Notes under the pieces: generated by a model
What the model was told of the DNA's origin: nothing
Database searches by the model: none
What the model saw: only the letters and a program-made list of their open reading frames with translations
Made by a program: the position numbers and the translations under genes
Source of the DNA: Neocallimastix lanati (nom. inval.)
Taxonomy: Eukaryota; Neocallimastigomycota; Neocallimastigomycetes; Neocallimastigales; Neocallimastigaceae
Assembly: GCA_016946835.1 (NCBI GenBank)
Contig: JACVTC010000081.1
Location: forward strand, 802,001-866,000
Direction of reading: 5' to 3'
DNA: 64,000 nucleotides
In this document: positions 1 through 64,000 of the stretch, piece by piece
Position numbering within the stretch: the stretch's first letter is position 1
How the letters are laid out: every line of letters begins with the position of its first letter

Positions 1-422
1 CTAAAGAGTTAGATAATTTTTATACTACTTCTTTTGCAATATTAAAAAATAAAGAACAAGAAACATATAAAATATTATTTAAAAAATTAAAAAAAAAATG
101 CTAATACGTGTAACAATAATATTATAATTGCAGAATCACTCAATAGTTATTTAAATAATTTATTTCCAACAAAACCATCTAATTATGAATTAATAGATAA
201 ATTAAATGAACTTGAACATTTACCATATTATGATTATCAAAGAAAAATAAGAGGAATTTGGAAAATAAAAAAAAAGGAGCAATAAATGAAGCTAATGAAA
301 TCAGTGTCTTAATTGAACGCTACAAAAACATTGAAGCCAAGTTAATTAATGCTAAATGGGATAGAAATAATACTATTAATTTGTGGTTTGATTGTTTAAC
401 TGATTTAAATAATATATTATAA
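1..422 (+). pseudogene. MULE transposase remnant (copy A, C-terminal part)
   Basis: Broken 3' part of a Mutator-like (MULE) transposase gene that runs off the left edge. The first ~100 bases match the segment after the first catalytic Asp of the copy at 39040-40462 (encoding Leu-Asn-Ser-Phe-Tyr-Thr-Thr-Ser). An internal deletion then joins directly to the ASES-type motif carrying the catalytic Glu, so the second Asp and the CxxH region are missing. The end, a Leu-Trp-Phe-Asp-Cys-Leu-Thr-Asp-Leu-Asn-Asn type C-terminus and TAA, is shared with the copies at 39040-40462 and 51685-52708. At least one further reading-frame break lies near 280. It cannot make a working transposase. Confidence 0.8.
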
Positions 423-802
423 ATATTATTTTATAATAAATAATTAAGAAATGAGGAATAACCATCGAAATAATAATAATTCTTTCATTCGGAAATTTAA
501 TTTATAAAGCTTAATAAATTTATACAGTTTAAATAAATATTCAAATGCATCTCTATAATTAATAATTTTATCATTATAATTATTTTTTTTTAATAATATT
601 TAAATAAAAGAATTATTATTAATAATATTTATATTTTTAATAACATTTATATTTTTATATAATTCTTTTGTTAATAGCATTTAAATAAAAGAATTAAAAT
701 CATAAAATCTAACCATTATATGATTTATTTAATTATTCACTTAATAATTAATTTAAAAATTAAAATAACAAATTAATACAATAAAATAATATTTTATATT
801 AA
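423..802 (+). repeat. MULE 3' flank, inverted homologue of 51300-51685
   Basis: Non-coding A+T-rich DNA following the transposase remnant. It matches, on the opposite strand, the sequence beside MULE copy D: the same order of TTTAAATAAAAGAATT blocks, TCTAACCATTATATGATTTA and ATTATTCACTTAATAATTAA. It is therefore the 3' non-coding part of the transposon. The terminal CGCCAATTTTTTTCACGTG seen in copies B and D is not present; the copy-D-like sequence stops where a copia LTR begins. Confidence 0.65.
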
Positions 803-888
803 TACATTGTGGCTTATACATTATTTATATTACAATATGTTTCAATACATTTGAAGCTTATTTTTCATACATTTCACATATTCTAACA
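803..888 (-). mobile_element. Copia-type LTR fragment
   Basis: On the minus strand it starts TGTTAGAATATGTGAAAT and contains GCCACAATGTATTA, as do the LTRs of the small element at 55773-57071, with scattered differences. Only the 5' part of the LTR is recognisable; the other end merges into MULE 3' sequence. No target duplication was found. Confidence 0.6.
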
Positions 889-1442
889 TTAATAATAATT
901 TTATTCATAATATTAAATAATTATAATAATTTTATTATTATAATAATATTATTTAATAATAATATTTATATACATTTGATTGGAAAATATAGTTACACCA
1001 ACTATAATAATAATATAAATATAAAATTTTTTTATATGGAATAATTAGTTCGATGTAAATTAATTTATAAAATTTTTGGAAATAATTATTAAATTTATTA
1101 AGAGAATTTATTTAGAAAAATAATGAATTATAACAATTAAAAATATTTCTCAACGTTGTATAATCAACTATAAAAATATTAAATAAAAATTATTATTATA
1201 ACAAATATATAAAGTTATAAACTATATTATTTATATTATAGTATTTAACTATTTTAATTATTTATAAAAAAAATTATAATATATAGATTAAATATTATAT
1301 AAATTTTTAATAAAACATTTTTTTTTTTAAAATAATTAAGTAAATTTAAATATTAAATATCGGTAAAACTTGTTAAAATAAAACAAGGTAAAACGATATA
1401 AAATAAGTTTAAGAAAATTAAATAAATAATACCTTATACTTA
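889..1442. other. A+T-rich spacer, nothing recognised
   Basis: Very A+T-rich DNA without long open frames, tRNA motifs or tandem repeats that I can recognise. It separates the copia LTR fragment from the family X solo LTR. Confidence 0.5.
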
Positions 1443-1447
1443 TTATA

Positions 1448-2426
1448 TGTAAGAATCTATAATTATTTTCAACAAAATAATTATATTTTCTTAGTTAGGT
1501 TATAATTAATATAACTTTTATTTAACTCATATTTCATTTATACACCTAATTATAATTAATAATTTATTTAATTATATATTAAAATTTTATTTAGTTTAAT
1601 ATTAAAAATTTATTTAATTAAATAATTTTTATACATTTAAAATAATATTAAATTTATTTAATTATTCACTTAATTATTAAATTTATTAGTTTTAGTTTTC
1701 TCTCACTTATTAAATCATAAACTAAAACACTATTCTGTATTCTATCATGTATTCCGTATTGTATTAATCATGTATTTTATTATTAATGTATTGTTTTATA
1801 TTTTTTATGTAAAGTTCTATAAAATAGAACTAAATAGATTAAATTTTTAATTTTATGATCGAAATAATTTTCATTATTTTATTCTTTTATTTTCGATCAT
1901 TATATTAGATTAAGTAATCGGTTAATTAAGGTTTTTCCAATTACTTCTTAAAAGTAATCGGTTTTACTTAATTAACGCGATGATCGATATGGATAGAATA
2001 TCGATCAAAAAACTTATCTAGGTTTTTCTTCTAGTCTTTTCCTAGATAAGAGATTTGTTAAGATTAGAACCCCTTTTGATTTTAACCTTATTTTGACAAA
2101 AAAGTATAAATAAGGCTCTTGAGTTCTCTTTGAGAAATCAAGAGTTATTATTATAACAATTATAATATAATAATAATAACAATAGTTTTAACATTTAAAA
2201 TTTCTAATAAATAATAAAACAAATTATTTTAATAAAACAAATTTTATAATTAAAACTTTTCTTTATTAATTTTAGTGTTTCGTCTATTATAATTCGTTAT
2301 AATAAACTCGAAAATTAGAAAGAACCATAGGTAAGTATGATTCTTTTCTAAACCTTTAATATTAGCAGTTAGAGCTAATATTAATGATTAATAATTTAAT
2401 TATAATTTTTTAATTAAATTATTACA
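1448..2426 (+). mobile_element. Solo LTR of Tf1/sushi-like family X (copy 1)
   Basis: Begins TGTAAGAATC and ends ATTATTACA, flanked by the 5-bp duplication TTATA (1443-1447 and 2427-2431), so the unit is complete. It is related to the LTRs of element 4 and to solo LTRs at 33221-34130 and 61407-62282. A TATA-like TATAAATAAGG (2106-2115 region) precedes a hairpin, CTCTTGA (2116-2122) with TCAAGAG (2138-2144), near the presumed transcript start. The U5 end holds a perfect 11-bp hairpin (2356-2366 with 2374-2384) and a 13-bp hairpin (2390-2402 with 2411-2423) just before the terminus. No internal coding region remains, so it arose by LTR-LTR recombination. Confidence 0.8.
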
Positions 2427-2431
2427 TTATA

Positions 2432-3343
2432 CTGGTTTGGTTCGGGGTTTTTATAAAAATTATTCAAAAATTATAAATAAAATTAAAACAATAATAAAAA
2501 TAAAAATAAAAGATTAATATAAACAATAAAAAAAAATAAATAAATAAACAAGATAACTTTTTAAAATTTTATTTTTATAATTCTTTTATTAAATTTTTTT
2601 ATTTAAAAATTATAATGTTAAAATTACAATATAAAAAAAAAATACAATTTTTTTACTGTTATTTATTTTTTTTTCTTAAAATAATAGAAATGGTAAAGCC
2701 ATTTCTTTGTATAATAAAAATTAATTATTATTAATAATTTTTATATTATTTTTTTTTTTTTGTTAATATAATTATTATTTACTTATAATAAATAATGCTT
2801 ATTGTAACGGAGGTGCTTCTATTGTAACGGCGGGACGGGGTATAGAAACACATAAAAGAAGAAAACTCAATAGGTTTACACTATCTGTATAAATAATTCG
2901 TTTTATTAAAAAATATTTTTTATTAATTATAAAATTTAAAATAATTATTAATATTAATCAACAAGGTAATATTTCGAATTACTTATACGTTAATTATTAT
3001 TAATAAAAGCACGAAGAAAAATATTTTCATTCGTGAAGTTCGCACTATTTATACTTTTAACGGAAAAACAGTTTTAACATGTAAAAATAATTTTAAAGAA
3101 TATTTAGAAATATGTTTGTAATAATTAATAATGTAAAGTTTCTAGAATATAGATTTTAATTGATGAAAATGAATCTTATCAAAAAAGAATAAAATAATTT
3201 ATATAATAAGAATTTCTAAATTCATTTCGGTTGAATTACGAACCGAAATATTCTTTAACTTTCTATAATTTATACAGAAAGAATATTCAAGAAGATATTA
3301 TTAATAATTAATAAAATAATTAATAAAATTATTATTTATGCAA
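2432..3343. other. A+T-rich intergenic DNA with a small G+C patch
   Basis: No convincing gene. It starts with a TGGTTTGGTTCGGGGTTT block that resembles the start of the spacer at 35276. A G+C-richer patch carries the repeat TATTGTAACGG at 2800-2810 and 2820-2830 followed by CGGGACGGGG. This may be a fossil LTR end or polypurine tract, but no paired LTR could be found. Confidence 0.4.
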
Positions 3344-3418
3344 AATGGGTTGAGGTTCGAGTCGAACCCATGAAGTATTGATCATGGTTAATGTAACTAA
3401 CCATTGAATCAAAGTTCT
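3344..3418 (-). other. Degenerate tRNA-like (Pol III A/B box) sequence
   Basis: On the minus strand an A-box-like TGATTCAATGGTTAG is followed at tRNA-like spacing by a B-box-like GGTTCGACTCG (3358-3368). Between them is a 5-bp hairpin, CATGA/TCATG with an 8-nt loop, in the anticodon-arm position. The acceptor arms do not pair well, so it is a tRNA fossil, an unusual tRNA or a SINE head, not a confident functional tRNA. Its context makes it interesting: the AACTG target shared by the LTR array lies about 10-14 bp upstream of its 5' end. Confidence 0.4.
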
Positions 3419-3432
3419 AATTTTACTAACTG

Positions 3433-4099
3433 TGATACGGAACAATCTAATATTGCTTATATTATTGAATTTATTATTTTATATTTGTTTTTATTTCTTT
3501 TATATTACTTTTATTTTATATCTTTATTTTTATTTTAAGTTTTTATTTGTATTTTTACTTTTACTTTATTTTTATTTTAATTTTTATTATATTATTTTTA
3601 TCTTATATTTTATTTTTATTTTATATTTTTATTTTTATTTTTACTTTTACTTTTATTTTTACTTTAATTTTTATTATTTTTATATATTATTTTATTATTT
3701 TTTATATTTTATTTTAATTAATTAAAAATTTATTTGAACCAATAAAAAAACTTCATTAAATTCTATAAATAACTTGTAAAATCAAAAAATATTAAAAACT
3801 CTCTCTCAAAATTTTATAAATTAAATTTTAGAATAAAATAAGGTAAAATAAATTAAGGGTGTTTTAATTTAGTGTTAAGCTGTGTTGTTAATATAATAGT
3901 TTTAAGTTTAAATAATAATTAAGTTAGTTAAGGGGTTTAAAATAAAATAAAAGAGAGCTTAGTTAATATTTAAAAACATTAGAATATTAATGTTGAGTTT
4001 AATTAGTTTAGATAATATTCGGAAATAATTAAATAAGTTTAATTAGAATTAATTAGAATATATTATTATTGAAAATAAATAAATGAAAAGTCCTGTACC
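3433..4099 (+). repeat. 5' LTR of element 1
   Basis: Starts TGATACGGAACA and ends CCTGTACC(A), matching the copy at 9517-10183 almost base for base. The interior is a T-rich U3 (the open frame there is low-complexity Phe/Tyr/Leu and is not a gene). The last part contains ATATTATTATTG and GTCCTG, which pair with sequence beyond the primer-binding site. Confidence 0.92.
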
Positions 4100-4143
4100 A
4101 TAAAAATTTTGGCGAGCTATGCAGGACAAGACAATAATAATAT
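4060..4143 (+). promoter_or_regulatory. Primer-binding site of element 1 enclosed by a U5/leader stem
   Basis: The candidate primer-binding site TGGCGAGCTATG (4110-4121) starts 10 bp after the LTR. It is bracketed by complementary arms: GTCCTG (4090-4095) with CAGGAC (4122-4127), and further out ATATTATTATTG (4060-4071) with CAATAATAATAT (4132-4143). The same geometry with unrelated arm sequences occurs in elements 2, 3 and 6, so the stem rather than its sequence is conserved. The matching tRNA primer was not identified; it is not the tRNA-Asn or tRNA-Arg of this window. Confidence 0.7.
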
Positions 4144-4175
4144 GAAAATAATTAATTCAATAATTTAGAATAGAC

Positions 4176-4217
<42 letters not shown>

Positions 4218-4377
4218 AGTATAAATTAATAATAACAATAATATAAGAAATTTTATAAATTGAAAGAATAAAATATAGTTAAAGTAATAAATAATTGAAT
4301 AATAATTAATTTAGTGTGTAGAATTTTAATAAATATATTTATATATAATAGTGATAGTAGTAATAGTGAGTTATAAA

Positions 4378-4463
<86 letters not shown>

Positions 4464-4791
4464 TGATCCATCCATCAACCTTTGGATTGAAATATTGTTA
4501 TTGTTGTTCAACTGGTAATAGAAGTTTTCCTTCTTTTGTTATTTAAACAACAGTAATTTTAATTTCAGCATTATACAAGCTGCTAATTTCGGTCAGCGTG
4601 GGGGATTAGGGCTGTGTAAAGATCTTCGAGTCGTTTGCAAGTGCGAGGAGAAGTGACGGAATGAACACAGGGGACGAAACGTCACAGAAATTAGCGTATA
4701 ATAATAAGATTACTGGTCGGGTTTTTATAACAAAATAACAGTTTAATTAGTTATATAAAATATTAAAATATTAACAATAGAAAGTAAGAGA
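4144..4791 (+). other. Element 1 untranslated leader
   Basis: Leader between the primer-binding site and gag. It holds two long poly(A) runs (about 4182-4215 and 4425-4460), an (AAT)n microsatellite (about 4380-4425), and then a markedly G+C-richer 160-bp stretch (about 4560-4720) with no open frame. That stretch probably folds as the packaging or dimerisation domain; this is inference from composition and position. Confidence 0.55.
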
Positions 4792-5700
4792 ATGAAGATT
4801 TTAGAAATCCAAAAATTATTACCAAGAGTAACTGAATCAACAGGAGAATTGGACTCTTGGTTTGAAGAGTTTAATAGGTTGATGGCTCTAGCAGATATAG
4901 AATCTCCTAAGAGTATATTCATTTGGGCATTAGAATGTGTAAATGGAAGGCTAAGAGGTGTAGTACAAGAACTAGAAAAGGAAACTGAAGATGGTAAGAT
5001 TTATCCATCCATAAAAGAGATAAAAGAAGCTTTGGAGGAAGCACTTAGGATCACACCACAAGAAAAATGTAAAATGCTACAAAAATTGAAGATTCAAAGG
5101 GGTGAAACAATAGCCGACTTCAACTGGAGATATAAGAAACTCTACGATAGCTTACCAAAATTTTACCAAACATTTGTTACTGTAGATGATTATATTGAAT
5201 CAATTAAGTATAGACCTTACATTAGATCTCAAGTAATTACCCAACGATCGGAAGATTTAGAAGACGCGTTTGAAGAAGCTGAATTGGCCGAGAGAGCGGA
5301 ACAAATAAAGACGTCAAATAAAGTTACGGTAATGACAACACTATTTCATGGCCAGTCCAATAATCAATCTGAAAGATATCAACATGAATACAATAATAAT
5401 AGAAGGAGTAATAATTACTTTAATACTAGAAGGAATAATTATAATAATAACTATAATTATAATCAGAAGCAGAATCAAAGACGCACACTTCAAAATAATA
5501 ATTATTTTAACCAAAGAAATGTAAATAATACTGAATTTGAAAATAAATCTCAAAATGAAACAAATCACAATGAAAATATAGTTTGCTTCCGATGTGGAAA
5601 AATAGGTCACATCTTTAGAAGGTGTCCTTATACATTTAAGCAGTTAGCTGAAATAGAAGAGAGAGAAAATAAAGAAAAAGAAAATAATCATTTAAACTAA
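4792..5700 (+). CDS. gag: Gag polyprotein of element 1
   Basis: Structural Gag protein of a Ty3/gypsy element, expected to build the cytoplasmic virus-like particle. The 302-residue open frame starts at an ATG shortly after the leader. Residues ~1-165 form the capsid-like domain, clearly related to the Gags at 11524 and 58813 (shared motifs such as Gln-Glu-Lys-Cys, and Phe-Asn-Trp-Arg-Tyr in two of them). Residues ~190-260 are an Asn/Tyr/Arg-rich linker. A CCHC zinc knuckle, CFRCGKIGHIFRRC, lies at ~265-278 and should bind the RNA. The stop TAA follows a TTTAAAC slippery heptamer directly, so a fraction of ribosomes should shift -1 into pol. Reading frame fully intact. Confidence 0.92.
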   Translation: MKILEIQKLLPRVTESTGELDSWFEEFNRLMALADIESPKSIFIWALECVNGRLRGVVQELEKETEDGKIYPSIKEIKEALEEALRITPQEKCKMLQKLKIQRGETIADFNWRYKKLYDSLPKFYQTFVTVDDYIESIKYRPYIRSQVITQRSEDLEDAFEEAELAERAEQIKTSNKVTVMTTLFHGQSNNQSERYQHEYNNNRRSNNYFNTRRNNYNNNYNYNQKQNQRRTLQNNNYFNQRNVNNTEFENKSQNETNHNENIVCFRCGKIGHIFRRCPYTFKQLAEIEERENKEKENNHLN

Positions 5701-5723
5701 TAAATGGGAGAAGGGAAACTCCC
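5691..5723 (+). promoter_or_regulatory. -1 ribosomal frameshift signal, gag/pol of element 1
   Basis: TTTAAAC (5691-5697) lies in the gag frame as T TTA AAC, followed by the gag stop within an 8-nt spacer (5698-5705). A hairpin follows: GGGAG (5706-5710), 8-nt loop, CTCCC (5719-5723), extendable by A-U and U-G pairs. Pol is in the -1 frame. TTTAAAC is one of the strongest eukaryotic -1 slippery heptamers (known from coronaviruses). The arrangement is identical in elements 2 and 3. Confidence 0.88.
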
Positions 5724-6155
5724 GTATATCAAACCACAACCTATCAGAACCCTACAGAGTCAAAAGAACCAATTTTAGCTGCGGTTATAAGAAGAAATAA
5801 AAATAATTCTGGTTCAAAACCTTATGAAAATAGAACTATAAGAACATTAAAAGAAAACCCAGTTAGTATACCAATCCCTAAAGGCCTTCAGTATGCTCAA
5901 GATAACATGGAAACTGAAAATAACAAAAGTTCCAACACAGAAAAACTTGAAGAAGTAGATGTTTCAATAATTGCACAACCATCAATAAATAAAGCGAAAA
6001 GCATGTCAAAAATAGAAAGAACTAAAGAAATACAGACCGAAACAGAAAAGAATAACAGCAATATCAATAAACCAAATAAGAATTAAAGTACATTACCAAG
6101 TGATACAATAAAAGAAAAAAGGAATAAGCAACTAGGTAATAACAATACTAAACAT

Positions 6156-9100
6156 GTGTCTATGATGGAAGGAAGGAAAAGGTACAACATTACAGACGAC
6201 CTAAACAAGCTAATGGCAAATATCTCAATATCCCAATTGATTGATGCGAGTCCTAAGCTAAGATCGGAACTCTCTAAGGCATTAAAATTGAAAGCCCCTG
6301 AGATGACTGAAGAAAACCCAGAAAAGGTGATGATGTCCGCATTAAGCAGAGAAGACGTTGCGACCGCAGAATGTATCGTAGAAAACACACCAGGAGTAGC
6401 GTTTCTAGATACTTGTGCTAGCATTAACTTAATTACAAGGAAATACTTTAACAAATTAAAGAATATAACTCCATCTGGATACACTGATGATAACATTATT
6501 CAAGTTTTCTCCAATAAGAATATCGTTATGGAAACTTGTTATTTGAGACTAAAATTTGGAAATATAGAAATACAAGATAGCTTTAGGATAATTGATCATG
6601 ATAAAAATATCTTTGACGTACTAATCGGATATAGAACACTTAAAGAAAATCACCTTTTCATAAACCCAGTTGACAATTTCCTTTGTAGAATGAACAGAGA
6701 TGAGACTTGGGAGAGAATAATACCTTTACACAAAAAGGATAAATGTATAAGCACTGAAGAATTGCCTACCAAACAAACAAATGAAGAAGAAGACAGATTG
6801 TTGTTACTTTGTTTTACAAAAAAGGTAAAAGAAAAAGAGGATATTGACGAGAAAAAGGAAATAATTGATAAGTTAATATTGGAAATTCCGTGGAAATATA
6901 AAAAACAAGTTAAAAAATTATTTAATAAATATTATCATATTTTAGCTACCAAAATTGAGGAATTACAGTCAACTAAATTATTACCACATACCATTCAATT
7001 GAAAGATGGTGCTAAACCAATCAAACAAAAATGCTATCGCTTATCAAAGGTACAAGCTGATGCACTTAAGGAAGAAATCACCAAGTTAATTAATAATAAA
7101 CTTATAGAACCATCCAATTCACCATGGTCTTTCCCTGTAATACTAGTTCTTAAAAAAAATAATAAATGGCGAATGTGCATAGACTTTCGAAAATTGAATG
7201 ATTTAACTATAAAAGATGAATACTCATTACCCTTAATAGATGAAATCCTTTTCTCCATAGGGAAGAAAGTCAAATATTTTACAACCATAGACTTGTTTTC
7301 AGGATTCCATCAAATTCCAATGTCAAAGAATGATATTCCTAAAACCAGTTTCACTACTATCTTTGGAAACTATCAATTTCGTGTCATGCCTTTCGGTCTC
7401 TGTAATGCACCAGCAACCTTCCAGAGGGAAATGAACAGGATCTTTTTCCCACTAATTGGAGTATGTATGTTCATCTACATCGACGACTTAGTTATTTTTT
7501 CCAATTCATTAGAAGAACATATTAAAGATATTATTAAAGTTTTTGAAATTATATCCGTAAATCGGTTAAAAGTAAATCTAGAAAAATGCAATTTCTTTAA
7601 GAAAAAGGTAGAGCTTCTGGGACATACACTCTCAGTTGAAGGAATTTCACCGATAATGTCTAAAGTCAACGCCATTGCTAGTTGGTCTGCTCCTACAACA
7701 GTAAAGCAACTCCAGTCCTTCTTGGGCGCAGTTGGATACTATCGTAAATTTATTGCTAATTACTCAAGTATTGCTAAACCTCTCTATAAACTTTTAAAGA
7801 AAGAAACCCCATTTGTTTGGAACTCAGAACAAGAAGAAGGATTCGATAAGTTGAAAGATAGATTAATGAAAGCACCAATACTAACAATGCCAGATTTTGA
7901 AAAGCAATTTATTATACGTACGGATGCATCATATTCAGGAATAGGAGGTGTATTATTACAGAAAGATGAAAAAAATAATGAAAAGCCAATACATTTTATT
8001 AGTCGAACTTTAAAACCAGGAGAACAAAACTACGGAATTACTGATCTTGAAGGTAATGCTGCTGCTTATTGTGTCAAAAAATTTAAATCATACTTTGCTG
8101 GAAATAAATTCGAAACTCTTCTCTACACGGATCACAAACCATTAGTAGGACTCTTTAAGAATAAAGAAACAAATAATGCAAGACAGACAAGATGGGTAAT
8201 ATTATTTTCAATGCTTAAAATAAAAGTATTATACGAACCCGGAAAAAAGAATGTCATAGCAGATGCACTGTCCAGAATGGAATCTAAAGACGAAATAGTT
8301 GCTCCTTTAATATTGGAAGATGGTAATAACCCCGTTAATAATTTTAAAAATAGCTTTGTAACAATTGACAATGTAGAATATTATGATGATAAAGATTCTA
8401 AAACCCTAAGAAAAGTTATAAAGGATAATGAAGAAAAGATAAATCTTGTTTTACAGGCCCATGGAATCGGGCATGAAGGAATATTCAAGACTTATAATCG
8501 GCTCAAACGCGACTACTACTGGAGAAACATGATATTGGATGTTAAGTACTTAGTTAGAACATGTAAAAGATGCCAACTCTTTCGTCCACAAACAGGAAAT
8601 TATCAAACTGAAAATTTATCTACTAAACCTGGTTTACCATTTACGAAGGTTGGATTAGACATTGTTGGACCTTTACCCAAAACACAGAAGGGATACCAAT
8701 ATATCTTTGTATTAGTAGATTATCTTACCAAGTGGGTCGAAGCCGAACCCAGTATTAATATCGAATCTGATGATGTTATACATTTTCTTACAAGAGTATT
8801 TTCTAGGCACGGTACACCAGAGATACTTGTCACTGACAACGGTCCGCAGTTTCGATCAGATAAGACAAAGTCTTTCTTAGATCTCTATGGTGTCTATGTA
8901 AACTATACTAATGTTTATCACCCGGAATCCAATGGCGAGGTAGAGAATCGCAATAAAGAAATTGGGAAGTATTTAAGAATATTATGTAATAAAAATACTA
9001 CTAATTGGGACGAAATCCTTCCAAGTGCATTATGGGCTATTAGAACATGTAAGCATGAAACAACTAAATTTTCAAGTTTTGAGCTTCTATATGGTCGTCG

Positions 9101-9500
9101 GGATTTGCAGCCATTTGAGCTAATGATTAACTTAGATAAAAAAGAGGAGTGGGAGTCTGACGAAGAATATTTAATTAGAAGATTCACAAAACATAATAAA
9201 TGGATAAAAGAAGCTGTTAACAATATTGAAACAGCTAATAAGCTTTGGGAAGATCGGAGAAAACAAATGAAGAGACTTAAGGCAGATTACAATCCAGGGG
9301 ATCTTGTATTAGTACGACTAATAAATCGAAGAAAACTTGACCCATTTTTCCTTGGACCAATGAAGATAGTTAAAAAACAATTTAATACTGTTACCTTGTG
9401 TGATCCGCTCACTAATGAAATTGCAGAACGTAATGTCCATTTAAAAAATATTGTTCCGTATAAGTTATGTGAAATAGAGACTTCAGGGACGAAGTCCTAA
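6156..9500 (+). CDS. pol: Pol polyprotein (PR-RT-RH-IN) of element 1
   Basis: Enzyme polyprotein in the -1 frame relative to gag. The frame is open from the slippery site (~5697) but is cut by TAA at 6084-6086; it is then open for ~1,110 residues. The start given is only the first non-ATG codon of the open stretch, and translation is expected by frameshifting. Seen in order: aspartic protease core LDTCASINLIT (~85-95, with Cys where Gly is usual); RT with FGLCNAPATFQ and active site YIDD (~430-435); RNase H with IRTDASYSG, TDLEGN and YTDHKPL; and integrase with an HX3H...CKRC zinc motif (~770-810), D (LDIVGPLP), D (VTDNGPQF) and E (SNGEVEN). A GPF-like module (FFLGPMKIVKK) lies near the C-terminus. 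No chromodomain is visible. Only the TAA argues against activity. Confidence 0.92.
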   Translation: MSMMEGRKRYNITDDLNKLMANISISQLIDASPKLRSELSKALKLKAPEMTEENPEKVMMSALSREDVATAECIVENTPGVAFLDTCASINLITRKYFNKLKNITPSGYTDDNIIQVFSNKNIVMETCYLRLKFGNIEIQDSFRIIDHDKNIFDVLIGYRTLKENHLFINPVDNFLCRMNRDETWERIIPLHKKDKCISTEELPTKQTNEEEDRLLLLCFTKKVKEKEDIDEKKEIIDKLILEIPWKYKKQVKKLFNKYYHILATKIEELQSTKLLPHTIQLKDGAKPIKQKCYRLSKVQADALKEEITKLINNKLIEPSNSPWSFPVILVLKKNNKWRMCIDFRKLNDLTIKDEYSLPLIDEILFSIGKKVKYFTTIDLFSGFHQIPMSKNDIPKTSFTTIFGNYQFRVMPFGLCNAPATFQREMNRIFFPLIGVCMFIYIDDLVIFSNSLEEHIKDIIKVFEIISVNRLKVNLEKCNFFKKKVELLGHTLSVEGISPIMSKVNAIASWSAPTTVKQLQSFLGAVGYYRKFIANYSSIAKPLYKLLKKETPFVWNSEQEEGFDKLKDRLMKAPILTMPDFEKQFIIRTDASYSGIGGVLLQKDEKNNEKPIHFISRTLKPGEQNYGITDLEGNAAAYCVKKFKSYFAGNKFETLLYTDHKPLVGLFKNKETNNARQTRWVILFSMLKIKVLYEPGKKNVIADALSRMESKDEIVAPLILEDGNNPVNNFKNSFVTIDNVEYYDDKDSKTLRKVIKDNEEKINLVLQAHGIGHEGIFKTYNRLKRDYYWRNMILDVKYLVRTCKRCQLFRPQTGNYQTENLSTKPGLPFTKVGLDIVGPLPKTQKGYQYIFVLVDYLTKWVEAEPSINIESDDVIHFLTRVFSRHGTPEILVTDNGPQFRSDKTKSFLDLYGVYVNYTNVYHPESNGEVENRNKEIGKYLRILCNKNTTNWDEILPSALWAIRTCKHETTKFSSFELLYGRRDLQPFELMINLDKKEEWESDEEYLIRRFTKHNKWIKEAVNNIETANKLWEDRRKQMKRLKADYNPGDLVLVRLINRRKLDPFFLGPMKIVKKQFNTVTLCDPLTNEIAERNVHLKNIVPYKLCEIETSGTKS

Positions 9501-9516
9501 CTCAACGGGGGCATCT
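9479..9516 (+). promoter_or_regulatory. 3' hairpin and polypurine tract of element 1
   Basis: GACTTC (9479-9484) pairs with GAAGTC (9491-9496) around a 6-nt loop and overlaps the pol stop. ACGGGGGCATCT (9505-9516) directly precedes the 3' LTR and should be the plus-strand primer (polypurine tract). The same pair of signals is kept in elements 2 and 6. Confidence 0.75.
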
Positions 9517-10183
9517 TGATACGGAACAATCTAATATTGCTTATATTATTGAATTTATTATTTTATATTTGTTTTTATTTCTTTTATATTATTTTTATTT
9601 TATATCTTTATTTTTATTTTAAATTTTTATTTGTATTTTTACTTTTACTTTATTTTTATTTTAATTTTTATTATATTATTTTTATCTTATATTTTATTTT
9701 TATTTTATATTTTTATTTTTATTTTTACTTTTACTTTTATTTTTACTTTAATTTTTATTATTTTTATATATTATTTTATTATTTTTTATATTTTATTTTA
9801 ATTAATTAAAAATTTATTTGAACCAATAAAAAAACTTCATTAAATTCTATAAATAACTTGTAAAATCAAAAAATATTAAAAACTCTCTCTCAAAATTTTA
9901 TAAATTAAATTTTAGAATAAAATAAGGTAAAATAAATTAAGGGTGTTTTAATTTAGTGTTAAGCTGTGTTGTTAATATAATAGTTTTAAGTTTAAATAAT
10001 AATTAAGTTAGTTAAGGGGTTTAAAATAAAATAAAAGAGAGCTTAGTTAATATTTAAAAACATTAGAATATTAATGTTGAGTTTAATTAGTTTAGATAAT
10101 ATTGGGAAATAAATAAATAAGTTTAATTAGAATTAATTAGAATATATTATTATTGAAAATAAATAAATGAAAAGTCCTGTACC
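9517..10183 (+). repeat. 3' LTR of element 1
   Basis: Near-identical to 3433-4099; differences are a few substitutions. It is followed by AACTG (10184-10188), which is at once the right duplication of element 1 and the left duplication of element 2. Confidence 0.92.
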
Positions 10184-10188
10184 AACTG

Positions 10189-10903
10189 TGATCCGGAACT
10201 AGCTTATTTACCTCAAATAAGCATATATAAGAATGATAAAAAGAAAAAAATATAAAATGTTTATAATAATGAAATTATTTAAAATTAAAATAGTTATAAA
10301 AAAAAATTATTTATAATAAAATTATTTATAATAAAAATAATTATCTATAAATTGTTTTTAATAAAATAAATACAGAAATATTTAATTCTGTATAAAATTA
10401 AATCGATTGACAATACTAACTATTATTTTTATTGTTTTCTCTAAAATAGATTATTATTTTCTGTATTCTTTTTACAATAATAAACTTTATGAGAATATAA
10501 TATTAATAATTTACAAGAATATTAAATTATATATTAATTGATAAATTAAAACATTATTAGAATAGATAGTTAAAATTTTAAATATAAATAAATCATTAAT
10601 AATTATAAAACTATATTTTAAAATAGATACTTTAGAATAGGTTAATTTTAAAATATATTAATATTAAAATAACATTCATAATAGAATAATATAAATAAAT
10701 GTATATGTTAATGTTCAATTCAAGATTCATGTAAAAAAAAAAAAAAAAAAAAAACTATAAAAGGAAGAAATTTTCTTTCTTTTGAAAAAGGACAACAATA
10801 AAATAAAATAAAAATTTATAAAATACTTTTAAACTAATAAAAATTTATTTATAATATTTAATATTGTGTTTTTAAAATATTGTGTGTGATCTGTGCCCAT
10901 ATC
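10189..10903 (+). repeat. 5' LTR of element 2
   Basis: TGATCCGGAACTAGC to GTGCCCATATC, matching 14831-15545. Contains a poly(A) run (~10733-10754) and near its end TGTGTGTG and GTGCCC, which pair with sequence beyond the primer-binding site. Confidence 0.92.
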
Positions 10904-10935
10904 GGAAATTGGTGGAGAATCCGGGCGCACACACA
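10881..10935 (+). promoter_or_regulatory. Primer-binding site of element 2 enclosed by a U5/leader stem
   Basis: Candidate primer-binding site TGGTGGAGAATCC (10910-10922), six bases after the LTR. The LTR end TGTGTGTG (10881-10888) plus GTGCCC (10893-10898) is complementary to GGGCGCACACACA (10923-10935) on the other side, with a short bulge. The primer-binding core TGGTGGAGA is shared with elements 3 and 6, so they use the same tRNA. Confidence 0.7.
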
Positions 10936-11302
10936 AAAATATGAAATAAACACATAAATTAATATTATAAATAATAGATTTTTTTATATTTTGTTTCAGA
11001 GGAAACAAAGATTTATTTTTTTTAAAGAAGTTTCAGAGGAAACTTAAATTTATTATTTTTATTACTTTTGTAAAAGTTTCAGAGGAAACTTATTTTGAAT
11101 TTACTTTTTTATTAAATCTTTTCGTTTATATTTTTTATAAAAAAAAAAAAATTTTTTTTATTAGTTTTCTCATAAAAATTTTTTGTGTGGCATAAGATAT
11201 TGTTACACAATCTTTATATTTTTAAATAATATTTTTATTAAAAAAGAAAAAATAATAATAAAATTTTTTATTTTTATATTATTAAATAATTATTTTTATA
11301 TA

Positions 11303-11348
<46 letters not shown>

Positions 11349-11523
11349 TTTTTTTTTCTCAATTTTATATTATTAAATATTTTTTTTATAAAAAAAATAT
11401 ATATATATATTCAATTTTATATTATTAAATAACCTTTTTATAAAATATATATATATATATATTTTTCTCAATTTTATATTATTAAATAACTTTTATTTAT
11501 AAAAAAAAAATTTTTATTTTAAG
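10936..11523 (+). other. Element 2 leader with three identical AGAG-loop hairpins
   Basis: Three copies of GTTTCAGAGGAAAC, each a hairpin with an AGAG tetraloop: 10990-11009 (8-bp stem), 11028-11045 and 11074-11091 (7-bp stems). The outer base pairs differ but stay complementary. Downstream is A/T-rich DNA with poly(A)/(T) (about 11308-11357) up to the gag ATG. The small Lys/Phe/Ile open frame at 11183-11428 is low complexity and not called. Repeated hairpins in a leader suggest a packaging signal (inference). Confidence 0.7.
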
Positions 11524-12771
11524 ATGAAAATCAGTGAAATTTCCCGTATGATTCCTAGATTAGGAAATCATGATAGGGATATAGAAAGTTGGGCCGAGGA
11601 GTTCCAAAGAATTATGGAACTTGCTAACATTGAGGAACCAAAAAGGATTTTCGCGTGGGCAAAAGAGTGCGTTCAGGGACGTCTTAAGGGTATACTCGAA
11701 GACCTTAAGACTATAGATGGTGATGATGTTACTTATCCCAATATAAACGAAATGAAAACTGCTATTGAAGATTATCTGGAGGTTACCCAACAAGAAAAAT
11801 GCTTTAATTTAAAGGCACTCAAAATAAGAAGAAACGAAACTATTAGGGATTTTAATTGGAGATATAATAACTTACATAATTCATTAAACCCTGAATCCCA
11901 GGAATTTATCACAATTAAAGATTATTGTAATTCTATATCAAGTAGACCTTTTGCCAGAACCCAAGTAATTACTGCTCAACCAGATACACTTGAAGAGGCA
12001 CTCCAAATTGCTGAATTAGCCGAAAATGCAACTGAAGCACCAAACATTCCGAATAACATAATAATGGCTCTGGGAAATGAAAATAATAGTTTTCAATACA
12101 ATCCTTATTATATGCCCAATAGCTCTCCTTTTAATTTCTTACACAATAATCCTTATTATGACACTTTTGATAATAACATAAATCCCGTCCTTTATACTAA
12201 TAATAAATCCTTCAATATTCCTAATAACAATGGAAATATGAATTATAGATATAATAGAAAGTATAATAATTATTATAATACTTATTCTAATCTTTATAAT
12301 AATAATAAATACAATAACCGATTTAATCACGGATTAAACAATAACAATTCTCAATATGACCCTTATAACAATTTTTATAATAATAATTTTAATAATTTTG
12401 ACAGTTACTATAGGAACAATTTCAATAATAATTATTTGAAAAATGATAATAATCTTAATAAAATTAATAACTTCAATAATACGAGATATAATAGTAATAG
12501 CAATAATAATATTAATAATGAAAGATTCCTCACAAACAATGTAAACAATGATAGAAATTTGAATAAACAAGCTAAAAATAATAATTATAATAATGTCAAT
12601 AATAACAATTATATTAATAATAATAGTAAAACATTAAAATGTTTTAAATGCAATCAATTCGGGCATAAATTACAAGATTGTCCATATTCTTATCGTGAAT
12701 TAGCCATAATGGAAGAAGAAGGAAAGCTTAGTATCAATAATATTAATAATAACAATAAGCCTTTAAACTAA
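11524..12771 (+). CDS. gag: Gag polyprotein of element 2
   Basis: 415-residue Gag, intact from ATG to TAA. The N-terminal ~170 residues are the capsid-like domain, clearly homologous to element 1 Gag (for example Asp-Ile-Glu-Ser-Trp-Ala-Glu-Glu-Phe, Gln-Glu-Lys-Cys, Phe-Asn-Trp-Arg-Tyr). Residues ~180-375 are an extreme Asn/Tyr-rich low-complexity linker. The CCHC knuckle CFKCNQFGHKLQDC lies at ~379-392. It is longer than element 1 Gag only because the linker expanded. An intact Gag in an otherwise pol-less element fits a non-autonomous element that can still form or enter particles. The gene ends in TTTAAAC TAA, the frameshift site. Confidence 0.92.
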   Translation: MKISEISRMIPRLGNHDRDIESWAEEFQRIMELANIEEPKRIFAWAKECVQGRLKGILEDLKTIDGDDVTYPNINEMKTAIEDYLEVTQQEKCFNLKALKIRRNETIRDFNWRYNNLHNSLNPESQEFITIKDYCNSISSRPFARTQVITAQPDTLEEALQIAELAENATEAPNIPNNIIMALGNENNSFQYNPYYMPNSSPFNFLHNNPYYDTFDNNINPVLYTNNKSFNIPNNNGNMNYRYNRKYNNYYNTYSNLYNNNKYNNRFNHGLNNNNSQYDPYNNFYNNNFNNFDSYYRNNFNNNYLKNDNNLNKINNFNNTRYNSNSNNNINNERFLTNNVNNDRNLNKQAKNNNYNNVNNNNYINNNSKTLKCFKCNQFGHKLQDCPYSYRELAIMEEEGKLSINNINNNNKPLN

Positions 12772-12794
12772 TTAATGGGAGAAGGAATACTCCC
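12762..12794 (+). promoter_or_regulatory. -1 ribosomal frameshift signal, element 2
   Basis: TTTAAAC (12762-12768), 8-nt spacer (12769-12776), GGGAG (12777-12781), 8-nt loop, CTCCC (12790-12794). The -1 frame encodes the Gly-Arg-Arg-Asn-Thr-Pro start seen in element 1. A one-base indel near 12820 then puts the rest of pol in another frame, so the signal no longer leads to the long pol remnant here. Confidence 0.82.
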
Positions 12795-12979
12795 AGAAAT
12801 CAAACCTATTCACATCAACCAATAATTCATACTATACAAGACCTTCTGAACAGGAAATTGTTGCTGCGGCCATTAGAAAAACAAAAAATAAAATTGATAA
12901 TACACCTTATCATCAAAAAACAATTAAAGAAAACTTATTATCAAACCCGCAACCTATTAAAATTCCTGCTAATAATACG

Positions 12980-13036
12980 ATGGAAATGGAAATGGATAAC
13001 GTTAATAATGATAATAATAATAAAAATAAAAATATA

Positions 13037-13095
<59 letters not shown>

Positions 13096-14818
13096 TAATA
13101 ATAATAATACTGATAATTATAATAATAATAGTACGATTAGTTTTAGTAATAAAGACAATAATAATACCAACGACATTTATAATTCATATATTCTTGGGAA
13201 TACTGAATCCTTAAAAATTTTAGATCCATCTATTATTAGTCAACCTTCTATTCAGAAAACAAAACAAAAAAGTAAAAAACAAAGGGCAAAAGAAATTATT
13301 GAATTAGCTAAAGAGATAGAACTACCTAGCCAAAAGAAACAAGAAAATAATGATATCAATAATAATAGTAATAATAATATAATAAAAAAGGTAAAAATAA
13401 TAGGTGATCAAAAACGATATGACATAGTACATGATGTAGGAGATACTGTAGCCAACATAACAATTGGACAATTACTAGATTTGAATCCTAAATTAAGAAC
13501 AGAATTGTCTAAATCTCTTAAGCTAACAACGATGACTACAATTAATGAAGCCATTTATAACGAAGAAGATATATTATCAACTATTAAACAAGATAAAATA
13601 GTAAAAACTCATGGAAAAGTTGAAGGAGTTGATACAATTATATACTTAGATTCATGTTCTAGCATTAACTTGATTACTAAAAGTTTTCTAATAAAAAATA
13701 ACATAAATATAAGTCCTTTATCACAGATAAAAGAAACTTTTCTTCAAGCATTCAATAATGAAACCATAGTCTCCAAACTTTTCGAGATTGAAATAACCAT
13801 AGGAGATATTACTCTTAAAGAAATTTTCAGACTCACTGAAAAGGATGATATATTTAATGTATTAATTGGTGTTGATACTTTGAGACATATGAAATTGATT
13901 ATCGATTTTACAGATAACAATTTATATCAAAAATTAGACGATATTAAAAAAATTGGAAGTATTGAAAATGTTTCTACCCTTCATTACGAGGAATTTAATA
14001 ACGATTTTAATGATCTAAATTCCAACGATAATGTAAATGAAATAAATTATTTGAAAGGAAATAATAGTAATGAATTATATTGTGATAATAAAAACAATGA
14101 TTTAAACAAAAATAATGGTTTAAATAAAAATAAGAATTCGAATAAAAATAAGAATTTGAATAAAAGTAATAATTTCAATAAAGAAAATGGTTTAAATAAT
14201 GGCTTAAATAAAAATGAGAACTTCAATAAAAATATTAAACCGAATAACAATAAAAATTCTCTTAATTTAAATGAAGATATTGATTTAGATAAAAATAAAA
14301 ATTTAATTAATAATAATAATAATATTGACTCAAATGAAAATTTTGACTTTAATATAAATATAAACATAAATAGAAATGATGATTTTATTGATATAAATAA
14401 AAATAATGTAATAAATTCGAAAAATGAAAATTTCTTAAATAATAATTATATTGAAAATGATGAAGCAGCTATAGAATATCTTTTATGTACCCAAGTTCAA
14501 TACGAGAAGATCTTTATTAATGATAATAAGAATAAATCTAAGGAAGAATTAATAGAAGAAATCATTGAGGGAACAGATGAAGACAAAAGACAAGCCCTTA
14601 AACAATTATTAGAAAACAATGAAGAATTACTAGCTATCAGCACTGATGATTTGGGAAAATCGAAACTATTAGCTCATGAAATTAAGTTAAATCCAAATCA
14701 AAAACCTATTAAGCAGAGGAAATATAGAATTGCTGACAAAAAGAAAATGGAGATCTTAAGAGAAGAAATTCAAAAACTCCGAGACAATGAGACTTCAAGG
14801 GACGAAGTCCATAGTTAA
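12980..14818 (+). pseudogene. pol: Truncated Pol (protease only) of element 2
   Basis: 612-residue open frame, the remnant of pol. Residues ~20-45 contain an almost pure poly-Asn run, and residues ~335-500 are another Asn/Lys-rich expansion. Between them is the aspartic protease domain with LDSCSSINLIT (Asp-Ser-Cys instead of Asp-Ser-Gly). The last ~45 residues reach the conserved N-terminal lead of RT (Lys-Pro-Ile-Lys-Gln). The frame then passes directly into the terminal codons around the GACTTC hairpin and stops, so no RT catalytic residues, RNase H or integrase remain. Upstream of the ATG the same frame is open back to ~12830 but is not in the -1 frame of gag, so an indel separates it from the frameshift site. 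A functional protease fragment is conceivable but unproven. Confidence 0.85.
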
Positions 14819-14830
14819 GCGGGGAGATTC
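14791..14830 (+). promoter_or_regulatory. 3' hairpin and polypurine tract of element 2
   Basis: GACTTC (14791-14796) and GAAGTC (14804-14809) form a hairpin; TAAGCGGGGAGATTC (14816-14830) is the polypurine tract before the LTR. The pol deletion ends immediately upstream of this hairpin. Confidence 0.75.
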
Positions 14831-15545
14831 TGATCCGGAACTAGCTTATTTACCTCAAATAAGCATATATAAGAATGATAAAAAGAAAAAAATATAAAAT
14901 GTTTATAATAATGAAATTATTTAAAATTAAAATAGTTATAAAAAAAAATTATTTATAATAAAATTATTTATAATAAAAATAATTATCTATAAATTTTTTT
15001 TAATAAAATAAATACAGAAATATTTAATTCTGTATAAAATTAAATCGATTGACAATACTAACTATTATTTTTATTGTTTTCTCTAAAATAGATTATTATT
15101 TTCTGTATTCTTTTTACAATAATAAACTTTATGAGAATATAATATTAATAATTTACAAGAATATTAAATTATATATTAATTGATAAATTAAAACATTATT
15201 AGAATAGATAGTTAAAATTTTAAATATAAATAAATCATTAATAATTATAAAACTATATTTTAAAATAGATACTTTAGAATAGGTTAATTTTAAAATATAT
15301 TAATATTAAAATAACATTCATAATAGAATAATATAAATAAATGTATATGTTAATGTTCAATTCAAGATTCATGTAAAAAAAAAAAAAAAAAAAAAACTAT
15401 AAAAGGAAGAAATTTTCTTTCTTTTGAAAAAGGACAACAATAAAATAAAATAAAAATTTATAAAATACTTTTAAACTAATAAAAATTTATTTATAATATT
15501 TAATATTGTGTTTTTAAAATATTGTGTGTGATCTGTGCCCATATC
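14831..15545 (+). repeat. 3' LTR of element 2
   Basis: Same length as and virtually identical to 10189-10903. Followed by AACTG (15546-15550), shared with element 3. Confidence 0.92.
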
Positions 15546-15550
15546 AACTG

Positions 15551-16796
15551 TAATACAGACTGAACAAATAATACTAATTGTGCTAGAATAATATAAAACA
15601 TAGACTTGCACATATGGGTACCCATCTCCCATATGGCCATACAGTTATTAATTAACTGTAAGGTGATGAGTTATTGGCATACTGTATCAGCTTCGCCGCT
15701 CTCAATCGTCGTTACACACTGCCCGGAGATGCATTCCTAACGTTCCTACATATATCTCTAATGACCACGAGCATCAGAACGGAACCATTAACTCCTCCCT
15801 AGTGGGTGTAATCATTGGCGATTGGAAATTTTACAATCATCAAGGTCTATGCTTCAATTCAAAGCGTAGTATCAGGGTTGGGTGAAATAATCATCTGAGG
15901 GAAAGCCTTATGGACATCACGTGTGGTCTCATGATATCCCAGGATAGAAACCTCATCCGATTATTTGGTGCCATGCCGAGGATTCGAACCCCGCCCTCTA
16001 CAGTAACCTGTATCGTCCTAACCGACTGGACCAACATGGCGCTAGAATAATATAAATTATTCTAACCTTATAGATTATTCTATTCTATATAATTGGAACT
16101 TTCCAATATTCTTCAAATATTACTAAATAGAAATCTTAAGTTAATAAATCACCAATTAACATATAATTCCTTTTTGAATTATCGATCCGATTCCATTATA
16201 ATGTATTAAAAATCTTTAGCCAAGAATATTGTCCTTGCCCACTTAATATATTAATATTATATTTCTTTTGTATTATGTTATATTGAAAATAATCAAATCT
16301 ATTTAATTAGTTATTAAAATTTTCGTTATTAATTTAAATTTATTTTTAATTACTAAATTTAACTAAACCACAATAAAATATTCTGTATAATCTCTTTATT
16401 TTTATTTTATATATATTAATATTAAACTGTTATTAAATAATTAATAATTCAATAATATATAACTACTATTTATAACAATAATATTATTAACTAAAATAAT
16501 AATTCAATTTCAATTTAAATGTTTTATTTATAAAAATAATTAGTAATTAGTTTATTAAAAAAATAGTTAGGCTTTACAAATTTTAATTTGATAAAAAAAT
16601 ATAAATACATGTAATTTTTAGTGAAATAAAATATAATCAATAACTTACTTTTATTAAATAAATAATTATATTATTATTTTTCTTTTATAAATTTAAATAA
16701 ATAAACATTGATTTTAAAACAAATTATTTTTTTTTATTGTAATTTTATTATTTGTGTTAATTATTATTATATTCCTAAAATTATATGAACCATACC
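15551..16796 (+). repeat. 5' LTR of element 3, split by a SINE
   Basis: LTR sequence 15551-15597 and 16041-16796 matches 22240-23024. The interruption 15598-16040 is absent from the 3' LTR and is flanked by a 16-bp duplication, so it was inserted after the element integrated. Confidence 0.92.
15598..16040 (-). mobile_element. tRNA-derived SINE (SINE1)
   Basis: 443-bp insertion, strikingly G+C-richer than its surroundings. Perfect 16-bp target duplication GCTAGAATAATATAAA at 15582-15597 and 16041-16056; the 3' LTR of element 3 supplies the empty site. On the minus strand the first ~75 bases (16040 down to about 15966) are a tRNA-like head: a 7-bp acceptor (GCCATGT with GCATGGC), D stem GTCC/GGAC, A box TGGTCCAGTCGG, and a perfect B box GGTTCGAATCC. 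The anticodon arm is distorted, so it is not a working tRNA. The ~365-bp body is of unknown origin and ends without a long poly(A). Mobilisation would need a LINE. Confidence 0.88.
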
Positions 16797-16832
16797 ATGA
16801 AAAATTGGTGGAGATATCGGGGAATATAATAA
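16764..16832 (+). promoter_or_regulatory. Primer-binding site of element 3 enclosed by a U5/leader stem
   Basis: TGGTGGAGATATC (16806-16818) is the candidate primer-binding site. The LTR arm TTATTATATTCC (16764-16775) is complementary over 12 bases to GGAATATAATAA (16821-16832). Confidence 0.7.
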
Positions 16833-16990
16833 TAAATTAATACATTAGGGATAAAATTATAATATTAAAAAAATAATTTTTCTAATAAAACAAAAAAATA
16901 TTTTTTTTAAAAAAAAAACAATTTTTATATTTTTAACTAATTATTATTAATTGTTAAAAATATTAATTAATATTAAATTAAACTAATATT

Positions 16991-17154
16991 CGTGCATAGA
17001 TTTCCGGGTTAAGTTTATCCTACATAGTAATTGGGCTAGTAGGCTCTGGACTGCTATTTTTTATATTGAAAATAGTAACCGTGGCACACGCGTGGCATGA
17101 CACCTTTCAAGAGGTAAGCTGCACGTCAGACAGTGTATACTATCAGATTGCACG
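16991..17154 (+). other. Structured G+C-rich leader domain of element 3
   Basis: A ~160-base island of higher G+C in the leader closed by CGTGCA (16991-16996) and TGCACG (17149-17154). Inside is an obvious hairpin, CTATTTT/AAAATAG. No open frame. It is probably a folded packaging or dimerisation domain, by position. Confidence 0.5.
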
Positions 17155-17310
17155 ATTATTATAATTTAATAAGTGATTAATAATAATAAATAATTAATAA
17201 TTTTATTAGTTAAAAGATTTATTTTTTTTAATTTTTTTTATTTTTACTTTTTTATAACAATTTATACATTACGAGGTTTAGCATTCTATAGATACAATAA
17301 ATTTTATTTT

Positions 17311-18228
17311 ATGAGAACATCCAGTACTTCCAGTACTCCAACAGAGAGTACTCCAGAAAGTAAGCTTAGCTTCAGAGAATTAAAGAAAGAATTAAAAGAT
17401 TTTGAAAAGCTTACTAAACAAAACCTTGACATCAATTCCTGGGCAAATGAGTTAAAGGCATGGATAAAATATCAACATATCAAGGATCCTGAAACTATTT
17501 TTACTGCTTGTATATTATCGGCTTCTGGAGAACCAAGAGAAATTATCCAAGAACTAGAAGATGGAAATGATCTTACTGAAGATGAAGATTCTGATTTCGA
17601 TAGCGATAGTGAAGGAGAAGATGATGAAGAAAGTGAATCTACTACCACCTACCCAAGCCTTGATGAAATCATAAATCATCTGAAGACTTTCTATGGACTT
17701 AAAGAAGATCAAACCAACTTGTTACGAGAATTGCGTTCCATAAAAATAAAGAAGAACGAGAAAGTTAAAGATTTTAATGTCCGTTATAGATCTTTGTACC
17801 ATAAATTGGATAAAAAGAGAAGAAGAAAAATTAGTGTTTTAGATTATGCAGATTCCTTAACCAATAATCCTGACGCATGGAGAAAGGTTATGCTTAAAGA
17901 CCATATTTCTATTACCAAAGCGTTCGCTATAGCTGAAAAAGTTGATCGTTTATCTATTAAAAATAGTACTGAATATTATGATAAGACTCGTTACAATCTC
18001 CTTAACTCTAAAAGTAATTTTAATAAGAACATTTCAAATGATTTTAACAAACCAAAAACCCACAAAAATGTATCTATAGAAAATCTCACTAACAAGATGA
18101 AAGAAATGAAAATTAGTACTTGCTGGTTTTGTAGCAATGAAGGACATACCAAACGAAACTGTCCTAAATTAAATTCTATATTGGAAAATAACCGCAAGAA
18201 GTTTTATGAAAATCATTTAAACCACTAA
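17311..18228 (+). CDS. gag: Gag polyprotein of element 3
   Basis: 305-residue Gag, intact. N-terminal Ser/Thr-rich start, capsid-like domain from ~25 to ~225, interrupted at ~95-115 by a very acidic Asp/Glu/Ser insertion absent from the other Gags of the window. The CCHC knuckle CWFCSNEGHTKRNC lies at ~271-284. The gene ends with TTTAAAC, one extra codon and TAA; the slippery heptamer is in frame. It is more diverged from Gags 1 and 2 than they are from each other. Its role is particle assembly and RNA binding, as in other Ty3 Gags. Confidence 0.9.
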   Translation: MRTSSTSSTPTESTPESKLSFRELKKELKDFEKLTKQNLDINSWANELKAWIKYQHIKDPETIFTACILSASGEPREIIQELEDGNDLTEDEDSDFDSDSEGEDDEESESTTTYPSLDEIINHLKTFYGLKEDQTNLLRELRSIKIKKNEKVKDFNVRYRSLYHKLDKKRRRKISVLDYADSLTNNPDAWRKVMLKDHISITKAFAIAEKVDRLSIKNSTEYYDKTRYNLLNSKSNFNKNISNDFNKPKTHKNVSIENLTNKMKEMKISTCWFCSNEGHTKRNCPKLNSILENNRKKFYENHLNH

Positions 18229-18248
18229 AAGGGAGTAGAAGCACTCCC
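18216..18248 (+). promoter_or_regulatory. -1 ribosomal frameshift signal, element 3
   Basis: TTTAAAC (18216-18222), 8-nt spacer (18223-18230), GGGAG (18231-18235), 8-nt loop, CTCCC (18244-18248). The -1 frame is open without interruption into the pol frame. The loop sequence differs from elements 1 and 2 while stem, loop length and spacing are identical. Confidence 0.88.
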
Positions 18249-18398
18249 ATCGTCAAAAAAATTGCTTCAGTCTGCCATCGTTCCAAAACAGTTGACTTAA
18301 AAGAAGATGATGATTATGAAGAAACTGCTGATTTCCAAGAAGGTACTACTACGGATTATTACGAAGATTTTGATGATGAGTCGGATGGTTCCAAAGAA

Positions 18399-21300
18399 TT
18401 GGATTACTTAGTAAACGTTATAAAGAGAAAGGCAAATCCTAAAGATGAAGAGACTAGTGACCAAAGAGGAAAGAGGGTTCACCGTAGTCTAAGAGATGAT
18501 CCTAAGCCAATAGTTACTCCAGGTTTACGAAAACAAAAAGAAAATCAATTAAGGGGAACATCGCGACCAGTCAAAAAGCCAACAACTCAATTACATCCTT
18601 CGATTATGGCTCAACCCAGAATAGAGAAAGAAAAGAGGATTGAGAAAGAGCTAAGAGATAAGGAAAGAGCTAGTACTAGTACTTCTGTGGAAAATAATAA
18701 AAATAGTAATGTTAATATTATTAATGAAGAAACTTCTCAGGAAGGAAATAATTCTAAACAAACTTTAAATAAATTAATTCAAGAAAAATCATCAGAAAAG
18801 TCAACTGAAATTATGCCAACTAGAATTCCAAGAAGAATACAAATGCAAACTGATTGTGATAGTTATGACGTGATCAAATATTTAAACTCCAGTAATTGCA
18901 ATATTACATTTGGACAATTATTGGACATTGCTCCAAAGATACGGTCTCAAGTATCACAAGGACTTAAATTAGAAAAGAATAATACTAAAATTTCAGGTGC
19001 AGTGGATAATATGTGTGCTACTACAATAATAACGAACAATATAGATCATACATATAAAAGTAAACATCATGAACCACAAGAAGATGATATTGCTATGGTT
19101 GATGTAATAGTAGATGGAGTTCGTGGTAAGGCTTTAATAGATTCATGTAGCAACTTAAGTATTATCACAAAGCAATTTTTAGATAAATTACCTTATCAGT
19201 ATGAACTTATAGGAGTTAGTGCAGGACGAATACGTTTAGCAACGATGAATGATGATTACTCAGAAGATGTGTTAATCAAAGTTCCCGTAAAAATTAATGA
19301 ACTAGAACTACTTGTTACGTGTAGAATTATAGACAAGGAAGATCCATTCTATGATATATTAATCAACCTCAAAACTCAAATTGATAACCAGTTATTTATA
19401 CATCCAATTAGATATAGTCTTTGTCGATTTAATGATCAAGGTTTAATTGAAGAAATTGCACCTATTAATAATGAATATGATGACGAAGAAAAATTATTAT
19501 GTGTAATCAAAGCATTGAATCACCAAGAAGCTAAGCAACAATTGAAAACGATTGAAGGATTACCACCCATAAAATATATATATGACACAGTTTTTCAAAG
19601 TACAATTAATTCAAATTATAGAGAAGCTATTACTAAATTACTTGAAGAATATATTGATATAATTGCAACTTCTTCTGAAGAATTAACACCTTCAGATTTA
19701 TCACCACACAAAATTATTCTTAAGGAAGGAGTTAAACCTATTAAACAAAAATTTTATCGACTTAGTAAATTAAAAACAGATATCTTAAAAGAAGAATTAA
19801 CCAAACTCATATATAAACGATTAATTGAACCTTCATGTTCAGAATGGTCATCACCAGTAGTACTTGTGCCTAAAAAGAACGGTAAATGGCGCCTGTGTAT
19901 TGACTATAGGAAAGTAAATGAAGCAACTATGAAGGATTCTTATTCTTTACCAAATTTTGAGGAAATTTTTGATAGCTTAGATGGAGCAAAAATCTTCTCA
20001 ACATTAGATCTTTATTCCGGTTATCATCAAATATTAATGGATGATGATAGTGTTGAAATCACTACCTTTACAACTAAGTTCGGAAACTACCAATTCAAGG
20101 TAATGCCCTTCGGTTTAACAGGTGCTCCAGCTACATTCCAAAGAGAAATGAACCGTATACTATTTCCCTTAATAGGAAAATGCGTCTATAACTTTATCGA
20201 TGATATTTTAATCTACTCAAGAACTGAAGAAGAACACCTAGAACATCTTAAACAAGTCTTAGAAATATTCAAGGAACATAAGTTAAAAATCAGTATTGAA
20301 AAATGTTCGTTCATGCAAACTGAAGTAGAAGTACTGGGACATAAAGTATCCTCAGAAGGTTTAAGTCCATTGGAAAACAAAGTTAAAGCTATTAAAGAAT
20401 GGAAGGCTCCCTCTAACATTCATGAACTTCGATCATTTTTAGGAGCCATTGGATATTATAGAAATTTTATTAAGGACTTTGCAAAAGTTACTGCACCTCT
20501 ATGCACTCTATTAAGAAAAGGTGTTAAGTTTGAATAGAAAAAGGAACAAGAAGAAAGTTTTAAAATTCTTAAGGAAAGATTAATCAATGCCCCAATATTA
20601 AGATTTCCTAGATTTGATAGAGAATTTATTATAAGAACAGATGCTTCCTATGATGGAATAGGCGGTGTGCTTTTACAAAAAGATGATGAAACTGGAAAGG
20701 AACATCCGGTTCATTATATTAGTAGAAGTTTATCTAAATCGGAAAAGAATTATGGAATTACGGATCTAGAAGGTGCTGCTCTAATTTACTGTATTAATAA
20801 ATTAAAATCTTATATTATGGGAAATCCTAAGCAAACTATAGTATATGCAGATCATAGACCATTAATCGGATTACTTAAAAGGAAGGAACCACAAAATTCT
20901 CGTCATACTAGATGGTGTTTGACTGTCAGTATGTTAGGAATTGATTTACGATATGAAACTGGAAAGAATAATGTTGTCGCAGATGCTTTATCAAGAATGA
21001 AAAATGAAAAAGAAAAAGTTGTCTTAACAACACAAATTATCAAGGAACAAGATGAAAACCTGCTTTCAAGGACCATTAAGGAATTTATTGAAGAAAAATT
21101 TACGACAATTGATGGTGTGGACTACTTTGTTGATGGCAATAATTATAGAAAATTAGTTACAGATACAAAAGAAAAACTTCAATTAATTTTTCAAGCACAC
21201 AGTATAGGACACGAAGGCTATTACAAGACATACCAACGTTTGAAAAAGAGCTACTATTGGAACAATATGGTTAATGACATTAAGCGTATTATAGGTAAAT

Positions 21301-22216
21301 GTGAAAAATGTCAATTAAATAAATCTCAACCATACCCTGAACCAACGGAAGATAAACCAACTGAAATGGAAGGACCATTTACACACTTAGGATTGGACAT
21401 TATAGGACCTCTAAGTAAAACCAGAAATAATAATCAATATATAATCGTTGTGGTTGATTATTTTACTAAATGGGTTGAGGCAGAGCCCACTGAAAATGTT
21501 ACTTCTCAGAATGTGATAAAATTTTTAATTAATGTATTTGCTCGACACGGTGTACCTCAAATTATCACTACTGATAATGGAACACAATTAACATCAGATA
21601 TGACAAAAATCTTCCTTGATTTATATGATGTATATGTTAAATTTATCACTCCATATCATCCTGAAAGCAATGGTTTAGTTGAGAATCGTATAAATAAATT
21701 GGAAAATTATTACGATTACTAGGACAACAACACAAAGAATGGGATGAAATTTTACCATCTGCACTTTGGGCTTTAAGAACTACTAAAAACTCAATCACCA
21801 ACCATTCAAGTTTTGAATTAGTTTATGGAAGGGAGGACCAACAACCTTTTGACATTGCTGCCAGACCAACTAAGGGTATAAATAAGTCTTCTGACGAAAT
21901 TCTACTTGAAAAATTTGTATCACACTACCAATGGGTAATGGAGGCCGCATCTAATATCAAAAATGCTTCGAAGTATTGGGCTACTAGGAGAGAAGAAAAG
22001 ACTAGTATGAATCAAGCTAAAAGAATAAAACCAGGTGATTTAGTACTAGTAAGAAACTTTAATCGAACTAAATTAGAACCTTACTTTGTTGGACCTATGA
22101 AAGTGGTAAAGAAACAATTCAATACAGTCACTTTAGCTGATCCTGCTACTAATATACAAATGAATCGTAATGTTCATTTGAAAAATATTGTCAAGTTTAA
22201 CTCAGCTTCTACCTAG
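18399..22216 (+). pseudogene. pol: Pol polyprotein (PR-RT-RH-IN) of element 3, broken
   Basis: The -1 frame is open from the slippery site through 18399 to a TAG at 20535-20537, which replaces the Trp that element 1 has at the RT/RNase H junction. The same frame then continues to ~21720, where a single-base indel shifts the remainder (to 22216) into another frame. Domains: protease LIDSCSNLSIIT (Asp-Ser-Cys); RT with FGLTGAPATFQ and active site FIDD; RNase H with IRTDASYDG, TDLEGA, YADHRPL; integrase HX3H...CEKC, then D (LDIIGPL), D (TTDNGTQL), E (SNGLVEN); C-terminal FVGPMKVVKK. All catalytic residues are still present, so the two lesions are recent. The breaks prevent a full-length polyprotein. 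Confidence 0.9.
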
Positions 22217-22226
22217 CTTGAGTCTT

Positions 22227-22239
22227 AGCGGGGGCATCT
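22227..22239 (+). promoter_or_regulatory. Polypurine tract of element 3
   Basis: TAGCGGGGGCATCT-type tract ending directly at the 3' LTR, nearly the same as in element 1. The GACTTC/GAAGTC hairpin of elements 1, 2 and 6 is not present here. Confidence 0.7.
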
Positions 22240-23024
22240 TAATACAGAATGGACAAATAATACTAATTGTGCTAGAATAATATAAATTATTCTAACCTTA
22301 TAGATTATTCTATTCTATATAATTGGAACTTTCCAATATTCTTTAAATATTACTAAATAGAAATCTTAAGTTAATAAATCACCAATTAACATATAATTCC
22401 TTTTTGAATTATCGATCCGATTCCATTATAATGTATTAAAAATCTTTAGCCAAGAATATTGTCCTTGCCCACTTAATATATTAATATTATATTTCTTTTG
22501 TATTATGTTATATTGAAAATAATCAAATCTATTTAATTAGTTATTAAAATTTTCGTTATTAATTTAAATTTATTTTTAATTACTAAATTTAACTAAACCA
22601 CAATAAAATATTCTGTATAATCTCTTTATTTTTATTTTATATATATTAGTATTAAACTATTATTAAATAATTAATAATTCAATAATATATAACTACTATT
22701 TATAACAATAATATTATTAACTAAAATAATAATTCAATTTCAATTTAAATGTTTTATTTATAAAAATAATTAGTAATTAGTTTATTAAAAAAATAGTTAG
22801 GCTTTACAAATTTTAATTTGATAAAAAAATATAAATACATGTAATTTTTAGTGAAATAAAATATAATCAATAACTTTCTTTTTATTAAATAAATAATTAT
22901 ATTATTATTTTTCTTTTATAAATTTAAATAAATAAATATTGATTTTAAAACAAAATTATTTTTATTGTAATTTTATTATTTGTGTTAATTATTATTATAT
23001 TCCTAAAATTATATGAACCATACC
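22240..23024 (+). repeat. 3' LTR of element 3
   Basis: Uninterrupted version of the 5' LTR; starts TAATACAGAATGG and ends GAACCATACC. Followed by AACTG (23025-23029). Confidence 0.9.
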
Positions 23025-23031
23025 AACTGTG

Positions 23032-23824
23032 TGTAATAATTTCTATAAATTATAGAAATTATTATTTATAATTAATATTAACTAAACTATTAATATTAAA
23101 AAAATTAAAATAAAAATTAAAATAAAAATAAGAATTTAATACTTATCTTTAAAATAGAGTTTATTATAAGAAAATATAATAGACCTTGAATATGAAAAGA
23201 GAAAATAAAATATGTTTTTTTAAAAGAACTTTATTAATCTATTTAATTATTAAATATTTTATTATTTTTTTTTTGATAAATTTTAAAATAATTATTTTAT
23301 ATTAATTGAAATCTTAATGTCGTTTATTGTTATTATATTTTTCTTAAAATAATAACTCTTGATTTTCTAAAGACGAAAATCAACAGCTATTTATATTTTT
23401 ACAAAAATAAATGTATTTTTCTAATCTTAACAATGATTCTTTCCAGAAAAAGATTAGAAGAAAAAACTGGAAAGATTTTTGATCAATAATCTATACTTAT
23501 TGATCATCGTGTTATTAAATAAAACCAATTATAATTAATCGGAAAAACTTTAATAACCGATTTTAATAACTAAAAGAATTAAAAAGAAAAAAGGATAAAA
23601 AAGAGAAGGATAAAATAATGCAGAAAATTTATTAAATACATTTTTTCTATGAAATAATACAGAAGTTATATTAAATACATTTTTTCATATAACAATTAAT
23701 ACATTAATTGGTATAATTGTTTTTAAATGAAATAAATTTTTTTTTAAAGAATAATAATTATGAAATAATTATTAATTAATAAGAAATAGAAATAAATTAT
23801 AAAAATTTATATCAATTTCTTACA
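23032..23824 (-). repeat. 3' LTR of element 4
   Basis: Matches 28823-29613 with few differences. On the plus strand it opens with a perfect 14-bp inverted repeat, AATAATTTCTATAA (23035-23048) and TTATAGAAATTATT (23050-23063), which forms a hairpin at the U5 end of the RNA. A second hairpin, TTGATTTTC (23359-23367) with GAAAATCAA (23375-23383), sits next to the TATA-like region. Confidence 0.88.
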
Positions 23825-23834
23825 TTGCACCTCC

Positions 23835-24768
23835 TTATGATGCATCCACTAGTTCCGGATTTCTTTTTGTATAAGGCTCCAACTGGGAAACATGAAATAC
23901 CGGATGTAAATGTAGATTTTCTGGCAAATCCAAGCTGTAATTCATTCTCTCCCTCACTTCCAAAACTCTAAACGGCCCAAGATATTGTGAAGAAAGTTTT
24001 TTGGATGGCTCATTTGTAAAGTAATACCTTTTTAGCCATACAAAATCATTTATTTTGAATGAAGGTCCAGTAGCTTTCTTCGAATCTCCAAACTTCTTAA
24101 AATTTTCTTTAGCTTTTTGTAAGTGTCTCTTCAATGCTTCGAAATGTGAGGACCAATCCCTGGTTAAAGCGGAAGCATTATCCTTTAGAAGAACAGGAGG
24201 CGACTCTATAGTGCAGGAAGGATTAAAGCCATAATTAGCAAAGAATGGTGATTTACCTATGGACTTATGCAGGGAGTTGTTATAGGCCATTTCACATAAA
24301 GGAACATAATAACACCATTCATTCTGGGACGTTGAACAATAACATCGGAGATACTGCTCAATTACTGCATTTGCACGCTCAATTTGTCCATTGGATTGTT
24401 GATGGTGAGCTGTAGCAAGTCTTGGATTAGCGTTAATAGCAGAACACAACGAAGTCCAAAATTCTGATGAAAATTGAGAACCATGGTCCGAAACAATTAT
24501 TTTAGGGAATCCATGGTAGCGAAAAACATTGAATAGAAGCATTTTGGCAGTCAGATCAGCGGAGGGAACATCAGAACAAGGGACAAGGTGAATCATTTTG
24601 GTCAGTTGGTCAGCTACAACCATTAAACATGTACAATCTTGCGAGCTGGGAAGTGAAGTGATAAAGTCAACGCCAATTATTTCCCAAGGTCTACTGGGAA
24701 CCGGTAAAGGTTGTATTTTACCATATGGCTTGTGTCTTCGGAGCTTATTTCTTCCACAAACATCGCAT

Positions 24769-24771
<3 letters not shown>
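23835..24771 (-). pseudogene. pol: Integrase part of element 4 Pol
   Basis: C-terminal part of Pol, reading leftward. It contains the integrase core: D (VVADQLTKM), D (VSDHGSQFSS) and E (SNGQIERAN), followed by a beta-barrel C-terminal region with YLGPFRVLEV and HPVFHVSQLEPY, typical of chromovirus integrases. The protein ends ~15 residues later, so no chromodomain is present. The upstream end is cut off from the zinc-binding half of integrase (24887 onward) by a 101-bp insertion. It is in the correct frame across the insertion site once the duplication is allowed for. Confidence 0.88.
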
Positions 24772-24809
<38 letters not shown>

Positions 24810-24872
24810 CTAGGAATAAACTTTATTTAATAATATTTTTTTTTTAAAAAATACATGAGGTTTAAATACATG
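24772..24872 (-). mobile_element. 5'-truncated polyadenylated retro-insertion
   Basis: Flanked by a perfect 14-bp duplication AAACATCGCATGAG (24758-24771 and 24873-24886). On the minus strand about 66 bases of A+T-rich sequence carry AATAAA (24827-24822) 15 bases before a ~35-base poly(A). This is the hallmark of L1-type target-primed reverse transcription of an mRNA or LINE 3' end. The parent transcript is not identifiable. The insertion breaks integrase between its Cys-X2-Cys residues. Confidence 0.85.
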
Positions 24873-24886
24873 AAACATCGCATGAG

Positions 24887-26250
24887 GATATGTAATTCTT
24901 GATGTCTTTTTTCATATTTGGCCACCAATAATTTCTTCTTAATTTTTCAAAAGTTTTATCTACTCCTTGGTGACCATTAGTTGGACCATCATGATACATT
25001 TTCAATACCTTGGCCTTGAGTGAAGAAGGGACAATTATTCGGTTCTGAAAATGCAGAACCCCTTCGACGATGGTAAAAAGCGAACTTTTTACTTCATTTG
25101 ACCTTGTTTTAATTTTATTGAGTGTATCCTTACAGTATGTGTCAGACTTCTGAGCTTCAATTAAGACTTTTAAGTTGTCAGAAGGTGCACAATAAAATAT
25201 CTCTTCATCTAACAGAGGATAACCTTCATTGGTCGAATCTTTGTTGACGTAATCAGGGCGTCTTGATAAAGAGTCAGGTTTACCACTCTTAATACCGGAG
25301 CGAAATGAAACCCTATAAGTGAACTTTGAGAGAAAGAGACTCCATCTAATTTGTCTTTGGTTTAATTTTTGAGGTTGCTTAAAATATAACAGATTTCTGT
25401 GATCTGTGACTACTTGTACTGGAAATTTAGCACCTTCTAGGTGATGGCGCCAGGTTTCAAAAGCTACGATTATTGCAAGTAATTCCTTGTCGTAAATAGT
25501 ATAATTTATTTCAGCAGAAGACAAGGACCTAGAGTAGAAAGCAACCGGATGGAGTTTATTGTCTTTGTTACTAATTTGAGATAAAACACAACCAACAGCG
25601 AAATTGCTAGCGTCCGTTTCTACAAAGAATTCTTTCTCTGGATCTGGATAAACTAGGATTTCTTTCGTCGTAAAAGCTTCTTTGAGTTTGTTGAAAGCAT
25701 TGTCTGCCCTAACATCCCAAATGAAGGAAGAGTTCTTTTTCAAAAGCCGACGGAGAGGTTCAATGATCTCGGCAAAATTATTTATAAACTTCCTATAGAA
25801 GTTACAAAGTCCTAGAAACCCTTGGAGTTCTTTAATATTTTTTGGGATAGGCCAGTTGATAACAGCTTTAACCTTATTCTTGTCCATTGAAAGACCATTT
25901 ACAGACACCACAAACCCTAAAAAAATAGTTTCTTTAACATGAAAATCACATTTTTCCAATTTCACGTAAAGACCATTTTTAATTAGAAGCGACAATATTT
26001 TACGAACATGTTGAATATGTTCGTCCAAACTTTTTGAATAAATTATTATATCATCCAAGTATACTTGAACAAATATGCCAATTGCATCAGATAAAACATC
26101 CTGGATGAATCTTTGAAACACCGAGGGGGCATTTCTTAGGCCAAAGGGCATTACTAGATATTCAAATTGGCCTAAAGGTGTTCTAAAAGCAGTTAAATAT
26201 TCATGACCTTCTTTAACGCGGACAAGGTTATACGCAGATCGAATGTCCAA
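24887..26250 (-). pseudogene. pol: RT-RNase H-integrase N-terminus of element 4 Pol
   Basis: Reverse transcriptase from the LDIRSAYN motif onward (first catalytic Asp), FGLRNAPSVFQ, active site YLDD, then the conserved GLCNFYRKFI thumb, RNase H (VETDASNFAVG, DKELLAI, VTDHRNL), and the integrase HX3H and first Cys of the zinc motif. The open frame ends artificially at 24862 inside the retro-insertion. The upstream end is separated from the rest of RT by a one-base loss in a G run near 26267. The first codon is not a real start. Confidence 0.9.
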
Positions 26251-26335
26251 ACGAGTAAATATTACTGCCCCTTAAACGATTCAATCAAGTCAACCAATCT
26301 TGGGATAGGGTAGCTATTCCTAATTGTAATAGAAT

Positions 26336-27946
26336 TTAATTTCCTATAATCAACGCAGAGTCGTAAGCTTCCATCTTGTTTTTTTTTACAAACAGGACAG
26401 GGGCACCAGCAGGTGATTTTGACTTCCTTATAAACCCCTTATCTAAATTTTCTTTTAAATAGTTTTTAAGAGCTTCCATTTCGACAATCGTAAGAGAGTA
26501 CACAGGTCCATAATATAATTGACCACCAGGGACTAGGTCAATTGATATATCATATTCACGATGTGGAGGCAATTTGTCTGCCTCTTTCTTTTCAAATACA
26601 ATTTTCAAATCTTGATAGTATATGTTGATAATTTCATCTTTATCAGTTTCATTTACTAAAGCGGCGTAAATATCTATATCAAAAAGTTCGTCACCAGATA
26701 TTGAGTATGTTTCTGTTTTATCTTTTGATACATTGTTGTTTTCGTTGTTTGGCAAAATTGCAGCAGTAACATCTTTAGAGTGAAAAATGAATTTATTCCC
26801 TTTTGCTGAAGGGCAGTGATTTCCGCAGTGGTTCTCTAAAAAGTAAATCTTATTATTTTTGAAATCTACGTATGGCATATGAATACTCAACCAATCTCTT
26901 CCAAGGATGGCTGATATTCCCTGAAGTTGTAAGGTAGCTACGTAGAATTCATAGCTTTCCTTGTGGTCCATGAAGGCAAGGCCTAATTTCTTCGTTACTT
27001 GTCTTATATTCATACTTTTGTTGTTCGGTAACTGAATGTTCAATGGTGAAGACAAGGTAGATAATTGAATTCTGTTGGCGTTTACAAAGTCTCTACAGAT
27101 GTAACTTCTTGCAGAACCAGAATCAATAAGGACGTTTATTTTCATTTTCTTTCCATTATTATTTAATATAAATGTAGTGGTCATTGAATTTGAGGTGTTT
27201 GGTGTATAGTTAGCCGAAAGAATGCTTTCTTTGTTTTGATCTTTTCTGAATTTCTTGTGTACTTTATTGTTCTTGAATTCCTGTTTTGGATGCTCATCTC
27301 TTTTTCTTTTTTGCGACTTGTTGGTTGACTTATTTGTTTTGGCTAGGTTGTTAATATAACATTTTTTATCGATGCTGATGATTGAATTTGTTGCTTCAAA
27401 AAGGGTCTTTGGTCTTTCGATTTTATCGAACTCCAGACGAACCTCCTCAAGAAGGCCTCTCCGGATAAGGTCAATAAAAATATCGTCGTTCCAACCAATT
27501 CTTGACGCTAATCTTCTGAATTCAATAGTAAAGAACGCTGCCTTTCCGAGGTGAAGCTGTTTAAGGTTCAAAAGTTCTTCAATTAAAACAAACCTTTGTT
27601 CCTTTGTATCTCCAAAATTTTCTAACAATAACCTCTTAAATTCCTCATAGGTGAGAGAATTAAGTGTTCCATCAGCCTTGAGAGATAATCCCCATTTTTT
27701 AGCTGGTCCATAAAGTTTGCTGATAACGAAAGCGTTTCTAAAGTTGTCATTTGGGAACGAATTGGCATGTTCATCAAAGAACAATTCACACTGTTCCGTT
27801 AGTTCGTTTAGATTAAACTTTGTGTTGTCTTCATTGCGGGCCAACACACCGTTAGGTGAAAAAAATGTGGGAATAAATTCGGTAATTGCAGAAATTAATT
27901 TTGACGCTTCAGCTTCCTTAGTAGCTTCCATACTGATTGAATTCAT
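26336..27946 (-). pseudogene. gag-pol: Gag-protease-RT N-terminus of element 4
   Basis: Starts at ATG 27946 and encodes a Gag of ~235 residues with a retrotransposon-gag fold region (Trp-Gly-Leu-Ser-Leu, Arg-Arg-Leu-Ala-Ser) and a Lys/Arg-rich tail (~215-245) in place of a zinc knuckle. The aspartic protease VLIDSGSARSYI (canonical Asp-Ser-Gly) is at ~275-286, then the RT lead (YYGPVYSLTIVEMEALK, PAGAPVLFVKK). The frame then breaks by loss of one base in a poly(A) tract at ~26385 (nine As where ten would keep the frame); the last ~12 residues are out of frame. Gag and Pol in one frame contrasts with elements 1-3. Confidence 0.9.
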
Positions 27947-27973
27947 TAAAATATTAAATAGACTTTTTTAATA

Positions 27974-28066
27974 TAGATCTTTAAAATATCTTTAATATAT
28001 CTTTAATATATCTTTAAAATATCTTTAAAATATCTTTAAAATATCTTTAAAATATCTTTAAAATAT
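27974..28066. repeat. Tandem ATATCTTTAAA repeat
   Basis: About nine imperfect copies of an 11-bp unit (ATATCTTTAAA/ATATCTTTAAT) just upstream of the gag start of element 4. Confidence 0.85.
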
Positions 28067-28126
28067 GTATATAATTGTTAAATATAAATTATTTATATTA
28101 ATAATAGAAATTTATAACTTCGGAGT

Positions 28127-28330
28127 CTAGAAGAACACTTCCAATATTTTAACAGAAATGAGCATTTCCGACCAATTTTCCAGAAGCCCCTGAGTTTGAG
28201 TGATAGTATGCGCTATACGACCAGCTTGCCTATTAATGGTGTCTTGTTGCCGCGCGCACCACGATTGCAATCTGTTTACCATTAAAACATACCAGTTCAG
28301 AGCCTCCCGCACAGCTTGTCGTGAAGGGTA
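28127..28330 (-). CDS. Small open frame in the leader of element 4, unrecognised
   Basis: A G+C-richer stretch in the otherwise A+T-rich leader contains an open frame of ~61-67 residues. It has no ATG near its start; the first candidate codon is GTG, and the frame opens at a TAA just upstream. It is amphipathic and Gln/Arg-rich (Asn-Arg-Leu-Gln-Ser-Trp; Thr-Ile-Asn-Arg-Gln-Ala-Gly-Arg), compatible with a short coiled coil. It could be a captured host exon, a fragment of an ancestral gag N-terminus, or structured leader RNA that happens to be open. It ends ~180 bases before gag. Confidence 0.35.
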   Translation of the reverse strand, partial: YPSRQAVREALNWYVLMVNRLQSWCARQQDTINRQAGRIAHTITQTQGLLENWSEMLISVKILEVFF

Positions 28331-28673
28331 AACTTAATCCGGAAATCACTCAGTTACAGGACTCAGGCTACTCCTGCTTCTAAAGTTCGTACTAATTCTC
28401 ATTATATTGTTTATTTTTGGAAATAACTTCTAGAATCCTTTATTATAAATTAATATTATTAAATATAAAAAATTTAATTGTTAGTATAATTTATAGTATA
28501 TAATTTACGTATTTATTATTATTGTTATTGTTATAATTATTTTTTTTAATAATATAATTTTACTATCTACTAGTATATACAATTTAATTTATATAATTAT
28601 AATTTACTATTAAAAAAATTTTTTTTTTTTTTTTTTTTTTATTATATTATTTATTTATCTGATTGGAAAAAAT

Positions 28674-28707
<34 letters not shown>

Positions 28708-28822
28708 CTAATATTATCTATTTATTTATTTGATCGGATAAAATAATTTAATTTTTTTTTTTTTTTACTTTTGTACTACAATATCATAATACAATTAACT
28801 AATTATCTAGAAGAGTTATTAT
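28331..28822 (-). other. Element 4 5' leader with long poly(T) tracts
   Basis: Non-coding region between LTR and the small open frame, with three T-runs (about 28616-28640, 28676-28707, 28752-28766) spaced by similar ATTATCTATTTATTTGATTGG-like segments, suggesting local tandem duplication. No primer-binding site starting TGG adjoins the LTR; a self-priming mechanism as in Tf1 is possible. Confidence 0.5.
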
Positions 28823-29613
28823 TGTAATAATTTCTATAAATTATAGAAATTATTATTTATAATTAATATTAACTAAACTATTAATATTAAAAAAAATAAA
28901 ATAAAAATTAAAATAAAAATAAGAATTTAATACTTATCTTTAAAATAGAGTTTATTATAAGAAAATATAATAGACCTTGAATATGAAAAGAGAAAATAAA
29001 ATATGTTTTTTTAAAAGAACTTTATTAATCTATTTAATTATTAAATATTTTATTATTTTTTTTTGATAAATTTTAAAATAACTATTTTATATTAATTGAA
29101 ATCTTAATGTCGTTTATTGTTATTATATTTTTCTTAAAATAATAACTCTTGATTTTCTAAAGACGAAAATCAACAGCTATTTATATTTTTACAAAAATAA
29201 ATGTATTTTTCTAATCTTAACAATGATTCTTTCCAGAAAAAGATTAGAAGAAAAAACTGGAAAGATTTTTGATCAATAATCTATACTTATTGATCATCGT
29301 GTTATTAAATAAAACCAATTATAATTAATCGGAAAAACTTTAATAACCGATTTTAATAACTAAAAGAATTAAAAAGAAAAAAGGATAAAAAAGAGAAGGA
29401 TAAAATAATGCAGAAATTTTATTAAATACATTTTTTCTATGAAATAATACAGAAGTTATATTAAATACATTTTTTCATATAACAATTAATACATTAATTG
29501 GTATAATTGTTTTTAAATGAAATAAATTTTTTTTAAAGAATAATAATTATGAAATAATTATTAATTAATAAGAAATAGAAATAAATTATAAAAATTTATA
29601 TCAATTTCTTACA
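28823..29613 (-). repeat. 5' LTR of element 4
   Basis: Nearly identical to 23032-23824 and shows the same two hairpins. Followed on the right by CTGTG, the target duplication, whose last two bases are the first two bases of the solo LTR at 29617. Confidence 0.88.
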
Positions 29614-29616
29614 CTG

Positions 29617-30121
29617 TGATACGGTACAACCATAAATACCATAATTTAGTGAAATTTAGGTTAGAAATTATTTGATGAAATCTTATTGGTTAATAATAAT
29701 TTAGTAATATTATATATAGTTAGTAAATAATTATAATTTAAAGAATGGTTCTTTTATTAATATTAATTTAGTTTATTAATAATTTAACCTATAAACATGT
29801 TTATTAGTATAGTTTAGTGTAGTTTTATATTTAGTTTACATTAATAATATGAGAGATTTTAGTAATTAATTATATTTTATTGAATGATTTAATTATATTT
29901 TAACTAATTAACAACTATTTATATTGATGATGTATTTTTATTGATGAATGATAATAAATAAATAAAATAAATAAACTAAATATTAAAGTGTGAATATTAT
30001 TATTGTGTGTATTATTCTATATAATATTAGAATATATTATTTTGTCAATTATTCCCTACTGTTATCGTCCAAATAAAATAAAATAAATATTGATATTGAT
30101 GTTTAATAAAAATATCGTATC
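29617..30121 (+). mobile_element. Solo LTR 5 in the AACTG array
   Basis: Begins TGATACGGTACAACC and ends AAAATATCGTATC, followed by AACTG (30122-30126). Removing element 4 restores AACTG directly before its first base. The first ~100 bases resemble the 3' LTR of element 6 (TTTAGGTTAGAAATT blocks), and the end matches the 5' LTR end of element 6. No internal region remains. Confidence 0.8.
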
Positions 30122-30126
30122 AACTG

Positions 30127-31934
30127 AAGATTTCGTTACACTTATATATTAATCTATTACTAATTATTTATTACTAATCTACTTAATTATATATTTTAAA
30201 AGACAATTTTTTTATTTTACAGAAATTAATTCTGTGGTTTAGTAATATTTATTTAATCCTAAAGTTTAATTTTACTAAGTTTAGAAAAATAATATTATTT
30301 AAATTGTTAATATAAAATTTATAATCATTTCATCAAATTTATAATATAATATTTATAATAAAACATATAATAATAATATAACTATTTTCTTTTATGTTTA
30401 ATTTTTTTTTATTAGTAATCATTAATACAATTTTTAATCTGGAATTTTCCAAAGAAATAATTAATATTGATAAGTTTAATATTAATAAAAGAATTATTTA
30501 CATTTTCAGATTTTTCATCAAAATTTTGAAAATTTTTTATTAATAAAATTTTTTTCATCCACTGCGTCAAAAAATTCATCATCAGAAAAATTATTAGGAT
30601 CTTCTATTTCCTTTTCTTAAGATTTTGATAAACTATTAAGAAAATTAATAAAATAAACTATATAGTATTGATAAGGATTTTAATAATAATAAAATATAGA
30701 TAAGAATAATAAAAGTAGTATAGATAAGGAATTAATATTAAATACACTTTTTTAAATAGTATAATTTAATTTGTACTAATTAGGAATATAGATGAATTTA
30801 TTAGAATATAGAAAGTTCCAAAAGAATAAAGAATCAAATAATTTATTTAAGGGTTAAATAAATCATTTAAGATGAATAACCAAAAGAACATTATTTGGGC
30901 ATTCTTTATCAATACATTGGTAGACTCGGGGTTGATTCTTATGGATTTAAAATCAAGCAGGGGGGGACGGGTATTACCCTGCTTTGATTTTAACAAAAGA
31001 AAAAAAAAATTCCTTTTTATTAAAAAGTATTTATTATTTATTAATATAAAATTTTATTTTTGAAGTACACATATTTAATTTTTAAGAAATAGTTACAATA
31101 TTTATATTTTTTTATGAATTTAAAGTATAATTATTTGTTTATAATTTAAGTAATTTTATAGAATTATTGAATTAATTTTATATCAATAATTCATTTTTGT
31201 TTTAATTTTTATAAATATAATAATATAATATTCAAATATAATTTAATTAAAAATAATTATAAAATAAATATATAGAAAATAGTTTTTACTATTTTCTTTG
31301 ATATTTTTAAGTTAAATAAATTGTTTTTAAAGATTAATATAATAAATTTAATAATCTTTAATTATTTTAAATAATACTTGTAATTATTTTCAAAAATAAA
31401 ATAAAATTTTTATAATATTTAATTAATAAATTTGATAATTTTTAAATAATAATTTTTATAATAAGTAATAATTTTTAATAATAATTTTTAATAATAAATT
31501 TAATTAATAATCTTAATAATTTTATAATAATATTTAATAGTTATAATAAATAAATTTTTATAATAATATTTAATAATTTTAATAATTTTATAATATTAAT
31601 AATTTATAATAATTTTTATAATAATATTTAATTAATAATTTTAATAATTTTATAATAATTTTTATAATAATATTTAATTAATAATTTTAATAATTTAGTA
31701 TCTTAAAAGTATAATTTTAATATTTACAATTGTATTTTAATATATACATATATTTAATAATATAACAATAAAGTAATTAATTAAAATTTATTTACATTAT
31801 TTACAAGTTAAAATTAATTTATATCAAAATAAATTAAATTTACAATGAGGTTTAGGTTATGAAGAATATAGGAAAGTACAATTTAGTAAAGAATTATTAA
31901 TAATAAAATAAAGGTTATTAATTCATTCTTTACC
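30127..31934. other. A+T-rich intergenic DNA with one strong hairpin
   Basis: No gene recognised; the short open frame at 30872-31063 is not supported. A nearly perfect inverted repeat, TTAAAATCAAGCAGGG (30947-30962) with CCCTGCTTTGATTTTAA (30977-30993), encloses a purine-rich loop GGGGACGGGTATTA and stands out as G+C-rich. The remainder is A/T-rich, with TTTAATAATTTTAATAAT-type simple repeats (31430-31700). Confidence 0.5.
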
Positions 31935-31939
31935 AATAT

Positions 31940-32485
31940 TGATACGTTATTTTTATAAGTATCAATGTTTTTGTGGTTAGCAAGATTGTATTAAATAAAA
32001 ATATATTCTAATATAAAAATATATAATTACAATACACGTTAATATTAAAACAAAATATAAAAAAAAAATTATAGTTTTGTCGTTTTATTTATTTATTTAA
32101 ATTATTTATGTCGTAATACAAATTTTATAATAAAATGTTATTAAAGATCTTATTAATTATTTATTTCTAACTAACTTATTACTATTAAAATTTTTGATAA
32201 ATAAATATATTCCCCAAATATATTTATTTTAAACAATTTTATCTCTATTTTTTTCCAAATAAAAAAACCTCCTTTTCTTTAAAGAATTATAATAATTTTT
32301 CTTTTATATTTCTAATTTCTAATTTACTATAAATTAAATCCTATTGGCTATTAACTAATTAAATAAATTTAATAATTTTTAGTTTACTATTGATTATTAT
32401 AATATACATATATAATTTAACTAATAATTTATTATATTTAATTTTATTTCTTGATAATATTCTCTTTTTATTTAAATACTGCATC
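31940..32485 (+). mobile_element. Solo LTR 7 at an AATAT target
   Basis: TGATACGTTATT to AATACTGCATC, flanked by AATAT on both sides (31935-31939 and 32486-32490). Strand is assigned by analogy only because the termini are symmetrical. Confidence 0.6.
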
Positions 32486-32490
32486 AATAT

Positions 32491-33218
32491 TGATACAGAT
32501 TGGAATTCTTACGCATAAAATTATTAGAAAGCTTGAATAATATCTAACCTATTCAACAACAAATTAATAAATTAAAATTTGAAATTAAAATCATAATAAA
32601 AAAATTTATTTTAATTAAATTCTAAAACTCGAAATTATACTTTAATTCTATTTTAATTTTTAAAATAATAAAATACTAATGTTAATTAATTTCTCTTTTT
32701 AATTAAAAGTAAATAGTTTGTAAACAATTTTCTCTTTTTTTATTATTTAGAATTCTTTGTTTATAATAATTCTTGTATTAATTGTTTATTTGTTTATTTT
32801 ATTGTTTATTTTTATAAATATAATTATTCTTAATTGTTTTATTATTAAAAATTGTAAATACTTTAAATTATTGTAAAAATATAAATACTTGTAAATATTT
32901 TATAAAATTAATTTCTCGTTGTTATTAGAAATGTAATAAAAAAATAATAACCAAATATTATATTAATAAATAATAATAAAAATTAATAAATAATAATAAA
33001 AATTAATAAATATAATAATAAAAATTAATTCTAAACACAAAAGAAATGTATAATTTTGAAAAATTAATAACAATTCAGTGTTAAGCTAGAATAATAATAA
33101 CTTAATTATTAATAATAATAAAACAAATTCATTTATATTAAATTTTATATCAAACTTGATACATCTATTATCACTTTTGAAGTAATAACTTCAAATTAAG
33201 ATAATAGAATCGTTTATC
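32491..33218 (+). mobile_element. Probable solo LTR 8, directly adjoining LTR 7
   Basis: Starts TGATACAGATTGG immediately after the AATAT of LTR 7 and probably ends at GTTTATC, where a family X LTR has inserted two bases further on. The right-hand duplication is degenerate (AAT). Confidence 0.45.
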
Positions 33219-33220
33219 AA

Positions 33221-34130
33221 TGTAAGAATCTATAATTATTTGTTAGCAAATAATTATATTTTCTTAGTTAAGTTATTATAACTATAACTTTATTTAATTA
33301 CATATAATATTTATTAAAATTATTTATTTTAATTTTAAATATTCATTAATTTAACAAAATTTATTTAATTGATTTTAAATAATATATTTAAAATATGCTA
33401 AATTCTTTATTGTAACTAATGTATTTTGTATTGTATTCTGTATTTTATAATGTATTCTGTATTTTATAATGTATTCTGTATTTTATAATGTATTCTGTAT
33501 TTTATAATGTATTCTGTATTTTATTAACTATTTAATTTTATATTTTTAATATAAGGATAAATTATATGATCGAAATATCTTTTATTATTTTATTCTTTTA
33601 TTTTCGATCATTAGATTGGAAAATCGGTTAATTAAGATTTTTTCCAATTACTTTTTAGAAGTAATCGGTTTTACTTAATTAATGCGATGATCGATATGGA
33701 TAGAATATCGATCGAAAACTTATCTAGGTTTTTCTATCTAATCTTTTCCTAGATAAGAGATTTGTTAAGATTAGAAAACCCTTTCTTATTTAACCTTATT
33801 TTCATAAAAAAATATAAATAAGGCTCTTGAGTTCTCTTTGAGAAATCAAGAGTTATTATTATAAAAAACATAGTTATAATAGTAACATTTTTATATTTTT
33901 AACTTTAATAAATTAATAAAAATATTTTATTCAAAAACATATTTTTAAGATCAATTTATACAAACAATTCTTCTCTTACATGTTGTGTTATTATTATAAT
34001 TAATTTTATAATAAACTCTACATTAAAGGTAAAAAAATTTATTTTATTTTATTTTCTCAACTTAATGAATTAGTCGTTAAGTTGTAGTTAATAATTCTAT
34101 TTTGAGTTAGTTCTTAATAGAATTATTACA
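33221..34130 (+). mobile_element. Solo LTR of family X (copy 2)
   Basis: TGTAAGAATC to AATTATTACA with duplication ATCAA at 33216-33220 and 34131-34135. It is nearly the same as the minus-strand copy at 61407-62282. Inside is a small tandem repeat TATTCTGTATTTTATAATG (~33431-33530), about five copies against about three in the other. Hairpins: CTCTTGA (33824-33830) with TCAAGAG (33846-33852), and AATAATTCTATT (34090-34101) with AATAGAATTATT (34116-34127). Confidence 0.85.
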
Positions 34131-34136
34131 ATCAAT

Positions 34137-34697
34137 TGATAAATAATGAAATTTATAAATATAAATTTCATATTATATTAAAAAAAATATATATATATAT
34201 ATAATTAATATCACGGTACAAATTTTATAAAGTTTAATAATAAACAATTAATAAATTAATAAAAATAAAAATATATTAAATAATATTTTAATAATAAAAA
34301 AATAAAATAAACAATAAACAGAAATAATAATTTTTAAAATATTATTAATTGTAAATACTTATAACATGTAAACAAATTTTAAAATGTATAATTTACTAAA
34401 TTAATATAAATAGTTCTTAATTTTATTTATTTTAATAATCAGGTTTTTATATAGTTTTTACTCATTTTAATCAAAAACTAAATATTAATAATAATATTAA
34501 ATAATTAAAATAATAATTTAAATAATAAAATTAAAAGATGTATATAAAATAATTTATAAAATAAATAAAATATATATTAATAAAACATATTTTTAAAATC
34601 TTAATCACAAAAACAACTTTTTCTAAATTTAATTATTGATATTGGTTATGTCACTTTCTGAGCCTATTCAGAATTAAGATATAAACCATAAAATATC
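34137..34697 (+). repeat. LTR-like repeat unit 9 (first of a tandem pair)
   Basis: TGATAAATAATG to CATAAAATATC, repeated at 34707-35269 with virtually no difference except an (AT)n length change. The TGAT...ATC ends match the other Ty3-like LTRs of the window, so the pair is either two LTRs separated by 9 bp or a recent segmental duplication. Confidence 0.65.
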
Positions 34698-34706
34698 ACA
34701 ATATTT

Positions 34707-35269
34707 TGATAAATAATGAAATTTATAAATATAAATTTCATATTATATTAAAAAAAATATATATATATATATATAATTAATATCACGGTACAAATTTTAT
34801 AAAGTTTAATAATAAACAATTAATAAATTAATAAAAATAAAAATATATTAAATAATATTTTAATAATAAAAAAATAAAATAAACAATAAACAGAAATAAT
34901 AATTTTTAAAATATTATTAATTGTAAATACTTATAACATGTAAACAAATTTTAAAATGTATAATTTACTAAATTAATATAAATAGTTCTTAATTTTATTT
35001 ATTTTAATAATCAGGTTTTTATATAGTTTTTACTCATTTTAATCAAAAACTAAATATTAATAATAATATTAAATAATTAAAATAATAATTTAAATAATAA
35101 AATTAAAAGATGTATATAAAATAATTTATAAAATAAATAAAATATATATTAATAAAACATATTTTTAAAATCTTAATCACAAAAACAACTTTTTCTAAAT
35201 TTAATTATTGATATTGGTTATGTCACTTTCTGAGCCTATTCAGAATTAAGATATAAACCATAAAATATC
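34707..35269 (+). repeat. LTR-like repeat unit 10 (second of the pair)
   Basis: Second copy of the unit at 34137-34697, period 570 bp. Followed by AATG. Confidence 0.65.
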
Positions 35270-36111
35270 AATGTTATGGTTCGGGTTTTATTAGAATTTT
35301 ATTTAATTATTTATTTTTAATATTTTTTCTGTCTACATTTTAATTATTGAAAAACTTCACTTATTTATACTTTTTGAAAAAAAATAAATATGTAAAGCCT
35401 TTCTACATTTTATTATCATATTAAAAAAAAAATATTTACTATTACTAATTACTTAAAATTTTATATTAATTTAAATTAACTAATTCATAAGTATTTTTAT
35501 TTTAATAAATTTTGCTTACATAATTTTATATTATTTTTCATATACTAAAACTAAATTATTTAATATATACGAAAAGTAACAAACAAAATTTAAAAAGATT
35601 TTACAGAAAAATAAAGTTATTTTAATCAAGAATGTTAATATAATATTCTTATATTTTATATAAAATAAATTTAAAAACTATAATATATTTAATATTTATT
35701 ATTAATCAATTAAGATTTGATTTTATTTGTGGGGAATAAAAAAATATTAAATAATCAATTTAAAAATAAAATAAAATACTAAAAAGAATACAAGTTTAAT
35801 ATTGATACAATATAATAATAATATAATAATATATTTGAAAATAAAAATAAAATATTAATATTGATAATAAACACTTTAATAAAATAATAAAATTTAAGGT
35901 TAAATTATAGATATTGATATTAATAATAAAAATATAAAATTATTGATAATATTTTAGAAACTTTTAATAAAAATATAAAAAAAATAAATATATTTAGAAA
36001 ATATTTTAGTATAGAAAATATAGTAAAGTAATATTAAGTAAAGAATAATATAATGGATTCTAAAGTAAGTTGAAATTCTAATTAATAATCCATTATATGT
36101 TCGTTCTTTAC
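35270..36111. other. A+T-rich spacer up to tRNA-Asn
   Basis: No gene. It opens with TTATGGTTCGGGTTTT (compare 2437) and ends with TTCTTTACC, a motif that also precedes the AATAT site at 31935, so it may be an old LTR ending 18 bp upstream of tRNA-Asn. Confidence 0.4.
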
Positions 36112-36129
36112 CATCAATTTCAGGGAGGA

Positions 36130-36203
36130 GCTCTTATGGCGCAATTGGCTAGCGCGTTCGGCTGTTAACCGAGAGGTTGGTGGTTCAAGCCCACCTAGGA
36201 GCG
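36130..36203 (+). tRNA. tRNA-Asn (GUU)
   Basis: Full cloverleaf: acceptor GCTCTTA/TAGGAGC, D arm GGCGCAATTGGCTAGCGC, anticodon loop CTGTTAA (anticodon GTT), T arm GGTGGTTCAAGCCCACC, discriminator G, no intron. Canonical A and B boxes. An identical-looking copy lies on the minus strand at 57751-57824. Confidence 0.97.
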
Positions 36204-36218
36204 TTCCTTTGTTACGAT

Positions 36219-36292
36219 GCTCACGTAGCCTAATCGGATAGGGCGTCAGACTTCTAATCTGAAGATTGCGGGTTCAAGTTCCGCCGTGAGTG
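36219..36292 (+). tRNA. tRNA-Arg (UCU)
   Basis: Acceptor GCTCACG/CGTGAGT, anticodon loop CTTCTAA (anticodon TCT), T arm GCGGGTTCAAGTTCCGC. Sits 15 bp after tRNA-Asn on the same strand; a poly(T) run downstream (from 36307) could terminate Pol III. The inverted copy at 57662-57735 differs in the acceptor stem (A to G, still a G-U pair). Confidence 0.97.
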
Positions 36293-36487
36293 TATATTAC
36301 ATTTTTTGGATTTTTTTTTTTTTTTTTTTTTTTAAGTACTAATTATTCGTGAAATAAAATATTAATAATTTCGATTTAACATTCAATTTTTATTATAAAA
36401 AAATTAAATTAAAATAAAATAAAAAATTGGAATATTTAAAATAATAAAATAAAAAACAAAGGGGTTTGGCCCATTTTCATCAAAATA

Positions 36488-36630
36488 GGGAGAGTTGCAT
36501 TTCCCCAAATTGCATTTCGCCAGGTTGCATTTCGACAAGTAGAGTATTGATATAAATAAATGAATAAATAAATATTAATTCAAAATATATTTTTTTTAAA
36601 ATTGTTTTTATGCGATATTAATAATATTTA
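36488..36630. repeat. MULE-terminus-like repeat (direct copy at 51074-51228)
   Basis: GGGAGAGTTGCATTTCCCC, then TTGCATTTCGCCAGGTTGC, then ~100 bp ending TTAATAATATTTA. The copy at 51074-51228 differs by an extra TTGCATTG and one AAAT unit. The TTGCATTTCGCC motif is the terminal motif of the MULEs here, so it is probably a solo terminus or MITE. Confidence 0.7.
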
Positions 36631-38198
36631 AGATATTCTATACAATCATAAATAAATATATAAATAATAATAATATATTTTTCAATTAAATATTATTAAA
36701 TAACTAGTTAAAAAGAAATAATAATATATTCTTTTAAAAAGAATTATAAAAAATTATTTTTACCATTGAATATTAATAAATTATATATAAAAAAAAAGAA
36801 TATCTATTATTTATTTATTTATTTAATTATTAACAAATAAAGCCATATATGAAAATACGCCATATTACGTAATGTACTAGATTAAAAAAATCAATTTAAT
36901 TTAACCCTTAATATATTAATAAATGTTAGAAAATTAGTATTTTTAGTTTATAAATTTAATTAACATTTTAATTAATATTTTTATTTTATTACAACTTTTA
37001 TTATAATTTTAAATATTAAATAGTTTATTATAAATAAATAGGATATATTATATTAATATATAGTTTATATAGTTTATGAATATAGTTTTAAAAAATTTTT
37101 ATTTTTATAAGCCTCTTTTATATAGTTAATATTAAAGCATGTATTTAATGTATTAAAATATGTATGATCCATCAAATGTATTTTGTATGTATAAATAACA
37201 TTAAATTATGTATTCTTAAAAAATAAGCCTTTTGCTTCAAATAAATAAAGTTAATAAATAAACAAATATTGAGATTTTTTGACAATAAAAAATAAATCGA
37301 AAAAAAAAATAAAATAAAATAAAACATTTAAAATAATAAAATAGAAACAAGAGGGTTTGGATCATTTTCATCAAGATAATTGGGGACCATGAATTTTGTA
37401 ATGTGGCGTATAATATTTTTTAATAAAGTCATACATTTTTTAAGATATTCTATACAATAAAATAAATATATAAATAATTATTGAATGTGGTCCATTTCGC
37501 CAATTTTTTTTTTTTGAAATTTTAATAAGCCATCTATTTATTTGTGGCTTTTAAAATTTATATTATTACGCCATAAAATTTAATATAATTTTAAGTAAAA
37601 AAGAAATAAATGTATAAATAAATAAGTAAATAAATAAATAAATAAAAATTAAAAAGGTCAATAAAAAATAAAATATTTTTATATAATTTTTTTTTTTTTT
37701 TGACAATCATGTTATAAGGAAAATGATAAATAATTATTTTCCTTATAACCTTATTTTTTATATTTTATTATTAATATTTATATTATATTTTTATATTTTA
37801 TATTTTATTATTGATATTATATTTTTATATTTTTCTATTAATATTATATTTTTATATTTTATTATTAATATCAATATATTATTTTTATATTTTATTATTA
37901 AAAAATTTTATTTTATAAATTTATATTTAAATTAATATTATTTAAAATATTAATTTTTTATATTATAACTAAAACTTTAGTTGTTATTATAACATCTTAA
38001 TAATAGAATTAAACCTTTTATTTTATATATAATTTATAAATAAAATATTAAATAATAATAAAAATTACAAAATAATATTTTTATAAGACTTAAATTATAG
38101 CTGTAAATTGAAATTTCAAAAATTAAAATTTGTTGTTCACATTTCAATTACTATTTATATATTACAGCAACCGTTTTATAGAGATATATAAATAGGTT

Positions 38199-38432
38199 TT
38201 TTACACATATGAATTCACATGTCTATCCCATATTATATATATAGGCTTGTAAAGAACATATACTTTGGTATATATATCTTATACTATATCAGTACGACGT
38301 CGGCGCTCCAAATTCCTAAGCAGAGGTAGCTCCAGTAGACATGTCTTGTCAAATAACATCCGTGTTATCCTATAGAAATTGAACTCGTAACCCTCATAGT
38401 ATAGGCTATACAACTACACTAGGATTCCATGG
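38199..38432 (-). mobile_element. Diverged tRNA-derived SINE (SINE2)
   Basis: On the minus strand it begins with a degenerate tRNA-like head (CCATGGAATCC, A-box-like TAGTGTAGTTGTATAG, B-box-like CGAGTTCAATT) and ends with GGGATAGACATGTG and CATATGTG. Both ends resemble SINE1 (GGGAGATGGG and CATATGTG; internal GAGCGCCGA versus GAGCGGCGA, and GATATAGTAT versus GATACAGTAT). Shorter and older than SINE1; no clear target duplication. Confidence 0.55.
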
Positions 38433-38645
38433 GTGATCAAATATAGAAATTAAATACGTGGCAATCCAATAATGGTAAGAGCGGAATTAATACTTACCTG
38501 AAATTGTGCCATTATAACCCCTTTACCCTTTCTCCAAACCCTATCGGGAAAATCAGATAAAGAATAGATACCAGATGATTATTAAGTCCGCCACATAACA
38601 ACCAGTAGAAAGCCCAGTTCTACTTTATATGCTAAAAAATGCTAT
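38433..38645. other. Unexplained G+C-richer segment inside MULE B
   Basis: About 190 bases with nearly even composition next to SINE2. It carries ATACTTACCTG on the plus strand (38490-38500), identical to the 5' end of U1 snRNA, equivalently a consensus 5' splice site CAGGTAAGTAT on the minus strand. A 7-bp hairpin AGTAGAA/TTCTACT lies near 38610-38630. No Sm site or U1 loop sequence is evident. Possibly part of a composite SINE. Confidence 0.35.
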
Positions 38646-39039
38646 ATATATTTGTTGTTTTAAAAAGACTTAAAAGTTAATAATTTAATTAGATTATAAT
38701 ATAAATAAAATAATTAATTAATTCATAAATTCTTTATTAGTATATATTAAAAAAAATAATTAATATTAATTTAGAATAAATAAATAATTAAATTTTTTTT
38801 ATATACATTAAATAAATAATTTATTTTTAAATAATAACAATTAAAATATTTTCATATATACTTTATGTATCTGTTTTTTTTAAAAAAATTAAAAGAAAAA
38901 GAAATAATTAAAATACTTTTTATCTTTTAAAAAAAATTGAATATTTAATTGTTCAGAATTAATATTAAAAAATAATATTTAGATAATTAATATAATAATT
39001 TAAAAGATATAATTAAAAACTATATATTAAAATTTATAA

Positions 39040-40462
39040 ATGGAAGAAAACATAACTATTTATATAAGTGAGTCTAATAAAGGAGAAGAACAAATCATTA
39101 TTAATAAACAATATAAATTTAATTTTTCACATTCAAGGAAAGATAATTCAAGAGTTTATAAATGTACCGAATATAAAAAAAATAATAAATGTAAATCTTT
39201 TATTATTTTAAATAATGAGAAAGAAATCTTAAAATATGAGAGTTTACATAATCATCCTGGAAACGAATATAGTGTATCCCTATCTGTAATGAAACATAAA
39301 ATTAAAGATGAAATTAACAAACATTCAAATCCTTTTGATATAAAACGAAAAAGACTATATAATGAAATTTCTAAAGAAATGGGATTTATATATCCGTGTC
39401 CAGAATATATTTCAGTTAAAACTCTAATATTAAGAAGTATTAATAAAAAACTACCATCCAATGTAACAACTTTTAATGAAATTCCTAATGAATCTGAATA
39501 TTATAAAACTGAACGAAATGAAGATTTTATGATATTCAAAAATTCTGATTTAGTAATTTTTCAATCCCCTTTTCAAGCAAAATTATTTAAGAAATATAAT
39601 AATGATATATTTGTGGATGGTACTTTTTATATCGCACCTAAATTTAGTCAACAAGTGTTTATTACTAGAACTTACGTTAAAGAATTGAATAGTTTTTATA
39701 CTACTTCTTATGCAATATTAAGAAATAAAAAGCAAAAAACATATAAAATGTTATTCAATAAATTAAAACAAAATTCTAATAATAATATTATAACTGAACC
39801 AAAAAATGTACATTGCGATTTTGAAAAAGGCATATCCAAAGCAGTAAAAAAAATATTTCCTAATATAAATATTAAATACTGTATTTGGCATTATAAAAAT
39901 TTATTAGAAATTAAAAAAAAATGAATTGTGCCGTAATGAAGTGAACGATGATGAAAAAATATTTAATTATTACAAAGGAATTTCAAACTTACCATTTATC
40001 AACCCTGAATACATAATGGATATTTTTTCATTAATTAAAACTAAATCCATTGAAAAAAATTCTTGTCAATTTTTAAAATTTTTAGAATATTTTTATGAAA
40101 CATATTTAATTGGTTACGATATGAAAAGTTGGAATTATTATAATAATATTGAACATATAACCAATAATGCTTCAGAATCACTCAATAATTCTTTAAATAA
40201 ACTATTTCCAATGAAACCAAATTTTTATGAATTAATAAATAAATTAAAAGAACAGGAACATTTATCATATTATGATTACCAAATGAAAATAAAAGGAATT
40301 TGGAGAATGAAAAAAAAAATAAAAACAAAAACTGATGAAATTAATATCTTAATTGAAAAATTCAAAAATAAAGAAGCCAAGTTAATTATTATTAAATATG
40401 ATAGAAGTGATCTTACTAAATTGTGGTTTGAATGTTTAACTAATTTAAATAATATTTTATAA
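39040..40462 (+). pseudogene. FLYWCH-MULE transposase of copy B (one frameshift)
   Basis: DNA transposase expected to bind and cut MULE ends. Starts ATG 39040. Residues ~25-75 form a FLYWCH-type finger (Tyr-Lys-Cys-Thr-Glu-Tyr ... Asn-Lys-Cys-Lys-Ser-Phe ... His-Asn-His-Pro-Gly). The MULE DDE domain follows: first Asp in FVDGTFYIAP, second Asp in HCDFEKG followed by the CIWH pair, third acidic residue in NASESLNNS. The frame changes once, in a run of nine As at ~39913, between Leu-Glu-Ile-Lys-Lys-Lys and the following Glu-Leu-Cys region. Apart from that indel the gene matches copy C end to end. The indel may be genuine or a homopolymer sequencing error. Confidence 0.88.
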
Positions 40463-40649
40463 ATATTATTTAATAATAAATAATTATGAAATGACAGAGG
40501 AATTTCCAAAAGAAAAAATCATTAAAATTCTTTCATACAAAAACTTATAATTAAATTTATTAATTAAAATTTTATAATTATTAAAAAGTTAAATTGTTTA
40601 TACTTGATAAAATTTATGTAGCTTAAATAAATATTCTATAATTTTATTA

Positions 40650-43600
40650 ATTGCTAAAGTATTTTATTAATAGTTGTTTAAATATTTTATTAATATTTTT
40701 TAAATAAATAAATATTAATATTTTTTTTAAATAAATAGATCTATATAATTGTTAAAGTATTTTATTAATATTTTTTTTAAATAAATTAATCTATATAATT
40801 GTTAAAGTATTTTATTAATAATTTTTTATAAATAAATAAATCTATATAATTGCTAAAGTATTATATTAATAGTTGTTTAAATATTTTATTAATATTTTTT
40901 AAATAAATAAATCTATATAATTGTTAAAGTATTTTATTAATATTTTTTTTTAAATAAATAAATCTATATAATTGTTAAAGTATTGTATTAATATTTTTTT
41001 TTAAATAAATAAATCTATATAATTGTTAAAGTATTTTATTAATAGTTGTTTAAATATTTTATTAATTTTTTTTAAATAAATAAATAAATCTATATAATTG
41101 TTAAAGTATTTTATTAATATTTTTTTATAAATAAATAAATCTATATAATTGCTAAAGTATTATATTAATAGTTGTTTAAATATTTTATTAATATTTTTTA
41201 AATAAATAGATCTATATAATTATTAAAGTATTTTATTAATATTTTTTTTAAATAAATTAATCTATATAATTGTTAAAGTATTTTATTAATAATTTTTTAT
41301 AAATAAATAAATCTATATAATTGCTAAAGTATTATATTAATAGTTGTTTAAATATTTTATTAATATTTTTTAAATAAATAAATCTATATAATTGTTAAAG
41401 TATTGTATTAATATTTTTTTTAAATAAATAAATCTATATAATTGCTAAAGTATTTTATTAATAGTTGTTTAAATATTTTATTAATATTTTTTAAATAAAT
41501 AAATCTATATAATTGTTAAAGTATTTTATTAATAGTTGTTTAAATATTTTATTAATATTTTTTAAATAAATAAATCTATATAATTGTTAAAGTATTTTAT
41601 TAATATTTTTTTTTAAATAAATAAATCTATATAATTGTTAAAGTATTTTATTAATATTTTTTTAAATAAATAAATCTATATAATTGTTAAAGTATTTTAT
41701 TAATATTTTTTTTTAAATAAATAAATCTATATAATTGTTAAAGTATTGTATTAATATTTTTTTTTAAATAAATAAATCTATATAATTGTTAAAGTATTTT
41801 ATTAATATTTTTTTTAAATAAATAAATCTATATAATTTCTAAAGTATTTTATTAATAGTTGTTTAAATATTTTATTAATATTTTTTAAATAAATAAATCT
41901 ATATAATTGTTAAAGTATTTTATTAATATTTTTTTTAAATAAATAAATCTATATAATTGCTAAAGTATTTTATTAATAGTTGTTTAAATATTTTATTAAT
42001 ATTTTTTAAATAAATAAATAAATCTATATAATTGTTAAAGTATTTTATTAATATTTTTTTTAAATAAATAAATCTATATAATTGCTAAAGTATTTTATTA
42101 ATATTTTTTTTAAATAAATAAATCTATATAATTGTTAAAATATTTTATTAATATTTTTTTTAAATAAACAAATCTATATAATTGCTAAAGTATTTTATTA
42201 ATAGTTGTTTAAATATTTTATTAATATTTTTTAAATAAATAAATAAATCTATATAATTGTTAAAGTATTTTATTAATATTTTTTTTAAATAAATAAATCT
42301 ATATAATTGCTAAAGTATTTTATTAATAGTTGTTTAAATATTTTATTAATATTTTTTAAATAAATAAATCTATATAATTGTTAAAGTATTTTATTAATAT
42401 TTTTTTTTTAAATAAATAAATCTATATAATTGTTAAAGTATTGTATTAATATTTTTTTTTAAATAAATAAATCTATATAATTGTTAAAGTATTTTATTAA
42501 TAGTTGTTTAAATATTTTATTAATTTTTTTTAAATAAATAAATAAATCTATATAATTGTTAAAGTATTTTATTAATATTTTTTTAAATAAATAAATCTAT
42601 ATAATTGCTAAAGTATTTTATTAATAGTTGTTTAAATATTTTATTAATATTTTTTAAATAAATAAATCTATATAATTGTTAAAGTATTTTATTAATATTT
42701 TTTTTTAAATAAATAAATCTATATAATTGTTAAAGTATTTTATTAATATTTTTTTAAATAAATAAATCTATATAATTGTTAAAGTATTTTATTAATATTT
42801 TTTTTTAAATAAATAAATCTATATAATTGTTAAAGTATTGTATTAATATTTTTTTTTAAATAAATAAATCTATATAATTGTTAAAGTATTTTATTAATAT
42901 TTTTTTTAAATAAATAAATCTATATAATTTCTAAAGTATTTTATTAATAGTTGTTTAAATATTTTATTAATATTTTTTAAATAAATAAATCTATATAATT
43001 GTTAAAGTATTTTATTAATATTTTTTTTAAATAAATAAATCTATATAATTGCTAAAGTATTTTATTAATAGTTGTTTAAATATTTTATTAATATTTTTTA
43101 AATAAATAAATAAATCTATATAATTGTTAAAGTATTTTATTAATATTTTTTTTAAATAAATAAATCTATATAATTGCTAAAGTATTTTATTAATATTTTT
43201 TTTTAAATAAATAAATCTATATAATTGTTAAAATATTTTATTAATATTTTTTTTAAATAAACAAATCTATATAATTGCTAAAGTATTTTATTAATAGTTG
43301 TTTAAATATTTTATTAATATTTTTTAAATAAATAAATAAATCTATATAATTGTTAAAGTATTTTATTAATATTTTTTTTAAATAAATAAATCTATATAAT
43401 TGCTAAAGTATTTTATTAATAGTTGTTTAAATATTTTATTAATATTTTTTAAATAAATAAATCTATATAATTGTTAAAGTATTTTATTAATATTTTTTTT
43501 TTAAATAAATAAATCTATATAATTGTTAAAGTATTGTATTAATATTTTTTTTTAAATAAATAAATCTATATAATTGTTAAAGTATTTTATTAATATTTTT

Positions 43601-45163
43601 TTTAAATAAATAAATCTATATAATTGTTAAAGTATTTTATTAATATTTTTTTTAAATAAATAAATCTATATAATTGTTAAAGTATTTTATTAATAGTTGT
43701 TTAAATATTTTATTAATATTTTTTAAATAAATAAATAAATCTATATAATTATTAAAGTATTTTATTAATATTTTTTTTAAATAAATAAATCTATATAATT
43801 GCTAAAGTATTTTATTAATAGTTGTTTAAATATTTTATTAATATTTTTTAAATAAATAAATCTATATAATTGTTAAAGTATTTTATTAATATATTTTTAA
43901 ATAAATAAATCTATATAATTGTTAAAGTATTGTATTAATATTTTTTTTAAATAAATAAATCTATATAATTGTTAAAGTATTTTATTAATATTTTTTTTAA
44001 ATAAACAAATCTATATAATTGTTTAAGTATTTTATTAATAGTTGTTTAAATATTTTATTAATATTTTTTAAATAAATAAATCTATATAATTGTTAAAGTA
44101 TTTTATTAATATTTTTTTTAAATAAATAAATCTATATAATTGTTAAAGTATTTTATTAATATTTTTTTTAAATAAATAAATCTATATAATTGTTAAAGTA
44201 TTTTATTAATATTTTTTTTAAATAAATAAATCTATATAATTGTTAAAGTATTTTATTAATATTTTTTTTAAATAAATAAATCTATATAATTGTTAAAGTA
44301 TTTTATTAATATTTTTTTAAATAAATAAATCTATATAATTGCTAAAGTATTTTATTAATATTTTTTTTAAATAAATAAATCTATATAATTGTTAAAGTAT
44401 TTTATTAATATTTTTTTTTAAATAAATAAATCTATATAATTGTTAAAGTATTTTATTAATATTTTTTTAAATAAATAAATCTATATAATTGCTAAAGTAT
44501 TTTATTAATATTTTTTTTAAATAAATAAATCTATATAATTGTTAAAGTATTTTATTAATATTTTTTTTTAAATAAATAAATCTATATAATTGTTAAAGTA
44601 TTTTATTAATATTTTTTTAAATAAATAAATCTATATAATTGCTAAAGTATTTTATTAATAGTTGTTTAAATATTTTATTAATATTTTTTAAATAAATAAA
44701 TCTATATAATTGTTAAAGTATTTTATTAATATTTTTTTTAAATAAATAAATCTATATAATTGTTAAAGTATTTTATTAATATTTTTTTAAATAAATAAAT
44801 CTATATAATTGCTAAAGTATTTTATTAATATTTTTTTTAAATAAATAAATCTATATAATTGTTAAAGTATTTTATTAATATTTTTTTTTAAATAAATAAA
44901 TCTATATAATTGTTAAAGTATTTTATTAATATTTTTTTAAATAAATAAATCTATATAATTGCTAAAGTATTTTATTAATAGTTGTTTAAATATTTTATTA
45001 ATATTTTTTAAATAAATAAATCTATATAATTGTTAAAGTATTTTATTAATATTTTTTTTTAAATAAATAAATCTATATAATTGTTAAAGTATTTTATTAA
45101 TATTTTTTTAAATAAATAAATCTATATAATTGTTAAAGTATTTTATTAATATTTTTTTTTTAA
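40650..45163. repeat. ~4.5-kb satellite array inside MULE B
   Basis: Tandem units of ~50 bp, AAATAAATAAATCTATATA followed by ATTGTTAAAGTATTTTATTA and a T-run. A longer variant adds GTTGTTTAAATATTTTATTA. Higher-order repetition is visible: long multi-unit blocks recur nearly unchanged (for example around 41560-42000 and 42650-43100). It lies between the transposase stop and the right terminal repeat. Confidence 0.95.
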
Positions 45164-45424
45164 AATAAACCTTTTAATTGTTTGAATATTAAACCTTTTA
45201 ATTGTTTGAATATTTTATTTTATTTTTTTTTTTTGTAAAAAAATATTTATTTTTATCTAACCATTATAATTTATTTAATTATTCACTTAATAAATTTTAA
45301 GAAAAAAATTACAAATTAATAATACAACAAAATAGTATCATATAACTATTAATTTAAAAAGCCTCAAAATTTGATATATCACGTGAAAAAATTGGCGTTT
45401 TGGACCTTTCCCATAATTATTGTT

Positions 45425-45665
45425 TTAAAAGAAATAAAAATATATTTTTCAATTAAATATTATTAAATAACTATTTCAAAAGAAATAATAGCATATTCTA
45501 TTAAAAAAGAATTATAAAAAATTATTTTTATAATTGAATATTAATAAATTATATATATAAAAAAAAGAATATTAATTATTTATTTAATCATTAAAAACAA
45601 GCCACATATTAAATACACCATATTGTGAAATGTACTAGATTCAGTTAATTTAACCCTTAAGAAAT
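45425..45665. repeat. Third, diverged copy of the block at 36660-36915
   Basis: TTTTTCAATTAAATATTATT through AATGTACTAGATT and TTAATTTAACCCTTAA, also present (inverted) at 57125-57400. It is the continuation of the sequence interrupted by MULE B. Confidence 0.7.
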
Positions 45666-46305
45666 TAATAGTAATAACAAAAAAAAAAAAAAAGAGATAA
45701 CTTCACAAATAATAGAAACTTCCCATTATAATTAAAATTAATATAATATTCATTAGAAAACTACCCTATATCTATAACAAAATTAATTACAACATATTTT
45801 GACCACTATAAATTTTTAATTATTCTAATTATCATTATTTCTTATTTTTTTTTTAAAGTTTTTATCTTTATTTCTTATTTTTTTTTTTAAAGTTTTTTTT
45901 AAAGTTATATTTTAATTATATTTTAATATTATATTAATTATTCTTTTTATTTTTATCTCTAAATAAATAGTGAATAATTATTCTTTTTTATTTCTATGTT
46001 GTAAATGGTTTTAACATTTGAAAAAAAATGAATTCTTTTAAAAAAATTTCATACAAATAAGTTTACATTGTTATAAATAAAAGCTGTTATATTGTAAATT
46101 AAATAAATATATAAATAAATATATTAATAAATAAATATATATAAATATAAATAAATGTATTAATAAATATATATATATTAATAAATAAATATATATATAA
46201 ATATAAATAAATATATTAATAATTAAATATATATATAAATATAAATAAATATATTAATAAATAAATAACATAAATTAGCTGAATTTTATTTACATATATA
46301 TCTAA
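45666..46305. other. A+T-rich spacer with simple repeats
   Basis: No gene. 46085-46265 is an irregular AAATAAATATAT / TTAATAAATAAATATA tandem array. Confidence 0.6.
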
Positions 46306-46474
46306 CGGGGAGAGCGCGTTTCGGAACCGCACGTGAATGATATAAGCCACATGTTTTTTGAGATGGCGTATTATATATAAATTTTTTTATATAAATAAAT
46401 AATTAAATAATAATTAAATAAATATTTTATTTTATAATAATTTCATAATTTAATATATATTTGATAATAAAAAA

Positions 46475-47045
46475 TATAAAAAAATAAAAAAATAAAAAAA
46501 ATAAAAAAATAAAAAAAATAAAAAAATAAAAAAATAAAAAAAATAAAAAAATAAAAAAAAATAAAAAAGATTAAAAAAATAAAATACTAAAAAAATAAAA
46601 TAAAATATTTTCATTTTTATTTATATTTATAATTGTAATTTTTTATTATATAAATAAATAAATAAATAATAATTAAATAAATATTTTATTTTATAATAAA
46701 AAAATAAAATAAAAAAAAGAAAAGATAAATATTTTTTTAGTAATTTTCTTGAAATAAAATATTTTATTAGTAATTTTCTTGAAATAAAATAAAATATTTT
46801 CATATTTATTTATATTTATAACTGTAATTTTTTATTATATAAATAAATAATAATTAAATAAATATTTTATTTTATAATGAAAAAATAAAATAAAAAAAAA
46901 AAAAGATAAATATTTTTTTAGTAATTTTCTTGAAATAAAATAAAATATTTTTATATTTATTTATATTTATAACTGTAATTTTTAAAAAAATTGAAAATAC
47001 ATATTAAATAAAAAATAAAAAATAAATATTTCATATTTATTAATA
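46475..47045. repeat. Poly(A)-rich AAAAAAT and 110-bp repeats upstream of transposase C
   Basis: 46480-46600 is an (AAAAAAT)n-like tract. Downstream three imperfect copies of ATTTATATTTATAACTGTAA with AATAAATATTTTATTTTATA and TAGTAATTTTCTTGAAAT recur before the gene. No open frame. Confidence 0.7.
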
Positions 47046-47063
47046 TTTATATTAAAAATTTTG

Positions 47064-48512
47064 ATGGAGGGAAATCTAAAAATTGATATAAGTGAAACAA
47101 ATCGAGGAAAAGAGCAAATAATTATAGATCGAAAATTTAAATATAATTTTTCAAAATTAAAAAAAGATAATACAAAAATATATAGATGTACAGAATATAA
47201 AACATTAAATAAATGTAAGTCTTTTATTATTTTAAATGATAATAAAGAGGTTTTAAATTATGATTCTTCACATAATCATCCTGGTAATGAAATTAATGCA
47301 TCCAAATCATTAATAAAACATAAAATTAAAGATGAAATAAAAAAAAGTTTGATTCCTTCTGATATAAAATCAAAACGCATATTTGATAAAATTTCTCAAG
47401 AAATAGGATATATATGCCCTGAATATAAAACAATTAAATCCCAAATAACAAGATATAAAAACAAACAATTATTTCCTAATGTAAAAACATTAGATGAAGT
47501 TCCTAATGTATCTGAATATTATAAAACAATAAGAGGTGAATACTTTATGATATTCAAAAATTCTAATATAATAATTTTTCAATCACCATTCCAAGCAAAA
47601 TTATTTATGGAGAATAAACATATATTTGCTGATGGTACATTTTTAATAGCTCCAACTAATAGTTATCAAGTATTCATTACCAGAACTTATGTTACAGAAT
47701 TAAATTGTTTTTACACTACTTCCATGTCAATATTAAAAAACAAAGAACAAATAACTTACGAAATATTATTTAATGAAATAAAAAAAAATATAATTAAATA
47801 TAATGCAAATATTAATTTCTCAGAAAAAATTTTTCATTGTGATTTTGAAAAAGGAATATCTAATGCAGTGGAAAATATTTTTCCCAATATAAATATTAAA
47901 TATTGTTTTTGGCATTATAAAAGATTATTAATGACAAAAAAAAATAAATTATGTTACAAGGAAGTGAAAGATCATAATATTTTAAATACTTATTATAAAG
48001 CGATTTCTAATTTATGTTTTATTAATATTGAATACATACCTGATATTTTTAATAAAATTAAAAATACATGCATGAGATATAAATCTACCTGTTCCCAATT
48101 TTTGAATTTTTTAGATTATTTTGAGAAAACATTTCTAAATATCTATAATATAAAATATTGGAATTATTACAATAATATAGACCACATAACAAATAATGCT
48201 TCAGAATCTTATAACAGTTATTTAAAAAATTTATTTGTAAAAAAGCCTTCATTTTATAAATTAATATATACAATACAATTTGAAGAATCCAAATCTTACT
48301 ATGATTACCATATGAGAATTAAAGGAATTTGGAGAAAAAAGAGCAGAATATCAGAAAGGGTCGATGACATTAATATTTTAGTTGAATATTATAAAAATAT
48401 GGAAGCCGAATTAAAAAATATTGGATGTAGTAAAAATGATATCATCGAAAATTGGTTTAATTGTTTAATTAGATTGAATAATGAAATCATTAATTTTAAT
48501 AAAACAAAATAA
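47064..48512 (+). CDS. Intact FLYWCH-MULE transposase (copy C)
   Basis: 482 residues from ATG 47064; a TTG codon precedes it in frame but the ATG is the sensible start and aligns with copies B and D. Residues ~25-75: FLYWCH-type finger (Tyr-Arg-Cys-Thr-Glu-Tyr ... Asn-Lys-Cys-Lys-Ser ... His-Asn-His-Pro-Gly), DNA binding. Residues ~190-380: MULE transposase domain with D in FADGTFLIAP, D in HCDFEKG, the CFWH pair, and E in NASESYNSY. The C-terminus is Lys-rich. Highly A+T-rich codon use (Lys, Asn, Ile). It is the only unbroken transposase in the window and could act in trans on the others. A domesticated FLYWCH regulator is possible but less likely given the catalytic residues. Confidence 0.9.
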   Translation: MEGNLKIDISETNRGKEQIIIDRKFKYNFSKLKKDNTKIYRCTEYKTLNKCKSFIILNDNKEVLNYDSSHNHPGNEINASKSLIKHKIKDEIKKSLIPSDIKSKRIFDKISQEIGYICPEYKTIKSQITRYKNKQLFPNVKTLDEVPNVSEYYKTIRGEYFMIFKNSNIIIFQSPFQAKLFMENKHIFADGTFLIAPTNSYQVFITRTYVTELNCFYTTSMSILKNKEQITYEILFNEIKKNIIKYNANINFSEKIFHCDFEKGISNAVENIFPNINIKYCFWHYKRLLMTKKNKLCYKEVKDHNILNTYYKAISNLCFINIEYIPDIFNKIKNTCMRYKSTCSQFLNFLDYFEKTFLNIYNIKYWNYYNNIDHITNNASESYNSYLKNLFVKKPSFYKLIYTIQFEESKSYYDYHMRIKGIWRKKSRISERVDDINILVEYYKNMEAELKNIGCSKNDIIENWFNCLIRLNNEIINFNKTK

Positions 48513-49360
48513 AAATAATTATTAAAATCCTTTCAAAATCATAATTACAATTAATTGAAAATTAAATTTTTTTATTTAATAAGAAATTCAATATTGAAAT
48601 TTATTTAATATTTATTGATAGGGTTAGCTTAAAAATATTAAAAAAAAATTTTTTTTATAAATTTATTTTAAATATTTTTTACTTAATTAAATATTATTAA
48701 ATAAAATTAAAAGATGTCTTTATTATTATATATTAGTATTATAAAATATTAAAAATATGAATGTATTGCATTTCTCATTATTTTTATTTTATATTGTAGT
48801 AAATTAATAAATAAATAAATAGTTTTTATAAAATAAACCAATTATTAAATTAATATATTTTTTAAAAATAAATTTAATGTATATTTCATATTTTTAATAA
48901 ATATTCAAATATACATTTTAAATATATATAATGATATTTAAGTATTATAATACTTATAAAAGAAAATAATTAATATTTTAAATTATTTCTATCAGGCTTT
49001 CTAAAAAAACTTTACTATTTGTAAAAATAGTAATGCTCTTTTTGTTAGTTTATTAGATTTATATAATATAAATATCTAAAATAATTTATTTATTATTTAA
49101 TAGAAATTTATGTTTAAAAATGTTATTGTTATTACTATTACTAAAAAAAAGTTTTAATTTAATATTTATAATTAAATTTTCAAATAATCTTTCCTTATCA
49201 AGTTAAATATAATGCTCCTGAGTAAAAAAGATTTTTGTATTATATAAAATTTATTTAAAATATTAGATAAAAAAATATTAAAAAGGAAATAAGAATTTTA
49301 AAAAGAATATTTAAAAATAAAATGAAAAAAATATAGAATGTAATAATATAGAAGTACAAG
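48513..49360. other. A+T-rich 3' region of MULE C
   Basis: No gene. Short hairpin at ~49008-49033 (AAACTTTACTATTTGTAAAA). Confidence 0.5.
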
Positions 49361-49364
49361 TATA

Positions 49365-50400
49365 TAAAATAAAATAAAATAAAATAAAATAAATAGTTGA
49401 AATATAAATATGAAGTACAGAATGAATAAAATAAAATAATAATTGAAATATAAATATGAAGTACAGAATGAATAAAATAAAATAAATAGTTGAAATATAA
49501 ATATGAAGTACAGAATGAATAAAATAAAATAAAATAAATAGTTGAAATATAAATATGAAGTACAGAATGAATAAAATAAAATAAAATAAATAGTTGAAAT
49601 ATAAATATGAAGTACAGAATGAATAAAATAAAATAAAATAAATAGTTGAAATAAAAATATGAAGTACAGATTGAATAAAATAAAATAAAATAAAATAAAA
49701 TAAAATAAAATAAAATAAAAATAATATAAATAGTTGAAATATAAATATGAAGTACAGAATGAATAAAATAAAATAAATAGTTGAAATATAAATATGAAGT
49801 ACATATTGAATAAAATAAAATAAATAGTTGAAATATAAATATGAAATACAGATTGAATAAAATAAAATAAAATAAATAAATAGTTGAAATATAAATATGA
49901 AGTACAGATTGAATAAAATAAAATAAAATAAAATAAAATAAAATAAATAAATAGTTGAAATATAAATATGAAGTACAGATTGAATAAAATAAAATAAAAT
50001 AAAATAAAATAAAATAAATAAATAGTTGAAATATAAATATGAAGTACAGATTGAATAAAATAAAATAAAATAAAATAAAATAAAATAAATAAATAGTTGA
50101 AATATAAATATGAAGTACAGATTGAATAAAATAAAATAAAATAAAATAAAATAAAATAAAATAAATAAATAGTTGAAATATAAATATGAAGTACAGATTG
50201 AATAAAATAAAATAAAATAAAATAAAATAAATAAATAGTTGAAATATAAATATGAAGTACAGATTGAATAAAATAAAATAAAATAAAATAAATAAATAGT
50301 TGAAATATAAATATGAAGTACAGATTGAATAAAATAAAATAAAATAAAATAAAATAAAATAAAAAAATTATTTGAATTATAATAAAAATACAAGTACTAA
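49365..50400. repeat. Satellite array in MULE C
   Basis: About 18-20 units of ~47-65 bp: TAGTTGAAATATAAATATG, AAGTACAGAWTGAATAAAAT and a variable (AAAAT)n. The minus-strand open frames here (Phe/Tyr/Ile repeats) are products of the repeat and are not genes. The unit is the same family as in MULEs D and E. Confidence 0.95.
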
Positions 50401-51073
50401 TAAAATAAAATAAAAAAAAATAAATATGTGAATTATATTAAATTGCAAGTATCAATCGAAACAAAATAAAATAATATAAAATAAATAAATATGCAGTGAA
50501 ATAATAATATATAATATGATAAAATAAAATAAATAAGATATCGATATGAAATTAATATAAAAACTGAATTTAGCAACAAATAAATTATATAATAAAGTAA
50601 ATGATATAGCATATTCATATATATTAACATGAATTTTATTATAATTTTTACAGTATTTTAAATTAATGTAAATTATTATATTTCCATATAATAAACAAAC
50701 TTTATAATTAGAAAATAGTATAAAAAAAAATATTATTAAATATTATTATTAAATATTAAATAATTAAATGAATAAATTAATAAATAAATAAAAATTTTCA
50801 GAATATGGCGAATGTAAATCATCATTTTTTTTGAAATATATCACATTTTATATATTTTTAATAATTATTTTTTCAAAGAAGTTATATGTGCCATTTTATT
50901 TTAATGTTTAAATATTATATTCATAAATAAAAATTTATAAAAAATAATATAAGCCACATTCCGAAATGAAAATTTATGTAAAAATATTTAAAGCCATATT
51001 CCGAAACGCACCACCCTCAAAAACATAATGTAAATAAAATACACGTGACGTCAAATGTATCATTGAAATTAAA
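50401..51073. other. A+T-rich 3' end region of MULE C
   Basis: No gene. Contains ATATGGCGAATG, AAGCCACATTCCGAAATG and AAGCCATATTCCGAAACGC, MULE sub-terminal motifs. Confidence 0.5.
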
Positions 51074-51228
51074 GGGAGAGTTGCATTGTTGCATTTCCCC
51101 AAATTGCATTTCGCCAGATTGCATTTCGACAAGTAGAGTATTGATATAAATAAATGAATAAATAAATAAATATTAATTCAAAATATATTTTTTTTAAAAT
51201 TGTTTTTATGCGATATTAATAATATTTA
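51074..51228. repeat. Direct copy of the repeat at 36488-36630
   Basis: GGGAGAGTTGCATTGTTGC ... TTGCATTTCGCCAGATTGC, ending TTAATAATATTTA; interrupted immediately afterwards by MULE D. Confidence 0.7.
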
Positions 51229-51684
51229 ATTTTATTGGGGAGGTTGCATTACGCCAATTTTTTTCACGTGATATATATAAATTTGTGGCTATAGATATTT
51301 TATGCTACATAATATTATTTTATTGTATTATTTTGTTATTTCAAATTTTAAATTAATTATTAAGTGAATAATTAAATAAATCATATAATGGTTAGATTTT
51401 ATGATTTTAATTCTTTTATTTAAATGCTATTAATAAAAAAAATTATATAAAAATATAAATGTTATTAAAAATATAAATATTATTAATAATAATTCTTTTA
51501 TTTAAATGTTATTAAAAAAATAATAGTTATAATGATAAAATTAATAATTATAGAGACGTATTTGAATATTTATTTAAACTGTATAAATTTAATAAGCTTT
51601 ATAAATTAAATTTTTGAATGACAGAATTCTGATTATTTCGTTTGGTTATTCCTCATTTTTTAATTTTTTATTATAAAATAATAT

Positions 51685-52708
51685 TTATATTATATTATTT
51701 AAATCAGTTAAACAATCAAACCACAAATTAATAGTATTATTTCTATCACATTTAGTATCAATTAACTTGGTTTCAATATTTTTGTAGCGTTCAATTAAGA
51801 CACTGATTTCATTAGCTTTATTTATTGCTCTTTTTTTTATTTTCTAAATTCCTCTTATTTTTCTTTGATAATCATAATATGGCAAATGTTCAAGTTCATT
51901 TAATTTATCTTTTAATTTATAATAAGATGGTATTGTTAGAAATAAATTATTTAAATAACTATTGATTCTGCAATTATAATATTATTGTTACATATACTAG
52001 CTTTTTTTTTAATTTTTTAAATATTTTATATATTTCTTGTTCTTTATTTTATAATATTGCAAAAGAAGTAGTGTAAAAACTATCTAATTCTTTAGCGTAA
52101 GTTCTTGTAATAAATATTTGATAACTAAATTTAGGGGCAATAAAAAATGTACCATCAACAAATATATCATCATTATATTCCTTAAATAGTTTTACTTGAA
52201 AAGGAGATTGAAAAATTATTAAATTAATATTTTTTGAATATCATAAAATTTTCACCTCACTTTGTTTTATAATATTCAGATTCATTAGAAATTTCAGTAA
52301 ATGTTGTTACATTGGATGGTAGTTTTTATTTAAATTTCTTGATATTTGGGATTTAATTGAATTATCTTCTGAACATATAAATCACATTTCCTTAGAAATT
52401 TTATTATAGAGGGGTTTTATTTTTATACCATGGAATTGAACTTTTTTTCAATTCCATCTTTAATTTTATGTTTCATTATAGATAGAGATACATCGTATTC
52501 TTTTTCAGGATGATTATGTGAACTATCATATTTTAAGATTTCTTTCTTATCATTTAAAATAATAAAAGATTTACATTTATTTCTGTACATAAACTTTTGA
52601 ATTATCTTTTCTTATATTTGAAAAATTAAATTTATTTTTTTTATTAATAATAATTTATTTTTTTCCTTTGTTAGACTCACTTATATCGATAATAAGATTT
52701 TTTTCCAT
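51685..52708 (-). pseudogene. Decayed FLYWCH-MULE transposase (copy D)
   Basis: On the minus strand, ATG at 52708 starts MEKN-type sequence like copies B and C, but in-frame stops and indels appear from the first ~20 codons onward. Recognisable pieces: the His-Asn-His-Pro end of the FLYWCH finger (~52500), the DGTFFIAP region (~52145), and the C-terminus ending LTDLNN and TAA (51685-51687). The segment with the second Asp and the CxWH pair is deleted, as in copy A, so A and D share a deletion and descend from one defective copy. Confidence 0.85.
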
Positions 52709-52859
52709 TTCTATATTTTTATAAATATTTTTTAATTATATAATTAAAATTATTATATTAATTATCCAATATTATTCTAAATACTAATTTTGAAAAATTA
52801 GTTTTTCAATTATTTGTAAAAAAAAAAATAAATAAATAAATAATGTAATAGTTAGTACA

Positions 52860-54395
52860 AGTATACAAAATAAAATAAAATAAAATAAAATAAAATAAAA
52901 TAAAATAAAATAAAATAAAATAAAATAAAATAAAATAAAATAAAATAAAATAAAATAAAATAAAATAAAATAAAATAAAATAAAATAAAATAAAATAAAA
53001 TAAAATAAAATAAAATAAAATAAAATAAAATAAATAAATAAAATAAAATAAAATAAAATAAAGTAAAATAAATAGTAGAAATATGAATATAAAGTACAGA
53101 TTGAATAAAATAAAATAAATAGTAGAACTATGAATATAAAGTACAGATTTAATAAAATAAAATAAAATAAAATAAAGTAAATAGTAGAATATGAATATAA
53201 AGTACAGATTAAATAAAATAAAATAAATAGTAGAACTATGAATATAAAGTACAGATTGACTAAAATAAAATAAATAGTAGAACTATGAATATAAAGTACA
53301 GATTTAATAAAATAAAATAAAATAAAATAAAGTAAATAGTAGAATATGAATATAAAGTACAGATTAAATAAAATAAAATAAATAGTAGAACTATGAATAT
53401 AAAGTACAGATTGACTAAAATAAAATAAATAGTAGAACTATGAATATAAAGTACAGATTTAATAAAATAAAATAAAATAAAATAAAGTAAATAGTAGAAT
53501 ATGAATATAAAGTACAGATTAAATAAAATAAAATAAATAGTAGAACTATGAATATAAAGTACAGATTGACTAAAATAAAATAAATAGTAGAACTATGAAT
53601 ATAAAGTACAGATTTAATAAAATAAAATAAAATAAAATAAAGTAAATAGTAGAATATGAATATAAAGTACAGATTAAATAAAATAAAATAAATAGTAGAA
53701 CTATGAATATAAAGTACAGATTGACTAAAATAAAATAAATAGTAGAACTATGAATATAAAGTACAGATTTAATAAAATAAAATAAAATAAAATAAAGTAA
53801 ATAGTAGAATATGAATATAAAGTACAGATTAAATAAAATAAAATAAATAGTAGAACTATGAATATAAAGTACAGATTGACTAAAATAAAATAAATAGTAG
53901 AACTATGAATATAAAGTACAGATTGACTAAAATAAAATAAATAGTAGAACTATGAATATAAAGTACAGATTGACTAAAATAAAATAAATAGTAGAACTAT
54001 GAATATAAAGTACAGATTGACTAAAATAAAATAAATAGTAGAACTATGAATATAAAGTACAGATTGACTAAAATAAAATAAATAGTAGAACTATGAATAT
54101 AAAGTACAGATTGACTAAAATAAAATAAATAGTAGAACTATGAATATAAAGTACAGATTTAATAAAATAAAATAAAATAAAATAAAATAAAATAAAATAA
54201 AATAAAATAAAATAAATAGTAGAATATTAAATATAAAGTACAGATTGAATAAAATAAAATAAAATAAAATTAAATAAATATTGAATGTAATAATATAAAA
54301 GTACAAGTAATAAAATAAAATAAAATAAATATTGAATATAATAATATAAAAGTACTAATATATAAAATAAAATAAATATTTATCATTATTTTTTA
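52860..54395. repeat. Satellite array in MULE D, left half
   Basis: Begins with a ~170-bp pure (AAAAT)n run, then TAGTAGAACTATGAATATAA, AGTACAGATTGACTAAAATA units of ~47-55 bp. A three-unit higher-order repeat (~185 bp) recurs about five times (53100-53880), then shorter uniform units. Confidence 0.95.
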
Positions 54396-54624
54396 TTAAA
54401 GAATATTAAAGACGATTTATTTTTAAAAATAAAATGTTTTATTTAATTATATATGTTAGAAAGTAAAAAAATCATTTATATTTAATGAGATTATTAACAA
54501 TCAATAATATTGTTTTATATATTAAATTACATCATCAATTGAATACAATAAAAATGTAAAAAAATTTCATTTCTAAAACATTGATCTGTAATATTCTTTA
54601 ATAAAAAATTATTAGATATTTATT
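54396..54624. other. Unique spacer between opposed satellites
   Basis: About 230 bp of A+T-rich sequence without repeats; the centre of a palindromic satellite arrangement. Confidence 0.6.
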
Positions 54625-55370
54625 TTATTTTATTTTATTCAATCTGTACTTTATATTTATATTTCAACTATTTATTTTATTTTATTTTATTCAATCTGTA
54701 CTTATATTTATATTCTATTATTTATTTTATTTTATTTTATTTTATTTTATTCAATCTGTACTTTATATTTAATGTTCTACTATTTATTTTATTTTATTTT
54801 ATTTTATTTTATTTTATTTTATTTTATTTTATTTTATTTTATTAAATCTGTACTTTATATTCATATTTCTACTATTTATTTTATTTTATTATATTTTATT
54901 TTATTTTATTTTATTAAATCTGTACTTTATATTCATATTTTTACTATTTATTTTATTTTATTTTATTTTATTTTATTCAATTTGTACTTTATATTTATAT
55001 TTCAACTATTTATTTTATTTTATTCAATCTGTACTTATATTTATATTCTACTATTTATTTTATTTTATTTTATTTTATTTTATTAAATCTGTACTTTATA
55101 TTCATAGTTCTACTATTTATTTTATTTTATTTTATTTTATTTTATTAAATCTGTACTTTATATTCATAGTTCTACTATTTATTTTATTTTATTTTATTTT
55201 ATTAAATCTGTAACTTTATATTCATAGTTCTACTATTTATTTTATTTTATTTTATTTTATTTTATTAAATCTGTACTTTATATTCATATTTCAATTATTT
55301 ATTTTATTTTATTTTATTAAATCTGTACTTTATATTCATATTTCTACTATTTATTTTATTTTATATACTT
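54625..55370. repeat. Satellite array in MULE D, inverted half
   Basis: The same ~47-65-bp unit on the opposite strand (AATCTGTACTTTATATTCAT, TTCTACTATTTATTTTATTT), about 14 units. With 52860-54395 it forms a kilobase-scale inverted repeat. The open frame at 54772-55086 is repeat-derived. Confidence 0.95.
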
Positions 55371-55555
55371 ATTACATTCTTTGTTTATTTATTTATTTGT
55401 TTGTTTATTTATTTATACATTTATTTTTTTTTACATATAATTTTATTAAAATTTTTATGGCGTCAACAAAAAATTTTACAAGCCATTAAAAATAAATGGC
55501 GTATTGAAAATTTGTATTATAAAAATTGGCGAAATGAACCACATTCAATTTTATT

Positions 55556-55683
55556 TATTGATTTATTTATTTATTTAATAATTTTCAATTTGGCGAAATG
55601 CTACATTTTTTAATACGCCACATTCTTTCAAAAAAATTGGCGAAATGCAATTTGGCGAAATGCCCCACACCCAAAATATTATA
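55556..55683. repeat. Cluster of MULE terminal motifs
   Basis: AATTTGGCGAAATGC, TACGCCACATTC, AATTGGCGAAATGC and AATTTGGCGAAATGCCCCAC in series, mirroring 36488-36545 in inverted orientation. Probably remains of older MULE or MITE ends into which MULE D inserted. Confidence 0.6.
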
Positions 55684-55772
55684 CGCCACATTACGAAATT
55701 CATGGTCCCCTATTATCTTGATGAAAATGATCCAAACCCTTTTGTTTCTATTTTATTATTTTAAATGATTTA

Positions 55773-57071
55773 TGTTAGAATATGTGAAATAAATATGAAA
55801 TATACGTTAAATGTATTAAAATGTATTTGTTATATATGTAATGTATGAGCCACAATGTATTACTATAAAAGCATGTAAATTTATTAAATTTAAATATTTG
55901 CAGCTCTTTATCATAAAATATATTAATAAAGTTGACATAATTATAAAACCCAAACTATTGACTTTTAACAGATTAAGAGTCTCATCGACTCTTTAAAGGA
56001 ATATTTATATCCTTAGCCGGACTAGAAAAATGTCAACTAAAATACCTAGGATCCAGAATTTATGATAAAAGTTGTCATTATGTCAACTTTAGTGAAGATT
56101 GATCTAATTTGAAGAAAAATGATCTTAAAGTTTCAAGAATATGAAAACGCGTAAAAATTAAGTATTTTATGAAAGAAAATTCCCCTGAAATAAATAATAT
56201 ACTAAATAAAATAATAAATTAGAAGATAAGACACGTATAAAATAAATGAGAGACGTGACAAATTAATATGCAAATATTTTTGAGACTCTTAATGAAGATT
56301 AATAAAGAATATAAATTAAATCATTAATTAGTAAATAAACAACTTTTGAATATTAAAGGCTATTTATTCACAACTAATCAAGTTAATAATAAAATAAAAT
56401 GACGTGAAACCATAGCGGTTAACCATAAGAGTTGTCAAATATAAATATAGAAGTAAAAACCAGAGAATTAAACCATGAGTTGTCAAGAGTACATAAAACC
56501 AAAGAGGTAAACCATGTGTTGTCAATTAGGCGTAAGTCCCAATGAGGTTGCCAAAATATAATAATAGGATGGTACAAATAAGAGTAACCAATCCGAAAAA
56601 ATATAACTTGAATATAATAATTAATAATTTTACCCATAATAAAAATATAAAGGTTTTAAGACGTTTAACCACAAAAATGTCATATTAATATAGGGTAATA
56701 ATATAGTTGTTAAAATAAAACAAGCTAATATATAAATAAGTATATAAAATTACAATTAATGAAAATTAAATTATAGCATATTAATATTGGTATAGATATA
56801 GAAATAGTATAGTACACATATTCACTTTCAAACCAAAATTATTCTTTTAAAATAATTTGGTTTGAGGGGGGAATGTTAGAATATGTGAAATAAATATGAA
56901 ATATACGTTAAATGTATTAAAATGTATTTGTTATGTATGTAATGTATGAGCCACAATGTATTACTATAAAAGCATGTAAATTTATTAAATTTAAATATTT
57001 GCAGCTCTTCATCATAAAATATATTAATAAAGTTGACATAATTATAAAACCCAAACTATTGACTTTTAACA
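55773..57071 (+). mobile_element. Element 7: small copia-type non-autonomous LTR element
   Basis: Two 198-bp LTRs (55773-55970 and 56874-57071), TGTTAGAATATG...GACTTTTAACA, differing at about two positions. Target duplication ATTTA (55768-55772 and 57072-57076). Polypurine tract TTTGAGGGGGGAA directly before the 3' LTR. The 903-bp interior has no coding capacity, so it is a TRIM/LARD-like passenger needing a copia helper. The interior has three related blocks, AACCATAAGAGTTGTCAA (56421), AACCATGAGTTGTCAA (56471) and AACCATGTGTTGTCAA (56510). Confidence 0.88.
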
Positions 57072-57661
57072 ATTTATTTTATTTTTTTTTTTTTTTTTTT
57101 TTCGATTTATTTTTTATTAATATATTAAGGGTTAAATTAAATTGATTTTTTTAATCTAGTACATTACGTAATATGGCGTATTTTCATATATGGCTTTATT
57201 TGTTAATAATTAAATAAATAAATAAATAATAGATATTCTTTTTTTCTATATATAATTTATTAATATTCAATGGTAAAAATAATTTTTTATAATTCTTTTT
57301 AAAAGAATATATTATTATTTCTTTTTAACTAGTTATTTAATAATATTTAATTGAAAAATATATTATTATTATTTATTTATTTATTTATTATTGTATAGAA
57401 TATCTTAAAAATGTATGGCTTTATTTTAAAATAATTATAAGCCATATTGTGAAATCACAATCCCCAATTATTTTGATGAAAATGGGCCAAACCCCTTTAT
57501 TTTTTATTTTATTATTTTAAATGTTCCATTTTTTTATTTTATTTTAATTTAATTTTTTTATAATAAAAATTGAATGTTGAACCGAAATTATTAATATTTT
57601 ATTTCACGAATGATTAGTACTTAAAAAAAAAAAAAAAAAAAAATCCAAAATATGTAATTTA

Positions 57662-57735
57662 CACTCACGGCGGGACTTGAACCCGCAATCTTCAGATTAG
57701 AAGTCTGACGCCCTATCCGATTAGGCTACGCGAGC
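57662..57735 (-). tRNA. tRNA-Arg (UCU), second copy
   Basis: Inverted copy of 36219-36292; the acceptor 5' strand reads GCTCGCG (A to G), keeping a G-U pair. Anticodon TCT; preceded and followed as in the left arm. Confidence 0.96.
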
Positions 57736-57750
57736 ATCGTAACAAAGGAA

Positions 57751-57824
57751 CGCTCCTAGGTGGGCTTGAACCACCAACCTCTCGGTTAACAGCCGAACGC
57801 GCTAGCCAATTGCGCCATAAGAGC
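57751..57824 (-). tRNA. tRNA-Asn (GUU), second copy
   Basis: Inverted copy of 36130-36203, anticodon GTT, all arms intact. Element 6 begins 15 bp upstream of its 5' end. Confidence 0.97.
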
Positions 57825-57839
57825 TCTTCCCTAAAATAT

Positions 57840-58444
57840 TGATGCATGTCCAGTAGAAATAATATAAAATAATAGAAAAATTATTTAGAAAAATTATTAA
57901 TATAAATATTTATTAAAAATTAATTTTATATAATGAATCTTAAAATATATTATTAAAGATAATTTATTATTATTAATAATTATTAAAATATTAAATTAAA
58001 TAATAATATTAAAAATATTAAAAGAATTGTTGATTATATAGTAAAATTAGTTATATTAATTATAACGGAGATTGAATGTTTAATTAAATTGATGTTAATA
58101 TTAAAATAATTTTTAAATAATGTTAAACAATATGAATTAATAGTTATAAGTAAAAAGTTATGAATATTTATATTTATTAATTAATTTTAGTGTTTCGATA
58201 AATAAAATTTATAAAATTAGTAAAAAATATAATTATGAAAATAATTTATAAATAAATATTTTCTTTTTTTTAAGGAATAATAATAAAACATGTATTTTTT
58301 TTATGATAAAATATAATAAATAAAATAATAAAAGATAAATAAATAAAAAGTAAATATAATTATTGTAATATAATATTCTTGGAGTAATTCCCTTTTGCAC
58401 AAACGCCCAACTAACATATACGGTATTTAATAAAATATCGTATC
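57840..58444 (+). repeat. 5' LTR of element 6
   Basis: Ends TTTAATAAAATATCGTATC, the same ending as solo LTR 5 (30100-30121). The start is defined by TGAT after AATAT. Little similarity to 60741-61397. Confidence 0.6.
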
Positions 58445-58470
58445 AAAAATGGTGGAGAATCCGGGCGTTT
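58401..58470 (+). promoter_or_regulatory. Primer-binding site of element 6 enclosed by a U5/leader stem
   Basis: TGGTGGAGAATCC (58450-58462), identical to element 2. The LTR arm AAACGCCC (58401-58408) is complementary to GGGCGTTT (58463-58470). Confidence 0.7.
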
Positions 58471-58537
58471 CTCTAGCATGATAATATGAAAATAATAAAA
58501 ATTTGAAAATATAATAATAATAATAATAATAATATAA

Positions 58538-58585
<48 letters not shown>

Positions 58586-58812
58586 GCGTGTAATAAAATA
58601 ATAGTTTATTTTAACACGTAAAGATAATATTAATAGTTTTTAATGACACGTAATAAAGTAATAGTTTAAAATAGTAAATAATAAAATAATAGTTATTTAA
58701 AATGTTATAATAATATATATTATTTAAAATAACGCGTAATAGATAAAAATATAAACAAAAAAAAAAAAAAAAAAAAAATTTTTTTTTTAAAAAAAAAAAA
58801 AAAATAATCAAA
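58471..58812 (+). other. Element 6 leader
   Basis: Poly(A) runs (58541-58583, 58757-58804) and repeated CGTGTAATAAAATAATAGTT-like blocks, the first a hairpin closed by CGTGT/ACACG. No gene. Confidence 0.55.
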
Positions 58813-60465
58813 ATGAATGTTCAAGGCTTAATAAAAGAACTACCATTATTAGTCAATTATGGAAGGGATATTGATGGATGGATTGAGGACTTTGAGAAAG
58901 TTATGGAATTATGGGAGATTTACACATTGAGGCAACAATACTTTTGGATAATTAAATGCGTAAATCAAGACATAAGTATAGAAATTAAAATATTAAAAGA
59001 AAAGTATAAAAAAAATGAATATCCAACATTAAAAGAAATACAATATGTCATAGAAAAATATTTAAATATTACTCAAAGTGAAAAATGCTGGACTTTAAAG
59101 ACCATAAAAGTTCCAAATGATACAAAAATTTCAATTTTTAATGTAACTTATAGAAGACTATTAAAGAATTTGGAGTGCGACTTTAGAAAATTAGTGACAA
59201 TTGAAGATTATTTAAATTCAATAAAAGTTAGACGTTTCCCATATCAACAAGTAATTATAAAAGGATGCAAAACTATAGAAGATGCTATGAAAACTGCTTC
59301 TCTCGCTGAAAGAATAGAAAATGAATTAATAGAATCTAATAAGAAAGAAAGAGAATACTTTAATAACCATAAAATAACTTATAATAAGAGAAACAATAGG
59401 ACTGACCCTTATAACACATCTTTTAGAGAATATGGATTAATAAATGAAAATATTAATAAAAATTTTAGGAAATTTAATTTTAATCATTACAATAATTATA
59501 ATAAGAAATTAAAGACTAATAATTATTATAATAAAATAAATAATTTTACGCCTAGACAAAACAAAATGAATTATTATAAAAGAAATTATAACATTGAACA
59601 AAATAAAAATTTTAATAATTTTGATTCGGGTTATACTAATGTTAAATGTGGCAATTCAAATTTTAATTGTAAAGAAAATTATTTAAAATCTATGAATAAT
59701 TCTAATTGTAATTCTTGCATGAATGTTAATTCAATAAATAATTATTATATTAATAAAGAAAATTTGAATTCATATTATAATTATTATGGTAATATTAATA
59801 GTTCTTCAAAAGGTATTTATAAAGGAATAATAAATAGTAATTATGATCATAATATTAATAGTAAAGATACTTGCACTATTGAAGAAAATTATAATTTAAA
59901 TTCCCTGGATGAAAATGTTAATATTAAGGGCGAACCAGGAAATAAACACGTAAATAATGATAATGACAGGATTCAAACTAAAGTCACAACGTGTAATATA
60001 TATAAACAAATTATTGAAGAAAATATAGAAGGTAATATGGTAATTAATAAATTGAGTGATACTATTCTCGAAGGTAACGTATATAATCCATCACATAAAC
60101 TAATTCCAGTTGAAAAGAAAAACGAAAACATATTATTATGTAAAGAGGAAAGTAAATTATTAGAAAGTAAACCTATTGATAAATTGAAAATAAATAAAAT
60201 TAAGATGGAAGGAAATAATTTAAATATTTATAATGAAATGATAAATGAAATTAAAATAAATTCTGATAATAAAATAATAATAAAAAAAATACCTACTGTA
60301 GAAAATTCCAACCAAAATAATGGTAATAGCAAAAATAATTCAAAAAGAAAATTTAAAATTAAATTTAATTATAAAAATACAATTATTAAAAAGTATAATA
60401 ATAATAGAAAAGATACAAAGTGTATTATCAGGAATTACAAATATAAAAGAAAAAGAAAAACATAG
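58813..60465 (+). CDS. gag: Gag-like protein of element 6, without zinc knuckle
   Basis: 550 residues from ATG 58813. The N-terminal ~170 residues align with Gag of elements 1 and 2 (Arg-Asp-Ile-Asp-Gly-Trp-Ile-Glu-Asp-Phe; Gln-Ser-Glu-Lys-Cys-Trp-Thr-Leu-Lys), so it is a capsid-type domain. The rest is an Asn/Lys/Tyr-rich low-complexity region. No CX2CX4HX4C motif is present, although isolated Cys residues occur (~277-305); the C-terminus is strongly basic (Tyr-Lys-Arg-Lys-Arg-Lys-Thr) and could replace the knuckle in RNA binding. There is no TTTAAAC plus hairpin at its end. The frame is intact over 1.65 kb of very A+T-rich DNA, which suggests selection or youth. A second small frame at 60320-60568 overlaps it and is not supported. 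Confidence 0.82.
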   Translation: MNVQGLIKELPLLVNYGRDIDGWIEDFEKVMELWEIYTLRQQYFWIIKCVNQDISIEIKILKEKYKKNEYPTLKEIQYVIEKYLNITQSEKCWTLKTIKVPNDTKISIFNVTYRRLLKNLECDFRKLVTIEDYLNSIKVRRFPYQQVIIKGCKTIEDAMKTASLAERIENELIESNKKEREYFNNHKITYNKRNNRTDPYNTSFREYGLINENINKNFRKFNFNHYNNYNKKLKTNNYYNKINNFTPRQNKMNYYKRNYNIEQNKNFNNFDSGYTNVKCGNSNFNCKENYLKSMNNSNCNSCMNVNSINNYYINKENLNSYYNYYGNINSSSKGIYKGIINSNYDHNINSKDTCTIEENYNLNSLDENVNIKGEPGNKHVNNDNDRIQTKVTTCNIYKQIIEENIEGNMVINKLSDTILEGNVYNPSHKLIPVEKKNENILLCKEESKLLESKPIDKLKINKIKMEGNNLNIYNEMINEIKINSDNKIIIKKIPTVENSNQNNGNSKNNSKRKFKIKFNYKNTIIKKYNNNRKDTKCIIRNYKYKRKRKT

Positions 60466-60653
60466 TTTGAAAATAATTCAATTAAATTTTCAAAATTCAA
60501 AATTCAAAAATTCAAAATTTAAATTATTAAATTTCAAATTTCAAATTTCAAATTTCAAATTTCTATAAAAAAAAAAAAAAAAAAAATTTATACATAATAT
60601 TTTTATGTTTTTACTTTTTTAACAAAATATATATAAAAATTTAATTATTAAAT

Positions 60654-60689
<36 letters not shown>

Positions 60690-60700
60690 TTTTTTCGCCT
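60466..60700 (+). repeat. Simple repeats after gag of element 6
   Basis: (TTCAAAATTCAAAA)n and (TTTCAAATTTCAAA)n tracts, then two poly(A)/(T) runs up to the 3' hairpin. This is where pol is missing. Confidence 0.7.
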
Positions 60701-60740
60701 GACTTCAAGGGACGAAGTCTTATTTAAAGTGGGGGAATCT
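60701..60740 (+). promoter_or_regulatory. 3' hairpin and polypurine tract of element 6
   Basis: GACTTC (60701-60706) with GAAGTC (60714-60719), then AGTGGGGGAATCT (60728-60740) at the LTR. Same layout as elements 1 and 2. Confidence 0.75.
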
Positions 60741-61397
60741 TGATACGATACCACTATAAAAATAAGATTTAGGTAAGAAATTTAGGTTAGAAATATTGTA
60801 TAAATATTATTGGTTATAATAATTAAAACAATTTATATATAGTTAATTCAAATAATTATTTTTAAAAGCATGGTTAATTCTTTTATCATAATTAAAATAG
60901 ATAAATTATATTATTAATGATTCTATTATTATGATAATAAATTAATTCATCATTATTATTAATAAGTTTTATTTTATATTTTAAATATTATTTTGAGAAT
61001 TATATAGTTTTAGGAATTATATTATAAATATTGATAATTATATTTTATTCAGGAAATATATTTTAAATATTAATAGTTAAATATATTTAATAATGAAATT
61101 GTATTTTTAAATAAAGTTATTAGGAAATTAATAGTTAAAGAGATATGTTTAATAAAAATATAATATTAATTAATTATTTTAACAATTATATAAAATTAAG
61201 AGAATGTAATAATAAATTATTATGTATGTAAAAATAAAATTATAAAAATAAATAAAGAACAAAATATTATTATAAAACATTATTATTATAAATTATTTTC
61301 TTATATTTATTAGAATATATTATTGTGTCATAATTCCCTAGAGAAACGACCAAATAAATAAATAACTAGATATGGAATATTTTAAATGTTCTGTATC
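60741..61397 (+). repeat. 3' LTR of element 6
   Basis: Starts TGATACGATACCAC and ends AATGTTCTGTATC. The first ~100 bases and the AATTCCCTA...AAACGACCAAATAAA segment near the end resemble solo LTR 5. Confidence 0.7.
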
Positions 61398-61406
61398 AAT
61401 ATTGAT

Positions 61407-62282
61407 TGTAATAATTCTATTAAGAACTAACTCAAAATAGAATTATTAACTACAACTTAACGACTAATTCATTAAGTTGAGAAAATAAAATAAAATAAAT
61501 TTTTTTACCTTTAATGTAGAGTTTATTATAAAATTAATTATAATAATAACACAACATGTAAGAGAAGAATTGTTTGTATAAATTGATCTTAAAAATATGT
61601 TTTTGAATAAAATATTTTTATTAATTTATTAAAGTTAAAAATATAAAAATGTTACTATTATAACTATGTTTTTTATAATAATAACTCTTGATTTCTCAAA
61701 GAGAACTCAAGAGCCTTATTTATATTTTTTTATGAAAATAAGGTTAAATAAGAAAGGGTTTTCTAATCTTAACAAATCTCTTATCTAGGAAAAGATTAGA
61801 TAGAAAAACCTAGATAAGTTTTCGATCGATATTCTATCCATATCGATCATCGCATTAATTAAGTAAAACCGATTACTTCTAAAAAGTAATTGGAAAAAAT
61901 CTTAATTAACCGATTTTCCAATCTAATGATCGAAAATAAAAGAATAAAATAATAAAAGATATTTCGATCATATAATTTATCCTTATATTAAAAATATAAA
62001 ATTAAATAGTTAATAAAATACAGAATACATTATAAAATACAGAATACATTATAAAATACAGAATAAAATACAATACAAAATACATTAGTTACAGTAGAGA
62101 ATTTAGCATATTGTAAATATATTATTTAAAATTAATTAAATAAATTTTGTTAAATTAATGAATATATAAAATTAAATTAAATAAATTTAATAAATATTAT
62201 ATGTAATTAAATAAGTTATAGTTATAATAACTTAACTAAGAAAATATAATTATTTGCTAACAAATAATTATAGATTCTTACA
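61407..62282 (-). mobile_element. Solo LTR of family X (copy 3)
   Basis: Reverse complement of 33221-34130 with few differences (shorter TATTCTGTATTTTATAATG repeat). Ends TGTAAGAATC/AATTATTACA. It starts four bases after the AATAT that ends element 6. The flanks do not form a clear 5-bp duplication (TTGAT and TCGTG), so it may be a recombinant. Confidence 0.8.
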
Positions 62283-62788
62283 TCGTGGTAAAGAATGTAT
62301 TAATAACCTTTATTTTATTATTAATAATTCTTTACTTGTCAAAGTTTTATGGATAATTTGGTCTTAACAATTAGGTCAAGATGCCAAATTATAGTAATTT
62401 ATTAATATATAACTTAAATTTACTCTTATTTAAAACATATTGTTATTAGTAAATTTTATGAATAAGTTTTTTATTTAAAATATAAATTTTATTTAATCTT
62501 AATAATATTTTATTACATTATTATTTTATATAATTATTACTATAATTTAAATTACAATAATCCTACAAAGGATTAATCAAAAGAATTTAAACATGTATTT
62601 ATATAAAATAATTAATTATTAAAATATTAATTATTAATATGAATATGTAAATAATATTAATATAAGTTTGATATTGATAATATAAAGTTAGATAATAATA
62701 TAAATATTTAATATAAATAAAATATAAGAATCAAATATTGCTAAATATTATAATTTATAATTAAAATATAATATGTAGAAATTAATTT
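62283..62788. other. A+T-rich spacer
   Basis: No gene. GGTAAAGAATGTATTAATAA and the bases after it are the reverse complement of 31880-31935 near LTR 7, showing that the inverted homology continues beyond the tRNA genes. Confidence 0.5.
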
Positions 62789-64000
62789 GAATGTGGTTCA
62801 TTTCGCCAATTTTTAAAATACAAATTTTCAATACGCCATTTATTTTTAATGGCTTGTAAAATTTTTTGTTAACGCCATAAAAAATTATAATACAATTAAT
62901 TTTAAAATAAATAAATGTATAAATTAATAAATAAATAGATAAATAAATAAAGAATATAATAATAAAAATATATAAAATAAAATAAAATAAAATAAAATAA
63001 ATAGTAGAATATGAATATAAAGTACATATTTAATAAAATAAAATAAATAGTAGAATGTGAATATAAAGTACATATTTAATAAAATAAAATAAATAGTAGA
63101 ATATGAATATAAAGTACATATTTAATAAAATAAAATAAAATAAATAGTAGAATATGAATATAAAGTACATATTTAATAAAATAAAATAAATAGTAGAATA
63201 TGAATATAAAGTACATATTTAATAAAATAAAATAAATAGTAGAATATGAATATAAAGTACATATTTAATAAAATAAAATAAATAGTAGAATATGAATATA
63301 AAGTACATATTTAATAAAATAAAATAAAATAAATAGTAGAATATGAATATAAAGTACATATTTAATAAAATAAAATAAAATAAATAGTAGAATATGAATA
63401 TAAAGTACATATTTAATAAAATAAAATAAATAGTAGAATATGAATATAAAGTACATATTTAATAAAATAAAATAAAATAAATAGTAGAATATGAATATAA
63501 AGTACATATTTAATAAAATAAAATAAATAGTAGAATATGAATATAAAGTACATATTTAATAAAATAAAATAAAATAAATAGTAGAATATGAATATAAAGT
63601 ACATATTTAATAAAATAAAATAAATAGTAGAATATGAATATAAAGTACATATTTAATAAAATAAAATAAAATAAATAGTAGAATATGAATATAAAGTACA
63701 TATTTAATAAAATAAAATAAATAGTAGAATATGAATATAAAGTACATATTTAATAAAATAAAATAAATAGTAGAATATGAATATAAAGTACATATTTAAT
63801 AAAATAAAATAAATAGTAGAATGTGAATATAAATTACAGATTGAATAAAATAAAATAAAATAAAATAAAATAAAATAAAATAAAATAAAATAAAATAAAA
63901 TAAAATAAAATAAAATAAAATAAAATAAAATAAAATAAAATAAAATAAAATAAAATGAATAGTAGAAACATAAATATAAGTACAGATTGAATAAAATAAA
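62789..64000 (+). mobile_element. MULE copy E, 5' end (runs off the window)
   Basis: GAATGTGGTTCATTTCGCC followed by ~150 bp (ATACGCCATT, TTAACGCCATAAAAAATT) matches the 5' end of MULE D. From ~62965 a satellite of ~46-51-bp units continues to the window end. The transposase gene, if present, lies outside. Confidence 0.75.
62965..64000. repeat. Satellite array in MULE E
   Basis: About 18 units of TAGTAGAATATGAATATAAA, GTACATATTTAATAAAATAA and AATAAA, very homogeneous, then a ~110-bp pure (AAAAT)n run (63842-63955). Minus-strand open frames here are repeat-derived. Confidence 0.95.

Follow-up and report, generated by a model that had tools for sequence, protein, structure and literature searches.

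Structure of the LTR array

In the window (the whole stretch of 64,000 nucleotides that was analysed), four LTR elements, E1 to E4, and a solo LTR, E5, are stacked within one further solo LTR, E0, whose two parts form the left and right flanks of the array (Table 1). The order reads AACTG-E1-AACTG-E2-AACTG-E3-AACTG-(E5 cut by E4)-AACTG, where AACTG is the 5-bp target-site duplication common to E1, E2, E3 and E5, and all five forward-strand copies lie exactly at LTR edges. The word itself is common: the window has 65 occurrences, and shuffles gave 60 +/- 8. Chance is ruled out for the position of the five copies exactly on LTR edges, not for the word. These results bear out an earlier note on this DNA, which had AACTG separating E1, E2, E3 and the solo LTR and argued for targeting of one nucleotide instead of random nesting; random nesting was rejected in view of the repeated entry at one nucleotide. 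The note's statement that each element has the same duplication holds for E1, E2, E3 and E5 and fails for E4, which is bounded by CTGTG (23027-23031 and 29614-29618). E4 represents a fifth insertion at the same spot, shifted by 2 bp; its entry point lies 2 bp in from the left end of E5 (23030-23031 plus 29619-30121). Neither this insertion of E4 at the same site nor a target resembling a tRNA promoter inside another LTR had figured in the earlier note.

Table 1. Positions of the features discussed in the text.
Feature	Position	Strand	Details
CTTAT, left target-site duplication of E0	2798..2802	.	identical CTTAT at 30141-30145
E0 solo LTR, main part	2803..3432	-	TGTAACGG...AACTG on +; family coding sense minus
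TTTT, possible Pol III terminator	3342..3345	-	from sequence; weak in AT-rich DNA
B-box-like word GGTTCGACTCG	3358..3368	-	position from box scan; spacing counted
A-box-like word TGATTCAATGG	3401..3411	-	by eye; most other copies read have TGGTTCAATGG
AACTG copy 1, promoter-proximal target	3428..3432	+	sequence search
E1, gypsy-type (RT-RNase H-integrase)	3433..10183	+	LTRs 3433-4099 and 9517-10183
AACTG copy 2	10184..10188	+	sequence search
E2	10189..15545	+	LTRs 10189-10903 and 14831-15545
AACTG copy 3	15546..15550	+	sequence search
E3, gypsy-type, in broken pieces	15551..23024	+	LTRs 15551-16796 (interrupted) and 22240-23024
SINE-like insert, tRNA-derived, in E3 5' LTR	15598..16040	-	16-bp duplications 15582-15597 and 16041-16056
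AACTG copy 4	23025..23029	+	sequence search
TG, first two bases of E5, severed by E4	23030..23031	+	
E4, gypsy-type, reverse orientation	23032..29613	-	LTRs 23032-23824 and 28823-29613
E5, solo LTR	29617..30121	+	505 bp; TG repeated by E4 duplication
AACTG copy 5, distal target copy	30122..30126	+	sequence search
E0 solo LTR, last 14 bp	30127..30140	-	AAGATTTCGTTACA; joined directly to the left part where E0 is intact
CTTAT, right target-site duplication of E0	30141..30145	.	matches 2798-2802
tRNA-Asn (36130-36203) and foreign LTR edge at 36113	36113..36203	+	16 nt between
tRNA-Asn (57751-57824) and foreign LTR edge at 57840	57751..57840	-	15 nt between

The gene order RT-RNase H-integrase was found all in one frame in E1 and, in pieces, in E3 and E4. 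The domain search of E2 returned weak zinc-knuckle and protease matches and nothing else, with no detectable RT or integrase. The LTR pairs differ by 4 mismatches in 667 positions in E1 (0.60%), 1 in 715 in E2 (0.14%), 8 in about 800 plus small gaps in E3 (1.0%, with the 443-bp SINE-like insert left out) and 6 in about 790 in E4 (0.76%). The rise in decay from left to right described in the earlier note is weak and lacks statistical support, as these values form no clean gradient and only E2 versus E3 fell below 0.05 in six pairwise Fisher tests (p=0.041, uncorrected). LTR divergence is no proof of insertion order, and its comparison, suggested there as a check, did not confirm that order by dating.

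The DNA is very AT-rich and repetitive, such that an assembler might have joined the elements through their short shared ends. This kind of assembly join, which the earlier note had listed as a refutation of its reading, is extremely improbable here, given that the end duplications agree (CTTAT across 27 kb and CTGTG across 6.6 kb) and that the same junction types were found again on many contigs.

The E0 LTR and its copies in the genome

The main part of E0 occurs at 96-100% identity in at least 40 genome places. The loci L061-L063 have paired LTRs, 5.3 kb apart, and an ORF on the opposite strand; the element measures about 5.9 kb and has a gag/chromodomain frame of 825 aa. The frame matches gag, SH3_Tf2-1 and a chromodomain (PF00385, E=4.8e-18), and its 46 protein relatives, one of them labelled Orpsp1 (taken as Orpinomyces), connect it to chromoviruses akin to the ones found in anaerobic gut fungi. 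Most of the relatives listed have RT and integrase domains, whereas the domain search of the L061 frame detected no RT, RNase H or integrase core. Judged from its sequence, E0 is a chromovirus relative, with the chromodomain present and RT-RNase H-integrase absent from the L061 frame. No tRNA gene lay within about 1.5 kb at any of 30 E0 loci examined as a control, and E0 therefore seems not to seek tRNA genes itself.

Near the 5' end of the E0 LTR, an A-box-like and a B-box-like word are separated by 43 nt, much as they would be in a tRNA gene, with 21 nt between the junction and the A-box-like word. Relative to the A-box and B-box consensus, the window copy of E0 has one mismatch in each box. 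A box scan found 3 pairs in the window versus 1 in 20 shuffles; it recovered just one of the four tRNA genes of the window and for E0 matched the B box to a different A-like word, 60 nt away, to which the A box at 43 nt, chosen by eye, is equal in mismatches. Between 3000 and 3500, no tRNA was called by Rfam (E-value up to 5) or by ARAGORN (three modes); the likeness to a tRNA is confined to the boxes, and for this reason the promoter reading of E0 draws on the boxes together with the insertion geometry. The box words and the insertion position suggest Pol III promoter activity of the E0 LTR, with AACTG at the place where a Pol III start would be. The earlier note had proposed that new copies entered on the left. 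The tRNA-like words do lie on that side (3358-3411, minus strand), where integration just upstream of them would leave them a copy of AACTG of their own; the order of entry itself is deduced, not dated.

Among 30 fetched E0 copies, the window's included, 15 run on into AAGATTTCGTTACA (14 exactly and one with a single change), and the other 15 are cut at the AAGATTTCGTTACA junction point. All 30 align unbroken from the junction point to LTR position 644, and AACTG is readable in 23. When up to 3 mismatches were allowed, the A-box pattern of E0 matched 283 sites in the genome, compared with 0 for the reversed-pattern control, and a longer intact-start pattern gave 137 matches. Of 100 exact sites listed out of the 283, 60 were intact (0-1 mismatch) and the remaining 40, all of them fetched, were each interrupted by foreign DNA whose edge is of the TG or TAATAC type. 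The first E0 base kept was 13-16 in 31/40 cut sites (range 10-20), and 18 different terminal 16-mers were present among them. For 35/40, the abutting sequence was found again, either in the window or at an independent locus, so that LTR identity is proven for not all of the 40; one of the five without recurrence is E2 by eye. The sets of 30 copies and 100 sites overlap, and the counts may include haplotype or segmental copies. Far junctions, which were sought in E0 loci, yielded one case (L039), where the far end of E5 adjoins CAGTT of E0. Additionally, two more LTR families have such promoter words, with insertions there in 5/20 and 2/20 copies.

These counts bear on two other explanations. 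Recombination can enlarge LTR arrays, and the presence of E0 and E5 as solo LTRs implies that it took place. That the array grew from events between LTRs (unequal exchange, gene conversion or segmental duplication), with no repeated integration, is nevertheless scarcely credible, because each of E1-E4 has its own LTR pair, different families are separated by 5-bp duplications, E4 has a duplication of its own, and the 18 terminal 16-mers occur at 40 other E0 sites. Joint arrival of the elements was rejected on this last ground; arrival by segmental duplication, the other refutation named in the earlier note, leaves unexplained that so many termini meet other copies of E0 at almost the same base. 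Alternatively, insertions could be drawn to a nucleosome-free or fork-stalling site common to LTRs and tRNA genes, with no role for TFIIIB. A review has suggested that insertion hotspots could be dispersed by LTRs with fork barriers, which could also account for nested clusters (PMC5371812). We regard this targeting as very unlikely, as most insertions fall within a few bp of one another at a fixed distance from the A box, and 0/30 E0 LTRs were interrupted elsewhere, at positions 248-644 (the query itself lying at about 20-247).

Insertions upstream of tRNA genes

The LTR starts of E1-E5 that were read numbered 111, with 32 internal and 79 external flanks. tRNA genes were found in 8/79 external flanks, at least one for each family, with the tRNA start 14-24 nt from the LTR edge, and tRNA-like promoters in 4/79, the window being one of these. 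Another LTR terminus was present in 46/79, some of these calls coming from near-duplicate contigs (L073/L074, L076/L077) or a doubtful recurrence (L114), and 21/79 were unclassified.

From the E0 side, 20 of 63 tRNA places listed were fetched; 10 of these lacked a tRNA-Asn at the expected position and were left unscored. In 6 of the other 10, a 16-mer also present at an E0 site lay upstream of tRNA-Asn, 14-18 nt away; in the remaining four, one upstream 16-mer recurs elsewhere and three could be assigned to the TG type only by eye. Both tRNA-Asn genes of the window carry upstream insertions like those at E0, and the LTR terminus at 57840 is the same as at two E0 copies (L039 and L047).

As the same few bases are targeted repeatedly at E0, integration might be sequence-specific, the integrases recognising AACTG or the sequence of the E0 LTR, and Pol III factors might play no part. 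This is very unlikely: copies of E1-E5 are also found upstream of tRNA-Trp, Ser, Val and Glu genes, termini from E0 sites recur upstream of tRNA-Asn genes and at the two other LTR families, with other target bases at a similar distance, and E4 used CTGTG. AACTG as the recognised word was rejected, since other targets are in use.

Proposed mechanism and relation to known systems

The explanation that we consider highly probable is that integration of the Ty3 type takes place at Pol III start sites and that a tRNA-like promoter within an LTR serves as a landing pad, renewed by each insertion. Several Ty3/gypsy-type families of this genome have copies 13-23 nt ahead of tRNA genes, which by position is at the Pol III start site or close to it. 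By analogy with yeast Ty3 the guiding factor may be TFIIIB, the integrases of E1-E5 perhaps acting through TFIIIB/TFIIIC. The E0 LTR is targeted at the same offset from its A-box and B-box words, which, by position, makes each E0 copy a mobile landing pad with a putative promoter. Every integration would duplicate 5 bp and leave the promoter its own target copy; as this copy would stay with the promoter, the site would be renewed for the next element. A newcomer would thus enter between the promoter and the previous element, and the order in the window would be E5, E4 (2 bp off), E3, E2 and E1. E2 has no detectable integrase and presumably owes its placement to that of a related element.

Both ingredients are already known. 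Ty3-type integration at Pol III start sites is described for Ty3, Tj1, Tyl6, Ylt1 and DGLT-A (table, PMC5911963; PMC8632968; PMC4600332). The window resembles these systems, as far as the sources describe them, in its gypsy-type elements, 5-bp duplications and narrow target window just upstream of the tRNA start; it differs in that five families are stacked at one promoter, which is part of an LTR and not a tRNA gene. The Ty3-type RT-RNase H-integrase order is found in E1, E3 and E4, whereas E2 has no RT or integrase found and E5 is a solo LTR. In the dictyostelids, several retrotransposon families likewise converge on tRNA flanks; the passages of PMC5006619 on these families contain no LTR-borne promoter, and "tandem" and "nested" are absent from its text.

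LTRs with tRNA-derived sequence and conserved boxes A and B are described for Helenus / TRIMp3 in PMC10886601, alongside Cassandra with 5S-derived sequence in its LTRs. E0 is similar in having tRNA-like A and B boxes inside the LTR and, like the fungal and plant members, a 5-bp duplication (CTTAT in the window). In contrast, Helenus elements are 311-1263 bp long (PMC10886601), and E0, at about 5.9 kb with its 825-aa frame, is not a short element of this kind. Pol III transcription of Helenus is unproven according to its author (PMC10886601), and the text available from that source holds no description of LTRs as integration targets, nor the words "hotspot" or "insertion site". We found no report in the literature of the combination, an LTR-borne tRNA-like promoter as a Pol III-type landing pad, and literature searches directed at gut fungi returned nothing direct.

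The proposal links two separately described things, integrases homing to Pol III start sites and tRNA-like promoters in LTRs. Should TFIIIB/TFIIIC bind the E0 LTR, one mobile element would be scattering targets for others, and nested LTR stacks would be explained by mechanism and not by chance. One genome would then offer hundreds of natural test sites (283 pattern matches) that share little beyond the A and B boxes with tRNA genes, which opens the question of whether a Ty3-type integrase depends on a functional tRNA gene or whether the promoter factors suffice. A broader and rather doubtful idea is that a transposable element spreads imitation tRNA start sites in its LTRs as self-renewing pads for a guild of Pol III-targeting elements, the bait drawing insertions away from real tRNA genes, and that host, bait and guests have co-evolved. 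In ordered arrays of this type, relative age should be readable from position. The entry of E4 in the orientation opposite to the others was counted against our best explanation.

Anatomy of the array and its target duplications

The earlier note had described different LTR families stacked at one target, AACTG, and all five copies of this word were indeed found in the window at the junctions that it had listed. The duplication is common to four elements (E1, E2, E3 and the solo LTR E5), the fifth, E4, having inserted 2 bp off. AACTG as such is common, with 65 occurrences in the window versus 60 +/- 8 in shuffled sequences; the significant point is its exact location at LTR edges and not its frequency. 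The duplication of E4 is CTGTG, with AACTGTG/TGTAATAA as the left junction and TTACA/CTGTGATACGG as the right one, and E4 thus interrupted the solo LTR E5 two bases in from the E5 start.

Gypsy-type domains were present in E1, E3 and E4, and no RT or integrase domain was found when looked for in E2. The E2 LTR pair differs at 1 position in 715; E2 is a recent, apparently non-autonomous element that used the same site nonetheless. The LTRs of E1, E2, E3 and E5 begin with TG or TA and finish with ACC or ATC, not CA, as judged from LTR pairs for the first three and from edges for E5. The 5' LTR of E3 also holds a SINE-like insert, bounded by 16-bp duplications, whose B box is perfect and whose 5' end resembles a tRNA.

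Features of the window (window coordinates)
Feature	Position	Strand	Remark
E0	2803-3432 and 30127-30140		read as one solo LTR
AACTG copies (starts)	3428, 10184, 15546, 23025, 30122		
E1 LTRs	3433-4099 and 9517-10183		
E2 LTRs	10189-10903 and 14831-15545		element 10189-15545
E3 LTRs	15551-16796 and 22240-23024		first with 443-bp insert
SINE-like insert	15598-16040		443 bp
E4 LTRs	23032-23824 and 28823-29613	minus	
TGGTAGACTCGGGG-type terminus	30919-30990		then G-run hairpin
Diverged repeat	1849-2164 and 33560-33872		about 31.7 kb apart
FLYWCH and MULE transposase domains	39040-39924 and 47019-48512		two reading frames
Stretch of about 7% G+C	41001-45000		4 kb

The target is itself an LTR

The genome comprises 199 Mb in 762 contigs, and the window spans 802001-866000 of contig C743. 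A search of this genome with 3200-3427 gave at least 40 places, amongst them six same-contig pairs 5.2-5.3 kb apart. AACTG stands at the target point in 23 of the 30 fetched E0 copies (window copy included), and in 15 of the 30 (14 exact, one with one change) E0 runs on into AAGATTTCGTTACA, which in the window stands immediately after 30126; the remaining 15 are interrupted at the target point or a few bases from it. The flanks of the array thus make up one solo LTR, with CTTAT on either outer side. A full E0 copy has an 825-aa frame with Ty3-type capsid, SH3_Tf2-1 and chromodomain, which lies on the opposite strand when the LTR is oriented as on the window's plus strand; a domain search of this frame detected neither RT nor RNase H nor an integrase core. 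RT and integrase domains occur in most of the listed protein relatives, one of which is labelled Orpsp1, presumably Orpinomyces, a genus of Neocallimastigomycota.

Read on the minus strand of the window, E0 carries an A-box-like word (TGGTTCAATGG in most copies, TGATTCAATGG in the window copy) and, 43 nt beyond it in most copies, the B-box-like word GGTTCGACTC. By counting, the junction lies 21 nt from the A box, and both spacings equal those of the tRNA-Trp gene adjoining an E1 copy (L014). A box-pair scan, which caught one of the four window tRNA genes and missed three, gave three pairs in the window (that tRNA gene, the SINE-like insert and E0) and one in 20 shuffles. It paired the E0 B box with another A-like word, which lies 60 nt off and has as many mismatches; the pairing at 43 nt is our own reading and not the choice of the scan. 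Neither Rfam nor ARAGORN called a tRNA at the putative E0 promoter.

Occupancy of E0 sites and of tRNA gene flanks

With a limit of 3 mismatches, the E0 A-box pattern matched 283 genome sites and its reversed control none; a longer intact-start pattern had 137 matches, and the two figures form no strict ratio because the longer pattern permits equal mismatches over more bases. Amongst 100 exact A-box sites listed, 60 were intact (0-1 mismatch); the other 40, which overlap with the 30 fetched copies and were counted without de-duplication, were all fetched, and foreign sequence interrupts 40/40 of them, its edge being of the TG or TAATAC type. E0 was retained from base 13-16 onward in 31/40 and from base 10-20 across all. 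The cut sites showed 18 distinct terminal 16-mers (raw sequences, not grouped by family), the commonest in 16/40. For 35/40 the abutting sequence was met again, either within the window or at a separate, independent locus; the remaining five comprise one recognised by eye as E2 and four unconfirmed cases. At about 7/40, by eye, an LTR is preceded by 2-3 bases from the start of a different one, the same nesting as that of E5 and E4. Similar box words occur in two more LTR families, neighbours of E1 (L024) and E3 (L094), with the equivalent place occupied in 2/20 and 5/20 other copies, respectively.

For the array families, loci were extracted for 30 of 44 listed E1 matches and yielded 31 readable LTR copies, two of them in the window, and 20 matches each were read for E2, E3, E4 and E5, of 40, 42, 79 and 41 listed. 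The 111 LTR starts comprised 32 internal and 79 external flanks. External flanks held tRNA genes in 8/79 (E1 2, E2 2, E3 1, E4 1, E5 2), a tRNA-like promoter in 4/79, the window being one, and another LTR terminus in 46/79, part of these calls depending on near-duplicate contigs or doubtful recurrence; 21/79 were unclassified. As a control, ARAGORN found a tRNA gene in 0/30 E0 loci.

In the window, a foreign LTR edge lies upstream of both tRNA-Asn genes, at a distance of 15-16 nt. Twenty of 63 listed tRNA places, with scores equal to that of the window tRNA-Arg, were fetched, and tRNA-Asn was in view in 10. Upstream of six of these lies an exact 16-mer common with an E0-site terminus, 14-18 nt away; amongst the other four, one edge recurs at another locus and three are TG-type by eye only. 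A TGGTAGACTCGGGG-type terminus with the hairpin occurs also in L088, L107 and L139, and similar sequence adjoins E3, E4 and E5 copies elsewhere.

Proposed mechanism and other features

The position common to tRNA genes and tRNA-like boxes, the duplications and the repeated use of the site are observed. TFIIIC and TFIIIB on the E0 LTR may guide the integrases, by analogy with Ty3, whose integrase is guided by TFIIIB (PMC8632968). Each integration lies upstream of the putative promoter and duplicates the target, and therefore renews the site; array order should thus give time order, proposed as E5, E4, E3, E2, E1. The LTR divergences of E1 to E4 (0.60, 0.14, 1.0 and 0.76%) are compatible with this order without proving it.

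Integration of gypsy elements just upstream of tRNA genes is well known, and E1-E5 copies beside tRNA genes resemble it (PMC5911963, PMC4600332). LTRs that bear tRNA-like promoters are known too, as Helenus (PMC10886601), and the putative promoter of E0 resembles theirs. A review raises the idea that LTR-borne fork barriers might spread insertion hotspots (PMC5371812). Searches of open-licence papers turned up no description of LTRs whose Pol III promoters serve other elements as targets.

The G+C content of the window is very low; taken with the Orpsp1 label of the E0 relative, this makes an anaerobic gut fungus the likely host. The 4 kb with about 7% G+C has a steadily positive GC skew. The diverged repeat flanks the array and is possibly another LTR family. 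On contig C555 of the assembly, at about 170-400 kb, many tRNA matches with scores equal to that of the window tRNA-Arg, some about 550 bp apart, form a tRNA gene array.
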